NCBI GenBank assembly: GCA_037042915.1
Contig: CM073198.1
Location: forward strand, 248,001-312,000
Source of the DNA: Auricularia sp. M13
Taxonomy: Eukaryota; Basidiomycota; Agaricomycetes; Auriculariales; Auriculariaceae
Direction of reading: 5' to 3'
Length of the DNA: 64,000 nucleotides
Both the position numbers and the translations under genes were made by a program. The notes under the pieces are model-generated. The model did not search any database. It saw only the letters and a program-made list of their open reading frames with translations, and was not told the origin of the DNA. Below, in pieces: positions 1-64,000 of this stretch. The stretch's first letter is position 1; each line of letters starts with the position of its first letter.

Positions 1-1072
1 TTCGACGCCGGCGACGCGAGCAGCACGCGCTCCTTGACGGCGCACGCGGTGAGCCCGTGAAAGCCGATGAGCGTCACCGCGCTCAGTACGGAGAGGATCT
101 GGATTTGCGTGCGCCCGAGGAGCGGGAAGGCGGAGGTTAGGTCGACGTTGCCGCTGACAAGATGAGACGTCAGCAATTGAACGTGAAGCCAGGGCAACAC
201 TCACACGAAGAAGCCCAAGATGGAGCCGACACCGCCCATTCGCGCCGCCCACGCGTTGCCACGCTCTTGCTCTTCGCGCGGCCAGACGTCCACAAGGATG
301 GCACGGTCGGCGGCCTGGACTATGCGAACGAACGCGAGTTCAGTTTGCGTACACTGCTTGTAGGCGGTAGTGTACCAGCGTTAACCGCAAAGTCGATGCA
401 GTAAATGGCAAAGACAGCAAGGGCGATCGTTAGGTGGTCGTTCTGCACCGCCGCCTGTCGTTATTAAACCGCGCGAAAGCGACGATCCTGCACGTACAAC
501 GGCCGAGGGTATAGGTGTAACCACACCAGCGAACTGGCGAGTAAAGCCAAGCAGGAGCATGGCGAAGCCGCAAATTATTGCGCCGCCCATTATATACGGT
601 CTTCGGCGCCCAAAACGCGACGTTGACGCGTCGGCCATGGCGCCTGGTTGAAACGTTGCTGTGAGGACCTCGCACAGAGTAATGGGCAGTTCTTACCAAC
701 GATAGGTTGTACAATTAGACCTGATAGAGGCCCTGCAAGAAACACGACGCTCATGGCTGCACGCGACATGCCCAGTGTGAGGAGGTAGGCAGGAGCTGAG
801 GTGCGCGTTAGCTGGCCATTCAAGTGACTCTGCATCTCGACAACTGACCATTACTCATTTCTACGCTCCATACTATCTGCCAAAGTCGTTAAGTCGCTGG
901 AGTGCCGAGTAATCGACCTGAGCGAAGCGACACGTACCTGGAGTCCAACAAGCCCAATGGTGCTCAGTGGCATTTTGGCCCACGGTGGGCCCAATACGCG
1001 AGCAACACCACGCCATTGTTGCGCGTCATCGTGACTGTCGTCCCCGACGCTCAGGAATCCACCGCCGGTCAT
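1..1072 (-). CDS. Sucrose-transporter-like MFS (GPH type), 5' part, runs off window
   Basis: Membrane sugar carrier, probably proton-coupled sucrose or alpha-glucoside uptake by family analogy. Reading the minus strand through introns gives consecutive family blocks: first transmembrane segment PLSTIGLVGLQ (exon ending 938), MSRAAMSVVFLAGPLSGLIV (exon ending 697), DASTSRFGRRRPYIMGG (643-527), TIALAVFAIYCIDFAVNAG (ending 376), ADRAILVDVWPREEQERGN (from 319) and SVLSAVTLIGFHGLTA (near 60). The R-x-G-R-R-R-P-Y loop is diagnostic for this carrier group. Donors GTACGT, GTAAGA, GTGTGG, GTACAC and GTGAGT are visible. No stop or frameshift was seen inside the exons, so the gene looks intact; the 3' half lies left of base 1. 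The start at 1072 is the most upstream in-frame ATG and is uncertain, as is the acceptor near 825-835. A generic MFS sugar carrier is the alternative. Confidence 0.85.
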
Positions 1073-1127
1073 CGTTGTTGGCGGTCGGCGGTCAAGCGTT
1101 GAAGCCGGGCGCTCGCGGCTCCGGATT

Positions 1128-1727
1128 TAAGAGCCCGTTCGGCAACTGCCTCCGCTCGGCTCGGCCCCATACAAACTCAGAGCGGACCCAAGCCGAGGAC
1201 TGCCCGACGCAAAGCGGAGCAGACGGGCGTTCGGTAACCGCACTCCGCGTCCGTCTGATCTGCTTCAACACTCTCGGCGACATATTTACCTCCGGGATGA
1301 TCCCGACCCAAATGCGACTCCCAGTTGACCCAGGTTCCCAATTCAAGACATTGAACCTAATAATATGTTAATAGCCTAATTTGAGCACTGTTGTATGCCT
1401 AGGAAAATTATTCCATAGTCAGGCACCACTGTAGAACACACACACTACTATGTAGATAGTGTCCCATATGTTTTCCTGTATACAACAACTCAAGACAATT
1501 ATTGGTAATTTGATAGGGTTGAAATTTCCCCTTAACCTCTCTATATAGCTGTGTTAACCAGATAATATGTATTTACAAGTTGAGGTTAAATACTCTTGAC
1601 CGAGGCCGAGGCCGAGCAGCGGACTGTTCGGTAACCACGCGCTCCGCTCCTCCGCCTGGCTTTGAGATTTGCATCCGGGGCCGGTGCGGAGCTGAGCTGA
1701 GCGGAGCCGGTTGCCGAACGGGCTCTA
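1128..1727. mobile_element. Small inverted-repeat (MITE-like) element
   Basis: The left end (from about 1128) and the reverse complement of the right end (to about 1727) share the core GAGCCCGTTCGGCAAC followed by a similar CTCCGCTC-rich stretch of about 20 bp. The interior is AT-rich (1360-1570) with no coding potential. The G/C-rich terminal style resembles hAT-derived MITEs of mushrooms. I could not find a clean target duplication, so the exact ends are approximate. Confidence 0.55.
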
Positions 1728-2439
1728 AGCCGACGTCACTCCCCGAAGGGGGCATTTCTATCGAGGAAATTGACAGTGTTGTAGCAAGTAATAACTAGGC
1801 AGAATAATGGACTGACTGCACTGCACTCACTATTGAGAGGATTTAGGGCCGACGGTCGCGTCAGGAACATCGGCAACCAGGCATTAGGCAACGAACGCTA
1901 ACGCACGGTGAGAGTCTCGAGCACACCCAAGAACCAAGTAGTGGGACGTACCATCGAGCCCCTACTCAGAGTAGGACCATGAATAACAGCAGAAACACTG
2001 ACCTGTTCAAGCGAGCATTTCAAATAATTGAGTCCCGCCGCAGCACGCCCTGGGCACATGTTCAAATTGCAAAGTCCTGCATGCCTAGAACAACAAAGGA
2101 GAAAGAGGCTGCTTAGAGCTGGCTCAGATTAGACTGTCGGAATGAGAGGTGGACTGTATTAGGACTGAGGCGCGCGTATTGCAGCTTGCTGGGGTGACGT
2201 CGACCACAGTAATTTATATGGCGAACAAGCCTGGTTTCATATTTGATCATTACGCGTAACCTGTTTGAGGAGCAGCCACTATCACAACTTGTCACACTCG
2301 CATCTCTGTTAATTACTTTACTGCCTACCCTCACTTCCCCTCGTCGCCATTCCGTGACGCACCGGACATCCTGCATCATGGTACACGACGGACACACCGA
2401 GGACATTGATAGCTCCCCAACTGCAAACAATGCTGCAGC
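1728..2439. other. Intergenic, nothing recognised
   Basis: Downstream flank of the first F-box gene and the inverted-repeat element. The short open frames here have no recognisable motif and no splice-supported extension. I see no RNA gene or repeat. Confidence 0.5.
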
Positions 2440-3933
2440 TCATTCAAAAATAATCGAATACCCCTTGCCTGGCGGCAGATCGACGCCAACAGCAGCCTGG
2501 TTAGGGTCGGGGAGACCCGCAATCTTGACCACGACATTCCGTCCTTCAAGTTCGAGTGCATCGAGATAAGTGCTGAGAGCCGCGACTAAAGCCTGTGTCT
2601 CAGCCTGCGGCACATATCCTCGTTGCTCAGCGCGGGTATGCACCTCGAGCGTCTCCAGCTGCGGCAACGATCTCGGGAGGTGCTGCACGGCATCCTCGTA
2701 CTCCGCGTGTGCATCGACGATGACGCTCAGCTTGGCGAGCAGCGGCAGATCAAGTGGTTCGTCTTCGTCCGCAAACAGCAACTCGAAGAGGCCCGAGGCC
2801 ATGGTTAGCGTGTGTACGCGGGATAGACAGTGTGCGGCGGCCCGAAGGAATTGCACGATCTTGTCCTCCTCTTCGTCGGGCGTTCGGAAGAGCAGATTGA
2901 GCGTGTATTCCTTGTCGCCAGGGTGAGATGCGACGATGCGCGTACGCTCGTCTGCGTGCTCGTCCGGTGCAATCAACAGGCCGACGGCACCGTCGAGGAT
3001 ATACGCAAAGTCCATATCGTCCAGGATGAAAGAGGACAGGCCCAGGGATTCGAGCCTTGGAAGCACCTGCCAGGACTTGCAAAGGTCTATGAGATCCAAT
3101 CGGTTGAAATCTTCGCTGAAGTCGTAATACTTGTCGATGGAATTCAGCCGGAGATGTTTGAGCGTCGACGGGGCGGGACCGGGCGGCAGGAGTGCCGTTT
3201 CGCGCACGTGCACGTCCAGCTCTAACGACTCCAACTGCGGGAAGAGCTCGAACAGGAGATGCAGGAAGGGCGAATCCTCAGGCTCGGTTCCCGTCGCAAA
3301 CTTGAGGTCGGTCACCGTCGCGAGCGCCGGGCAGGCTTCCGGCAGGATCAGCGTGGATGCGTGCAGAGTGCGCAGTCTGCCGGGCACGCCGCCGAGGAGG
3401 GCGCGCGGGATTCTGTACAGCAGACTGCCGGAGATACGTTCGAGCCGCGGCGCGGGGTGCGTGAGAACGTCGGGGAGGACGCCTGCGGTCCAGTCGATGG
3501 AACGCATACGGTGCATGTGCTTCTCGACGACGGCCCACACGTCCGACGGCGCCTGTCTGCCGCTGAAGCCCCCGTAATGCAGGTCCACGGGATGGTGGCG
3601 CGTATGGGAGAGCACGAGGTCGACGAGAAGGTGGTTCTTCCGATTGCCATCGGAGATATACAGCTGCGACCAGACCCCAGTGCAATCGAACGCGGTGTGC
3701 CGCCAGAAACGCGAGACGTGGAGAATGGAGATGCGGTCCAAGATGTTGAGCGGGAGGAACAGGAAGCATCGTCCCAGGGTTTCGACTGGGAGGGATTCGA
3801 TGCCTGTTGTCGAGGCAGCGCTGGCGCCACAAATGAAGTGGTTAAGTAACGGTGGTAGGTAGATATTGGGAAGAGCGCACGCACGGCGTTCCATCCATTG
3901 CAGAAAGTGGTGGACTGGAGTTCTAGTGCACAC
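2440..3933 (-). CDS. F-box protein with leucine-rich-like tail
   Basis: Single-exon protein of 497 residues. Near residue 40 an F-box-like segment is visible (IESLPVETLGRCFLFLP then LDRISILHVSRFWRHTAF), which would recruit Skp1 of an SCF ubiquitin ligase. The remainder alternates hydrophobic strands and loops (LESLELDVHV, LKHLRLNSID, LESLGLSSF, LETLEVHTRA), as in the degenerate leucine-rich regions of mushroom F-box families, which bind substrates. The start at 3933 is the first ATG; the next methionine (MERRACAL, 12 residues later) is equally possible. It is one of two unrelated-looking F-box genes in the window. Substrate unknown. Confidence 0.8.
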   Translation of the reverse strand: MCTRTPVHHFLQWMERRACALPNIYLPPLLNHFICGASAASTTGIESLPVETLGRCFLFLPLNILDRISILHVSRFWRHTAFDCTGVWSQLYISDGNRKNHLLVDLVLSHTRHHPVDLHYGGFSGRQAPSDVWAVVEKHMHRMRSIDWTAGVLPDVLTHPAPRLERISGSLLYRIPRALLGGVPGRLRTLHASTLILPEACPALATVTDLKFATGTEPEDSPFLHLLFELFPQLESLELDVHVRETALLPPGPAPSTLKHLRLNSIDKYYDFSEDFNRLDLIDLCKSWQVLPRLESLGLSSFILDDMDFAYILDGAVGLLIAPDEHADERTRIVASHPGDKEYTLNLLFRTPDEEEDKIVQFLRAAAHCLSRVHTLTMASGLFELLFADEDEPLDLPLLAKLSVIVDAHAEYEDAVQHLPRSLPQLETLEVHTRAEQRGYVPQAETQALVAALSTYLDALELEGRNVVVKIAGLPDPNQAAVGVDLPPGKGYSIIFE

Positions 3934-4502
3934 TGCTCAGCAGTGTGCAAAGGCAACAGTTGGTTTGTTTGCAACTGCTTGGATCCTGCTTGCACGTGCT
4001 GTTCATGCCTTCCATCTTCGTTCCTTCCAGCACGTCGTCCGGGCTGAGTGGACAGATTATGCATCCCGCAGCGCCGTTGTCATCAGTGCAGCGGAAGTCG
4101 TGGGAAAAGCTGAGAGTTGTTCGAGGCTGACAGTAAGGAGAATGAGGAAATGCTCGTGTCGGGGGTGGCACGCTAGGCCATGAGATGCTGGCATAGAACA
4201 GGATAGTCGGATTAAAAAGAGAAAAGCTGAGACGCTCCAGTCGACAGCTACACCGATAGCGCACACCGAGGGAAGCAAGGAAAGCTTGAGCTGCTGATCC
4301 GGTGCGTGCTTGCGCTACTGAGACCCGACACGCCTGCCAGTTTTCTCGTGGCCGAGAGAGACAGCGACACGTTTTTGCGACAGCTCACGTGGGAAGAAGG
4401 CAAAGTCCAGCACATCGCATCAGCTGATTGGCTTTTTCCGGCGCGCGTCATGGCCAGCGGACCCTGACGACGGCAACCTCCGGATTCCACAATCTGTCTG
4501 TC
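3934..4502. promoter_or_regulatory. Divergent promoter region, F-box / CCC1
   Basis: The F-box gene (-) and the CCC1-like gene (+) are transcribed away from each other, so this 570-bp gap should hold both promoters. I see no clear TATA box or other site that I would defend. Confidence 0.4.
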
Positions 4503-5821
4503 ATGTCAGCGACGAGCACAGAACCCCACGACGCCCAGGGCACCGCGAGAAGGTGCGTCCGCTTCAGAGAGACTGTCACGGCGTCACACTGACCCTTTTG
4601 CGTGACAGCGTGCGCCTGCCTTCGCGAGACGCGACCGCGCTGGCAAACAAGCCGCCAGTATGGCCGCTGGAGTCGTCACCGAGCGCGCCCGCGCCGCTCA
4701 ACGCCCGCTGCGGCGCCAACAACGGTGTATGCTGCAAAGAGCTCAAAGACGACGACGAGCGGACGCTGGTCGACCCGGACATCGTGCGCGACATGTAAGC
4801 GCCGGTCCCCACGCAAAATTCTCAGCGGTAGCTGACCGTTTGGATGTATACAGAGTAATCGGGCTCTCGGACGGGCTGACGGTGCCGTTCGCGCTGACGG
4901 CCGGGCTGAGCAGCCTGGGCGAGAGCAAGCTCGTCGTGCTCGGCGGTGTCGCGGAGCTCATCGCCGGCGCGATCAGCATGGGCATCGGCGGCTTCCTCGC
5001 GTCGCAGGCCGAGCGCGACCACTTCCGCTACCTGCGCGCCCACACCGCCGCCCGCGTCCTGCGCTCCTGCGACGGCGAGATGCAGCGCGAGGTCCATGCC
5101 GTCCTCGGCCCCGTCGGCATCGACGAGCAGCTCTCGACCAAGGTGCATTTCCTATTTTATTTTATTTTATCTTATTCAGGCTGAACTGCCCGCCTGCCTG
5201 AAGATTGCGCTCAAGCTCCGCGAGGTCGAAATGGACGCTCGAGGCGTCCGGCCCGGCACACGCGTCAGCACCATTGCCGATACAGAGGCCGGCCAGCTCA
5301 GATGGGCCGCAGACGTCGGCCTCACCGCGTTTCTGCTTAAATTCGGCGAGGGCATTGGTACGCTCCTGGACTCGCCAATGGCAAGCTTCAGGCTGACGCC
5401 AGGCGTGCAGAGGAAGTGCCCAACCGCCGGATGTACACGAGCGCGTTCACGATCGGGATGGGCTACCTCCTGGGCGGCCTCATCCCGCTCATGCCCTACT
5501 TCTTCACACCAAAAGCCAGCACAGGTACGCGCTTACTTCCACTCATGTCTGCCTTCCACCCACGCATTCCTTCCTGCCGCCTGGCATCTGCTCAATGCAT
5601 ATTTCTTCCCGCTAAATCTGACACCCCGCTCTCTCGCAGGCCTGCTATACTCCTGCATCCTCACGGCAGTGATCCTGCTCATCTTCGGCGCCGTCAAGAC
5701 GCACGTCACGGGCGGCACGGGCGGCTTCAAGGGCTACGCGTGGGGCGCCGTCAGCACGCTCGCCGTGGGCGGCTGCGCGGCCGGCGCCGCCTGGGGCGTC
5801 GTCAAGGCGCTCGAGGGGTGA
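4503..5821 (+). CDS. CCC1: CCC1/VIT-family vacuolar iron/manganese transporter
   Basis: Vacuolar membrane protein that moves Fe2+/Mn2+ into the vacuole in this family. Exon 1 4503-4552 (MSATSTEPHDAQGTAR), exon 2 4609-4794, exon 3 4854-5142, then exons after 5180 to the stop at 5821. Exon 3 encodes the family hallmark VIGLSDGLTVPFALTAGLSS followed by GGVAELIAGAISMGIGGFL (first two membrane segments) and a charged loop (ERDHFRYLR). Later exons give GLTAFLLKFGEGI, RRMYTSAFTIGMGYLLGG with IPLMPYFF, and a last pair of segments (LLYSCILTAVILLIFGAVKT, GYAWGAVSTLAVGGCAAG). Splice joins 1-2 and 2-3 keep frame with GTGCGT and GTAAGC donors; joins in 5180-5420 are less certain. No defect seen. Metal preference cannot be told from sequence alone. 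Confidence 0.88.
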
Positions 5822-5937
5822 GGAAGACGCTTAGACGTGCATTGCTCTCTGCGTGCAAAACTGCAGTGGTGTGCATGTAGGATACCGCGTGCTCAAGCGA
5901 TCTTGGGAGCCAATTGCGGTCGGGGACCCCTAGAAAA

Positions 5938-6212
5938 CCGTGCGCAGGGTCCGTGCGCATCCGTGCGCAAGAATATCCGTGCGCAGAACTTCGGTGCGCA
6001 GGGTTAGAACTTTTGTGCGCATGAGTTTAACTTTCGTGCGCAGGGTCCAAATGTCCGTGCACACTTTTCAAAATCCGTGCGCAGGGTCCTGGTCATCCGT
6101 GCGCATGAAATGTGCTTTCGTGCGCAATTTTCACAATCCGTGCGCAGGCTCCTGATATCCGTGCGCAGTTTTCACAATCCGTGCGCAAAGTACAAAATCC
6201 GTGCGCAGTGTG
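5938..6212 (+). repeat. Left array of TCCGTGCGCA decamers
   Basis: About a dozen copies of TCCGTGCGCA (some TTCGTGCGCA or CCGTGCACA) in one orientation, separated by variable 8-14 bp spacers, giving a loose period near 20-22 bp. Spacers differ from copy to copy while the core is kept, which suggests a bound site rather than a slipped microsatellite. Confidence 0.85.
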
Positions 6213-7149
6213 AAAAACATCAAAATTCTTTTGAAGATGTATATCATAGATGTATTTATGGCACTGTGTGCATTGATAGAGGTGCACATCTCTAGTGTCA
6301 ACTATTTTAGATAAACTACTGTGCTACATGATTTGTTCGAAATTTCACTTCCACGTTAGTACAGGATCAGAAATATTCAGCCAGCATGTTGGTTTGTGTT
6401 CTAAGCTGATTTCCTGAAGAGGCTCTAAGTAGGTACTCATAACTCAAAAGATGTTACCCTCATACAGTTATGTTATGTTAGGTTAGATTAAGCTTGCTAA
6501 GGTCAGAACTTATGTTATTTTGGTTCATGAATTCAGGAGTAATATCCTTTGCAGCCTGAGTCACCATGATTCACTCATCTACTAATAGATTCTAAGCCCT
6601 GATCCCAGTTTGGTCAAAAAATCTCAAATGAATTGTCTGGGTCAAGGAGAGACGAGACACGTGTTTTGGGCCGTGGAGTGGACCTGGAACAAGCCAAAGT
6701 TTGCTGTGTCTGCTCCACCACCTCTGTACCACAGAGGTGCTCACTTTCCTGCATCACACCACCATCCCGTCCCTTCAGATCTTCTTGTTGATTAGATGGG
6801 TTCCAACCTCATCCTCACCATGCCATCTCACAGAGGGACTTGCACGCCCACACTATATTATACTCAAGTTGCTAAGATGTATTTTCTGTAGTTTGGACTA
6901 GTGGTTAACATGTACATGTTCTTAATGGATTTGAAACACCCTCAGTTCAAATCCAGTCATAGACATCCATTTTGTGGCACTCTACCTGTGTTTACTACAT
7001 TCTGTAGTGTATTAACAAACTGTACTTGAGCAGTCAATTGCAACAAGACTTATGGAAATTGTTGGTGTTTGTTAATGAACTTCAATGAGTTCAATCAAGT
7101 CGCCTAGATGTGCCAATGTGAAAAAAATAATGCAGTTGTGCTTTATACA

Positions 7150-7412
7150 GAATCCGTGCGCAACACACAAAATCCGTGCGCAGTGTCAGCATGTCCGTGC
7201 ACATGTCTACCATGTCCGTGCGCATGATTCTAACATCCGTGCGCAGGGTCCAAAATGTCGTGCGCACAAAATCACAATCCGTGCGCAGTCCTCCTTCATC
7301 CGTGCGCACAGATTTACAATCCGTGCGCATGATTTCAACTTTCGTGCGCAGTGTGAAAAATCCGTGCGCAGTCCGTGCGCATCCGTGCGCAACGTGCGCA
7401 ACATGCACGCGG
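7150..7412 (+). repeat. Right array of TCCGTGCGCA decamers
   Basis: A second array of the same decamer in the same orientation as the left one, ending in closely packed copies near 7370-7395. Both arrays are subterminal within the 5924-7610 element. Confidence 0.85.
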
Positions 7413-7620
7413 AACTTGAATCCAGTAATTTGACAATATCTTGGCCAGTTTTTAAGGTTTGATAGGTTTGTGCACACAGACATGTGCGGGTAGGTGTAAG
7501 CTACTGGAATGACCCTCAACAATCATTCTAGGATGTCTGAACAATCTTCTAGGGCAGGATTACTGCTGCGCACGGACCTCGCGCACGTGCGCACGGTTTT
7601 CTCGTGATCCTTGCGGTCGG

Positions 7621-8054
7621 TGCTGCTAACTTCACGAACGGCCTGTAACCCGGTACCGTGCCGTTGGTTATGCAGTCGGCCTTCCGCTGGTACTTATGGC
7701 CGTGGAGAGGCGTGCGGGGTTGGACGATGAAGTTGCACATCGCGGATTATACACGAGTGTCCTGTTCTTCTCTTCATGTCTCACGAGCTTCAAGCTTACG
7801 GTCTTCGGCATAGTATTACAGCCTTCTCAAAGCCAATGGTAATATACATCTTGAACGAATCGATCATGTGGTTTCAGGTCGATCGCGGTAGAGCACTTCA
7901 AGACGAGCGCCTTAGGGCCGATCTCCAAACTGATTGTGGGAGGGACGACCTGCTTCACGCGACAGTGCACTACAGATCAACGCCAGACGCGATATGCCAC
8001 CTGGTCATGGCGAAGCTGGGCAGCACGCTGAGGTCGCAATGGACCGCGCGACCG
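7621..8054. other. 3' flank of copy A, duplicated at 54.03-54.42 kb
   Basis: From about 7730 the sequence (for example CGAGCTTCAAGCTTACGGTC) matches 54,120-54,420 with scattered differences, so the duplication that made copies A and B includes downstream non-coding DNA. No gene seen. Confidence 0.7.
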
Positions 8055-10327
8055 TCACAGGGCAGTCTGGAGCGACGCGATATCTAGATGCGAGAACTCG
8101 AGCTCGCGCGCATGTCCTTTCTCGAGTATTCGGCGGACGTCGAGGCACGCGACCGGGGGGTTGTACTGGTAGTCCTCGCGGTAGGCGCGCGTGAAGCATA
8201 TGATATGGAGCATGCTGAATTTGAGCGGGCGGGCGCGCTGACGGTCGAAGTGGATCGCCGGGAGCGCCTTCAAGGCTGCGAGGAAGCGGTCGCGGTCCGC
8301 GCGCGACTGCGTGGACTCTGATTAGCGAATTGATGGCGGCTTGCGACTGTCAGAAGCGTACCTTGGGATAGAATCTGGAAGGATCGGGCGGTACAATGGT
8401 CCTTGTCCGTCGAGGGCGTTCGGCAGTATACGGCTCGAGGTGCAGGAACACCAAGACGATCCCGGCAGACTTGACGCGAAGGAAGAACAGGAGGTCGGCG
8501 TCCAGGCCGCGGTCGGGAACCAGGAAGGCATGCTTGCCGCCGGAGAGCCATCGGCGAACTTCGCTGGGACTCGGCGCACCCGCAATTGAATAGCTCAGGT
8601 GTGCGTCGTGGGCCGCGCTACGAGACGCCGCGTTTCCCCTCAGGCGACGCGCGGATGGTGGTAATACGATAGCAGCTTCGTCAGCTGACCAGCAGGGGGC
8701 GTCCGGGCCTTCAAATCGCAGTAGATCAGCCAGTCTAGCCCCAGAGCCCGACAACACGTTCCAGAGACAAGCGGCCACGCCAGCGGCGAACGACGTTCCC
8801 CGAGCGATGACGGTGTCATCATACAGCCTCTGGCTGATAACGCGGGCGATCGTATGATGTTCGGATTTTTGAAGCCATGCAAGTAGCCGATAGAACACAA
8901 GCGGTTCGCTGACGGTTGCGGCGCCCTTTTCGTCCGTGAAGATGGCTAAACCGACAGCAACCAGGCGCGGTCCGTGTTCGGGGTGGGAGAACGTCGTAGG
9001 CTCGTAGCGGAGCGCGAACGTGAACAGAGCATCTCGCAGAAGGCGTGCCAGACGAAAGGCTATAGGTGCTATGCGATCAGTGCTGCGCTCCTGGGGGGGT
9101 GGAGGCTTACATTCTAGAAAACTGTCCTGCATGATAAGGCTGTAGGGCGTTTCGTCGATGTAATCATCGTCGTCGTCGACGCGTCTCTGATGCCCGCATA
9201 GACAGGACACCAGCATGTCGAGGACCGCATCGACGCGTGTCGGACCGGTCAACAGGAGATGATAAACGAAAACAGTGAGAAAGCGGTGTCTTAAACGGTG
9301 AGAACCCAAGTCAGCCAGCCGGAGAAAGATATCCTGAGCATTTAAGCACGCACCGTCCACGCAGCCAACGGAAAATCTCGGCGCACTGCGGCGGCGAAAG
9401 TGAGTCGCCGAAGAAATGGCGCAGATACGCGTGAGTTCGGGTGAGCGAGTCAAATTGGCCGAGGTCGTAGTAGAACCGAAGGCCGTCTACCTTCTTGGGC
9501 TGCGCCTGACAGGAATAGAGCAACGCGTCAGAAACAAAATGTCGGTCGACCTCAGTCCCGGATAAAATGAGCCGCGCGCGGGCACCCGGCATGCAGATTC
9601 AGGGCGAGTTCGCGCAGAATGGGCGCAAACACCGTTCCGTCACCAGAAGCAAATGCCCTCCCAAGTTTACCGTTAGCGACCTGTGCCTCGTCGACGGCAA
9701 TGAAATTGAGCAAGCCCCCAAGTGCCCCTTCGAGTCGCGAGAGCTGGGTATCAACGTCAGCATCAGGAACAGACCGCAGAACTCGAGTCATCATCGAAAA
9801 GATATCGCGTCCCAAAATGACCTCTGGCCGCAACTGCAGCAGAATCCACTTGTACTGAGCTTGAGACTGCGTACACGCCTTGTTGTCGGTGAAAAGGTTG
9901 TGGAATAATTCAAAGAACAGAAGGCGCGACAGCAGCAGACGTCGGAAGACTTGTCGCGCGACCAGGCGGTTTGACGCGAGCCGCTTGACATCGCCTGGAC
10001 TCTTGCAGGGTATAACTAGCTGTTCGACCAGCTGTTTCCCGCCAAATGATATGAACTCTAGTGACTGAAACGCCTGGCAGAGATCATCGGAGCCATAAGG
10101 ATTCGCGGTGAGGTCCACTGCACACGAGAAATAAAGTCCCCATGAGCGGGTGAGGGTTTCGTACACCATACGCGACTTCCCTGCGCCAGATACGTTCACG
10201 AGCAGACTGCACGCGATGATGAGCTACGAAGGGAAAGAGAGACTTCACGTACATATGCTCGTTACCAGACATGAAATCAGCAATGCGGTCGCGAAATCCG
10301 GGGTCCAAATCTTCAAGTGATCCTAGG
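8055..10327 (-). pseudogene. NTPase/nuclease-like family, copy A, 3' part (split by hAT, frameshifted)
   Basis: Nearly identical to intact copy B (54,420-57,032). It contains the exon starting with the Walker A motif VSGAGKS (about 10,197), Walker B-like FIAVDEAQ, the SGT motif, then FVYHLLLTGP and the C-terminal region ending in DIASLQTAL. Two lesions are visible. First, its 5' exons are moved to 35,102-35,462 by the hAT insertion. Second, near 9575 it reads GCCGCGCGCGGGC where B has two more bases (GCCGCGCGCGCGGGC), a 2-bp loss that truncates the NTPase after GCPRA. Otherwise base use and intron positions match B, so the decay is recent. Confidence 0.88.
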
Positions 10328-11059
10328 TAGTGATCACCAACGGGTGATTAGCATCCGCGGGTCCGCCGGGTCGGGTCCGCTCCGAGCGACCCGTTTTTGG
10401 ACGGGTCGGGTTCTTGACCCGAGCCGCTGGGACCGGGTCCGGGTGCTTACCCGAACGGCTGAGCCGCGGGTACTCGTTGCTCCAGCTACCGTTATCCATG
10501 GCCCAGGATGCCCCATGGGCAATTCATGGCTTCACACTCTACCCTCCCTGCTTCTGAGTTACATGTGAAAAAAATTGCACTCTCATTAGTCCAAATCAAA
10601 GCCCAATGAACTGATCCTTGCAAGAGATGCATCTGGTGGTCTCCTGCACCGCACCAGAAACATTCTGAGAGATCCTTTCGCTTAAAATAGGCTCTTATCG
10701 TTGCCTTGACCAGTCTAGCAGCTCGTCATAGGTCAGTGTGTTGTCCGGTGCAGCGGCAATTGCACCGGCAGTGCAACGGGTTCCGGTGAACCTCAATGCC
10801 TTTGTGCCATCCCGGACCACCTGCAACGCCTCTCAACCGGCTCAGGTATGTGTCATAAATAGTCTGGCTGGTGTTCAATCGGATTTGACGCATAATAGCC
10901 CGGTGACTGCTCCCAGAAAGCCTTCGGACTGTGCAGCACCATTCCCGGGCCCCGATCCTCAATCTCTGTGCTTCCTATCTACCTGTGGCGTCGGCAGGAG
11001 TTCTTTGAGCACGCTTAAATGCTCCAGACCGCATTGGTGAGCAGCAGCCGTCTCCAGAG
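10328..11059. other. hAT 5' terminal region
   Basis: Terminal and subterminal repeats of the hAT element (GGGTCGGGT / GACCCG motifs, 10,330-10,480) followed by about 550 bp without recognisable coding sequence before the transposase ATG. Probably holds the transposase promoter. Confidence 0.6.
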
Positions 11060-13282
11060 ATGCCTCCCAGACGCCCTCCAGCTTCTGTTGACCCCGCTGC
11101 TGCCCCAGCCTCCGCCCCAGCTGCTGCTCATCTATCTCGTGCCCTCCGCTCTGCCAGCCGTGTCCAGGGTGCTGCTGTGCCGCTCTCCGACTCTGTGGAG
11201 CCTCAGGCAGCTGTGGGTGCGGGTTCTCGAGGCCGCAGTCAACCTGGCAGTCAGGCCGCTACTCCGGCTGTGAGTAGGGCCCCCAGCCGCGCTCCCAGTC
11301 GTGCTTCTTCGCATTCTCGTCAGCCTACTGGCTCTGTTTCTACTGCTGGTGCTTCTCTGCGGGGCAGGCGCCCGCGTATTTCTCAGGCACATGCTGAGCT
11401 GATCGAGGAGGACATCCCTATGTCACCGGAGCTCTCCACGGAGATGCAAGACGAGCTGAAGGCGTTGCAGACGGTCTTAGGTGTGTGTGGCAGTCATGAG
11501 ATTACGCATTTTCTTACAGATTAATTACAGACAAACGTGCTCGGTCTTGGAGGTCGCCTGTATACAAGTTCTTTGAGCCTCCTCGCATCGTCTATCACAA
11601 CGGTGGCGTCGCGCAGGCGTTCTCTTGCTGCAACTGTGATGCTGTTGTTCACCGTATGCAGGATACGCTGGATAGCGCCTCCACGAGTAACCTGCGCGCT
11701 CATGTGAGCACCTGCTCAGGCGCTGATGAGCTTGGTGCTGCCGAAGCTGCTGCTGCGCTTCAGGAGAAGTACCTTGGCCGGGCCCTCACAAACCCGGAGA
11801 TGAGGTGTGTAGTACCTTTGAGACGTGGGCAACACTTATGCTGGCACAGGCTGTACGTTGTGCGCTGGGTTGCACAGGAGCTGCGCCCCATTTCCATTGT
11901 TGAAGATCGTGGCTTCCTCCGCATTGTCAAGGCGGGTCGCCCTACGCTCTGGATCCCGTCACCGACTACGATTATCCGTGATCTGAGCAAGATTTATCAC
12001 CAGGCATCGGCTCACATCTGTAAAACGCTTGAGGTGAGCTGTATGTGACCCGTGCGCAGCCCATGACTGAGCTTGCTCCAGGCTGTTGAGCAGCGCATCC
12101 ACATAACGTCTGACGCTTGGACCTCGCCTAATCAACTCTCTTTTGTGGCCTTTTTCGTTCATTATTGTTTTGAGGGACGCATGCGCCACTTTCTGCTGGA
12201 TATTATCGACCTTGCTCAGGTACGCCTCTCTGGATACTGGTATATCTAGCTTGTACTCAAAATATATAGTCGCACACGGGCTCGCGCCTTGCAACGGTGC
12301 TGCTTGCCCTTCTTGATCGCTATGGTCTCACCGATAAGGTGTGTTCTTTGTCTCAGGATGTGAGACGTCTGATAATTGCGCAACAGTTCATGGCCACGAC
12401 CCTTGACAATGCAAGCAACAACCGGACCATGGTTGCTTCCTTGGAGCGGCACATTGGTGCAACCTTCAAGGGCGAGCAAGCTCATGGTAATTGCTTTGCG
12501 CACATCTTGAATCTCATCGCCAAAGCCATTACTGCCTCATTTGAGCGCAAAGCTGCGGTTGATGCAGAGGACGATGAGTTTGAGCTTCCAGACTACGGGC
12601 TTCATGATGCTGAGGCTCTCGCCGAAGCTGATGAGGCTGATATGGAGGCTGACATGGCGCAGTTGCTTTTCCCCATTGACGAAGAGAGTGAGGAGGACAG
12701 TGATGAAGGCGACGGAGCTCGACGTGCTCAGCTTGAAGCCGACGCTGCTGGCATTGCTGCGAGTCTTTCCAAGGTACGCTGCTGTGCGCACATCATCACT
12801 GCTGACTGGATTGGAGTAGATTAGAAAGCTCGCCGTTGCTGTTCTACGCTCTCCAACTTCGCTGCGCCCTGCTTGGTTTGCTGTGCTCACTCAACTTCAA
12901 CTTCCGTTGCGGAGAATCCCTCGTGATGTTCCAACACGCTGGAACTCGACCTACATGCTGCTTAAGTGAGTCAACTTCGTCTATCTCACTGCCGCTGGTG
13001 CTGTCTAATTATTTGAAGCTTTGCACTGCAGTACCGGCGTGCGATTAGCGACTTTTGCTACCAGCAAGGTCTCCGACAGTACGAGCTGTCTGATGCGCAA
13101 TGGGAGACTTTGTCAAAGATGCAAGACGTTTTGCAGGTACGCACCTCACTCTCTACCGCAGCTATCAATTACTCAAGCCTGTGCAGATATTCTGGGAGGC
13201 AACGAAGTTTTTCTCACAGACCGACTTTCCGGGGATCTGCTATGTCTTGCGGTCCCTTTACAGCATCGACAGTGCACCATAG
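11060..13282 (+). pseudogene. hAT transposase, N-terminal two thirds
   Basis: Multi-exon transposase starting at ATG 11,060. In order: Pro/Ala/Ser-rich N-terminus; a BED-like zinc finger (FSCCNCDAVV ... STSNLRAHVSTC, about 11,620-11,715); LYVVRWVAQELRPISIVEDR; the first catalytic aspartate block ITSDAWTSPN (about 12,105); the conserved CFAHILNLIAKA; an acidic linker (EESEEDSDEGD); VPTRWNSTYMLLK (about 12,945); and LSDAQWETLSKMQDVLQ then FWEATKFFSQTD (about 13,195). The frame ends at a TAG formed exactly at the KDZ boundary (13,279-13,282 region), so the KDZ insertion, not point decay, removed the C-terminus from this transcript. Exons up to that point read well. Confidence 0.9.
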
Positions 13283-13349
13283 GCTGCCCCAAAATGGACC
13301 GCTAAGGTGCAATGCTCCGCATGATCGGATCCACCCAACAGGCCGCCCA

Positions 13350-14660
13350 GAACGTGGCGCGCCATGGCACACCATCGAGCCTGTGGATTGCCGGGCTTAT
13401 GATGTAAATCCCGCATCTGCCCTGCCATGCCATGCCCGCAGTTGGTGCCTCAGAAAAGGTGATGGCGTGCCAGTCGCGCAGAGCCAGCTGCGAAGTTCAC
13501 ATTGCAAGTCCTTATATATATATCTCCTGACCGCCGCATACGGCTTGCGAGCCCACGAGTGATCCAATACCAAGTATTGCGGTAGCTAATACTGGCGCCA
13601 CGCTGGGCCGCAAGGTATGGCCATGAAGCATCGTCGCGGCGGTCAAGGGATATGGCTTTGCTCTTGTTTGTCCCTACGCTCTCGCTCCGCTCTCCATCAA
13701 TCTGATTATTCATGACGTCGTCATCGTGTGTGCAACTTGCGCTGGCGTTCACTTCGCTCCAGTAACGTGGTCACTTCAATGCTTTCCAAACTGCCCGACT
13801 GTGCACATCGTGGGCTTGCTCCTCGCCCGTGGCATGCCATCACAACGACAACCTGAACGCGCAGCTATGGCATGACAGCGTCAATTTTTGATTGCAGCTA
13901 CCACGGCCGGCCGTGGCACGCCACAGTCAAAGGTTGATGATCGTGTCAAACCCGGACCGACGAGGCGCGCCATTACCGGCGTCTACGTGGCATGCCATCG
14001 CCATTCGAATCGCCGATAACAATGCCGTGGCACGCCATGGCTTGCTCTGCACGGACAATCTATGGCGCGCCATCAACGTGTTCTATGGCGTGCCATCAAC
14101 TTGCGCTATTCTATGGCGCGCCATGGCAGAGCTCCATTCCATGGCACGCCACCGCCGCGTTCTTCACCGTCTATCTCCCTGACGCTTTGCTTCAGACTAT
14201 CGTCCACCGCCGCATTCTCGCGCACATCATTTCCGTACCTCTGCAATGGATTGCTCACTGCATCTGCTGTGTTTTGCTCGCTCCTAATCGATTTCCTTGC
14301 ATTGCTGACTGATTTAACCACTCTTCCGCATTAAGCTCTGTGAGACTGCCACACTCAATGACTCTAGACAGCAGCTTTTGTGCGCTCTAGGTGCTAGGTG
14401 CTCTGCCGACGGATTTCAGGACCGATATTCTTTTGTGATTCGTCCCACTGCTCTGCTCTCATGGCGTGCCACTGCGACTTCTCTGCTCTCATGGCATGCC
14501 ACCGCGCTGCGATCGATCAAAAGCCATGGCAAGCCATCGTTCATCCGAACGAGTCTTGGCGTCGTCTCTGCTCTCATGGCATGCCACCACGCTGCGATCG
14601 ATCACAAGCCATGGCACGCCATTGTTCATCCGAACGAGTCATGGCGTGCCACTGCTGCAC
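13350..14660. repeat. Left subterminal array of TGGCRYGCCA palindromes
   Basis: About 20 copies of the 10-bp palindrome family (TGGCGCGCCA, TGGCATGCCA, TGGCACGCCA, TGGCGTGCCA), often followed by T, at irregular 20-90 bp intervals. Between them is otherwise unremarkable DNA; 13,990-14,150 is densest. Single copies continue at 15,504, 15,772, 15,801 and 16,152. No protein is convincingly encoded in 13,311-15,075. Confidence 0.9.
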
Positions 14661-15075
14661 TCTCTATCGTTCGTCCGAACAACTCCATGGAACTATGTGG
14701 TACACTATGGCCGTAATGCTAGTCGCCAGTAAATGGCATCCGGCGCAAGAAATACACAAGGAAGCGGTCGTCGGCGATCTCGACGTTGGTCGCGACATTG
14801 GCCGATGGTGATGAGCTGAGGCGCAACATCGGCGCTTCACGATTGAGGCGCAGCATACCTGCTGTGTGTGCACAGGCTCGTCGCTGAGAACGGTTCTGAG
14901 CAATCTTAACATCGAATTTCAGTCTCTTGTGCTTTAGTAGAGCCTCGGAATGTTATGGATGTATTGGGAAATGAACGACATGAATGTATGAGCCCCACGG
15001 CGACAAAATGTCCATCATATCTGGCAACGTCCCTAGTAAGTCGAGTATCTTTGCGGGATAGACTGCACAGATATC

Positions 15076-15429
15076 TCACCAGTCCAAGTCACCCTGCGCC
15101 TCTGCAAGTGCGATTTCGGCCGTGGTCGCAATGTTGAGCTCCACGGCGTGGCGGAGCAAGCGAGCAATCAATTCATCCAGCTGCGCCTGCCTGCGCTGAA
15201 TCGCCGCCTTCATCCCTTCGAAGGTCCTCTCGATTTGACGCAGCTCGTTGTCCGGCTGCTGGAAGTTGAAGATATCCAGTAGCTGCTGGTCGATTTCCTG
15301 GAAGGCGTTGTCGGTGCCGCGTTCGAACGCAGTCCTGAGCGTGAGGAAGAGCCGGAAGTACATGAAGATCGGTACACGGCGTGTCCTTCGCGGTGCGTTT
15401 TCTCCCTGAGCTGAAGTCGTTTCTGCCAT
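15076..15429 (-). CDS. KDZ cargo 1: small helical protein, 117 aa
   Basis: Intact single-exon frame from ATG 15,429 to the stop at 15,076. No known domain recognised. After a basic start (APRRTRRVP) the protein is predicted mostly helical with heptad-like spacing (FQEIDQQLLDIF, LRQIERTFEGMKAAIQRR, LDELIARLLRHAVEL), suggesting a coiled-coil or oligomerising protein. It lies between palindrome arrays and opposite in direction to cargo 2. Its style (short, basic tip, helical) resembles cargo genes at 31.4 and 32.4 kb, but I see no clear homology between them. Confidence 0.6.
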   Translation of the reverse strand: MAETTSAQGENAPRRTRRVPIFMYFRLFLTLRTAFERGTDNAFQEIDQQLLDIFNFQQPDNELRQIERTFEGMKAAIQRRQAQLDELIARLLRHAVELNIATTAEIALAEAQGDLDW

Positions 15430-16109
15430 TTACACAGCGAGGGGGGCGGGTTGTGTGGCGATATGGAGAGTCGTGGACAACGTCCGGTGCAGGCACGCTT
15501 GATGGCGTGCCATGTTATCCTTATCTCAATCGCAGATCGCCATCAGACTTAAGAGCTCTTGATCAGTCTTGATCCTTGAGAGCGAGTGTGGGGTGCCACA
15601 GTGGACAATCACCACAAAATGCCCAATTTCCATCCGTTCTTTCTCTTTCTTGTGCCGTTCAAGCATCTTGTCCTTCTGAGATTCTGCAGGTATACCGTGA
15701 AATATGTGCCGTGATGACCTTTGCGCTCGGGGCACCAGTAATAACGGAGTCCATTGAGCAGCAGCAGTCTGTGGCGTGCCACAATGCTCAAGACGAGCTT
15801 CCATGGCGCGCCATAAGATCTCAGTCATATGAAGATCCGCAGCGTATAGGATCTCATTTCCAATCGTCGGCTCATATGGCGCAGACTGCACATGGCCGTG
15901 GCCGCACGTCCGATATTGATCCCATGACAAATCAATGACAACAAGCCTCGCCCTTCTACTTACTGCTACGGACGATGGAGTTACTGCCAATAATTCCGTG
16001 CCTCTGGTCAGAAAATTTCCGTCCCTGTAGACCAGATTGCTCACTCAAACTCCAGGTTTACTTCTTTGATCGTCCCTAACGATCTCAGTGCACCACAGCC
16101 AGTGATCTG

Positions 16110-16719
16110 ATGGCCATCCATTCGATCCGGTTGCGAACCAGCTTTGCGCGTATGGTGTGCCACGACCCTTATAATAAAGTCCTGCTTCGTGATACAGCAT
16201 TTCTCGCCTTCATGAACCAGTACAACTTTGCTATTCTCCGCCCCCGCATGCAGCGCACGCCGTCGATCTGGAACTTGTTCCAGCTTCACTGGCACACTCT
16301 CAATGCCGTGAAGGCTCCGGACGGTCAGAGTTCCATAGCCCAGATTCTATGCAGCGCTGACAAGTCGCGACAGAGTCCTTCTGCGATTACCTCGAACGCG
16401 CGCGCAACGACTACCACGCTGCTATCAGCGGCCTGCCACGGGGCAGAAAGAACGCGCTTTACGCGCGCCTCCTGCATGCTCGCACGAAGCCGGCATTCGA
16501 TCTCTTCTTTTATCGCTTCGTTCGGACCGTGCGAAGGAAGAACGATGGTGAGTAGTTAGTATTCCTGTGTTCTTTCCCCGCTGACAGTGCATCACAGAGG
16601 ACCAGGATGAATACAGGACCCGCGCTGTGCAGACCTTTATCGAGACCCACGCTTCGATGGACGAGCAGGCCTTCGAGGACTTCAAAAATGTCCTTGCGGC
16701 TTATTACGCGCTGAACTAG
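16110..16719 (+). CDS. KDZ cargo 2: short WNLFQ-family protein
   Basis: Spliced gene; the start is uncertain (16,110 or an internal ATG near 16,212). Exon blocks: MQRTPSIWNLFQLHWHTLNA (about 16,250-16,310); after an intron ending in CGCGACAG, FCDYLERARNDYHAAISGLP and a basic, aromatic stretch (KPAFDLFFYRFVRTVRRKN); a donor GTGAGT near 16,549; and a last exon DQDEYRTRAVQTFIETHASM ... AAYYALN ending at 16,719. The order W-N-L-F-Q, then a Tyr-rich E-Y-R/D-Y-L-E helix, matches the middle of the large cargo protein at 26.6-31.3 kb, so the two look paralogous, this one lacking the Pro/Gln repeat and the C-terminal half. Function unknown. Confidence 0.6.
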
Positions 16720-16870
16720 GCATTCTGCTCTGTATCGTCCTGTATAGCGTGTGGTCTCGCTTGCGTCATGCAAATTTCATCTTGTTTGCCCGCTGATAAT
16801 TCCCTGAGACGCCTGTGTATGCAGCGCAAGAACTTATCCCATGAGACAAAAGCTTTGGCATTTTGTCTCG

Positions 16871-17270
16871 CTTTGTGGCATGCCATGAGATCAGAATCTC
16901 CTATGTGTGGCATGCCACACACTCGTATCCCGTCCACATCCAGTCCGTGGTACGCCATGAGAGCACCTCGCTTTGTGGCATGCCATGAGATCAGAATCTC
17001 CTATGTGTGGCATGCCACACACTCGTATCCCGTCCACATCCCGTCCGTGGTACGCCATGAGAGCACCTCGCTTTGTGGCATGCCATGAGATCAGAATCTC
17101 CTATGTGTGGCATGCCACACACTCGTATCCCGTCCACATCCCGTCCGTGGTACGCCATGAGAGCACCTCGCTTCGTGGCATCCCATGTGACATCTCCCAT
17201 CAGAATCTCCCATGTGTGGCATGCCGCGGAGTCGCGTTCCATCCAGATCCCGTCCGTGGTACGCCATGAG
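16871..17270. repeat. 100-bp tandem repeat built on palindromes
   Basis: A unit of exactly 100 bp (CTTTGTGGCATGCCATGAGA at 16,871, 16,971 and 17,071; CTTCGTGGCA at 17,171) repeats three times nearly perfectly plus a diverged fourth. Each unit has two TGGCATGCCA sites and one TGGTACGCCA. Single sites continue to about 17,370, next to the 3' end of the KDZ transposase gene. Confidence 0.93.
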
Positions 17271-17460
17271 ACGTCTCCTATCACAATCTCTCATTCGTGG
17301 CATGCCACGGAGTTGTATCCCCGGCCGTGGCAAACCATGCGAAGTTTCCTTTGCCAGCGTGTGGCATGCCATCAGACTCATATCCTCTCCCATTGTGCAA
17401 GACCCGCGCCAACGTTGATTATCCTGAAGTCAATGCAATGGTAACAATTTCTTGAACCTC

Positions 17461-20400
17461 TCAATCGGAGTCACTATCGCTTATCTCAATGACAGCAATC
17501 ACCTTCCCCGACGCGGACCTGGCATCTTCTACGACTCGAAGTCTGCGCAGCATGTTCACCATTGTCTTTCGCCAGTTCCCCATCTCGCGCTCAGCCAACT
17601 GGCTCGGCGAGTCGTGCGCAATGAGGCTAACTGCATCGGCCGCGGCGAACGGGCCGCAGTCGTAGCTGTTGCTCTGTCGGACCCCGCGCTGAATGAAATC
17701 GCATGTGATCAACCTCGTCAGCCGATAGTAATACAATTAAGGGACACGAACCTTTTCCGGATTCCACACGAAGGATTTGACGTCTAGCCCGGGAACGAAG
17801 TTCGTCTCGTAAATCTCCAGCAGCGAGCGTGTAAGTTTCTCGAGCGGTGGTGCGAAAACCTTGTTGTTCGCGTAGCTGTCGTAGTATGAGATAGCGCGTT
17901 GCAGCCAGTGCACCTCGATCAGCGTCCAGTGAGCGGGATCCCTCACATGGCCAAATATCAGCCATTTCCGGCAGTCCTTCGGGTGGAGCAACTTGGATAC
18001 GTTAGGCAGGCCAAGCAGAAACTACTAATAACAACATACCTCCTCGAGTGCGGACATGATGAACTGCTTGTTCGTCTCCTCCGCAGTCGAGTGGCCGGCT
18101 TTGATGGCAGCGAGGTAGGTGGCGACGTCTAGAAGCGCACGGGAGTGCACGATGCTAACGTCATTCGCGCCCATACGCATACGTTCGCTCTCAGCGACGA
18201 CGGCGAGACCATCCCCGCTCATCCACCTGGTGCGCGCGTCTATGCGCTGCAAGTCTTCGTCGGCGCAAGTGAATCGGCCAGCCCTGTAAACCACACGCTC
18301 GAAAGTCTTTTTCCGAGCGGAGGAAGCTGCTGGTGCTGGTTCTTGCTGCCGCACGCAAAGCTCGCTAGCAGCGGTGACTTGAACCTCCTGGGACTAGATA
18401 CTCGATTTTAGTTCCAGCTTTCGACGGTGCAGTTTGGCGAGAACGCGTGCAACGCGAATACACGTACCGTGCTCTCGACTTCAACCTCCATGCTCTCATC
18501 CTTGATCTTGTCTACATTCTCGTCAAGGAACTAGCATTGCGGCGAAATACATTAGCCGGGAACAAGTGTGTGACGCAAACGTACCTTTTGGACATCGTCG
18601 ATGTCAACCCGAGGCGTGTCTCGTTCGAACACTGTAGAAGCCGCCTCGTCAACATCTCCCTCAGACTGAAGTTCGTCGAACCAGTCTGCCTCAGGTTCGT
18701 CCTCGTCGTCTCTGTCTGAGTACGCGTCGGACGCATCGTCGGACGCATGATCGTCAGTGCCCTCATGTGTCACGGTTGGTTCAGGTTGGCTGTCGTCGAC
18801 GCTGACAGAAGCCACGACCATAGCTGAGTTGGCGTCTAAACCGCGCCAAAACCTCTGCGTGAGTTCGGCGCTGAGTGCGAGATCACGTGACCACGCGTCA
18901 CGCAGGTGGTTGTGCACCTCGCGACGGCGACCGACGGCCAATCGAAAACTCTCGTCGACTTTACGGTCATATAAGTAGGATATGGCCTAATGGAACTATC
19001 ACGCACCAGTCAAGTCCTCAGCGTTGTTGCGCAATATCTCGGCCTCCTCGGCCCACCAGTCCCGCAAAGCGTCCACCTCCATCTCAACGCGCTCGATCTC
19101 CTCCACACACCGACGCTTCTCGAGCAAAGCCGTCACTCCACGTCGCACGTTCTCGTCGGTCAGGTAGCGCGGGAGCTGCGCCTCGTCTTGGGGCCCTAGA
19201 CCCGGGTCCTCCTGCCAAATGTCGTCGTCGACATCCAGTTTGAACAGTTTCTTGGCATCCAGCTTGCGGGGAAGCCGGATCCGACCCGGCGGCTTTTTCC
19301 CCTGACGGGCTAAAGTGGCCATTCGGTCGACAATCTTGTTGAATGCGGAGACTTGCGCAGAAATCGTGCGCTGCCGCTTGTGCACGAGATCCTTTGTTTG
19401 CGCGTGCTCCTTGGCCTCTTCGCGGTTATCAGCTCAGGAAAAATCACAGCTGGCAGAACATACCAAGAATTTGATGACGATAAGCCCGTTCGAGCTTACG
19501 GTGTTCAAACTTGTGCGCGATTAGGGTCTTGCGGATCTTGACGCGCTGGGCGCGAGCATTGACGCGCGAGCGAAGGTACTCGTTACCCCGCATATCCTCC
19601 AATCTCCGGCACTGTTCCGTCCCAAGAGAAGCCTGCCATCCATCGATCTTGGACTGCGTAGCCTTGATCTCTGCGCGCGCGGAGTCGATACGAACCGTGA
19701 TTGTGTGAGTCTCAGACGCGGTCAATTTGTGAGCTTTTCGAAGCTCAGCGCGATCCTCCTTGACTTGCTCCTTGAGTTCGTCGATAGTACCAAGGGCGGT
19801 CAGGATTTTGTCTATAATCTTGTCCGCCGCCGTCTGAGTTTGACCTGGGATCGACAGTCAGCTTCTAGTATGGAATATAGCTTCTCTGCGAGCGTACGAG
19901 TGTTCTTGACGAGCTGCTCAGCTATCTGAGCGTCCCAGTATTTGCCTAGCTGCGCTTCTGTCTCCCCGCTCGCACTCACGATCGCCTGCGCCTCGCCAAG
20001 ACGACGCTTAGCCGCGAGATAGCGCTTCCGCAGCCACTGGCCCAAGCGCCACATGTTGCTGTAGTCGAAGGCTTGCATCTGGCGGTCAAGAACAAAAAGT
20101 CGACGGTGATACTGGAGCATGATGTCAGCACATTAATCTTGGACAATTACAATCCCCTCACCCCGCTCACGCGCAGACAAGCGATGAGATGCCGAATACT
20201 ACTCCAGAAACGCTCGCAGCCTTCCCCATCGCTAACCGAACCCGTCGCGTTTCCGCGGATGAAAGACGACTTGGCATGGCCACTGGTGCCCGTAAGCGTG
20301 AAATACAGACACGCCGAACGTCAGGCGGTCCGCGACATCTGGAATAAGGCCCCACTTGGTAATAGATGAGTTTACAGGTCGCGATAAGATAAATCACTTA

Positions 20401-22368
20401 CCTTCTCAATGCTGCGTGAGATTTGGCACGCAATATCGTACAGAAGCCCGATCTTCCAGTCTCGTGGTAATTCCTTGGCCAGTTCATTGATTAATGTCAA
20501 GGCGTAATGCTGGCGCTCCCCGGGAGTCGTCATGTTGGCCACGAGAAGAACGTGATCGTGCCGGCAAAGAATCGCCATGAGCCCCGTGTCCGCGTAATAA
20601 TTTTTTGAGGCCTTGGTGACTTTCTCCTGCGCAGCGATAAACGACTGTTCACATTCATCAAGAACCGCGTCGTCAACTCGCGCCGATGTTCCTCGCGTCC
20701 GCTTCTTTGCCGGGCGCTTGCGCAGTTTGTCGACCTCAACCTCCATGCTGTCGATCGCTGCCAGCGAGACGAAGCGGCCACCCAAGAAACCGATTGGGGC
20801 GTCAGTCTCGCTGGCTTTGCGACGCTTCTGAGCGAAGTTCGCGTCGACGCATACCAGTACATGCGCGCTACGCAAACATGTTAACAAAAATTAAGTGAGT
20901 CGCACTGAATACGCACTCGCTATGCTCTAATACGGGTCGCGACCCTCCGAAACAGAGTGGGCATAATTGGCGAAGCCGGCGTGATGGCCTCGCGAGGTGC
21001 TCATGTCGCGCTGAGTTGTCTCCGGCAGGAGAACCATCGTCACTGGCCTGATTTGCAAATCAGCAATCTTGCAGATCAATGACATCATGCGCACTGTCTC
21101 GGAATATTGCGGCTTAACGTCTAATATGCCGTTCGGATCCGTGCTCTCCGTGCCAACGACTTCATCCTGAATGCCAGTCCATCAGCAAACACACCAGAAC
21201 GTTCTCATGCCCACTTACAGTGCTACCTTCTACGAAACGGGCACGCTTGTGCGGGCGGTCATCATGATCGTTGCTGGGAGGACGTTTCCGAGGGTCAACT
21301 GAGAGAGCATGAAATCATCAGCACTACATCTGTCAGACCCGGGGATACGCTACCTGAGAGTGCCTCTGTGATTGAATATTCGGCCCTATTGTCCAATATT
21401 TGATACCACGTCAGAGCCATGCCTAGCCGCTTGCGCAGGTTTCCCTAATTGTCGATCAGCGCTGAGACTCTGCCTCAGTTTCTACAGCGCGAAATGAAAA
21501 CTCACCGTTGGTTTGCGCAGGTTGCCTCGCCGTACCCAATATGCCTCGATGGTATTTGCCCATGCTGTCGTATTCGGCGATACGTTGAGAGAATGTATCA
21601 ATATCAAATCCAGCATCGAGGTGCTGAACGCCATTGACGGACACCTGGGCGCTGAAGGGAAGTACCCGATCGTCAAGAGACGCTCTGCAGGCGAAGTGCA
21701 CCCGCAGATGTCGATAAGGGCGCTTTTAGTGCCTACGTGACGGTCAGCCGCGAACGGCGACGCATTTAGCTGAGCATACCGTCCAAATCCACAAGACATA
21801 TCGGACTGGTACGCTTGTGCAAACAGGTACACTCGGGGAGCGGCAGATCCTCCTGGTCAGCGCCATGCTTCTGGGCGAGATATAGTCAGATTACGCGAGC
21901 TGAAACGATAACATCGTTCCAGTTATGATGTTGGGCGAGCCGGCGACGGTGGTGGCGAGACACGGTGGGATCCGGAAGCTCAAAGCCGAATCCAGAATTC
22001 TCGTCATAGTCGCCCATGGTCACAAGCTCGAGCATCTCAGCGGTGATACCATGAACACGCGAAGATAGAAAAGTCTGCAATGCAGATTTCCCCGCTTGGC
22101 CGGCAGGCGGGAGGTTAGGGCGCTGAGAGTAGCTCTCCCCTCCAGGCAGTCTAAGAACCACTCCGTCGCGCGCAGGGAACGGCAGTTTAGGGTATCCAGG
22201 CTTCTTTCGAGTCGAAGATGCTTCGGCAGGGCTGACAAGGTCGAAGCGCGAAGGATCGAGGATGGTCGGTGCGGGCTCAGAACCGGACATAATAGCAGCC
22301 GCACGCGCTGCCGCATTGCGGTTCTTCTTGCGCCTCGACGCCACGCCAGTGTTGAGTGATAGGCTCAT
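17461..22368 (-). pseudogene. KDZ transposase fused to Ulp1 (C48) SUMO protease; frameshifted
   Basis: A gene of about 15 exons. In order on the minus strand: basic N-terminus (RRKKNRNAAARAAA); CxC-type block DICGCTSPAERLLTIGYFP (about 21,730); LRKRLGMALTWYQILDNRA (21,440); the zinc motif QLCPLCFGG (20,955); the first catalytic Asp block VLVCVDANFAQKRRK (20,860); DTGLMAILCRHDHVLLVANM (20,590); LLYDIACQI (20,430); SVFHAYGHQWPCQVVFHPRK (20,290); catalytic Glu block SDGEGCERFWSSIRHLI (20,200); YHRRLFVLDRQ (20,110); long helical region to 18,999; acidic linker; then a Ulp1 domain with HWTLIEVHW, ISYYDSY and QSNSYDCGPFA (His, Asp, Gln, Cys all present), ending VIEISDSDSD. Between HPRKRDGFG and SDGEG the frame breaks by 2 bp at about 20,232-20,236, making a TAG. 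The DDE part is thus probably dead; the Ulp1 triad is intact. Confidence 0.87.
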
Positions 22369-23261
22369 AAATAAAGCAGCAGCTTCGAGATACAGCGCAG
22401 AGCGACCCGCGGCTGTCGGTAAATACGGGCAGCAGAGTAGGAAGTCAAGAGTGGACCGCGGACTTTGAACGCGAACAATGGGGCCAAGTACTTCCTCGCG
22501 TCGCACCAGCGTTTTCGGGCTCATGAAGCCATCACATCACATAAGATACGCGTATCCAACTGCCCTTGAGCTGTATCCTGAGCCTTCTTGGCAGGAATCT
22601 TCAACGTTGTCAGGGTAAATCATATGCACTCGCACGCAGTGTCTTGCGGCAAACTTGAACCTGGATTTGCTCACAGAGACTGTGAAAACCCATATGAGAC
22701 TTTCAGATAAATTGGATAGGCTGTCTGCTTTGCAACTCTGGCTTTTATGCCGCGAATTCACCCCTCGCATGTCATTAAGATCATTCCGGGGCCGGGGTGG
22801 TTTCAGTCCAGTCAATATGGCTAGCTTTGTATATCTGCGAGCGGCCCATATTCCTGCATGCTATTCACCCAAAGGCTAGTTATACATCCACTATATCCGA
22901 CCATGTGTGACAGAGCTTGTAAGGGCCAAACCGACGGGTTGTAGAGATGCATGAATGGCGTGCGGCCGGTGGTGTTTCTGTCCAGTCAAACAAGTTACGG
23001 GCATTTTAACGCGATGCGAGTATGTAAACCCCTTAAAACCAGATCAATCGTCGCCAATGGCTAGCGCCATAAGATATATGTGCTTTATCTGCCATAGAAT
23101 CTTCGGGAATAAGTAAACTGACATTGCATTTTGTTTTGAACGAGGAACTCGGGAAACCGGCTTTGTGCGACAGAGAGATCGTTCCTCTCACCTGGTATCC
23201 GACGTGTCCATCCGCCAACTATTTTTTTTTTTTCTCTCACGGCTTGCTCCTCAGATCGGTT
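22369..23261. promoter_or_regulatory. Divergent gap between KDZ transposase and cargo 3
   Basis: About 890 bp with no convincing coding sequence. It should hold the promoters of the transposase (-) and the gene at 23,262 (+). Unlike other gaps in the element it has no TGGCRYGCCA palindrome. A CT-rich stretch with a T-run (23,221-23,240) sits just before the cargo ATG, as often seen at fungal transcription starts. Confidence 0.45.
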
Positions 23262-23985
23262 ATGGGGAGACCGCCCAAGTTCTCGACGCAGGAAGAGCGC
23301 GAGGATGCCAGGCGGAAGTCACGGCGTGATTATTACCATCGGTGCGCTATCTGCTAGCCCGCAATGCATCTCCTAACCTCTAGATATAGAAACAGGCAGA
23401 GCGAAATCGAAAGCTCTCGTAAGCGGTACCATACTCGCAAACGCGTCGCACAGGAGGCTCGCGCCAGGAAGCGAGAGAGCTCGCCGGAACCGCAGTATAC
23501 CCTGCAGAATACCATCGCAGTATGTGCACGCCCGCAGTATAATTCAGTCACCTCATTCCAGCAATACGCAGAAATTTGGCCCTCTGTTTGACGTTACGCG
23601 CATGTCAGACCTGAAGGAACTGGCACAGACTTTGCAAGACGATCTATGTTTGTGGCTGGACGGCCGCAACGAGGACGCCTTGTGGGACGATCTCACAACA
23701 AGGCTCATTTCAGCACATGGGAAGAAGAGAATAGCAAAGCCCATCCTCAAATTCATAGCCAACAAGGTTTACATTGCGGACCTCGTGCAGTTTGAGGCGC
23801 AGGAGGCATGGCACGAGGCATGGCGCCGTCGCGAGAAACGCAACAAGTCTGCGTTCGACCGCATTCTCCATAATGCAACACGCGTCCTCAGCGGGCTTCA
23901 GGAACTCAAAATTATGTTCGAAGGCACCAAGGGCCTTTTGCAGGACGCATACGAGGAGGGGACTCTTGTTTGGCAGTCTACGTAG
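23262..23985 (+). CDS. KDZ cargo 3: MGRPPK basic-helix protein
   Basis: Three exons join in frame: 23,262-23,341, 23,390-23,519 and 23,572-23,985, about 207 residues. The N-terminus MGRPPKFSTQEEREDARRKS runs into a very basic, Tyr/Arg-rich helix (YYHRNRQSEIESSRKRYHTR), a pattern I associate with small proteins common in agaricomycete repeat-rich DNA; it may bind DNA or RNA. The C-terminal half is helical and mixed-charge (DLKELAQTLQDDLCLWL, FEAQEAWHEAWRRREKRNK). Donors GTGCGC and GTATGT, acceptors ATATAG and ACGCAG. No known enzyme motif. Transcribed away from the transposase gene. Confidence 0.7.
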
Positions 23986-24101
23986 TACTACATGCAGACA
24001 GCCGCAATGACCAGATACAGGTGCCTTCTCCCACAGCGAGCTCTGAAGGCATAAATAAACAAATGAAACAAAGATATAAATGCAAGAAGCTCACCGCGCG
24101 G

Positions 24102-25776
24102 TCAGGCATTCTCGCGTACGTGCGCGGCGTCACCAGCGATCGATGGTTCTGGCGACGAGTCCGAGATATCAGCGTCACCAGAGATCGACGGTTCCGGCGA
24201 CGAGTCCGAGATATCCACGAGATCCGGCACGTCCTCGTCAACCTCGACATGCGAGTTTGCCCTGGCGAGACGCGTGCGCCAGTACTCCGCGGTCATTGCC
24301 TCGACGCGATCAACAATGCGCCGTATGTCCTCGTACGACATGGTGGTCTCAGCAGAGGCGGAGGTAGCGGGGGCGGGAGCGGATGGATCAGCGGCGGGGA
24401 CGGCGGCGGCGGCGGAAACGACGGTGGACGGAGCGGCAGCGGCGGCTGGAGCGGCGGGCCAACGGCAAATGCGGACTGACTGTTGAACCAAGCTCTCGTC
24501 GATGTTGGCCCTGGCGCGCTGTTGGTACGAATCCTGCTCGTAATCCCTGAAGACCCGGTCGAAAGCGGCGCTGAGTACTTGCACGTTGCTAACTGCGCGG
24601 AGCGATTGCGCAGTGCTGGCAGCGGGCAGAGACCCGGTGCTGGCGGCGGCGGGAGACGCGGCGGGAGACGCGGCGGGAGACGCGGTGGGAGACGCGGTGG
24701 CAAGAGACGCGGCGTTGCCGTCGGCGGCGGGAGACGCGGCGGGAGATGCGGTGGCAAGAGACGCGTTGCTGTCGGCGGCGGGAACGCGGGCGGAGACGCG
24801 GCGGGAGACGCGGTGGCAAGAGCGTTGCGGCGGCGGCGGGAGGCGGCGGGGGAGACGCGCGGGAGACGCGGTGGCGGGAGACGCGGCGTTGCCGCCGGCG
24901 GCGGGAGACGCGCGGGAGACGCGGTGGCAAGGCGGCGGCGGCGGGGACGGGAGACGCGGGAGACGCAGTGGCAAGAGACGCGGCGGAGACGCAGTGGCGG
25001 GGAGACGTGGCGGGAGACGCAGTGGCAAGAGACGCGGCGTTGCTGGCGGCGGCGGGCGGAGACGCGTTGCTGGCGGCGGCAGGAGGGCCGAAGAGTAGTA
25101 CAGGCGGTTGCATGTTTTCCGGCAGGCTGTCCTGCCATGCTGGAAGGCGATCCCGAACACGCAGATACTGAGCAAGATGACGCTCGATGCGAGTGTCGCT
25201 CAGGATATGCCAGAACGTGGATGGCACGTAAGCACCGTCCGCGCGCCGGCAAGCGTTGCAGGGCTGGTTCCTCGAGCAGCCTGGCGTCTGGCACGCTTGG
25301 ACGCGGATGATGAACTCCAGGTACGCCGGGGCGTAGCACATCTCGTTGACAATGTCGCCATCGTTGGGGTCCGAGCCATTGGAGCTGCCAGGACCGTCTG
25401 TTTCCTCGCCAGCGGCTGCGAGCGCATTGCGGCGTAGGATGTCAGCGACCATATCGTCGTAGAGCTTCTCGAGGTCGCGGGTGTCGTCGTACCAGCCGTA
25501 AGGAGACGAACGCCATTCAGCGGGCTCCCAGCCTGAGCCGATCTGGTTGGGATCGTGGGTGTCAGGCCAGCCGTGGTTGTCCTCAGAGGAGGTGGTACGT
25601 TCTTCAACGGGCCTGCAACGAGTGAGAAAGCGGACAGCATTGGGTTATTGAGCTACTGACGATGCCGTCCGTTCTTCCTCTGCGCCAATACCGTTGGGCG
25701 CGTTGGTTGAGGCCATGGGACGAACGAGGAGATGGGCAAAGTCAAAGCAGCCTCCGAGACCCTGTTGGTCAGCCAT
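24102..25776 (-). CDS. KDZ cargo 4: cysteine-cluster protein with minisatellite and SIM-like repeats
   Basis: Starts at ATG 25,776 (MADQQGLGGCFDFAHLLVRP); an intron (GTAGCT...TTGCAG) leads to a second exon with GWEPAEWRSSPYGWYDDTRD, then a Cys cluster CQTPGCSRNQPCNACRRADG (Cys-x4-Cys-x5-Cys-x2-Cys) and TRIERHLAQYLRVRDRLPAW. From about 25,080 to 24,620 follows a G/C-rich minisatellite. After it the plausible frame is a different one: LSAAFDRVFRDYEQDSYQQR, an Ala/Pro-rich stretch, MSYEDIRRIVDRVEAMTAEY and a duplicated tail ISDSSPEPSI ... ISDSSPEPSI ending at 24,102. So either an intron lies inside the minisatellite or slippage has broken the frame. The two tail repeats look like SUMO-interacting motifs. 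Function unknown. Confidence 0.6.
24620..25085. repeat. GC-rich coding minisatellite
   Basis: Many degenerate copies of GGCGGGAGACGCGGTGGCAA and shorter GGGAGACGCGG units. They read as Ser/Ala/Pro or Arg-rich peptide in all frames of the minus strand, so open frames on both strands here are compositional and should not be counted as genes. Confidence 0.9.
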
Positions 25777-25894
25777 AACGACCAACGTGACCAGGTACGC
25801 ACAGAATTCCGAGCAGAAGACGATGAGAGATGTGGGCCTGTGCACAGAAATTGGTTGCTGTGCCCGGACCGCGCGCATCGCCGCGCCGTCCGAC

Positions 25895-26535
25895 TCTCAC
25901 GATGGCATGCCATCGCGAGCTGATATTGAGGATGGCGCAGCCATGGCACGCCACGACGCTCGCGATGGCATGCCATCCTGAGTTGATATTGAGTATGGCG
26001 TACCCATGGCACGCCAGGGCGTACCCATGGCACGCCAGGGCGTCTCTGGTTCACAAACTCATGGCACGCCATATACTGAGGCGCAATGCTCACCTCCGTG
26101 CGCATCCTGCAGCCAGCAGCTGATACTTCCGTGCCAGTCGACTTATATTGACCAATTGAGCAATGCCTACGCGAAAAATGTCCAGCGACAAGAGCAAAGG
26201 ATTCAGGCTTTAACAACTCACCATGGCATGCCACAGATTCGCGCCGCTCGGTTAGATCAGATTAGCATACGCTTCGCGCTGTTACTGAGGCAATCGCGTG
26301 TTCCGATACGAGACTAGTGATGCACGGGGTAGTGATGTGCAAGATGCGCGGCGAATCCCGAACCGATTTTCCGTCCCATGCGGTCACAACGCTCAACTCG
26401 CGCAACGATGTGGCGCGCCATCAGCCGCGCAACGATGTGGCGCGCCATCAGCGCCGGTCACGCCGAGCCATGGTGCACCTGATGCGTATGCGGTATCTGT
26501 GGCATGCCATAAATCTGTATGGCCTGCCATAAATC
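25895..26535. repeat. Palindrome array between cargo 4 and cargo 5
   Basis: About 12 TGGCRYGCCA sites (for example at 25,904, 25,942, 25,967, 26,007, 26,027, 26,061, 26,223, 26,411, 26,440, 26,501), including a local duplication GTACCCATGGCACGCCAGGGC. The array fills the divergent promoter gap of the two flanking genes. Confidence 0.88.
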
Positions 26536-26577
26536 CTTCTGGTACGTTGCCTGACTTCGCCCCTCGCCCAGCTGACC

Positions 26578-29500
26578 ATGGTATCTACTCGTCGTCAGGC
26601 GAAATCGGCCGAGGCACCTGCAGCTCCCTCGCAAGCGCCTGCAGCTCCCCCGCAGGTGCAGGTATTGGACGCGACAAGTGGCAACAACGGAGCCGACGCG
26701 ATTGCGACGCCGAATATTCAAGTCGAAGGAGCGCCTCACGCTGTGAGTACCCAAAACCAACTCCATTCAGACGCTGAACTCGAGTGCAGAGCAGCAAGTT
26801 GACTAAGAAACGGAAGCCAGCGGTCAATGCAGAGCCTCTTGTGCGTTCGCAAATTTCAATCAAATTGCTCAATGGTACTAACTGCTCTATAGGTTGCCCT
26901 TCCCACAAAAAAGAAGAAACCTGCCCCCGACGAGGAAGCCGGTCTCTCAGCGCCCGACGACGAAGAGGGTCCCTCAGCGTTCGGCGAAGCAGTGAGTCGT
27001 TTTCGACGCTGCGTGTCAACAACCGGGTTTGACCTGAAGCAGAGTACGCGAGGTCGCGGTCGTGGCCGCGGTGGTGCCCGTGGTGTCACGACGCGTGCCG
27101 GTGTTCGCAAGCCGGCCAACACTACGGTCAAGTCGAAGGCCGCGAAATCCAAGTCGAAGGCCATTGTCGCTGAGAGCACGATGAACTCAGACCACGATGA
27201 GAACAGTGAGTTGAATATTTCGCATTCTATTCAACCTCTCTCTCTGACGCAGTCATAGCCACAGTTCCATCCACTTCGCGGAGGCTGTCGGCACCGGCAC
27301 CTGCTCAGCTCGCAGCCCCGCCGATGCAGCCCGCGCCTCCTGCCCAGCAGCCCGCGCCACCAACACAGTTCGAGTCGACGCAGCAGCCCGCGCCGCCTGC
27401 CCAGCAGTTCGCGCCGCCAACGCAGCCCGCACCGCAGCCCGCGCTGCCAACGCAGCCATTCGCTCAGCAGTTCGAGTCGACGCAGCAGCCCGCGCCGCCT
27501 GCCCAGCAGTTCGCGCCGCCAACGCAGCCCGCACCGCAGCCCGCGCTGCCAACGCAGCCATTCGCTCAGCAGCCTGCGCTGCCAACGCAGCCATTCGCTC
27601 AGCAGCCTGCGCTGCCAACGCAGCCATTCGCACAGCAGCTGCCCGCGCTGCCGGCCCAGCAGTTCGCGCCATCGACACAGTCCGTGTCACTGCTGGTCTC
27701 GCCGCCTACTCAGCCTGCGGCCGAGATGCCTATCGCGCAGCAGCAGCCCGCGCCGGCGATGCAGCAGCCCGCGCCGGCAACGCAGCAGCCCGCGCCGCCT
27801 GCCCAACAATTCGCGCCGCCAACGCAGCAGCAGCAGCCCGCGCCGGCGATGCAGCAGCCCGCGCCGGTAACGCAGCAGCCCGCGCCGGCAACGCAGCAGC
27901 CCGCGCCGCCTGCCCAACAATTCGCGCCGCCAACGCAGCCCGCACCGCAGCCCGCGCTGCCAACGCAGCCATTCGCACAGCAGCTGCCCGCGCTGCCGGC
28001 CCAGCAGTTCGCGCCATCGACACAGTCCTGGTCTGTCAGCAGCCGTGCCGCCGACGCACGGCGTCGCCAATTCCCGCCGCCTACTCAACCTGCGGCCTCG
28101 GCGCCATTCGCGCAGCAGCTGCCTGTGCCAGCGATGCAGCAATTTGTACAGCAGCAGCCCGCGCCGACGCACTTCGTGTCGCCGCAGTTCCCGCCGCCGA
28201 CTCAGCCCGCGCAGCCTACTCAACCTGCAGCCTCGGCGCCATTCGCACAGCAGCAGCCCGCGCCGACGCACTTCGTGTCGCCGCAGTTCCCGCCGCCGAC
28301 TCAGCCCGCGCAGCCTGCCCAGCAGACCGGGGCAACAACGTCATCCTCGCCCTCACCGCCACTGCAGCCCGCTGCCGCGCCTGTAAAGCCGACGCCAGTA
28401 ATGGTGAATGAAGGCGGGCAGACGAAGCCCAAGGCCCGCAGGAAGAAAGCCGCGACCAAGGAGGCAACGCCCGCCCCACCGCCCGCCTTTCCTCAAGATA
28501 ACGGCGACTCCGATGGCAACGACGATACTGACACGCGAGAGACGAAGCCCGGTCCTCTGTCCGCGGAGGACGCTGCAGCCTTCGACGCAAAGATCGCAGA
28601 GCTTGAGAAGTATGTCATGGACTTCTCGGCGAAGACGGGCAAGTCGACCAAGTATCTCTGGGAGCGCACACGCATCAAGCTCAAACTCCAGCGCGACCGG
28701 TCGACGTGGAATCTATTCCAGGAGTATTGGTGTCTGCTCAATAAGCGCGACGAGGCGAATGGTACGTTGACTGCAGCTCGTTCTCCGTTTTCACTTTCCA
28801 TGTCTGATTGACTCCCAGGAGAAACACTTGACGAATATCGCGAGCGCAGGTCGCGCGCTTACGACGCTGAATATAGCTCTCTGGATGAGGCGGGAAGGCA
28901 GCCAAACGGCGCTTCCTACTCGATTGGGCGGACAAATACCATGAAGAAGTTGCCAAGGACGTTCTCGAAAACGGTGAGACTTTTAAAGTCATGGCGAGGC
29001 TTAGCCAAGAAATCGAGTCAATGGTAAATTCTTTAATGTGCTTCTTACTTGACGATATCTTGACGATTCGGCAGACACGACCGTACTTCACCAACTACAA
29101 AATTGCGCTTTTCGGCTTCATGGTTTGCGTCAACCAGGGCGATGTCGCAGGTTGTGCCATGAATGGCTGCTTCTCGAACACCGATGTCGCGCGCCAGTTC
29201 ATGCGCACTCTGCGCGTCAACATTCGGAATCTCACGGGTGACTTCGCCAGCCTGTTCAAGTGAGTGCGACATTGGCGCTGCCGAACCGATTTGTTGACGC
29301 GAGTTCAGCGTGCACCTCATGAATGAGGCTGACAAGAAAGACTGGAGCCAAGCCGCATACGCGCGGTACAAGAATATATCGAACCCGACGGCCCGCCGCG
29401 GTGTCGTGAAGGAAGCCTTCCTCTTCTGGCAGGGTACGCGCGGTTTTGGTGCGGAGAAAATGTTCTAACAATGTGATATCTCAGACTGTTTGTACGGCGA

Positions 29501-31263
29501 AAAGGGCGTACACAAGGACGTGCAGTGGGGCGACTTGGAAACCATGGTCGTCAAAGTCAAGAAGCGTGTTGTCAACTGGCCGGACGGCGCACCGCTGCCC
29601 AGCGAAAGCACGGTCGCGGTCGCTGGCATATGGACGAGGCGACGCGGCTTGTGCGCTGTATCTTTCAGGCGCATCGCCTCTACACGGACACGCTCGAAGA
29701 GCAGGAGGAGGTCGATACCTGGAAGCCCGCAGCACCGGGGCTCAACCCGGACGCACGAGACTTCAAGACCGTCCCTCTTGCAGAGTTCGACAAGTCGAAA
29801 GTCTTACGCTTCGAGGACATCCCTGAAGGTACAGCTACTACGCAAACGCTCATGACACTTGCTAATATTCCCTTTCTAGAGAACCTTAACTATATCAACA
29901 GCAATTGGGACGAGTGGTACAACACGCCCGTTTGGACGACGACCCGAGGGGTTGTCAAACTTCGCGTCAAGGACCTGGCAGAGAGGAAGGACCAGTACGG
30001 CAAGAGCAAGCTGCCACGCAGCATGCTCAAGCCTGCGGACCGTGTTATTCCCGGCTTCGACGATGACGCGAACGACGAGCGCAAGCAACCCATCAAGAAG
30101 TCGAAGCCGCAACGTGCGCGCGAGGCTAAGATGCGCGCGACCGATTCCGATGGCGAGCCAACGGGCGACAACAGGAATCCTGTTGGTGGTGGCATCCCCG
30201 CCGAGTCTGAGGACGAGGTGCGTTATGTCCTATGATCATCATCCAGCAAATCTGACGGCACGCAGGAACTGAATTTCATACCACTGGAGCGCGACGAATC
30301 AGAACCAATGAAGGTAGAAGTATGTATGCCTCATCCGTACTTATATTTGTATTTATTTTCCTTTGGCTGCAGGGTCCCACGAATGTATTGCCAGCGTTTC
30401 GACAGGTCGGCAGCGGCGCGCCATGGCCGCAGCAAGTCTCGAATGCAGACCCGCGAGTTGGCGATCAATGCACAGCAGGAACCGTCGTACGGAACGGCCA
30501 AGACGTTACTGCAGAGGCCGCTGGACCGTTGGTTCGACCCGCGCCTGAGATTCGGATCGAAGCGCCCAGCGACAACCGTGTCTACTCGCCAGCCCCCGCG
30601 CAGGCCTCTGGGCACCTTCCGCAGGCTGCGCATGCAGCATCATCCCCAACAGCGAACAGCCTCGCCGGCGCGCTCACGCTTCCGCCAGCGCCAGGCGCCC
30701 TTCCGTCTGTGTACCTCACGGTCGCAGGATTACCCGCTCAAGTGGCCGCCACGCCTTCCCCGTCGCCCTTGCTCTCCGACCCTCCCGTCGCGCCGCCCCC
30801 TGCAGCGTATCTTGTGTCGTCGTCGTCGTCGTCGCCGTCCAACACTCTCATCGCGCAGGCCCCTGGATCATATCAGGGAGCGTCGGCGTCCGACTCTCGT
30901 ACCAGCCAACAGAATGCCGGCGCTCTAGCCGTGCCAGATTCATCATCCGGGCAACTGACCTCGCTGCGCAACCCGCTGGGGCCCAATATGTCGGACGAAG
31001 AGGCGTTGGAGCAGGCTCGTCGGCTTATTCAGCAAGGCTACGTCATCTCGTGGCACCACCCCGATAGCACCTCGTATGGCAACACGAACAGCCACATGGG
31101 CACGCAGTACATGGGGGGCGCTGACCGACCCGGCTACGAACTCCTGGACCAGTCATTATTCGAGCTCACATCCGATCAGTCCAGTGCGTCCAACGGCGCC
31201 GACCACAACAATTTCTGGCAGCAGCCCTGGTTTGATAACGGTTCGGGCTTGCCACCTTCTTGA
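26578..31263 (+). CDS. KDZ cargo 5: giant Pro/Gln-repeat WNLFQ-family protein
   Basis: Large spliced gene (more than ten exons, of the order of 1,200 residues). ATG 26,578 (MVSTRRQAKSAEAPAAPSQ); short basic exons (KLTKKRKPAV, LPTKKKKPAPDEE); an AT-hook-like STRGRGRGRGGARG (27,042); a long Pro/Gln/Ala repeat region (27,324-28,330) built on QQPAPPAQQFAPPTQ; basic linker; then the conserved core TKYLWERTRIKLKLQRDRST with WNLFQEYWCLLNKRDEANGE, TRPYFTNYKIALFGFMVCVN, FMRTLRVNIRNLTGDFASLF, SNPTARRGVVKEAFLFWQ, VKKRVVNWPDGAPLPSE and ENLNYINSNWDEWYNTPVW; and a low-complexity Ser/Pro/Gln tail (30,373-31,263). No stop inside the blocks. The core resembles hypothetical proteins frequent in mushroom genomes; its role is unknown. 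AT-hook and basic patches suggest nuclear DNA binding. Confidence 0.75.
27324..28330 (+). repeat. Coding repeat, Pro/Gln-rich
   Basis: Imperfect tandem copies of codons for QPAPPAQQFAPPTQ and QPALPTQPFAQ, including long near-identical blocks (27,375-27,470 and 27,475-27,570). Frames on the minus strand through here (Arg/Leu or Ala/Arg-rich) are shadows. Confidence 0.9.
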
Positions 31264-31414
31264 CTGTGTTAATCTCCCATACAATTCGTTACAAAATAGA
31301 AGTTGGTGTTGCAAGGATATCATTACAGGACGAGTGTGAAAGCTAAGCTAGTTGTCGAGCTTTCTAGAAACCGATGATATGAGACGGGATGCGCGTACTA
31401 GAGATAGAAAAGAC

Positions 31415-31837
31415 TTACACTTGTACCCCCGCTTTTTCAAGACCAGCGTTCATGCAGCGAGTTATGAAGTTCTCTATGAATCCGTCCATGTCTTCGCGTT
31501 TCCCTGCATCTTGCGCAAGCAGGGTTTCGAGGTGCTCTTCGGTGCGCGAGAGGCTTTCGGTCATGAAAGTCGCCATTTTGTCACTAGCCGCACGCAAGTC
31601 ATTCGCCTCGGCCTCAAGGATATCGCACCGCCTTTGCAGGGTATCCCGCTGGGCACGAATACTGTCGCACTCTGCAACGGCGCGGCAAATCGTGTCCAGG
31701 TACGCAGTGAGCAACGATGGCTGCTGGGCCGAGCGAATATGAACCCGCAGCGCGGCGAATGCATCCTCGATGCACTGAGTATCGATGTGGTCATCGGTCG
31801 TGGGGTTGGGAGAATCAGGATGCGCAGTAGACGACAT
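31415..31837 (-). CDS. KDZ cargo 6: small coiled-coil protein
   Basis: Single-exon frame; I prefer the ATG at 31,837 (MSSTAHPDSPNPTTDD) over 31,876. About 140 residues. After a polar N-terminus, the protein is one long predicted helix with heptads (CDSIRAQRDTLQRRCDILEA, DKMATFMTESLSRTEEHLET) ending in GLEKAGVQV at the stop 31,415. No enzymatic motif. Convergent with cargo 5 (stops 150 bp apart) and divergent from cargo 7 across a palindrome array. Confidence 0.65.
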   Translation of the reverse strand: MSSTAHPDSPNPTTDDHIDTQCIEDAFAALRVHIRSAQQPSLLTAYLDTICRAVAECDSIRAQRDTLQRRCDILEAEANDLRAASDKMATFMTESLSRTEEHLETLLAQDAGKREDMDGFIENFITRCMNAGLEKAGVQV

Positions 31838-31914
31838 GAGGGAGGGAGTGGTGGTGAGAACAATGGGCTCCTTCATCCGACGAACGTGTTGATATGGTCA
31901 TTCGCAACTTCGAC

Positions 31915-32315
31915 ATGGCACGCCACTCAGACATATCACAGTGACCATTCTGGATGGCATGCCATAACAATTGCTCGTTACCCGTGGCACACCATGGAGA
32001 AATCGCTGCTTGCAGTGGCACGCCATGGAGAAATCGCTAGTCGCTTATGGCGCGCCACGCAGAGAGGGTCGCCATTGGAATGGCACGCCATGAAGAGACT
32101 GTGCTTCTGAGATCCCAATCTCATCATGCCGGATGGCATGCCATGCAAAGATGGGCTCTTGTAGCTGTGGCACGCCACAGGGAAATCACCCGATGCTCGT
32201 GGCACGCCACAGGGAAATCACCCGATGCTCGTGGCACGCCACAGATGATTAGCTGTTAGGGATGGCACGCCGTCGCAAGATTGCGCGGTGTTTATGGCAC
32301 GCCATGGTCTAGGAA
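31915..32315. repeat. Palindrome array between cargo 6 and cargo 7
   Basis: About 13 TGGCRYGCCA sites in 400 bp (31,916, 31,953, 32,018, 32,047, 32,081, 32,135, 32,168, 32,201, 32,231, 32,294 and others), with a locally repeated 33-bp unit ending GGGAAATCACCCGATGCTCG. Lies in a divergent promoter gap. Confidence 0.9.
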
Positions 32316-32384
32316 CCGGTTGAAATCGCATCCAGCACTGTCGGAACGGCGTTGACCTCATCCTTCCATAACCCATTCAGCACC

Positions 32385-32936
32385 ATGGACCCACACTCGC
32401 CGCCCGCATCGAGCGTGGCGGACGCTACCGCCCAAGAAACGCCGACCGCCACGGATACCCCAATCAGCGCCATGGACCCGGGCTTGCAGGCTGTGCCGAG
32501 CGCGGCGGCAGAGGCGACGGTGGCCCCAGGAACGCCAAAATCGCGCAAGCGTCCCGCCGACGGGCACGAAGGCAGCCCGGCTGCCTTCTACAAGCGCCAG
32601 CGCACGAAAGGCGACGAGGGGAAGAAAAAGAAGACCCGCACGACGTGGACGATGGTCGAGCGAAAGCAGGCCACCTGGAAGATGTTTCGCAACGACTGCA
32701 CAGAGTTCCTCGAGGGAAGAGTGACCGAGGAGGAGTGCGACGACTGGGACGGTGGCTTTGAAGAGATGTGCAAGTTCTTGGACGAGCGCGATAACCTGGC
32801 CGCGACGGAGATTGAGCTTCGCCACGAGATCAAGCGCCTGAACGGCCGCATCGAGGAGCTCGAAGCCGAGCTTGGCTTCATCAAAACGCGTGAGTCTTCG
32901 CTTCCGGTGACTCTGGGCAGTGAGAAAGCAGTCTGA
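32385..32936 (+). CDS. KDZ cargo 7: basic coiled-coil protein, paralog of cargo 8
   Basis: ATG 32,385 in a good context (CACCATGG). Acidic/Ser/Pro-rich N-terminus, then KSRKRPADGHEGSPAAFYKR (nuclear-localisation-like), a helix starting ATWKMFRNDCTEFLEGR, then DGGFEEMCKFLDERDNLAAT and a coiled coil IELRHEIKRLNGRIEELEAE. A GTGAGT donor occurs right after GFIKTR (about 32,890), so the real C-terminus may lie in a further exon; the stop at 32,936 assumes no splicing. Clear paralog of the next gene. Unknown function; architecture suggests a nuclear, dimerising DNA-binding or adaptor protein. Confidence 0.65.
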   Translation: MDPHSPPASSVADATAQETPTATDTPISAMDPGLQAVPSAAAEATVAPGTPKSRKRPADGHEGSPAAFYKRQRTKGDEGKKKKTRTTWTMVERKQATWKMFRNDCTEFLEGRVTEEECDDWDGGFEEMCKFLDERDNLAATEIELRHEIKRLNGRIEELEAELGFIKTRESSLPVTLGSEKAV

Positions 32937-33252
32937 CGCTTCCGATAGCTGCCTGAACTCCATAATATCGTGCCTCATCGTACTACGTGCATCGGCCTGC
33001 ACATTTCTTTGTATGTTGAATACGATTGAATTATCTTCATAGTATCTGCGGGCAAAACTTGAGAAGAAGTGAGAGAAATTCAAAGAAAGAAGTACCACTA
33101 TCGAGCAGAGTAATGAAGTGGCATGCCATGGTGTCAAATGCGGCTGGTGATGGATGGGTTCACGTTCATCACCGAACGCACTTTGACTTCGCCCACGCAA
33201 TGGATGACGCGTCGCTAGCCGCCCGACCACTACCTCTGCCGTTTCAGCGGCA

Positions 33253-33663
33253 ATGCCGTCGATCACAACGACGAGCTCTGGCAAGCGTCCCGCTGATGGG
33301 AGCGAAGGAGAACGACCGTGCGTGTCCTATAAGCGTCTGCGTGCGAGAAGGGAGGAGTTGCGCGAGCTTCCGATGGACGGCACTGAGTCAGTTCGCGAGC
33401 GATCGGCGAAAGCTTGGAAAATGCTGCGCGACGCCTCCACCGACATCATCGAAGGTCGAATGAACGAGCATTACAAAGAATGGGACCTAGGTCTGGAGGA
33501 AATGTTCGAGCTGATGGACGAATGCGACGAGCTGGCCGCGACGGGGGTCAAACTCCGTAAGGAGATCAAGCAGCTAAACGCGCGCCTCCAGAAGCTCGAG
33601 GATGCGATTTCAGCAGCTAAAGGTGTGTCGCTGTCTCTGGTGAAAGGGGTGGTTACGCGATAG
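33253..33663 (+). CDS. KDZ cargo 8: basic coiled-coil protein, paralog of cargo 7
   Basis: Frame from ATG 33,253 (MPSITTTSSGKRPADGSEGE) to 33,663. It shares with cargo 7 the series KRPADGxEG, Y-K-R-x-R, A-W-K-M-L-R-D, IIEGRMNE, LGLEEMFELMDECDELAAT and KLRKEIKQLNARLQKLE in the same order, but is shorter at the N-terminus. A possible donor (AAAG|GTGTGT) after the coiled coil means the last ~13 residues are uncertain. The two genes are a tandem duplicate pair, both with palindromes upstream. Confidence 0.65.
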   Translation: MPSITTTSSGKRPADGSEGERPCVSYKRLRARREELRELPMDGTESVRERSAKAWKMLRDASTDIIEGRMNEHYKEWDLGLEEMFELMDECDELAATGVKLRKEIKQLNARLQKLEDAISAAKGVSLSLVKGVVTR

Positions 33664-33690
33664 CAAGCTGACCTGCAAGCAGGCGTCTGA

Positions 33691-33765
33691 AGTTGGCTAT
33701 GTCGCCGTTTCGCAGCTATGTCGGGCTATGTCGCCGTTTCGCAGCTATGTCGCCGTTTCGCAGAG
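33691..33765 (+). repeat. Short tandem repeat, GCTATGTCGCCGTTTCGCA
   Basis: Three near-perfect copies of GCTATGTCGCCGTTTCGCA directly downstream of cargo 8. Not coding as far as I can see. The rest of 33,766-34,080 holds only palindromes. Confidence 0.85.
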
Positions 33766-34173
33766 CTCATAGATCATGTACACCGTTGCAAAAGAATATA
33801 TGTCCTATGAATCTCGAATACTCTCCTGCCCACATACGAAGGGTCCACGCGGCTGCAGTAAAGCAGACGCCATGGGATGATGCTTAGCAAGCATGAAGAT
33901 ATTCAATGGCATGCCAGTGCGAGTGGCAAAACAGTCTGGAGACGGATGGCGCGCCACAATACGGCGGTGGCATGCCAGAGGATAAGGTCACATGCTGGTA
34001 TTGAAAGAGATACTGTGGCGTGTCATGGCACGCCACTACCAAATCCACCTCTAGGATACATCATATCAAGGGACGGGATGGACCTTACTGGTACCTTGTA
34101 GAGACAGCCTGACCTCCAATTTGCCACTGGTGCGTTGGCTGCGCGTTCATGCTCGTGCCTAACCAAAATCTCA

Positions 34174-34809
34174 GTATTCAACCCAATGGCTAAGCTGCAG
34201 TGGTTTCAAGGTCGTGCTGGGTTTGGTCGCCTTCAGCTTGACCAGCTTGCACAGCGCATGGCTGAAGTATTCAATGATCACTACATGCACAACGCTCCAG
34301 CACCGGCTGCTGCCCAAGATGAGCATCCTCAGGTGTGCAGCTCAGCACACTCAGCGTTTTCAGCTCATTTCCATCTTAGTCCCAGTCGTTTGCGGAGCAG
34401 ATGTTCAATGCCTCTCCTGCGAAGCCTGCAGCGCCCCGCCTCGGAGCTGCTGCCGCTCCTGCCGCTGCTGCTGCTGTGGTCTCTGAACTTGACCACTACC
34501 TCGCTGCACCCCCTGAGAAGACCCAGGACGTTCTTGTGTGGTGGTTTACGCATCGGGATCAGTATCCCAATCTGTACAAGATGGCAACAGACTACTGCTC
34601 AATTCCTGGTGCGTTCAGATGCCGCGCTAGCTTGCCAATACTGATTGCTGCTAGCCACCACTGTTGATGTCGAGCGTCTGTTTAGCAGTGGCCGTATGCT
34701 CCTCTGCTACCTTCGAAACCGCCTTTCAGCCAATTCTGTGCACTCCATTTTGTGCTTGAAGTCGTGGTGGGACGGAGAGGTCATTACTGATGATTTGTTC
34801 GACTTGTAA
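34174..34809 (+). pseudogene. hAT transposase, C-terminal part with dimerisation domain
   Basis: Continuation of the transposase beyond the KDZ element. After an acceptor (ATCTCAG, about 34,173) come NPMAKLQWFQGRAGFG and MAEVFNDHYM; an Ala/Pro linker; the hAT dimerisation block VVSELDHYLAAPPEKTQDVL with WWFTHRDQYPNLYKMATDYC; and after a short intron ATTVDVERLFSSGRMLLCYL with LKSWWDGEV, stop at 34,809. The usual piece between the ID-containing block and the H/N-P-x-x-K-L block is missing, so even excision of the KDZ element would not restore the family's full length. Confidence 0.9.
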
Positions 34810-35101
34810 TGCACGGTTTGCCTTCAAAAATACTCAAACATGTTGTACATCCTCTATATACCTTCAAAAAAAAAATTGCGCTAGGCAGTGGTATTTCTAC
34901 AACGGCCTCGACGGCGGTTTCAACCCGCGGGTTTACGGGTCCGGGTTGGAGCCGAACCCGGCCCGTGCCGAACGGGTCTAACCCGTACCCGCGCACATCG
35001 GGTCAGGATTTGCGCGACCCGTACCCGTGTCCACGGGTTTCGGGTGACACCCGCCGCATTCGGGTCTGTTCGGGTGACGGGTAGACCCGTGCCGAACACT
35101 A

Positions 35102-35462
35102 ATCCTAGGTGATGAAGAGGGATGTCAGGAACTGGAGGATCTCCTTCATAGGTATAAAGCCTGGGTATCTGCAATGCTTTCAGACGCTGTCGGTTTTCGG
35201 TATTCCACGAGGGAACGTCTTCGTAGGTCTTTGACGGACACCATCGAGGATAGACGTTGTCGCGCTCCAAGAAATCAGCAATGCGTGACCTGAACCGGGC
35301 GATCACGGCTGGTACGGTTTCTGACTCAGGCCCGGGTGGCGGATGGGCCATGTACTCCGCTGTTCATGGATTTAGCTATGAGTCAAGATGCTGCTGCTGC
35401 ATACCTCCTTCGTAAGAAGATGGGGATGAGCGTGAAGTTGGTGTGCTGGGCGAGTCAGACAT
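35102..35462 (-). pseudogene. NTPase/nuclease-like family, copy A, 5' part
   Basis: First exons of copy A, separated from the rest by the hAT element. Exon 1 from ATG 35,462 (MSDSPSTPTSRSSPSSYEG) ends at GTATGC; exon 2 begins near 35,350 (AHPPPGPESETVPAVIARF) and runs through FLERDNVYPRWCPSKTYEDV, LQIPRLYTYEGDPPVPDIPL to HHLG, where the duplication ATCCTAGG and the hAT end interrupt it. Intron position and sequence match copy B. The promoter should lie just right of 35,462. Confidence 0.9.
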
Positions 35463-36156
35463 GCTCGCCGTGTAGTCGTGGTGGTGGTTCAACCCGTGGA
35501 GACGGATACCGCCGGTCGGACTTGTTCCGAGTTCCGATGCTCATGATCAACTTCAATTGAAGCCTGTCAAAACGCAGATTCAAGCAGGATTCAACCGCTC
35601 ACTGTCGTCCAACTGCAGGCTCGTACCTGACCTTTCTCCCCCGTATCGTGCCAAGGTCAACCTACATCCGCGAAATGAACATTGTTCTCATCCGGGACGT
35701 AGTCTGTCTCAGAGCGACGTCTTATACAGCGATCCCTCTTCCGGCGCTGCGGGCGGGGTCGCTGTATAGCGTCTACCATTAAAGACCGGGGCTTACCGGT
35801 TGGTCGACAGTACCTTTCCCGACCTATTAAGTAGCCATTTTCGATTATTCTTTGAAGATACCGATACTAAAGACCTTCCTGGAGTATGTTGAACAAGAAT
35901 ACCAACCAGTTTCAGTTTGAGCCTTTGCCAGTCGTGCAACTCACTGGATAACGGAATCAAATTGCTGACCTGTACTTCGGGTAGCCCTCCGACGGCAAAA
36001 CCACCGTTTAACCCCCAAACCACCTAGCCCTGTCGAGTTTCATGTCGGTTTTGACTTTAACCAAGACATTATGCAAGTAGAAGGGCTGGGAACACATCCT
36101 GTGTGTATTAGTGGTCGTTTGATTCCGCGACTTTAGGGCCGGTCATGTTGACCATC
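35463..36156. other. Upstream flank of copy A, nothing recognised
   Basis: The first ~100 bp resemble the region upstream of copy B; beyond that no coding signal, RNA or repeat is visible. A short inverted pair (ATACAGCGA ... TCGCTGTAT, near 35,725-35,765) is the only structure noticed. Confidence 0.45.
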
Positions 36157-36345
36157 CTATCCGGGACGCTGTGATCGGGTCATTCGCTCCGTCCACCGTG
36201 ACGGTAATACTAACAATACGTCCGCATGTGCCGTAGCAGCCCCAAAAATGACTTCAGCCTTCTGTCTCTCCTCCATGAATGGTGCTCTGGTGATGATGGA
36301 GTTAATGAAAGCCATGACGGCCTGAGGGTCGGACGGTTGGGCCAT
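36157..36345 (-). pseudogene. Fragment of the N-terminus of a D-like NTPase gene
   Basis: From ATG 36,345 it encodes MAQPSDPQAVMAFINSIITR then ERQKAEVIFGAATAHAD, matching in spacing the start of gene D (MAQPPDPRVFVNIGNIMALQ then GEKAALIFKDAT). After about 40 residues similarity ends. No NTPase domain follows in this direction, so this is a gene remnant. Confidence 0.6.
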
Positions 36346-36643
36346 TGAGCTTGAGATCGATACGTGGGCGATTGACGGTCGAGGGGAAGGATTGGGGCCG
36401 CAGTACCAAACATGCCGCTCGAGCCCCAGGCGACAGACAGGACTGAGCGAGGGCATCCGAACCTCGTTCGCGCTGCGCTGCGCCGCGTTGCCGTCCGTTC
36501 GGCGTTGTCATGCAGGGGACTTACCAGCGGGACCATGGCGTGACAGTGCCGACGCCGTCCCTTCCGCACTTCGCGTCCGGCAGGGTTTCGACGCACTCCC
36601 GGCGCGCGCACTGACGCTATCGACGAGAATCGTTCCGCGGCTG
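36346..36643. other. Flank between gene fragment and solo LTR
   Basis: Probably the 5' region of the truncated D-like gene. No reliable feature. Confidence 0.4.
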
Positions 36644-37396
36644 TGTTACGACCCATGCTCGTCCGACCCTTCTCTACCCTTCGGTCCTCTCGCCTCGTCC
36701 TTCCTTCGGTTCGAGTATATCTATTCTTCACTCGATTCCCTTCGCTTCCATTCGCTTCCCTTTCCTTTCGCCTTGCTTCCCTTCGATCCTATCGGTCTCG
36801 CCTCGCCTTCGCATTGCTCCGCTCGACCCGGATCACCTTCTAACACATTCTAGTATCTTTCTAATCATCTTCCGTCACTCCCGTTCGCTTCCTAAGCACT
36901 CTGTCATCATTCTGACTCACTCCGCTCGATATCGGATCACTCTGACTGCGATCACTGTGCAATCCTGTGTTTCGTACTTCTATTGTTGATCCGACCGGTC
37001 TAGCAGTTACCCGAGTGTCTCCCATGTGATTCTGTGCTTTCCTATTTGTATCCTTGCCTCGCTTTGATGTACTCTAGTTCGAAAACCGATTTAGCAACGA
37101 AATAGCAACAGCCTAGCTTCGTCCCACCTCACTAGAGCCGCGCCACTCAATCCGGCCGCTCTCCTCGCTGGCCTCGCTTTCTATCGGCACCTTCGGCTCA
37201 CTCTTTCTTCTATCGACGCTCGAGTACCTCGATTACCTCTCGAGCGCCCCCGTCTGCCTACTACGGGCTCCGGGGGCCATAGGTCATCTGTCGGGCCACC
37301 CGTCAAGGTTCCCCATCCACGCCTGGCTCCCCGTCTTAGACATCGGTCTATCGGTCGATCCGAGGCGTCCTAGTCTGTTCGGTCACGCGCTTAACA
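36644..37396 (+). mobile_element. Solo LTR of a gypsy-type retrotransposon
   Basis: A 753-bp sequence beginning TGTTACGACCC and ending GCGCTTAACA, flanked on both sides by the 5-bp duplication GGCTG (36,639-36,643 and 37,397-37,401). Its ends match those of the gypsy LTRs in this window (TGTTACGCCC ... GGCTTAACA on their own strand), so it is a related family, inserted on the opposite strand. The body is C/T-rich with no open frame of note. No internal retrotransposon sequence adjoins it, so it is a solo LTR left by recombination. Confidence 0.87.
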
Positions 37397-37401
37397 GGCT
37401 G

Positions 37402-38032
37402 CTCGAATAGCCCTGTCGCGGATGCCTACGAGGCGTCTACCCTGGTCGTGGGTCCAAACTGTACACGCCGTCGATTGCTATGCGACGCGTTTATACGAAG
37501 GCCCTGTTGTGCAAGGGTGCTTGCACCGCCGAAGGTACTCCAAGTCCAGGAGAACAGGATACCGCGCGAGGGGCACTTCGGCAGCGCGACGCTCAGCATC
37601 CTCACGGGGCTCGCGTTCTTCTCCCGGGTTGGGCACGCGACGTCGCGACGCGGCGGAGCATATACCTCTCACGGCGACTCGGGCAACTCGCGGCGCTGGA
37701 TCCGTGTCGAGTCTTTCCTACCGTGCCGCCACCGGAGACCATGATTGGCACGGTGACCCGGACGTCTCGCGTTGCCTTCACGGTCAATCGTGTCCTCCGC
37801 CCAGATTGCAGGTTTGCCGGTGCGCGCATCCGGTGCGCGCCCAGCGATCCGATGCTCTCCGTCGCCGCTTCGCACCCGGATCCGATGCCGCCGCCGCCGC
37901 CGAAGGGCGCAATCATTACCTATGCACTTGCCGCGGGCGGCAAGCCCTGCGCTTGCAGCAAATGCCGTCTGAATCCCACCTGCCGACCAACTGCGAACAG
38001 CGCCGTCCCGTTCAACCGGCTATCGGGCTGTC
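37402..38032. other. Between two LTRs, no secure gene
   Basis: G/C-rich with overlapping open frames on both strands, none with a recognised motif. It may be remains of the locus into which both retroelements inserted. Confidence 0.4.
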
Positions 38033-38755
38033 TGTTAAGCCTGCTGTGCCTTGGGGGTTTGGTTGCAAGGATAGTCGAACGTCCGGGCGCAGAGAACACT
38101 CGAACGAACAACTAGAGCCTTCGGTGCGTTATTGAGCACACCGGCTACGTCGAGTAGCACGACCGAAGGGACCGCGAGCAGCAGAGGACTCAGACGAGTA
38201 AGTCGGGCGAGGGAAGAACCCAGAGGCGAAGTCGAGAGAGAGAGATAGAGCGTGCGAGGGGCACGACTATGTCGATTTCGTAACTGGGGAGCTAGATACA
38301 AAGTCGAGGGTCTTTTATAGCTGGGGAGGTGATCCGATGTACTCGGAGTGTATCCTAGAGACGAAGGAGAGGGGCCTCAGATCAATAGAGATCGTCGTCA
38401 TTGGCCGATAGGATGAGTAAGAGCGAGTGGGTAAGGTATCGGGGGATCGGACGAATGACGAGAGGCGAATGACTAAGACGAGTGGAGCGAACCGGATATG
38501 AACACTATCGATACAGTAGGGACAAGGCGAGTTAGGTGGATGTATGCGAGTAAGGAGAGAAGCTAGAGAAGTGAGGGAGAGGTCTAGAGGTAGAGGACGA
38601 TGAGGAGAACATATCCCGAGCATATGAACACGAGGGGAGATAAGCCGGGTATTCGGGAGCTTGACCGAGTTGACCGAGTTGGCCGAGTGACGTAGAATGA
38701 CGCCGAGTGATGCCGAGAGCACGTGAGGTCCGCGGACCGGGGCACGGGCGTAACA
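38033..38755 (-). repeat. 3' LTR of gypsy copy 1
   Basis: 723 bp, TGTTACGCCC ... GGCTTAACA on the minus strand, same length as the LTR at 61,214-61,936 with only a few substitutions. Flanked on the internal side by the polypurine tract. Confidence 0.92.
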
Positions 38756-38953
38756 GTATCCCCCCTTTACGTCCTGAGCCCACGAAGGACTGCAGCATCG
38801 CAAGGTGAATACGAAAAAATGAGATAGCACGCACTCGAGTCCGAATGGGGCCAAAAGATCGGGTCGGGTCGGAACGGGTCGGGCGCAGATTAAAAGTGGT
38901 TGGGTCGGGAGTTGAATCGTCAAACCACTCTTGTCTTCTGCCCGCCGCCCACC

Positions 38954-40189
38954 ATGCCGCGATACGAATCGCTCGAGGACGTCGCCGCCGCGTACGACCG
39001 CAAGACCGTCGGCGCCGTCATGAGGTCGCTCGAGGACGACCCGACGATGGAGGCGCTGATCGCGGCGCACGAGGACGCGAAGCGGACGCTCGGCGGCCTG
39101 CAGCAAGAGGCCGTCGACGAGGAGGACCTCGACGCGATCGAGGCGTTCAGCGCGCAGGCGCCAGGCGAGGCCGAGCTGCGCCTGGCGGCGCAGCGACGCT
39201 TCGGGATGCTGGCCGAGCGCGTGGCCAAGATCGCGGCGGACGCGGGCGCCAAGGCGACGAAGAGCCAGGCGTCGCCGGCGAAAGCGCCGACCACGAGCAC
39301 GAAGGCGCCGGCGAAGGACGCGAGGGAGACCGAGTCGCCCGAAGAGGCGGAAGGCCATGGAGGTATGGGTCGAGTTACCTCGACTGCGCGATCTGGCTAA
39401 GGTGCGCTTTTGTTTTTAGGTCGATGTCGCGAAGACGGCTCAGGCGCCGCGCAAGGTCGCGCCGAAACCCGCGCCGGTCGCGGTCGCTCGCTCACCGTCG
39501 CTCGGGGCGGGCGAGACGCTCGAGGACGACGACGAGGTCGAGGAGATCGCGAGCCCGGTGGCGCCGGCCGCGAAGCCTAAGCCCAAGCCCAAGCCGCGCG
39601 CAGGCGGCAAGTTCACGGACAGGTGGCCGGAGGTGCCGTACGGGACGCGGTTCCCGAGCCAGGTAAGTTTTCGGTCGTTCGTGTTTTGCTCGCCGGGGCT
39701 GACATCGAGCAGTGCGAGGCCTGCGCCAAGCGCGGCGGCCAGTGCGTTCGGCAGCACCGGTCGAACACTTGCACCGCGTGTCATCAGACCCGGGGCAAGT
39801 GTACGCACTCGGGCAAGCCGTTCGTGCCGCGCGGCGAGAAGAGGGCGGCGTCGCCGAGTGCGTCGCCCGAGCGCCCCAAGAAGGTGCGCATCGTCGAGGG
39901 GACGACGCTGGGGACGAGGGCGGCCGAGGACCGCGCGAAGACGGCCGAGCACCGCAGGGTCGTGGAGAACCACGCCCTGTGGACGAACAATTCGGTGCAC
40001 AACATCGAGCGGATGTTGTACCGGATGCTGCAGTGGCAAGCGCAGCAGTTCGGCCAGTCGATCGACGAGTCGATCGACGATCCGTTCACGAGCGAGGAGG
40101 AAGAGGAGGCCGAGGAGGAGGTCGAGGAGGAGTCCGAGGAGGAGGACGAGGAAGCGGTCGAGGAAGCGACAGAGGACGCGGACGAGTAG
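38954..40189 (+). pseudogene. Antisense zinc-cluster gene inside gypsy copy 1
   Basis: Runs opposite to pol. Exon 1 38,954-39,362 (MPRYESLEDVAAAYDRKTVG), exon 2 39,420-39,662, exon 3 39,713-40,189. Exon 3 has a Cys cluster CEACAKRGGQCVRQHRSNTC then TACHQTRGKCTHS (Cys pairs spaced 2-6-8-2-6), a basic stretch (ERPKKVRIVEG), a helix (NNSVHNIERMLYRMLQWQAQ) and a very acidic Glu tail. Summed exons are 1,129 nt, not divisible by three; relative to copy 2 two bases are missing near 39,339 (ESP|PKRRK becomes ESPEEAEG), so this copy is frameshifted. Unknown function; it looks like a retroelement-borne DNA- or RNA-binding protein. Confidence 0.75.
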
Positions 40190-40309
40190 GCGATAGGGTA
40201 GAGTAGTAGCGGGTGCGACCAAAGTCGCCCAAAATGTAATAAATGACTGTTTCTTGGAATCGGGTGAAAAGCGAGTGAGCGAAGAAATAGCGAGTGAAAA
40301 AGCGAGTGC

Positions 40310-41535
40310 TTGAATGTTTTCGAATTTCTTGAGGATTTGCTGGAACTCTTGATAACTGCCGGGAGCGCTGGGATTTGCAGCATAGAAGTCTTGAACTGCT
40401 TCTTGCGCGTGTTCGAGATTTTCGGAGCCCATCTCAGTGGTCTCGGGGTCGTCGGGAGTGCCGATGTGACCGATCCAGCGAATGCGAAAACGAAGGCGCG
40501 AGTGACGATGGCGATTGTCGATGCGTACGCTGAGTACTTCGAGCTCGTACTCCTGCTCGCCGTCGACGACGACGGGCAGAGGAGGTTCTTGACGTTGACC
40601 GGGGAACGCTTCTCGAGGGTGGGGTTCGAGTTGCGAGACGTGAAAGACCGGGTGTACGCGAGCGAGGTAGTCGGGTAGGCTGAGGGTGAACGATTGCGAG
40701 CTAGGTTGATCGACGATCGGGAACGGGCCTAGGTAGCGATCGGCGAGTTTGCGGGTGGGCTGCGTCGTCTTGATGTGCTCCGAGAGGACGTAGGCCATGT
40801 CGCCGACCTTGAAGTCAGGCGGGGGAGTGCGTCGAGCATTCGCAGATGCAGTGTAACGTTTCTGAGCGGCAGCGATCTGCTCTTTCAGGACGTCCTGCAG
40901 TTCGTGGATGTCGACAGCGAAGTCGCGGGCGCGAGCAGAGGCAACGTCGCGCTCGGGGTAGACGGAGATGTTCGGGTGAAAACCCTTGTTGGCGAAGAAA
41001 GGCGAGACACCAGTCGAGTCGTTCGGGGTGTTGTTGTACGTGAATTCGGCGAGAGGGAGTAGCTCGGACCAGTTGTCCTGCTCGTAGTTGCAGTAGAGAC
41101 GGAGGTACTGCTCGAGCGTCTGGTTCGTGCGTTCGACTTGACCGTTCGCCTCCGGGTGGTGACCCGAGGTGAAGTGCATGGTCATGTTGAGGAGCGAGCC
41201 GAGTGCGCGAAAGAAGCGGGGAGACAATTCGGAGCCGCGGTCGGTAGAGACGTGCGAGGGAGCGCCATGTTTGGCGAAGACGTGGATGAGGAAGAGACGC
41301 GCGAGTTCTTCGGAGGTGATCTTGTCCTTGGTCGGGACGAAGATACCCTGCTTCGAGAGGCGATCAATAATGACGAGGATCGCGGTGTAACCGTTGGACT
41401 CAGGGAGTTGTTCGATGAAGTCCATCGAGATCGAGTCCCAGTTGCGAAGCGGAATCGGGAGCGGTTGAAGTCGACCGTACGGCTTGTGTCGTCGAGGTTT
41501 GCTGCGCCCACAGGTGACGCAGTGCTTGTCCAATG
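40310..41535 (-). pseudogene. Gypsy pol, integrase and C-terminus, copy 1
   Basis: Begins inside the integrase HHCC region (HCVTCGRSKPRRH, about 41,530) and continues through ISMDFIEQLPESNGYTAILV (first catalytic Asp), HVSTDRGSELSPRFFRALGS (second Asp), GHHPEANGQVERTNQTLEQY (Glu), the YNNTPNDSTGVSPFFANKGF block, LADRYLGPFPIVDQP, VFHVSQLEPH and a chromodomain-like tail (YELEVLSVRIDNRHRHSRLR). Integrase residues D-D-E are all present, but protease, RT and RNase H are missing. The copy-2 stop after KFENI (TAA) is here CAA at about 40,310, so the frame runs on into the antisense gene for nearly 290 codons. Confidence 0.9.
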
Positions 41536-41767
41536 CTCTCCAGTCGGCTGTGCGGGGTGTCGAGTTCATCGCTGTCCAGGCTGGAATTGCGGGTCGATTG
41601 GTCAACAACTGGACCGATTGGAGCGGTTCCTATAAGATGCATGCAGGGTCATCATCTTCTCCGACACAATACAATCACAGCAACCGGAAACTCGAGCGGT
41701 CTATTTGAGCCTCGCTGCCTTCCCAGTGCGCCGTCCCAGCATCCACTCGCTCCCCTCTTGCTGGCCA

Positions 41768-44700
41768 TGGCTCAACCACCCGACCCGCGCGTCTTCGTGA
41801 ACATAGGAAATATCATGGCTCTCCAATTCCCCGATGGAGAGAAGGCCGCTCTCATCTTCAAGGACGCTACGAGACACGATCCTTGCGACCCACCCGAGCC
41901 CAACTTCGTCTCTGAGAGCCACGCTCTGTGGGCCCCCTTCGTTCAGGACATGCTCAGCTTAGCCGCTGCTACGTCCTTTGAACAAATCAATGCCAAGATT
42001 GATCATTGGCGCAAACGTACGTCAGGCTTCTGTTGCTCTTCGCGATCTCCCCACCCTGCCCTACGCCTTCGATAATCTGGGAATCTACTCTTTCCCGGAT
42101 CAGTGTCAAAATCCCCTATGATACCCATGAAGCTGACACCGTCGCTGCGCAGAATTCTACGATGACGATAAGAATCCTCGCCGGGAGGTTATGAAGAAGA
42201 AAAGTGCGTCTAAATGATGTATACTAGTCGATCCGTTCTAAAGGGTCAACCAGGGGGAAGATCGAGTCCCACGATGGGTAAGTCCCTCCGTAGCCAATTC
42301 CGTACATCATCTAACTCGTTGCAGATGACGGTGAGTTGCGCAAATTTTGCCAGTATTTGATCGCATTCGAACCTCTACGCAGAACCTGGTGAGAATGCTG
42401 CGCTCCCTTCAAACCCGATTCTGACTGTAAGCATAGTCAAGGCGCCGAGGCTTGACAACCATGCGAGTCCGCATCCCGGCGATGTGAACGTCGACAGGCT
42501 ACCGCCATATGAATACGTTTCATACCAAAGCGTTTCGCAGGCCGTCGCCAGGCTGCTCGACGACTTTCAAGCCCACCTCACCGCGCCTGGGAGCTTGCTC
42601 ACGTCTGAAGAAGAAACCGTGTTCCCTGCAAGCGAGTTATGGTCGCCTCCGTCCGAATGGGAACCCCGCGACACACTCGCGTCTGCGGTCGCATCTCATG
42701 TCTCTGGACTAACAATTCCACGAGTTCCCCTTCAGTCTGATCTATCGCGGCCGGATCTCTTGTTATATGGCTTTGGGTCTTTCAGCTCTATCGATCCCGG
42801 CTTCCGTGATCGATTGGACTCGCTTAAGAAGTCAGCGAGCACCAAGTTGTGAGTGCCATACGGTCCATTAATGTGAAGATATTTACAAAAGCGCAGCATG
42901 GTCAATAATACATCTGGCTCTGGGAAGACCAAGCTCTTGCATGATTATTCGTGCGGGCACTGGACCCTCTTGCTTACATGCTTCTATGACGCCGGTAGCA
43001 GCCCGTACGGGTCGCAGGATGTCTATGCCGCGTTCGATATGCTGTCAGATCCTCGGAGGCGAGGCCCCAACGGAGTGTCCTTCGTGAAAGAGGTCTCGGA
43101 GTCACGCCGCGGGACTGGCCAGGAGATCTTCGATGCATGGAACAGCATCTGGGATAGTAACAACGCTATTGCAGCCCACCTCTTCTCTCTAGTGCTTCCG
43201 GCCCGTCTTCTCATCTATCGGCGGTTCTGTGACATTTGCTCGCAGCTTGGTATCTCGGAGAAACGTTCGCGGACTGCGTGGTGCGCATTGCAGGTCTGCC
43301 CTCACCTTTCCGGTCTCGGAGACGTCTTCCTGTCCCTCTTCAGGATGTTGTCTCTGGTGGTTGCGACGGAGGCCAGTCTTCAACTCACCGACATTGTTGC
43401 TGATCTCGAAGAAAGGGGCCAGGCAATAAAGCTCCTTGTGTTCGATGAGGCGCAATCAGCTTCGTCTACGTACGATACCTGCTTTGGGCCCAACTTCAAT
43501 GCAGAATCCCAGACCGGACGCATCGATGTTCCAACCCAGTTCTCTTTTGCCAGTGGCATCCGTCCTGTTCTGAAGCCGCTAGTGCAAACCCTGTTTACGG
43601 CCTTGCTGTACAAGCCCAAAATTTGCGTCTCCGGCACGAAGATGAGTGCCGAACTAATCAACGAGGCTCTCAGGTCGTCGATTGGTAAGCAGGCCGTCCT
43701 GCACGAGGTCCACCAACTTGGCGGTCAGAACACTTCTGACTCTATTCTGGTTACTCTCGAGCATTTCTTTGGCTCTCAGTTTTCCGAAGCGATCCAGTCC
43801 ATGGCAGTCTGGAAGGACGTCGTTTATTGGCTTCAGGGACGGCACAGGTTCTTGAACATCTATATCCAGGCCGTGATGACGGTCGGCTCGGTCAGAGAGA
43901 TCGATCTTAGAGATATTCTCTATCACATTGTCTCAGCTCTGACCGGCCATAATGTGGGCGACACCGATGCCTCGAAGTTCGACTTTCTGCAGTACCACGG
44001 TCTTCTTCCTGACTGTCTCAGAAAGCCTGCACTGCCTAATATCCTCGTCAATCCCCAGCGCTACAGAGCGGACGTCGTTGTGAAGGCTATGGACTGCATC
44101 TGTAGTTTTCTGTTGACGGCGACATATCCCGACTACCCTCTCGAAGATATCACCTTGGTGGAGCTGGGAATTGCCAGATTCGACAAACCTGCCGTCGGGA
44201 GGGAGAAGAAGGCGATCAAGGTCGTCGTGAACGAGCACATTGCTCTTCTCACCTTGATGTGCTGGCTCGATCGGAAGCCGGCGGGTTGGAATGGCCTTAG
44301 TCCATTACAGCTCCGTCTACAGTCTGCGATGAGTAACCCCGAGTCGTCTTCGAAAGGGTTCAGCTACGAGGATCTCGTCATATACCTGCTCTGGAACCGC
44401 CTTTCCGCGTCGGAGGAAGGCGTTCCTCTCAGCGATATCTTCACTTTCCAGTCGCCGACGCCGCCCTGGGCTGATAAGCCCGTGCAGCTTGTCACAATAT
44501 CCGACCTCGAGGACGCTCCAGTTGCTTTGTCGTCCGTTTATACGGGCGAGGCAGAGGAGGAAGACAATGGAGATCGGGACGCGGTCGCCATTCCCGCCAT
44601 TGTCACGCGGGACAAGACGACGGGCCTTGCATTTCAGGCCGATAACGGCCCGCAGAGCATGCTTGCACTTTCTCCGAACTATGGATTGAGCCCCAGCGTG

Positions 44701-46189
44701 CAGGTCTATCAGTTCGGGCGACCGTTCCTGAAACCTGACAAGTAAGGCTGCAACTAATTTAATTAATTACTAAGTATAATTAATTAACGGCCTATATAAA
44801 TATAATTAAAGTACGGACTCGTGTATTTTTGAGTAATTAGTTATAATTAATTGTATCTACATGTCAACTTTATGAGGGCTCAGATCACCTGAGATGCATC
44901 TAGAGAAAGGTGTTCTAGACCTGATCCACATTTATAGAGACCTTCCTGCCATGGGAGTGGAGGTCCTTGACAATACGCAAGACTGCCAAGTACCTTACAT
45001 GTTGCCAGAGTCAATCTCTGAAGTATCCTGAGGTTGTAATGCATACGGTATCAAGCTATATGGAGTCCTATTAACCGATCATATACCTGAGGAGCAGGTA
45101 TGGTATCCCAGTCATCAGTCATGCTTCATCTTGGATTGTCTTTCCCAATTCGGTAATACTCTCACCCAAAAGGGTTTCTTGCTTCACCCTCACATTGCAG
45201 GCATCCCAACACCTCAGGGACCTTGTATTATCAGTAGGTCTAGTTATAGAAGTATGTATGATGTAGTCATTAGTTGCATACACCAAGTATAACTTGTCAT
45301 CAATGGCACTTGATTTGATTCAGATATAACTAGTTATAATTAATTAATACTAATTACATACTAAATCTAAATAAAGTACGGCGAGGTGTACTTATATTTA
45401 ATTTAGTTTCAGCCTTACTGACAAGCTGTTTGGGCCTGACATAATCTTCGCTCTGCGCTTTCGCGATGGGTCCCGGATACTCGTTTGCGTCCAATGCAAA
45501 TGCTGGTACAAGGGCAAGAGGCTGCATAAGGCCCCTGAGCTCGAAAAGATCCTTTGGAAGCTTTCTCCTGAGGGATGGTACGACGGCAATAGCTACTACG
45601 TAAGTTGCTCGTCCCCATGGCTTACTTCGATTGACGTGTTCCACAGAACGGGAATATGGAGTTCAACGAGGGGATGGAAGACCTGAAAGCACGCTTCCGT
45701 CGAGGCAATCTGGAATTCCCAGAGCCCGCGGACGGAAAACCGACTCTGTCGGAGGTAAGTCTGCTCTTATCCGCTGGAAGCAATTCTCACGTGCTTTAGT
45801 TTGAATATGACCCATACCCAGTCGGAACTGCGGTCTTGCGCGTTTTTGCGGCGTTCCCTGGGACGTACGTATTGCCCGACACGATGACCAAGCAGGTTGG
45901 CTGCTATCCGGTTGCGACACTCTCGGAGCGCCTCACTGAGCAGGGATGTCTGCAATTCTCCAGCTTTAGGGTGGTCGCAGATGCTGCTCGTGCGTCACAA
46001 GAGAGGAGGATCAAGAGGGCAGCAGCAGCAGCAGCAGCGAAAGCGGCCCGCCAAACACCGCAGCAGCCGGGTCCATCTCAGCCGACCACTCGCGCGAAAT
46101 CTAAGGCTCGTGGAAAGTCCTCAACGCGCGGAGCCGCAAACCCTCGCGGTGCGTCGCCGTCCAAGACTCGCGGGAGAACACGCGGATGA
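41768..46189 (+). CDS. NTPase-nuclease fusion, family member D
   Basis: Full-length member, about 1,000 residues. ATG 41,768 (MAQPPDPRVFVNIGNIMALQ), several short exons, DVNVDRLPPYEYVSYQS (42,485), a conserved intron (GTGAGT...GCGCAG) just before Walker A NTSGSGKT (42,905), KLLVFDEAQ (Walker B, about 43,440), a KICVSGTKMS motif and a long exon to 44,741. A 671-bp intron follows, then the C-terminal nuclease-like block FGPDIIFALRFRDG with ILVCVQCKWYKGK (45,430-45,510), in which Asp, Gln-x-Lys fit the PD-(D/E)XK fold; a further domain (YPVGTAVLRVFAAFPGTYVL) and a basic Arg/Lys tail follow. P-loop NTPase plus restriction-type nuclease is an architecture reported for crinkler-like proteins; that name is my inference. 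No frame defect found. Confidence 0.8.
44743..45417. mobile_element. hAT-type MITE forming an intron of gene D
   Basis: 675 bp, very AT-rich, with ends TAAGGCTGCAACTAATTTAA and (inverted) TAAGGCTGAAACTAAATTAA, two mismatches in 20, flanked by the 8-bp duplication CTGACAAG at 44,735-44,742 and 45,418-45,425. It encodes nothing. Splice sites fall at its edges: donor G|TAAGG uses the last base of the duplication plus the element's TAAGG, and acceptor TTTCAG ends five bases before the element's end. The spliced frame continues into the nuclease block with four added residues. Confidence 0.9.
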
Positions 46190-46831
46190 TCGTGACGAGC
46201 CGATATGTATTACAGAGAGATGGTCGAACATGGAGACAACGATTTGGTCAATATCTGCACTGCATGTACATTTGCCTTCGCGCGCACGCGAAACTTGAAG
46301 CAAGTAGAAAACTCTCATCAATGCATCAGCAAGCAGCTGTAATTATTTCGGACACCTCCCGAAGGTCAAAATAGCCCTCGTATGACCATGCGGACGCCAG
46401 AGAGTGCCCCGACAGCGGGCTAGGACCTGGGAAATGCAACAACAGCCGGCATGCGCGGGGCAGACACAGTGCCGCTGACGTTCATGCTGATTCCTGGCGC
46501 GGTGCGGGACGCGCTTTTGGTGAAGACGTTGAGCCAGGCCACGGCGCATGGCATCCGGAGCGAGTCAGAATGGAACCTATGCACGGATTGGCCGCGCTCT
46601 CAGGCTGGCAGACTTACGGTATGTCCCGCGATCCTTGGGTCCTAGTCAGCGAGCCAGGTCAGGTGCTGTCGTAGGCAGCCATTTATGAAAATGAACATGA
46701 TGACACATTTTCGGCACTGCACATTCGAATACGGAGGAAATACACCATGGGAATGCTATACTTATCAAACGGCGGTCTATAGACTGACCGGAGATGTGCA
46801 GCTCGAAGTATGCGTGTGAAACAACTCCATG
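46190..46831. other. Convergent gap between genes D and C
   Basis: Should hold both terminators. No repeat, RNA or coding sequence that I can support; short frames near 46,450-46,640 have no motif. Confidence 0.5.
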
Positions 46832-49428
46832 TTACACCGCAGTCTGCAGCGATGCATAGTCGAGTTGCGAGGCATCGAGCTCAGGCGCATGTCCGTTCTG
46901 CACCAAGCAGCGGAAGTCGAGGCGCGCTACCGGGGGGTTGTATTCCCGGTCCTCGCGGTAGACACACGTGAAACATATGAGATGAACCATACTCAACGCA
47001 AGCGGGCGATGTCTTTGGCGGTCAAAATGAATCTCCGGCAAGTCCTTCAGTGCCGCAAGAAACCGTGTATGGTCCGTGCGCGACTGCGTAATCGTAGTCA
47101 ACAGGATGAATGCGTCCCATAGCGATGAGTGCTTACTTTCGCGTAAAAGGTCGAAGGATCGGGTGGGACGATCGTCCTCATTCTTCGAGGGCGTTCTGCG
47201 GTAAATGGCTCGAGATGCAAGAAAACCAAGACAATTCCGGCAGACTGCACACGCAAGAAGAATAGGAGATCCGCATCTAGAGCGCTGTCGGGAACTAGGA
47301 AAGCATGCTTGCCGCCAGTGAGCCAGCCAAGCACTTCGGTGGGATTCTGAGCGCCTGCAATGGAATATGTGTCAGGGATGACGCCGCGCGGCTTTATCGC
47401 TTTGCCCCGTCGAGCGGATGGGGGTAATACGAGAGTTGCATCGTTTGCGGACCACCAGGGAGCGCGGGGGCCTTCGAAACGCAGAAGCTCGCCGAGCCTG
47501 GCACCGGACCGGGAGAATGTGTTCCAAAGGTACGCAGCCACGCCTGCGGCAAACGACGTACCCCGAGCTATCACAGAGCTGTCGTCCAACTTCTCGCCAA
47601 TAATGCGCCCTATGGTATGTCGCTCGGATTTCCGGAACCAGACGAGCAAGCGGTAATATACCAGCGGCTCGCTGATGGTCGCACGGGCATTTGGGTTAGT
47701 GAAAATGGCAAGTCCAATCGCAACAAATACGGATGCTCTCTCGACGAAGGTTGTGGGCTCACGCCGCAGCGCAAACGTGAATAGGGCGTCGCGCAAGTGA
47801 CGGGCGAGCCAAGGCCATTCTATGAAAAATAATGTGGTCAGCGCCACACTGGGTTTTGCAGTTGTGGACGTGCCTTCGATAGTAGAATCTTTGATGATGA
47901 TACCATAGAGTCTGTCGTCGAGATAGTCTTCATCGTCATCTCGTCTTTCGTGACCACATAGGCAGGACACCAGCATATCAAGGACAGCTTCCAGACGCGA
48001 CGGTCCCGTAAGTAGAAGATGGTAAACAAAGATGGTCATAAAACGATGCCTAAAACCGACGTCATGACCAGACTATATGGTTATGGGAATCAACAGACGC
48101 ACCGTCCACGCAGCCACCGAAAAGCCTCGGTGCATTGCTGCGGCGAAATCGCGTCAGAGAAGAAATGTCGCAAAAAAGATTGAGCGCGTGCGAGCGCATC
48201 GAACTGGCCAAGGTCGTAGAAAAACCGTAGGCCTTGTTCTGCACCACTGCCCCATAAAGCGTCCGAGACAACAGGCATGTCGACGTCCGTGCCCGAAATG
48301 ATGAGTCGCTGGCGTGGGCAATCTTGATACAAGTTCGCGACGAGCTCACGCAGCACCGGAGCGAAGGCCTTGCCATCGCTGGTCGCGAATCCCTTGTGCA
48401 ATGTGGCATCCGCAATTTGTGCCTCGTCGACAGCAATAAAGTCCAACATGGTACCAAAGTTGCTGTACAGTCGTGCGAGCTCAGTAGCAACATCAGCGTC
48501 AGGAGTAGATTGCAAGAGCCACATGAGCACGTAAAAGATATCGACGCCCAGAATGACTGACGGCCGTAACTGTAGCATAAGCCACTTCTGCTGAGCCTGG
48601 GCCGGACTATACGTCCTTTCGTTCAGAAGTACCTGGAAAAGCTCGAAGACCAGAAATCTCGCGAGAAGCAAGCGCCGGAAGACACGCTGGGCGATCCGAC
48701 GGTTTGTCGCCAGTTGCTCGACATCAGTTGGACTCTGACACGGCAATCTAAGGCTGTAGGTCAATATATCGACACCGGAAGAGGTAAGCCTGAGCAATCG
48801 AAACGCCTGGCCCAAGTCGTCAGAGCCGTACGGACTAGCGGCGAGGTCCTGGGAGCAGGTGAAATAAAACCCCCAAGAGCGGGCAAGCGTCTCAAAGACT
48901 AGACGCGTCTTTCCGGAGCCAGAGACATTCACGAGTAGACTGTGCAAACTTCGTTAACCACCAGAGTCTATATCCGACGCGCACGGTACGTACAGATGGT
49001 CGCTGCCCGACATGAAATCAGCGATGCGAGCAGAGAAAGCAGGATCGAACTCTTCTAGACGTCCCAAACCATGGAGCGGAATGTCGGGGGACGGAGGGAG
49101 GCCTTCGACGGCATACAATTTTGGAATATGCAATGCCTCGAGTCGTCGTCGTTCTTCTTTGTTCCATGCGGGCTGGTGTTTAAACGTCCTGGACGGGGTC
49201 CAACGGGGATATTCATACTCTGGGTCCAGGTAGTCCGTAAGGCGCGCCTTGAATCGAGCGAGGGCTTCAGACGCAGTTTCTGGTCGAGCCGCAGCCGGGG
49301 GAATGGCCGACTTGAAATTTCCGCCTATGAAAGGGTCAAATGGGAACGATAATAGTCCGGGACTAAGTACCCCTTTCAGTCGATGAGTCGCGTGAATAGG
49401 AAGCCGACGTATCGCTCGAATCCGTCAT
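46832..49428 (-). CDS. NTPase/nuclease-like family member C
   Basis: ATG 49,428 starts a Ser-rich exon (MTDSSDTSASYSRDSSTE), an intron (GTACTT...CATAG), then EALARFKARLTDYLDPEYEY, LEALHIPKLYAVEGLPPSPD and FMSGSDHL; the family intron; Walker A VSGSGKTRL (about 48,925), FIAVDEAQIAD (Walker B), LIISGTDVDM, FYDLGQFDALAR, RWLRGRC; next exon FVYHLLLTGPSRLEAVLDML, VIARGTSFAAGVAAYLWNTF and DADLLFFLRVQSAGIVLVFL followed by HLEPF; last exon FLAALKDLPEIHFDRQR to the stop at 46,832. Intact by eye and clearly related to A/B (about 70% by impression). The nuclease Gln-x-Lys of gene D is replaced by His-Leu-Glu, so catalysis is doubtful. Role unknown; possibly a crinkler-like or defence NTPase. Confidence 0.82.
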
Positions 49429-49999
49429 GCTCGTGGTCGTTCAACAAGCTTCGGCTCATACCGGGCGGAGTTGCTCGTGAACCTCAACCACGTCACGTTG
49501 TACTTACTATGTGCGTTTCCTCTGGAAGACTGTCCTTTTGAATACGTCTTGATTTTGAGGCCTATCTAACGCGTTTTTTCTTGGGAACGTGCCTATTGAG
49601 CCAGTGGAATGTTAAACTGTGACGCCTGCCATATCATTCGATTTAAGGAAAAGATGCCATAAGAATGCGCGTAAGCACAACCCACCCACGGCCTGCGCAG
49701 CGATATGCGCACGTTCTAAAGGTCAATTATATTCTGAATAATTGCCGTTTGCGCGACGAGCTGACATGGCACAGACACGATTGGCGCCGACGCCCACCCA
49801 GCTATCATATCCCCGGACTTTGGAACCAGGCTATCCGGTCCCGCAATTTAGGACCTTCAGACTGAAATTCTGGTGTCTCGGGAACAACCTCCCACGGACG
49901 TAGAGCGCGTTGAAGACGTTTGCTTCAAAGCCGTGCCAGTTTATCCCACCCACGCCGAGCTTGCAAGCCCTCATGAGCAACCGTGCCCGATCACGCTCC
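49429..49999. other. Upstream of gene C, nothing recognised
   Basis: Presumed promoter side of gene C (49,429-49,700) and unassigned DNA beyond. No repeat or coding motif seen. Confidence 0.45.
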
Positions 50000-50626
50000 G
50001 CTTCCGTTACAGCGTGTGTTCACTGAGGCCATCATCCGCCACAAGGACCAGCAAGTCTCTCTCACGCTGTTGCCTCTCAAGCATCTCGTCCCACACGCTC
50101 AGCGCGCGCGGGCGCATGTGGCGCCGGACCTGCCAGTCGGTCCAGCAGCGCGAGCACGCTGACGTCTTGGTCACCTGGAGCGGCGCGCCAGCGGATGCCC
50201 TCGTGCGTGAAGCCGAGGTGAACGAACGTGGGAATGGCCTGCGTGCAATGCGCATGCGTCGGTGCGCAGGACGCGCGCCTAGACGGTGTGTGCGCCGAGC
50301 GTGTCGAATGCTTTATGGAGCACGTCAAGTCAGGCGAGGTTGCACTGGCGGCTGGACTGGATGGGCGGACGGTGGGGATGCAGCTCGCGCAGCCGCTCCC
50401 CGAGCGCGCACAGCCAATCTGCCACGACCTCCCGCGAGTGCAGCACGAACGCGTCCTCGGCGCGTGCACGGGCGCGATTCTGCGGGTGCAGGCCGCGCAC
50501 TTCCTCGACGACGCTCATTCCGACGCCGGCGTACTCGTCCCCGAAGCTCACGTCGTATACGAACTCGGCGTCCGCGAGCGCGAGGTGCTTGTGGACGTGT
50601 GCGAGTCTTTGTAGGATCCGGAGCAC
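50000..50626 (-). pseudogene. Possible decayed gene, unknown family
   Basis: A 98-codon frame (50,626-50,330; LALADAEFVYDVSFGDEYAG) has balanced, protein-like composition. Downstream on the same strand, protein-like stretches appear in other frames (ALSVWDEMLERQQRERDLLV near 50,060-50,120; PTFVHLGFTHEGIRWRAAPG near 50,200), which suggests a frameshifted or multi-exon gene. I recognise no family and could not join the pieces with good splice sites. Confidence 0.3.
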
Positions 50627-50649
50627 CGATGTAGCATGCGATGCGCAGA

Positions 50650-51465
50650 TGGCAGATTACAGTGACACATAGTCTGCACTGGTGCGCCAGGTTGGCGCAT
50701 GAGAAGCTGCGCTGCTCATAGTTTTCGCAGTATAGCACGTCCGCTCACGAGCTGCCAGGCCGGCCACAGAAGGCAACATAGCCAGAGAAGGAGATAGACG
50801 CAGAGACATTGTGCCCGCGTCGAACAGAGCAGCTCGAGTCAGAATGTGCGCCGCCGATTTCGTCTTCGCATGGCCCAGGCCGGTTGCAGAATGCGAACGC
50901 CGCCAGAGAATGTGCGCCGATTTGCTTTTCGCAGCATGCTCCGTCCCATGCCTCACACTTCGCTTGGTCCAGGCCAGCTGCAGAAGGCGAACGTCGCCAG
51001 AGAAGGCGACGGGAGCAGAGCAGCTCAAGCCAAGGAAGGTACGCAGCTCGCGGATTGCAGAGTGCCCTTTTTACTTCAATCGCCTCACGTCGCCCGGGCC
51101 AGGACAGCTGCAGAGACCACATCTCGCCAGAGAAGGCGGATGTAGGCACAAGTCGCGTCGAGACTCGAGCGGACAATCTCGGGTCCCCACACACACACCA
51201 TCATTGGTATGCCATCGTCCATGCATGAGCAGTTTGGTTGAGGGTGACGATGATGGTAGGCATGCCCAGAGAAGGGATCGCAGACGCGCCGCTCGCGTCC
51301 AGGTAGAAGTCGCATGGCAGCAGACCCAGAAAAGACCACGTGTTGAACGCAAATTGCAGATGAAGAGTGCACTCTAAGAGACCGCAATTCGATGCGACGC
51401 GTAGAAGACAGATTACTGTAGCACGTAGTCTGCAGTAGGCCAGGTTCTCGCATGAGAAGATAGGC
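50650..51465 (+). repeat. Diverged repeats around a 0.75-kb block
   Basis: A 55-bp stretch (CAGATTACAGTGACACATAG at 50,653 and CAGATTACTGTAGCACGTAG at 51,409, both followed by TCTGCA and CGCATGAGAAG) bounds the region. Inside, units like CCAGGCCAGCTGCAGAAGGC followed by GTCGCCAGAGAAGG recur at about 50,755, 50,870, 50,965 and 51,095 with 95-130 bp spacing. Old tandem duplication; no coding role visible. Confidence 0.6.
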
Positions 51466-54029
51466 CGTCATGCCTCCTTGGCCACATTCAGAACGAAAAA
51501 AAAAACGCGGTCATCGCGGTGGTCGGAGGAAAGCTTTCAACACGACTTGACACTCCGACGGGGATCATCTTCTTCCTCGACCACCCAGTCGAATGACGTT
51601 CTCGAGTCACCGTTGCCTCTACTTGAGGAAAGGTTGACATTGCTATACTCTACCAGCGTCCAGCGCAGCTCCTTCGCGTTTTCGCTGCTCAGCCGCGCAG
51701 CAATTGTCGTCATTGTGCTGATGACGCCGACCACGAGCCTAAGGGAAGCTTGGGCATCTCGCGGACTTGGAGTACAGGTGAACCCGTGCGTCGCGCCCTG
51801 ACTGTCGGCTGTCTGTGCGCTGAATCAGGATGTATTTGAGCTTGCGAGCCGGCTTTGCATCGCTGCCCACTCGCCAATGGCAATTCTCTGACTTGTCATA
51901 CTGTGCCCATTTGTTCGAAGCCGCAGCGAAGCTCCAGTTATGTTAGTATTGGTCTGTGCCGTATCCGATTTTTTCGATACTGACAATTTCCCAGAGCGAC
52001 TTTGAATGAGTCGCGCGTGCACAGGAACGTTGAAACCGTGCTCCAGAAAGCCAGGCCCTGACACCATTCAACTCCGTCTGCACGACAAGAACGACATGTA
52101 GGCCGTGCACCCGGTCATCGCTGCGTGGGCACATCTCCGGCTTGGTCTGGGCAACGACGGAATCCCATGGCCGGCGTGCGAGCGTCTTGGTTCTCGTGCT
52201 CAGTACCACTCGGCGATCCTGCCACTCTCTCGGCGCGTGCGCACCTTGCATGCGCGCCGGGACCTCGGAGTCCTCATCAATCCGCCCAACATCCCATTCG
52301 CAGTGACTGGGGAATAGGGCGGCAGGGGCTCCAGCGCAATCCACATGTCGCGCGCACCGTGCACTGCACTAAATACAACACTCGCCGCGCGCCTTGGTGA
52401 AGCCGCAATGGAGGCGCTTCGCGCGCGGCGCGACGTGAAGGGCGGGCGAGGGCCACCTCTCTGCCGGCCGTTGTACATTGAGCTCTTGCAGACGTACGAC
52501 TTGACATCGGCGCAGGTCTGCCCTGCCCGAACGCCCGTACTGAACGGCTCTCGTCGGCGGACAAAGGCCCAACCGTACCCGATCGTGCGTCGCTGTGAGT
52601 CAATGCACCCGGACGCCGCACGCCCCCACGCCGGACTTGAAAGAGCGCTCTGCGCGTCCTGCGCGTGCAGCACCAGCGGGCGCGCACCCCGACAACCCCG
52701 ACATGCGCTCTGTGCTGCGTCCATCTCGTCCTGGCCGCACCATGAGCGGACGCAATGCGTACGCCGCCTGCGCCCAAATCTATCGTGCGCGTTCTTCAGC
52801 CCTCGTGCATTCATTCTGTTGAGCCGTCCGCGCAGCTGGCGCGCACTACGTTGCTCTGGCGGCCCTCGTAACCAGCGCGCCTTGGATCAACGCCTCTCTG
52901 GAACCTTCCCTGCCGCTGCGCGTAGCGCCCGACCGACCGTCATCGCATGCGCAGTGGGCTTTCCCTGCGCCACATGCGCGCTTTTCGGCGTTCAGGACAG
53001 CCGCATTCGTTGCCCCAGCGGGCAATGCTGGTGACGCGGTCTCCGTTCGAACCGCGCGCTCGTGTTGGGCTTTGCCGAACTCCATCCCGACCGTTCACCC
53101 ATACTCGAGCGACCTCGCAGCTCTTCTCGGCTGCGCCACCAAGGGTCGCGGCACCGCCTTCATGTCTGGCGAACTCTCGAACTGAAGGCATACCAGTGCA
53201 GTGGTCGCCGACGCGCAAGCGTTCCACCCACTCCGCGCGAACGGCCGACAGTATCGTAATTCTCGCACTGCGCCTGAAGCTCTCGCCTAACTCGCGCGGG
53301 CCATCCGCCTGCGAACCGGACGAGCTATCGATGCCATGACGTTCCTGCAACTCCAGTTGTGGCAACGAAGCCCTTGCCGTCCATGGATGTTTGCGGCGCC
53401 ACAGATACTCGACGAGCGATACCACGACCTCGCAATGCTCGCGCTCTTCGCGCAGGAGGGGTCGGCGATGCCACGAAGCATATGCGCCTGCGCCTTCACT
53501 GCACGACCGGCGATGTGGACACCCTCCTCTGGGCTCATGCTGGTGACTGGTCGTGATGCTGCAGCCACGGGCGACCGCAACCGGCGTGGCGGCCCGGACG
53601 TCTCGCGCTGTCTCCCCGTTCCATCGCGTTAGTCGTCGAGGCGCAGGTCTCCTCCGAGTCCTGCGCGCATTCGGGCAGGCGTTCGGGCGCCACTTGGAGC
53701 CTTGGGAACAAGATGTCACTGACGAGGGTCCAACTCGCTGGGGTCGCCCCTGTATATCGCGCCGCTGCAGTCGCAGACGGCGATGACTATCATGCGCGGC
53801 GTCGCGTCGTCATTGTCGCCGCCCGCCCGTCCGGCTCGACGCAGAAAAGGTCAAGGCGGTTTTCTGCAACTCGTCGCGCCCCAGCGTCCAGCGCCAGCAG
53901 ATTCGCAATAGTTCTCGTCTACGTGCGCGCGGGGCGGGATGTTCGGAGGCCTGCAGTACAGTGGATGCACAACTGCGGACGGTGCTGCCAGTCCTACGAA
54001 TAATTCCGAATAGGTCACGGCCGCGGCTG
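51466..54029. other. 2.6-kb G/C-rich region without secure genes
   Basis: Long overlapping open frames on both strands (52,200-52,815 minus, 52,345-53,034 plus, 52,940-53,719 minus) reflect high G+C content; none shows a family motif or consistent exon structure. Could be the body of a decayed gene or an unrecognised element. Confidence 0.45.
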
Positions 54030-54419
54030 TAACGCGGCATTGTGCCGTGCGTCAGTGCGTTCCGCCTTGGCGGTCGACAAGCGCATGCGGGCTTGGACAA
54101 CGAAGTCGTGAGGCAACATCGCGGATTATACGCGAGTGTCCTGTTCTTTACATATCTCGCGAGCTTCAAGCTTACGGTCTTCGGCATAGTGTTACAGCCT
54201 ATCAAAGCCAATGGTAATATACATCTTGAACGAATCCGAATTTTCACGCCTGGTAGAGTAGTGCAAAGGCAAAGGTGCCTCTAGAGTTGGGCCTACAGTA
54301 CTTCCAGGTAGTCCCCTGCTTCACAACGATGCAGTACAGATCCCACGCCAGACGCGACAATTGAGCTGGCCGTCGCGAAGCTGTGCGGCACGCTGAGGTT
54401 GTAATGGACCGCGCGGCTG

Positions 54420-57032
54420 TCACACAGCAGTCTCCAGCGACGCGATATCTAGATGCGAGAACTCGAGCTCGCGCGCATGTCCTTTCTCGAGTATTCGGCG
54501 GATGTCGAGGCACGCGACCGGGGGGTTGTACTGGTAGTCCTCGCGGTAGGCGCGCGTGAAGCATATGACATGGAGCATGCTGAATTTGAGCGGGCGGGCG
54601 CGCTGACGGTCAAAGTGGATCGCCGGGAGCACCTTCAAGGCTGTGAGGAAGCGGTCGCGGTCCGCGCGCGACTGCGTGGACTCGAATTAGCGAATTGATG
54701 GCGGCTTGTGACTGTCAGAAGCGTACCTTGGGATAGAATCTGGAAGGATCGGGCGGTACAATGGTCCTTGTCCGTCGAGGGCGTTCGGCTATATACGGCT
54801 CGAGGTGCAGGAACACCAAGACGATCCCGGCAGACTTGACGCGAAGGAAGAACAGGAGGTCGGCGTCCAGGCCGCGGTCGGGAACCAGGAAGGCATGCTT
54901 GCCGCCAGAGAGCCATCGGAGAACTTCGCTGGGACTCTGCGCACCCGCAATTGAATAGCTCAGGTGTGCGTCGTGGGCCGCGCTACGAGACGCCGCGTTT
55001 CCCCTCAGGCGACGCGCGGATGGTGGTAATACGATAGCAGCTTCGTCAGCTGACCAGCAGGGGGCGTCCGGGCCTTCAAATCGCAGTAGATCAGCCAGTC
55101 TAGCCCCAGAGCCCGACAACACGTTCCAGAGACAAGCGGCCACGCCAGCGGCGAACGACGTTCCCCGAGCGATGACGGTGTCATCATGCAGCCTCTGGCT
55201 GATAACGCGGGCGATCGTGTGATGTTCGGATTTTTGAAGCCATGCAAGCAGCCGATAGAACACAAGCGGTTCGCTGACGGTTGCGGCGCCCTTTCCGTCC
55301 GTGAAGATGGCTAAACCGACAGCAACCAGGCGCGGTCCGTGTTCGGGGTGGGAGAACGTCGTAGGCTCGTGGCGGAGCGCAAACGTGAACAGAGCATCGC
55401 GCAGAAGGCGTGCCAGACGAAAGGCTATAGGTGCTATGCGATCAGTGCTGCGCTCCTGGGGGGGTGGAGGCTTACATTCTAGAAAACTGTCCTGCATGAT
55501 AAGGCTGTAGGGCGTTTCGTCGATGTAATCATCGTCATCGTCGACGCGTCTCTCATGCCCGCATAGACAGGACACCAGCATGTCGAGGACCGCATCGACG
55601 CGTGTCGGACCGGTCAACAGGAGATGATAAACGAAAACAGTGAGAAAGCGGTGTCTTAAACGGTGAGAACCCGAGTCAGCCAGCCGGAGAAAGATATCCT
55701 GAGCATTTAAGCACGCACCGTCCACGCAGCCAACGGAAAATCTCGGCGCACTGCGGCGGCGAAAGTGAGTCGCCGAAGAAATGGCGCAGATACGCGTGAG
55801 TTCGGGTGAGCGAGTCAAATTGGCCGAGGTCGTAGTAGAACCGAAGGCCGTCTACCTTCTTGGGCTGCGCCTGACAGGAATAGAGCAACGCGTCAGAAAC
55901 AAAATGTCGGTCGACCTCAGTCCCGGATAAAATGAGCCGCGCGCGCGGGCACCCGGCATGCAGATTCAGGGCGAGTTCGCGCAGAATGGGCGCAAACACC
56001 GTTCCGTCACCAGAAGCAAATGCCCTCCCAAGTTTACCGTTAGCGACCTGTGCCTCGTCGACGGCAATGAAATTGAGCAAGCCCCCAAGTGCCCCTTCGA
56101 GTCGCGAGAGCTGGGTATCAACGTCAGCATCAGGAACAGACCGCAGAACTCGAGTCATCATCGAAAAGATATCGCGTCCCAAAATGACCTCTGGCCGCAA
56201 CTGCAGCAGAATCCACTTGTACTGAGCTTGAGACTGCGTACACGCCTTGTTGTCGGTGAAAAGGTTGTGGAATAATTCAAAGAACAGAAGGCGCGACAGC
56301 AGCAGACGTCGGAAGACTTGTCGCGCGACCAGGCGGTTTGACGCGAGCCGCTCGACATCGCCTGGACTCTTGCAGGGTATAACTAGCTGTTCGACCAGCT
56401 GTTTCCCGCCAAATGATATGAACTCTAGTGACTGAAACGCCTGGCAGAGATCATCGGAGCCATAAGGATTCGCGGTGAGGTCCACTGCACACGAGAAATA
56501 AAGTCCCCATGAGCGGGTGAGGGTTTCGTACGCCATACGCGACTTCCCTGCGCCAGATACGTTCACGAGGAGACTGCACGCGATGATGAGCTACAAAGGG
56601 AAAGAGAGACTTCACGTACATATGCTCGTTACCAGACATGAAATCAGCAATGCGGTCGCGAAATCCGGGGTCTAGATCTTCAAGTGATCCTAGGTGATGA
56701 AGAGGGATGTCAGGAACTGGAGGATCTCCTTTATAGGTATAAAGCCTGGGTATCTGCAATCCTTTCAGACGCTGTCGGTTTTCTGTATTCCACGAGGGAA
56801 CATCTTCGTAGGTCTTTGACGGACGCCAGCAAGGATAGGCGTTGTCGCGCTCCAAGAAATCGGCAATACCTGACCTGAAGCGGGCGATCACGGCTGGAAC
56901 AGCTTCAGGCCCAAGTGGCGGATACCCGCCTGATCATGGATTTAGCTATGAATTAAGATGCGGTTGCTGCATACCTCCTTCGTCAGAGGACGAGAATGAG
57001 CGCGAAGTCGGTGTGCTGGGCGAGTCAGACAT
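54420..57032 (-). CDS. NTPase/nuclease-like family member B (intact twin of A)
   Basis: Exon 1 57,032-56,975 (MSDSPSTPTSRSFSSSDEG), exon 2 56,929-56,620 (FLERDNAYPCWRPSKTYEDV ... FMSGNEH), exon 3 from 56,573 with Walker A VSGAGKSRM, GLLNFIAVDEAQVAN (Walker B), LILSGTEVDR, FYYDLGQFDSLTR and RWLRGR; exon 4 from about 55,665 (HRFLTVFVYHLLLTGP) through VIARGTSFAAGVAACLWNVL and DADLLFFLRVKSAGIVLVFL then HLEPY; final exon FLTALKVLPAIHFDRQR to the stop 54,420. All joins keep frame. It lacks the 2-bp loss and the hAT insertion of copy A and shows the empty site at 56,690. The nuclease-like region has kept Asp but not Gln-x-Lys. P-loop NTPase activity is likely; biological role unknown. Confidence 0.87.
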
Positions 57033-57325
57033 GCTCGCCGTGTGGTCGTGGTTCAACCCGACACCGCCGGGCGTGGTGACGGTCGAGCGTGTTCGCGCGC
57101 TTAGCGGAGTTGTAACCGCGTACCCGGCTGTCCTGCGCCAACGCAGTCCACACGCTTGTCGCAGCGTCCTTGTGGCGCCGCGTACCGTGTACCATTCAGA
57201 ACGGGCTGATTTTTGCGGCCTGCAGACGCATACCTTTCCGCTCCTCGTTTTCAGCGCACTGGCCAGCATTTCATCTGTCCGACTCTTCAGCGGAAAGTGG
57301 TTCTGCGACGGGGCCAGCAGTTGGA
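57033..57325. promoter_or_regulatory. Bidirectional promoter of members B and E
   Basis: B (-) and E (+) start 293 bp apart and point away from each other. The gap has no palindrome array or obvious TATA box. E may have an upstream exon inside it. Confidence 0.5.
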
Positions 57326-58971
57326 ATGGACAAATTTCTGACAAAGATTTCCGACCGTATAGCCCTTTATCTGGAGTCACCCATAGAGCACCCAGTCTGG
57401 GAGCCTCCGACTCAGTACGATGGAGCCGATTCATGGACCGCGGATGACATGGATCGATTGCGTGGCATGAAAATTCCCCACGTACCGTCTCGTGGGACTT
57501 TCAACTTTCCGGATATGATACTATATTCGTTGGGTAACCTCGAGCAACTAGATGCGTCGTTTCCAGAACGCCTGTCCGAATTGGTCTCAGAGCAAAAGCA
57601 CATGTATGTGGCACTAGTCGGCACATTCCTCATGGCTCATCGCACATAGATATGTGTCTAACGCGTCTGGTACTGGGAAAACACGGCTTTTGTTCGAGGT
57701 TCTTGCAGCTCACTGGGGCTTTTACTTTTCTTGCACATCCGACGCGGTGGTCGATCCGTATGGCTCTCTCGATTTGACTACCGCGCTCGGCAGAATCTCC
57801 ACGACCTTCGTCGGTCCCGGTCCGCTGCACTACACGATCCCGTTCACAAACATTGTCCCTCGCAGTGCACGGTCGCGCATCATCCATAACCGCCAAGTCG
57901 CTCATCGCTGCGTCAAGATGATCATCCTCGCTCGTCTTACGATATTCAAGATTTTCTGCGACGCTCTGGTCAAAGTCGAGCTGACAGACAGCACTGCTCG
58001 CATGAAATGGCTGCTACTCCAACTTCGCCCGCGGGTGTACCTGAAAACTGACATGTTTTGGGACATGGAGGCCTATCTGGGTGTCCTCGACGACGACATA
58101 ATCACGCAGCGCATTTCCGCCTTGTACGCTGCCACAAAATCGAAGATCGCGTTTGTGGCGATCGACGAAACGAACGTCGCGCTGCAGAAATATCCGACTA
58201 TGTTTGCGACCTCGAATTACCGCCGCCTCGTCTCTGTCTTTCGCGAGGTGGTGGCCTGCATGGCCACGCACCATCCAGAGTCTCGTTTAATCATCGCCAG
58301 AACGGAACTCGACATGGAGCTTGCGAGGGACGCTGTGCAGTCTTCTAGCTCGTCTTTCTGCTCTGTCGTGCTCTTCCATTCGCTCGGGCATTTTTCAACA
58401 TTAGAACGCACCTCAGTGTATCTGAAACATTTTCTCGGGAGCGGCGTTTCAGACGCTCTCGCGCAGACCGCCCACACATGGCTCCGAGGCCGGTGCGGGA
58501 CGTCCTCTGATTGATGTGCCGCTCACTAAACCCCCCAAACAGACATCGCTTCCTTGCTGTATTTGTGATGTATACTCTGATTTATGGACTTCATCGCGCC
58601 GTACCGGTCCTGGACACCATCATTCACGTGTTCACTCAGTACCGGCGACCAGACAGTGAACTTGTCGGCAAGATCTCTCTCGGACTGGGATTCCCTGATG
58701 CACGATTAGAAGGTAATCATCTGCACAACGTGTAGCGAGAACTAATCCACTTTCAGCCTCGCCTCTCGCTCTGCGCCTTCGCCATGCAGCACTGAACATC
58801 CTTCATCACCACAAACCGACGTTATTTACTGACGAGTCGACCCGCCGCGACCGTTCGCGACCCCGCGCGGCCGTCGCGCAAGCTACACCCTTCCAACCTC
58901 GGAAGCAAGGTCGCGCAATCATTATACGGCTTCCAAGAGCAGGATTAGGGCTGGCATGCGATACATATTAA
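57326..58971 (+). pseudogene. NTPase family member E, lacking the nuclease-like half
   Basis: ATG 57,326 (MDKFLTKISDRIALYLES), MKIPHVPSRGTFNFPDMILY, donor CAT|GTATGT, acceptor CACATAG, Walker A SNASGTGKTRLL (about 57,665), IAFVAIDETN (Walker B with Asp-Glu), LIIARTELDMELARDA where relatives have SGT, HSLGHFSTLERTSVYLKHFL, then after an intron HRFLAVFVMYTLIYGL and DTIIHVFTQYRRP, and after another intron LRLRHAALNILHHHKPTLFT. Beyond that similarity to A-C ends and a short Arg-rich tail leads to a stop at 58,971. The whole C-terminal region is missing and the SGT motif reads ART. It is either a decayed gene or an NTPase-only variant; the NTPase exons themselves are open. Confidence 0.72.
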
Positions 58972-59303
58972 GTTGCAGCAATTACCCTCCCACACGGCTG
59001 CAGCAGTTCAGCGCCGCGGGCGTCGAGCAAGAGGCCAAGACACAGCATGCACTGTATTCCTAGCACCATAATACACCCATTTGACACCTTCTTCAGCACT
59101 ATGTCGTGTTCAGAGGCTCCCGAATTGCCGCCCTGCTGTATGCTGTTTCACAATGCCCAAGGAGCACACAGGCTGGCCGATTAATTCAGAAGAGCCTTTG
59201 GACAATCCATATTCATCCTATACCTACGTGCTCCTGGTCTCAGATCCGCCATAACTGCCCTGGATGAGCCAGGAGTAAAATGCAGCTGATATTGGCAGGA
59301 AAA
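58972..59303. other. Gap between E and the second F-box gene
   Basis: Convergent 3' ends; no feature seen beyond presumed terminators. Confidence 0.5.
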
Positions 59304-61031
59304 CTAAGTACTGCACACCGGCCCTGATGCAGTTCGGATACGCCGTCTGGTGACCATGCAACCCTGCTCCCAAAGTCTACACAGGGTAGCTTGCGCGACG
59401 GTCGCACGGTGACGCAGACGGTAGCGGCGGGTCGCGGGCGCGTTTTTCGGCGATTTTCCGGTCGCGCCTTCGGGCACGCCGATGGCAGTAGAGTAAGATT
59501 GCTCCGTCGCTATCCGTCCATGCGCCGCAGGAATATCAAGCGTGACGCCGGCGAGAACGAGTGCGGCGCGAGCACCTACGGGACGCCCTAGCTGCCCCAG
59601 CGCGCGAGCGAGGCAGGCGACCTTGTCATGCCTCACGACCGCCAGCTCCCGCCCCCTCGCGAACAGCGTGACCCGCTCCACAGCGGGGCAAGCGAAGCTG
59701 TACACTCTCGCCGGCAAGTTGTCGATGTCGTCGAACCTCGCCGGCAGCCAGGTGGCTTCGGCGAGCGACTCGGGTATGCGGTGAAAAATGAGACGATCGG
59801 CGATCGACACGGTGAAGTCCAGATAGAGCTTGCGCAGGGCATCCAGTGAAAGCGGCGTGAGGATGAGCTGCGCCAGGAAATACTCGTCGAGCGTGAGGGA
59901 GACCAGCTGAGCCTGCAGGGGCGGCAGGCGCTCGAGGCGCATGATGCCGACGTCATCGAGGACGCCATTGTCAAACCTCATACACCATTCTCGGCACCTG
60001 GCAGATATTTTTCCGACCAGGCTCGTGTGACTACATATTGTTTTGTGCCGTTGGATATGAGCATATAGCTCGGGCCTGCCGGCCGGCCAGAGCGCCTCAT
60101 GGTAGTCAAGGCCAGATCTCCACATGCAGTAGGCGATATACGGGATCTCAGCACGAGTGGCGTCTGTCCGGAGGACGTGCCCGAGCGCCCCTTCGGCGGT
60201 GTGGTCGTCAATTATCAACCGCTGTAAGGAGAGACCGGACAGATCGACGTGCGTTTTCTCGTGAGCATCCACATAGTCACTGTCAGTGGATGGCGAGACG
60301 CGTATCTCCAGGGAGCACAGGGCTGGGAACGATTGGCCAGGCACAAGGTTTGCTGCGTGGCACGACACATCGAGATGGATGACACGCGCAAAAGCTGGGA
60401 TGACGCCGCCAGCGATGTCGTCCGCGGCCTCGAAGTTGAGAGAGACCACATGCAACGCCGGCGCGGCGCCGCCGAAGAGGTCGAAAGGAACGGAAGCGCT
60501 AAAACGTGGCTGTTCCTCGTTGCGGTCAAGACCGATGAATAGAGTACGCAGGCGCATCGCCAGGAAGGCCAGTGCGGCGTACACTGCGCTGCAGTACCGG
60601 TTCGACACAAACAGGCGCAGTCTACCAAGCAGTGGCAGCGATTCTGTGACAAGAGCCAGAGCATTCTCGAATCCAGGAGGAAAGGCCTCGCGTTCGTCTT
60701 CATCGCATATGCAATGAAAATGCAGAGCCAGGTTTCCAGGCCGTTTTTGCGCCGAAAAATGGTCGATGACGTTTGCAAACGTCGCCAGCTCGACCTCGTA
60801 TGATTGCGATCGGCAAGAAAGATAGATGGTTCGCTGTAGCTCGAGCCCTGCCCTGCGCGCTGCAACATGGAATGCGTGGGAGACAGACAACATACGCCGG
60901 AGCTCCTTCTGGGGCATGTATTCCAAGGCCGATGTCAAGAGCTCAACGGGAAGCTGCGGAATCCCCATGATGGCCGTGGGGAGAGCGAGAGCACAGGTGT
61001 CATACTGGTGGTAAGTGTGCTGCTGCGCCAT
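59304..61031 (-). CDS. F-box protein 2
   Basis: Single-exon protein of about 575 residues if started at ATG 61,031 (MAQQHTYHQYDTCALALPTA). The open frame extends 87 codons further up into the neighbouring LTR, but the LTR part cannot be ancestral. An F-box lies near residues 25-65 (IPQLPVELLTSALEYMPQKE then LRRMLSVSHAFHVAARR), followed by repeated hydrophobic strands (LRLFVSNRYCSAVYAALAFL, LHVVSLNFEAAD, LCSLEIRVS) typical of the variable substrate-binding part. The tail (RYRLRHRATVAQATLCRLWE) is basic. Likely SCF ubiquitin-ligase adaptor; not obviously a paralog of the 2.4-3.9 kb gene. A gypsy LTR sits 183 bp upstream and may affect expression. Confidence 0.8.
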   Translation of the reverse strand: MAQQHTYHQYDTCALALPTAIMGIPQLPVELLTSALEYMPQKELRRMLSVSHAFHVAARRAGLELQRTIYLSCRSQSYEVELATFANVIDHFSAQKRPGNLALHFHCICDEDEREAFPPGFENALALVTESLPLLGRLRLFVSNRYCSAVYAALAFLAMRLRTLFIGLDRNEEQPRFSASVPFDLFGGAAPALHVVSLNFEAADDIAGGVIPAFARVIHLDVSCHAANLVPGQSFPALCSLEIRVSPSTDSDYVDAHEKTHVDLSGLSLQRLIIDDHTAEGALGHVLRTDATRAEIPYIAYCMWRSGLDYHEALWPAGRPELYAHIQRHKTICSHTSLVGKISARCREWCMRFDNGVLDDVGIMRLERLPPLQAQLVSLTLDEYFLAQLILTPLSLDALRKLYLDFTVSIADRLIFHRIPESLAEATWLPARFDDIDNLPARVYSFACPAVERVTLFARGRELAVVRHDKVACLARALGQLGRPVGARAALVLAGVTLDIPAAHGRIATEQSYSTAIGVPEGATGKSPKNAPATRRYRLRHRATVAQATLCRLWEQGCMVTRRRIRTASGPVCST

Positions 61032-61213
61032 GGTGGGAGGGAAGGTTGAGCAAACCGGTTGCGTTGATGGTGCATTTTGAGCTCCCAGGCAGTTGTTCAT
61101 GGCTGGACGACCCGAATAAAATGTTGTTCTTTGCGCCGGACAACAATGCTCCGTCGCGGGCAACTGTGCGTTGCCATGATGGTGGGAGGATGGGAAGAGG
61201 CGGAAGGCGCCGC

Positions 61214-61936
61214 TGTTAAGCCTGCTGTGCCTTGGGGGTTTGGTTGCAAGGATAGTTGAACGTCCGGGCGCAGAGAACACTCGAACGAACAACTAGAGCC
61301 TTCGGTGCGTTATTGAGCACACCGGCTACATCGAGTAGCACGACCGAAGGGACCGCGAGCAGCAGAGGACTCAGACGAGTAAGTCGGGCGAGGGAAGAAC
61401 CCAGAGGCGAAGTCGAGAGAGAGAGATAGAGCGTGCGAGGGGCACGACTATGTCGATTTCGTAACTGGGGAGCTAGATACAAAGTCGAGGGTCTTTTATA
61501 GCTGGGGAGGTGATCCGATGTACTCGGAGTGTATCCTAGAGACGAAGGAGAGGGGCCTCAGATCAATAGAGATCGTCGTCATTGGCCGATAGGATGAGTA
61601 AGAGCGAGTGGGTAAGGTATCGGGGGATCGGACGAATGACGAGAGGCGAATGACTAAGACGAGTGGAGCGAACCGGATATGAACACTATCGATACAGTAG
61701 GGACAAGGCGAGTTAGGTGGATGTATGCGAGTAAGGAGAGAAGCTAGAGAAGTGAGGGAGAGGTCTAGAGGTAGAGGACGATGAGGAGAACATATCCCGA
61801 GCATATGAACACGAGGGGAGATAAGCCGGGTATTTGGGAGCTTGACCGAGTTGACCGAGTTGGCCGAGTGACGTAGAATGACGCCGAGTGATGCCGAGAG
61901 CACGTGGGGTCCGCGGACCGGGGCACGGGCGTAACA
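61214..61936 (-). repeat. 3' LTR of gypsy copy 2
   Basis: 723 bp, near-identical to 38,033-38,755 (single-base differences such as the ACGTGGGGTC/ACGTGAGGTC site). Followed by the polypurine tract at 61,937-61,950. Confidence 0.93.
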
Positions 61937-62133
61937 GTATCCCCCCTTTACGTCCTGAGCCCACGAAGGACTGCAGCAACGCAAGGTGAATACGAAAAAT
62001 GAGATAGCACGCACTCGAGTCCGAATGGGGCCAAAAGGTCGGGTCGGGTCGGAACGGGTCGGACGCAGATTAAAAGTGGTTGGGTCGGGAGTTGAATCGT
62101 CGAACCACTCTTGTCTTCTGCCCGCCGCCCACC

Positions 62134-63403
62134 ATGCCGCGATACGAATCGCTCGAGGACGTCGCCGCCGCGTACGACCGCAAGACCGTCGGCGCCGTCA
62201 TGAGGTCGCTCGAGGACGACCCGACGATGGAGGCGCTGATCGCGGCGCACGAGGACGCGGCGGACGCTCGGCGGCCTGCAGCAAGAGGCCGTCGACGAGG
62301 AGGACCTCGACGCGATCGAGGCGTTCAGCGCGCGCAGGCGCCAGGCGAAGGCCGAGCTGCGCCTGGCGGCGCAGCGACGCTTCGGGATGCTGGCCGAGCG
62401 CGTGGCCAAGATCGCGGCGGACGCGGGCGCCAAGGCGACGAAGAGCCAGGCGTCGCCGGCGAAAGCGCCGACCACGAGCACGAAGGCGCCGGCGAAGGAC
62501 GCGAGGGAGACCGAGTCGCCGCCGAAGAGGCGGAAGGCCATGGAGGTATGGGTCGAGTTACCTCGACTGCGCGATCTGGCTAAGGTGCGCTTTTGTTTTT
62601 TAGGTCGATGTCGCGAAGACGGCTCAGGCGCCGCGCAAGGTCGCGCCGAAACCCGCGCCGGTCGCGGTCGCTCGCTCACCGTCGCTCGGGGCGGGCGAGA
62701 CGCTCGAGGACGACGACGAGGTCGAGGAGATCGCGAGCCCGGTGGCGCCGGCCGCGAAGCCCAAGCCCAAGCCCAAGCCGCGCGCAGGCGGCAAGTTCAC
62801 GGACAGGTGGCCGGAGGTGCCGTACGGGACGCGGTTCCCGAGCCAGGTGAGTTTCCGATTGTTTGTGTTTTGCTCGCCGGGGCTGACAACGAGCAGTGCG
62901 AGGCTTGCGCCAAGCGCGGCGGCCAGTGCGTTCGGCAGCACCGGTCGAACACATGCACCGCGTGTCATCAGACCCGGGGCAAGTGTACGCACTCGGGCAA
63001 GCCGTTCGTGCCGCGCGGCGAGAAGAGGGCGGCGTCGCCGAGTGCGTCGCCCGAGCGCCCCAAGAAGGTGCGCATCGTCGAGGGGACGACGCTGGGGACG
63101 AGGGCGGCCGAGGACCGCGCGAAGACGGCCGAGCACCGCAGGGTCGTGGAGAACCACGCCCTGTGGACGAACAACTCCGTGCACAACATCGAGCGGATGT
63201 TGTACCGGATGCTGCAGTGGCAAGCGCAGCAGTTCGGCCAGTCGATCGACGATTCGTTCACGAGTGAGGAGGAAGAGGAGGCCGAGGAGGAGGTCGAGGA
63301 GGAGACCGAGGAGGAAGAGGAGGCCGAGGAGGAGGTCGAGGAGGAGACCGAGGAGGAGGACGAGGAAGCGGTCGAGGAAGCGACCGAGGACGCGGACGAG
63401 TAG
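62134..63403 (+). pseudogene. Antisense zinc-cluster gene inside gypsy copy 2
   Basis: Same three-exon gene as 38,954-40,189: MPRYESLEDVAAAYDRKTVG start, basic patch PPKRRKAMEV before the first donor, Cys cluster CEACAKRGGQCVRQHRSNTC, TACHQTRGKCTHS, acidic tail. The tail is longer than in copy 1 by a duplicated Glu-rich unit (EEVEEETEEEEEAEE). Exon 1 carries three indels relative to copy 1 (two bases lost near 62,258, two gained near 62,335, one gained near 62,349), shifting the frame for part of the exon. The region around PPKRRK is in frame here and broken in copy 1, so neither copy is fully intact. Confidence 0.75.
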
Positions 63404-63523
63404 ACGATAGGATAGAGTAGTAGCGGGTGCGACCAAAGTCGCCCAAAAATGTAATAAATGACTGTTTCTTGGAAACGGGTGAAAGGCGAGTGAGCGAAGA
63501 GATAGCGAGTGAGAAGCGAGTGC

Positions 63524-64000
63524 TTAGATGTTTTCGAATTTCTTGAGGATTTGCTGGAACTCTTGATAACTGCCGGGAGCGCTGGGATTTGCAGCATAGA
63601 AGTCTTGAACTGCTTCTTGCGCGTGTTCGAGATTTTCGGAGCCCATCTCAGTGGTCTCGGGGTCGTCGGGAGTGCCGATGTGACCGATCCAGCGAATGCG
63701 AAAACGAAGGCGCGAGTGACGATGGCGATTGTCGATGCGTACGCTGAGTACTTCGAGCTCGTACTCTTGCTCGCCGTCGACGACGACGGGCGGAGGAGGT
63801 TCTTGACGTTGACTGGGGAACGCTTCTCGAGGGTGGGGTTCGAGTTGCGAGACGTGAAAGACCGGGTGTACGCGAGCGAGGTAGTCGGGTAGGCTGAGGG
63901 TGAACGATTGCGAGCTAGGTTGATCGACGATCGGGAACGGGCCTAGGTAGCGATCGGCGAGTTTGCGAGTGGGCTGCGTCGTCTTGATGTGCTCCGAGAG
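63524..64000 (-). CDS. Gypsy pol C-terminus, copy 2 (partial)
   Basis: The minus strand from 64,000 reads LSEHIKTTQPTRKLADRYLG, VHPVFHVSQLEPH and the chromodomain-like tail to YQEFQQILKKFENI and a TAA stop at 63,524-63,526. This is the C-terminal part after the integrase core; the rest lies beyond the window. Unlike copy 1 the stop codon is kept. Confidence 0.85.
   Translation of the reverse strand, partial: LSEHIKTTQPTRKLADRYLGPFPIVDQPSSQSFTLSLPDYLARVHPVFHVSQLEPHPREAFPSQRQEPPPPVVVDGEQEYELEVLSVRIDNRHRHSRLRFRIRWIGHIGTPDDPETTEMGSENLEHAQEAVQDFYAANPSAPGSYQEFQQILKKFENI

Follow-up and report, generated by a model that had tools for sequence, protein, structure and literature searches.

The window, a 64,000-nucleotide stretch of the Auricularia sp. 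M13 genome, carries, within a hAT gene, a KDZ transposon of the Kyakuja type. It is probably one member, now damaged, of a lineage of large elements of this type that move as whole units, with linked helper genes and with palindromes that are most likely protein-binding sites. The element spans window positions 13275-34115 (20,841 bp), as defined by breakpoints against a copy on C9 and against two hAT paralogues. The original prediction had placed the ends at 13281 and 34110; the AGGCTG hexamers recognized there are real, but the true ends lie 6 and 5 bp further out. The C9 copy (C9:73547-95874) and the window copy, on C6, are identical at 20,534 of 20,609 aligned bases (99.6%); their alignment breaks off at window positions 13275 and 34115, and the two insertion sites are unrelated, showing that the element has moved as a unit. 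CpG transitions are in excess among the substitutions separating the two copies (31 of 75). To the left of the insertion, the hAT gene (12642-13274, plus strand) was modelled with the help of paralogue comparison, and a Pfam scan of this flank gave no match; the right part (34116-34809, plus strand) carries a Dimer_Tnp_hAT domain (PF05699, 6.9e-21). The hAT paralogues on C2 and C7 (97-99%) are continuous across the insertion point and provide the element-free site. Together with the right flank, they bear out the earlier proposal that a KDZ element was trapped inside a hAT gene. Other elements are nested in the C7, C9 and C11 copies.

The ends of the element recur across the genome. The left end, CACCATAGGCTG (13275-13286, plus strand), is common to the C9, C4, C7 and C11 copies, and its 15-mer has 18 exact genome matches. 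The right end, which reads inward as (C)AGGTCAGGCTGTC (34104-34115, minus strand), has 13 exact matches as a 14-mer, all of them paired with a left end. Allowing one mismatch in the right-end pattern gave 41 matches versus 230 in the reversed control; this pattern is unreliable alone, and we therefore relied on the 13 exact matches and on pairing. Ends were paired at 18 of 29 left-end matches, the other 11 being unpaired; 11 pairs surround gene clusters, and seven lie 2.40-2.44 kb apart, delimiting short derivatives with the same ends as the large element. AGGCTG-type termini, which the original prediction expected elsewhere, thus recur as 18 paired sites in this genome, and the inverted match between the two ends is short and imperfect (8 of 12 positions, with AGGCTG in common, by eye). 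Exact target duplications of 7-8 bp flank six of the seven copies examined: GGCCGAA on C9, GGAGAGG on C4 (where a longer repeat is possible with the end shifted), CATTATC on C7 and GCAAAAG on C11, all of 7 bp, and, by eye, the 8-bp GTTGACCG on C5 and CGTTGAGG around a 2.4-kb copy on C9. The window copy is the exception. Whereas the C9, C4, C7 and C11 copies have CA..TG termini, its right junction is without the last G and without a target duplication, and 109-111 bp of hAT sequence present in both paralogues are absent there.

Between these ends, our gene models recover the full gene list of the original prediction (KDZ, two small helical ORFs, two WNLFQ proteins, a Cys-cluster protein, a coiled-coil pair and an MGRPPK protein), in the divergent and convergent layout that it had described. 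From left to right, these are gene H (15093-15429, minus strand), a small helical ORF that copy comparison finds only in C6 and C9; gene A (16110-16719, plus), a small WNLFQ protein of two similar units with a relative in C4; gene K (17461-22524, minus), the KDZ transposase with its predicted C-terminal Ulp1-type protease; gene C (23262-23985, plus), the MGRPPK protein; gene D, with a conserved Cys-cluster core at 25081-25488 (minus); gene E (26578-31240, plus; conserved part 28533-30217), a large WNLFQ protein; gene G (31419-31876, minus), a small helical protein with a relative in C7; and the coiled-coil proteins F1 (32385-32936, plus) and F2 (33253-33663, plus), the latter 44% identical to the former. 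No Pfam family was matched above cut-off by C, D, E, F, A, G or H. The models come from our own simple predictor, which uses sequence only and can mask a frameshift as a false intron, as happened in the window K; the C4 models are open, but come from this same predictor and are subject to the same masking. Both K and E are frameshifted in the window copy. Since K is frameshifted in the C6 and C9 copies alike, neither of these near-identical copies is shown to be autonomous. The frameshifts, the Ulp1-type domain and the palindromes described below were absent from the original prediction.

The transposase gene ends in a predicted SENP/Ulp1-type protease domain. Its KDZ catalytic region (20162-20869, minus strand) matches PF18758 at 6.3e-31 in a window exon and at 4.3e-60 in the C4 model, where a CxC cysteine cluster precedes it (CxC1 1.7e-10, CxC2 2.3e-6). 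The Peptidase_C48-type domain, part U of K (17464-18393, minus strand), matches PF02902 at 1.7e-9 in C4 and falls below cut-off in single window exons; CxC1, KDZ and C48 are all above the Pfam cut-off in one C4 gene model. Part U also matches SENP1 (1.4e-6), in an alignment that pairs HW, YYDS, Q and DCG and so includes the His, Asp, Gln and Cys that we take to be the active-site residues of C48 proteases. In a tree built from 32 sequences (30 fetched KDZ loci, the window and C9; two dropped for short coverage), and for this genome only, 12 gene-set KDZ sequences stand apart from 18 others. The genes are under constraint: dN/dS is below 0.11 for K (C4-C7, dS saturated) and 0.17-0.39 for C, D, E and F, values computed solely on aligned blocks that reach 35% identity, a restriction that biases them downward, and with dS near saturation.

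Several identities were considered for the other products. E and A have in common a unit with the pattern W-N-L-F .. W .. E .. Y .. R .. L, which is reminiscent of the divergent HMG domain that Iyer et al. reportedly noted in KDZ elements in 2014; for the E/A unit, neither Pfam (E<=10) nor PDB profile searches gave an HMG match. A primase-related protein was set aside as well, the PDB-profile matches being weak (E 0.09-0.7). A PDB search found no significant relative of D or C. A viral origin of E was rejected: pattern matching in viral contigs gave 112 candidates, of which not one held up, in a set that may leave out records near this genome.

The noncoding parts of the element are dense in a palindrome, TGG-N4-CCA. 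We counted 66 in the window element against 5.5 expected, 56 in C4 (4.0 expected), 39 in C7 (6.6) and 27 in the left part of C11 (1.1), compared with 6 in the rest of the window, where 10.8 were expected. These four members made up the enrichment test; nine other gene-set loci, mostly coding stretches, showed no enrichment. A gap of 4 is alone enriched, and TGG-N4-CCA ranks first among the listed half-site/gap pairs in C6 and C4. In the window element, TGGCNNGCCA palindromes cluster at 13355-17371 (27 sites), at 25903-26529 in the middle of the element before gene E (11 sites), at 31916-32304 (10 sites) and at 33119-34035 (five sites); 53 of 54 core sites lie outside exon models, the one inside being at 30151, as do all 24 listed sites in C7. 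The C6 and C9 copies show no substitution in 660 bp of palindromes, where only about 2.4 would be expected. The palindrome centre is GGCG in C7, unlike that of the other members, which is CRYG in C4 and C6. As to which protein might read the palindrome, C4 and C6, with their common centre, are most alike in C and in the second part of E but not in D, U, F or the first part of E, a weak comparison of three members.

Rather than being cargo, C, D, E and F seem to be conserved functional components of a single transposase lineage. In this one genome, homologues have a KDZ match no more than 20 kb away in 16 of 17 cases for C, 15 of 17 for D, 24 of 25 for E and 10 of 10 for F, and 7.0% of the genome falls within that distance. 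K (minus), C (plus) and D (minus) keep their order and orientation at all 15 loci having the three genes, with E on the plus strand at 14 of the 14 that have E; the loci counted are not independent, since several are duplicates of recent origin, and the protease is itself a section of K. The order comparison took in 26 loci, those of 95 KDZ loci with cargo matches nearby, and excluded C11:1735837, where a KDZ match within the nested C11 copy has F as its sole neighbour from the set. At 11 of the 26 the C-D pair is absent, and E is inverted at five of these. The original prediction, which described a mobile KDZ unit with cargo, expected such linkage and similar order, and would have been weakened by cargo regularly found away from KDZ genes or by termini absent elsewhere. 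Neither was seen in this genome; the defined gene set and readable ends stand, but "cargo" seems a poor description of the genes.

We infer cut-and-paste chemistry, in which the K transposase would recognize the ends CACCAYAGGCTG..CAGCCTGACCTG, excise the element and insert it with a 7-8-bp duplication, the 2.4-kb derivatives being moved in trans by the lineage. The conserved helper genes would be C, D, E and F, joined in some members by A and G. The palindromes are most likely bound by an element protein, for which C or E would be the first candidates, and this protein could mark the element's own DNA, which would either be kept expressed against host methylation or have a transposition complex built on it. 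The protease would strip SUMO from silencing or repair proteins at the element. Extended further, this scheme could amount to a fungal self-recognition code, in which a transposase-SUMO protease and its helpers read a repeated palindrome and lift silencing, while the code and its reader diverge from member to member, as an independent counterpart of VANDAL/VANC; we offer it tentatively, as possible and rather doubtful.

The palindromes and helpers could instead serve transposition itself, the sites being bound by the transposase or by a helper so that the complex is assembled or regulated, without any anti-silencing. Subterminal repeats of En/Spm elements are bound in just such complex building and regulation, the sites here are dense near both ends (27 at 13355-17371 and 15 at 31916-34035), and the helper genes travel with the transposase. 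However, the third cluster lies mid-element, and the motif centre differs in C7 despite nearly the same ends. We regard a role in transposition alone as a serious possibility, if short of probable. It is unlikely that the palindrome is no binding site at all and arose incidentally, as tandem duplication and CpG decay acted on neglected noncoding DNA. Some sites do lie in tandem repeats (16867-17271, 32164-32242), and the centres CGCG, CACG, CGTG and CATG can be linked by CpG transitions, but most sites are outside such repeats, and enrichment of gap 4 alone, in four members and with a different centre in C7, fits this poorly.

Other explanations concern the gene set as a whole. Captured host genes, carried as Starship-like or gene-capturing elements would carry them and serving the host, might account for the large size and for products without a known family, yet the constant order at K-C-D loci and the few copies off KDZ (one of 25 for E, two of 17 for D, one of 17 for C, none of 10 for F) make this very unlikely. 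We give almost no credence to a small KDZ transposon that landed by chance among unrelated genes or nested elements: nesting is indeed seen in three copies, but the copies are collinear, and the paired ends contradict such a history, ends and duplications enclosing the whole set in several copies.

Under our preferred reading, of a KDZ lineage moving with its helper genes, a KDZ transposase gene that appears to stand alone can belong to a recurrent machine of several genes, and proteins C to F, which lack a Pfam family, could move from orphan genes to transposon parts. The element also suggests a candidate route for fungal transposon self-recognition and methylation resistance without a TET/JBP gene, and its ends, duplications and short derivatives are material for a mobility assay.

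Multi-protein KDZ elements, with extra genes beside the transposase, were reportedly described in outline by Iyer et al. in 2014. This qualifies the suggestion that the system might be undescribed; in this genome, the recurrent unit itself is confirmed by order and ends; the new observation for these elements is the dozens of dispersed palindromes in the four members examined. Ulp1-bearing Mutator-like elements of plants also carry a SUMO-protease-like domain on a DNA transposon; here it is on a fungal KDZ transposase gene. The class of the element points to Kyakuja because of the CA..TG ends and the duplications, of 7 bp in four copies and 8 bp in two. Kyakuja elements of Agaricomycetes, the subject of Iyer et al. 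(2014) and Kojima (2025; PMC12730594), likewise have a KDZ transposase with a cysteine cluster, CA..TG ends, extra genes and 7-bp duplications, as in four members here. Ours differ from them in the 8-bp duplications of two members, in having an Ulp1-type domain as part of the transposase gene, in the C-D-E-F set and the palindromes, and in their short imperfect inverted ends, where Kojima reports no terminal inverted repeats for Kyakuja. Unlike TET-bearing Kyakuja elements, the window element yielded no TET/JBP gene: Tet_JBP was absent from the Pfam matches of scanned genes, and by eye none of the 19 Tet_JBP genome matches falls inside the window element or inside any of the other 17 pairs of ends. 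Starships (PMC12134995) are also large multi-gene fungal DNA elements; here the transposase is KDZ, the gene set recurs in order, and Pfam scans of the element's genes gave no tyrosine recombinase (Starship captain). From sequence alone, and relative to VANDAL/VANC in Arabidopsis (PMC5735166), our fungal element differs in its KDZ transposase and in a motif that is palindromic and largely dispersed, and resembles it in being a DNA transposon of several genes whose noncoding parts are dense in a short motif, one that differs between related families.

A KDZ transposon of 20,841 bp occupies window positions 13275-34115, and its limits are given by a second copy (C9; C numbers denote contigs of this 52-Mb, 14-contig genome and the copies on them, C6 being the window copy). 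The alignment with C9 spans 13275 to 34115, with 20,534 of 20,609 aligned bases the same (99.6%) and 33 indels, one a 1,673-bp insertion in C9. The original prediction of a 20.8-kb KDZ transposon with a set of cargo genes is thus confirmed; its AGGCTG ends proved definable, but the true ends lie 5-6 bp farther out. The element was also said to be trapped in a hAT gene, and indeed hAT paralogues on C2 and C7 lack it and are continuous across the insertion site, while the right hAT part matches PF05699 (6.9e-21); a Pfam scan of the left part gave no match. At the right junction, 109-111 bp are missing relative to these paralogues; the final G of the element is gone too, and there is no duplication. 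Elsewhere in the window, one retrotransposon with integrase-like and Tf2-1-like SH3 matches is present twice (38032-41522 and 61209-64000; listed blocks 97-99% alike), with further copies in the C11 region. A gene-sized repeat occurs at 7980-9872, 46830-48608 and 54345-56239, and two ORFs scanned from it had no Pfam match at 0.01. Arrays of a TCCGTGCGCA-type repeat, perhaps part of another element, lie at 6015-6188 and 7218-7392; the left 13 kb of the window holds 20 copies of the 10-mer, counting both strands.

The element moves as a unit. Exact target duplications were found at six of the seven copies examined, the window copy being the sole miss: GGCCGAA next to the C9 ends, GGAGAGG at C4 (a shifted end would make it longer), CATTATC at C7, GCAAAAG at C11, and, read by eye, 8-bp duplications at C5 (GTTGACCG) and at a short C9 copy (CGTTGAGG). 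The left-end 15-mer has 18 exact matches in the genome, and 29 in all when one mismatch is tolerated (reversed control, 5). The right-end 14-mer has 13 exact matches; with one mismatch allowed there were 41 vs 230 for the control, so right ends were counted only if exact or paired. All 13 exact right ends have a left-end partner, and 18 of the 29 left matches are paired within 70 kb, leaving 11 unpaired. Eleven of the 18 pairs flank KDZ gene clusters of 14.8-66.3 kb, and seven span 2.40-2.44 kb, forming a family of short derivatives that share the large elements' ends. Among these seven, the two ends were read for one, C9:765244-767668. The 66-kb copy at C11:1676969-1743275 has a perfect 7-bp duplication and, from its size and its matches, seems to contain other nested elements. 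The C4 copy (locus L026, near C4:1159924) stops about 58 bp short of where a Dicer-type gene (helicase, Dicer_dimer and two RNase III stretches) is predicted to begin; it therefore sits in what is likely the promoter of this RNA-silencing gene.

Eight or more cargo genes had been predicted beside the transposase, and eight were modelled with a simple in-house predictor, in the order H- (small helical), A+ (small WNLFQ), K- (KDZ), C+ (MGRPPK), D- (Cys cluster), E+ (large WNLFQ), G- (small helical), F1+ and F2+ (coiled coil). In the C4 copy, K is modelled as one gene encoding 1,441 aa and has Pfam matches, all above cut-offs, to CxC1 (1.7e-10), KDZ (4.3e-60) and Peptidase_C48 (1.7e-9); when single exons of the window copy were scanned, C48 fell slightly under the cut-off. 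A two-row profile of this C-terminal, Ulp1-type protease part retrieved SENP1 at 1.4e-6, with HW, YYDS, Q and DCG aligned. None of C, D, E, F, A, G and H matched a family above Pfam's cut-off; a PDB search with C, D, E and the unit common to E and A gave no significant relative. For A there is a relative in C4 and for G one in C7; H was seen in C6 and C9 only. The window copy is damaged: set against C9 and C4, it shows indels that shift the reading frame in E and, between conserved motifs, in K. A different frame-shifting indel affects K of C9; in C4 both K and E are modelled as open, in the output of a predictor that can hide a frameshift.

A KDZ family search of the genome gave at least 149 matches (150 of 163 candidates scored) at no fewer than 95 loci. 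Most of the cargo lies within 20 kb of a KDZ match (E at 24 of 25 clustered loci, D at 15 of 17, C at 16 of 17, F at 10 of 10), a zone that makes up 7.0% of the genome; the protease part (24 of 25) is not independent, since it belongs to the K gene. The exceptions are one D+E locus (C7:2.73 Mb), one D (C5), one C (C10) and a protease piece inside the nested C11 copy. Orientation was compared at 26 KDZ loci that have cargo or protease matches in their vicinity, several of these loci being near duplicates. The arrangement K-, C+, D- holds at all 15 loci that have the three genes, with E+ at all 14 of these that have E. The remaining 11 comprise one locus with C and E, one with neither, and nine with E but without C and D, E being inverted at five of the nine; loss of a gene and divergence below detection would look the same here. 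In a midpoint-rooted KDZ tree of 30 sequences (the 30 best-scoring fetched loci, the window and C9, less two dropped for short coverage), 12 gene-set sequences stand apart from 18 others, whose branch has local support of 1.0. Comparisons between members put dN/dS under 0.11 for K (C4-C7) and at 0.17-0.39 for the genes C, D, E and F, in blocks picked by identity with dS near saturation. Some KDZ loci that do not belong to the gene-set group (C1:2702290, C1:2671087, C2:5057231) likewise have Peptidase C48 matches close by, so the link between KDZ and protease may predate the gene set.

The noncoding DNA has its own signature. The sequence TGGCNNGCCA occurs 54 times in the element and not at all in the 43 kb of window around it; 51 copies have a purine-pyrimidine centre, and 53 fall outside exon models although these cover 61%. 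When TGG and CCA were spaced by 0-8 bases, clear enrichment appeared at gap 4 only. Observed vs expected counts of TGG-N4-CCA were 66 vs 5.5 in C6, 56 vs 4.0 in C4, 39 vs 6.6 in C7, 27 vs 1.1 in the left part of C11, and 6 vs 10.8 in the rest of the window. Among 576 combinations of half-site and gap compared in an open scan, TGG-N4-CCA came first in C6 and C4; in C7 it was second to CTG-N6-CAG, which shares its axis. Most centres read CRYG in C6, C4 and C11; in C7, 20 of 39 read GGCG, CGCC (the reverse of GGCG) or GGCC. A stretch at the right end of C11 contains 18 copies with gap 4, and 0-3 with each of the other gaps. No excess was found at nine other gene-set loci, mostly coding stretches, or in 20 KDZ-only stretches (68.8 kb). 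Between C6 and C9, CpG transitions account for 31 of 75 substitutions and 31 of 49 transitions, CpG making up 18.7% of bases, and this excess suggests methylation. None of the 75 substitutions falls in a palindrome (about 2.4 expected; not significant).

By analogy with VANC on VANDAL21, we infer that an element protein may read the palindrome, and that the protease may take SUMO off silencing proteins. For C and the second part of E, the most similar pair of members is the one with a common palindrome centre; the other parts do not show this, and the pattern is weak. The main alternative is that the palindromes act in transposition itself.

KDZ elements, according to what Iyer et al. reportedly described in 2014, often encode additional proteins, a divergent HMG domain included. 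A literature search, with most subscription papers and all supplements outside its scope, gave no recognisable description of the KDZ-Ulp1 gene, the gene set or the palindrome, and no paper treating KDZ and Ulp1 together. KDZ terminal motifs of Marasmius oreades are stated to be characterised in a supplement (PMC8290104), and in Pleurotus CxC2 clusters precede intact KDZ elements (PMC7641404). Kyakuja, the KDZ class proposed for our element, is characterised by 7-bp duplications and by CA..TG ends that lack inverted repeats; the same account describes families bearing TET/JBP (Kojima 2025, PMC12730594), whereas Pfam scans of genes and genome matches yielded no TET/JBP gene in the window element. 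Arabidopsis VANC proteins bind a 9-base motif dense in noncoding VANDAL21, where methylation is then lost, and related families use other motifs (PMC5735166). The original interpretation was right in kind, with class and function now adjusted: beside these systems, the element is a variant within a known kind, bearing an unusual noncoding signature that is open to test.
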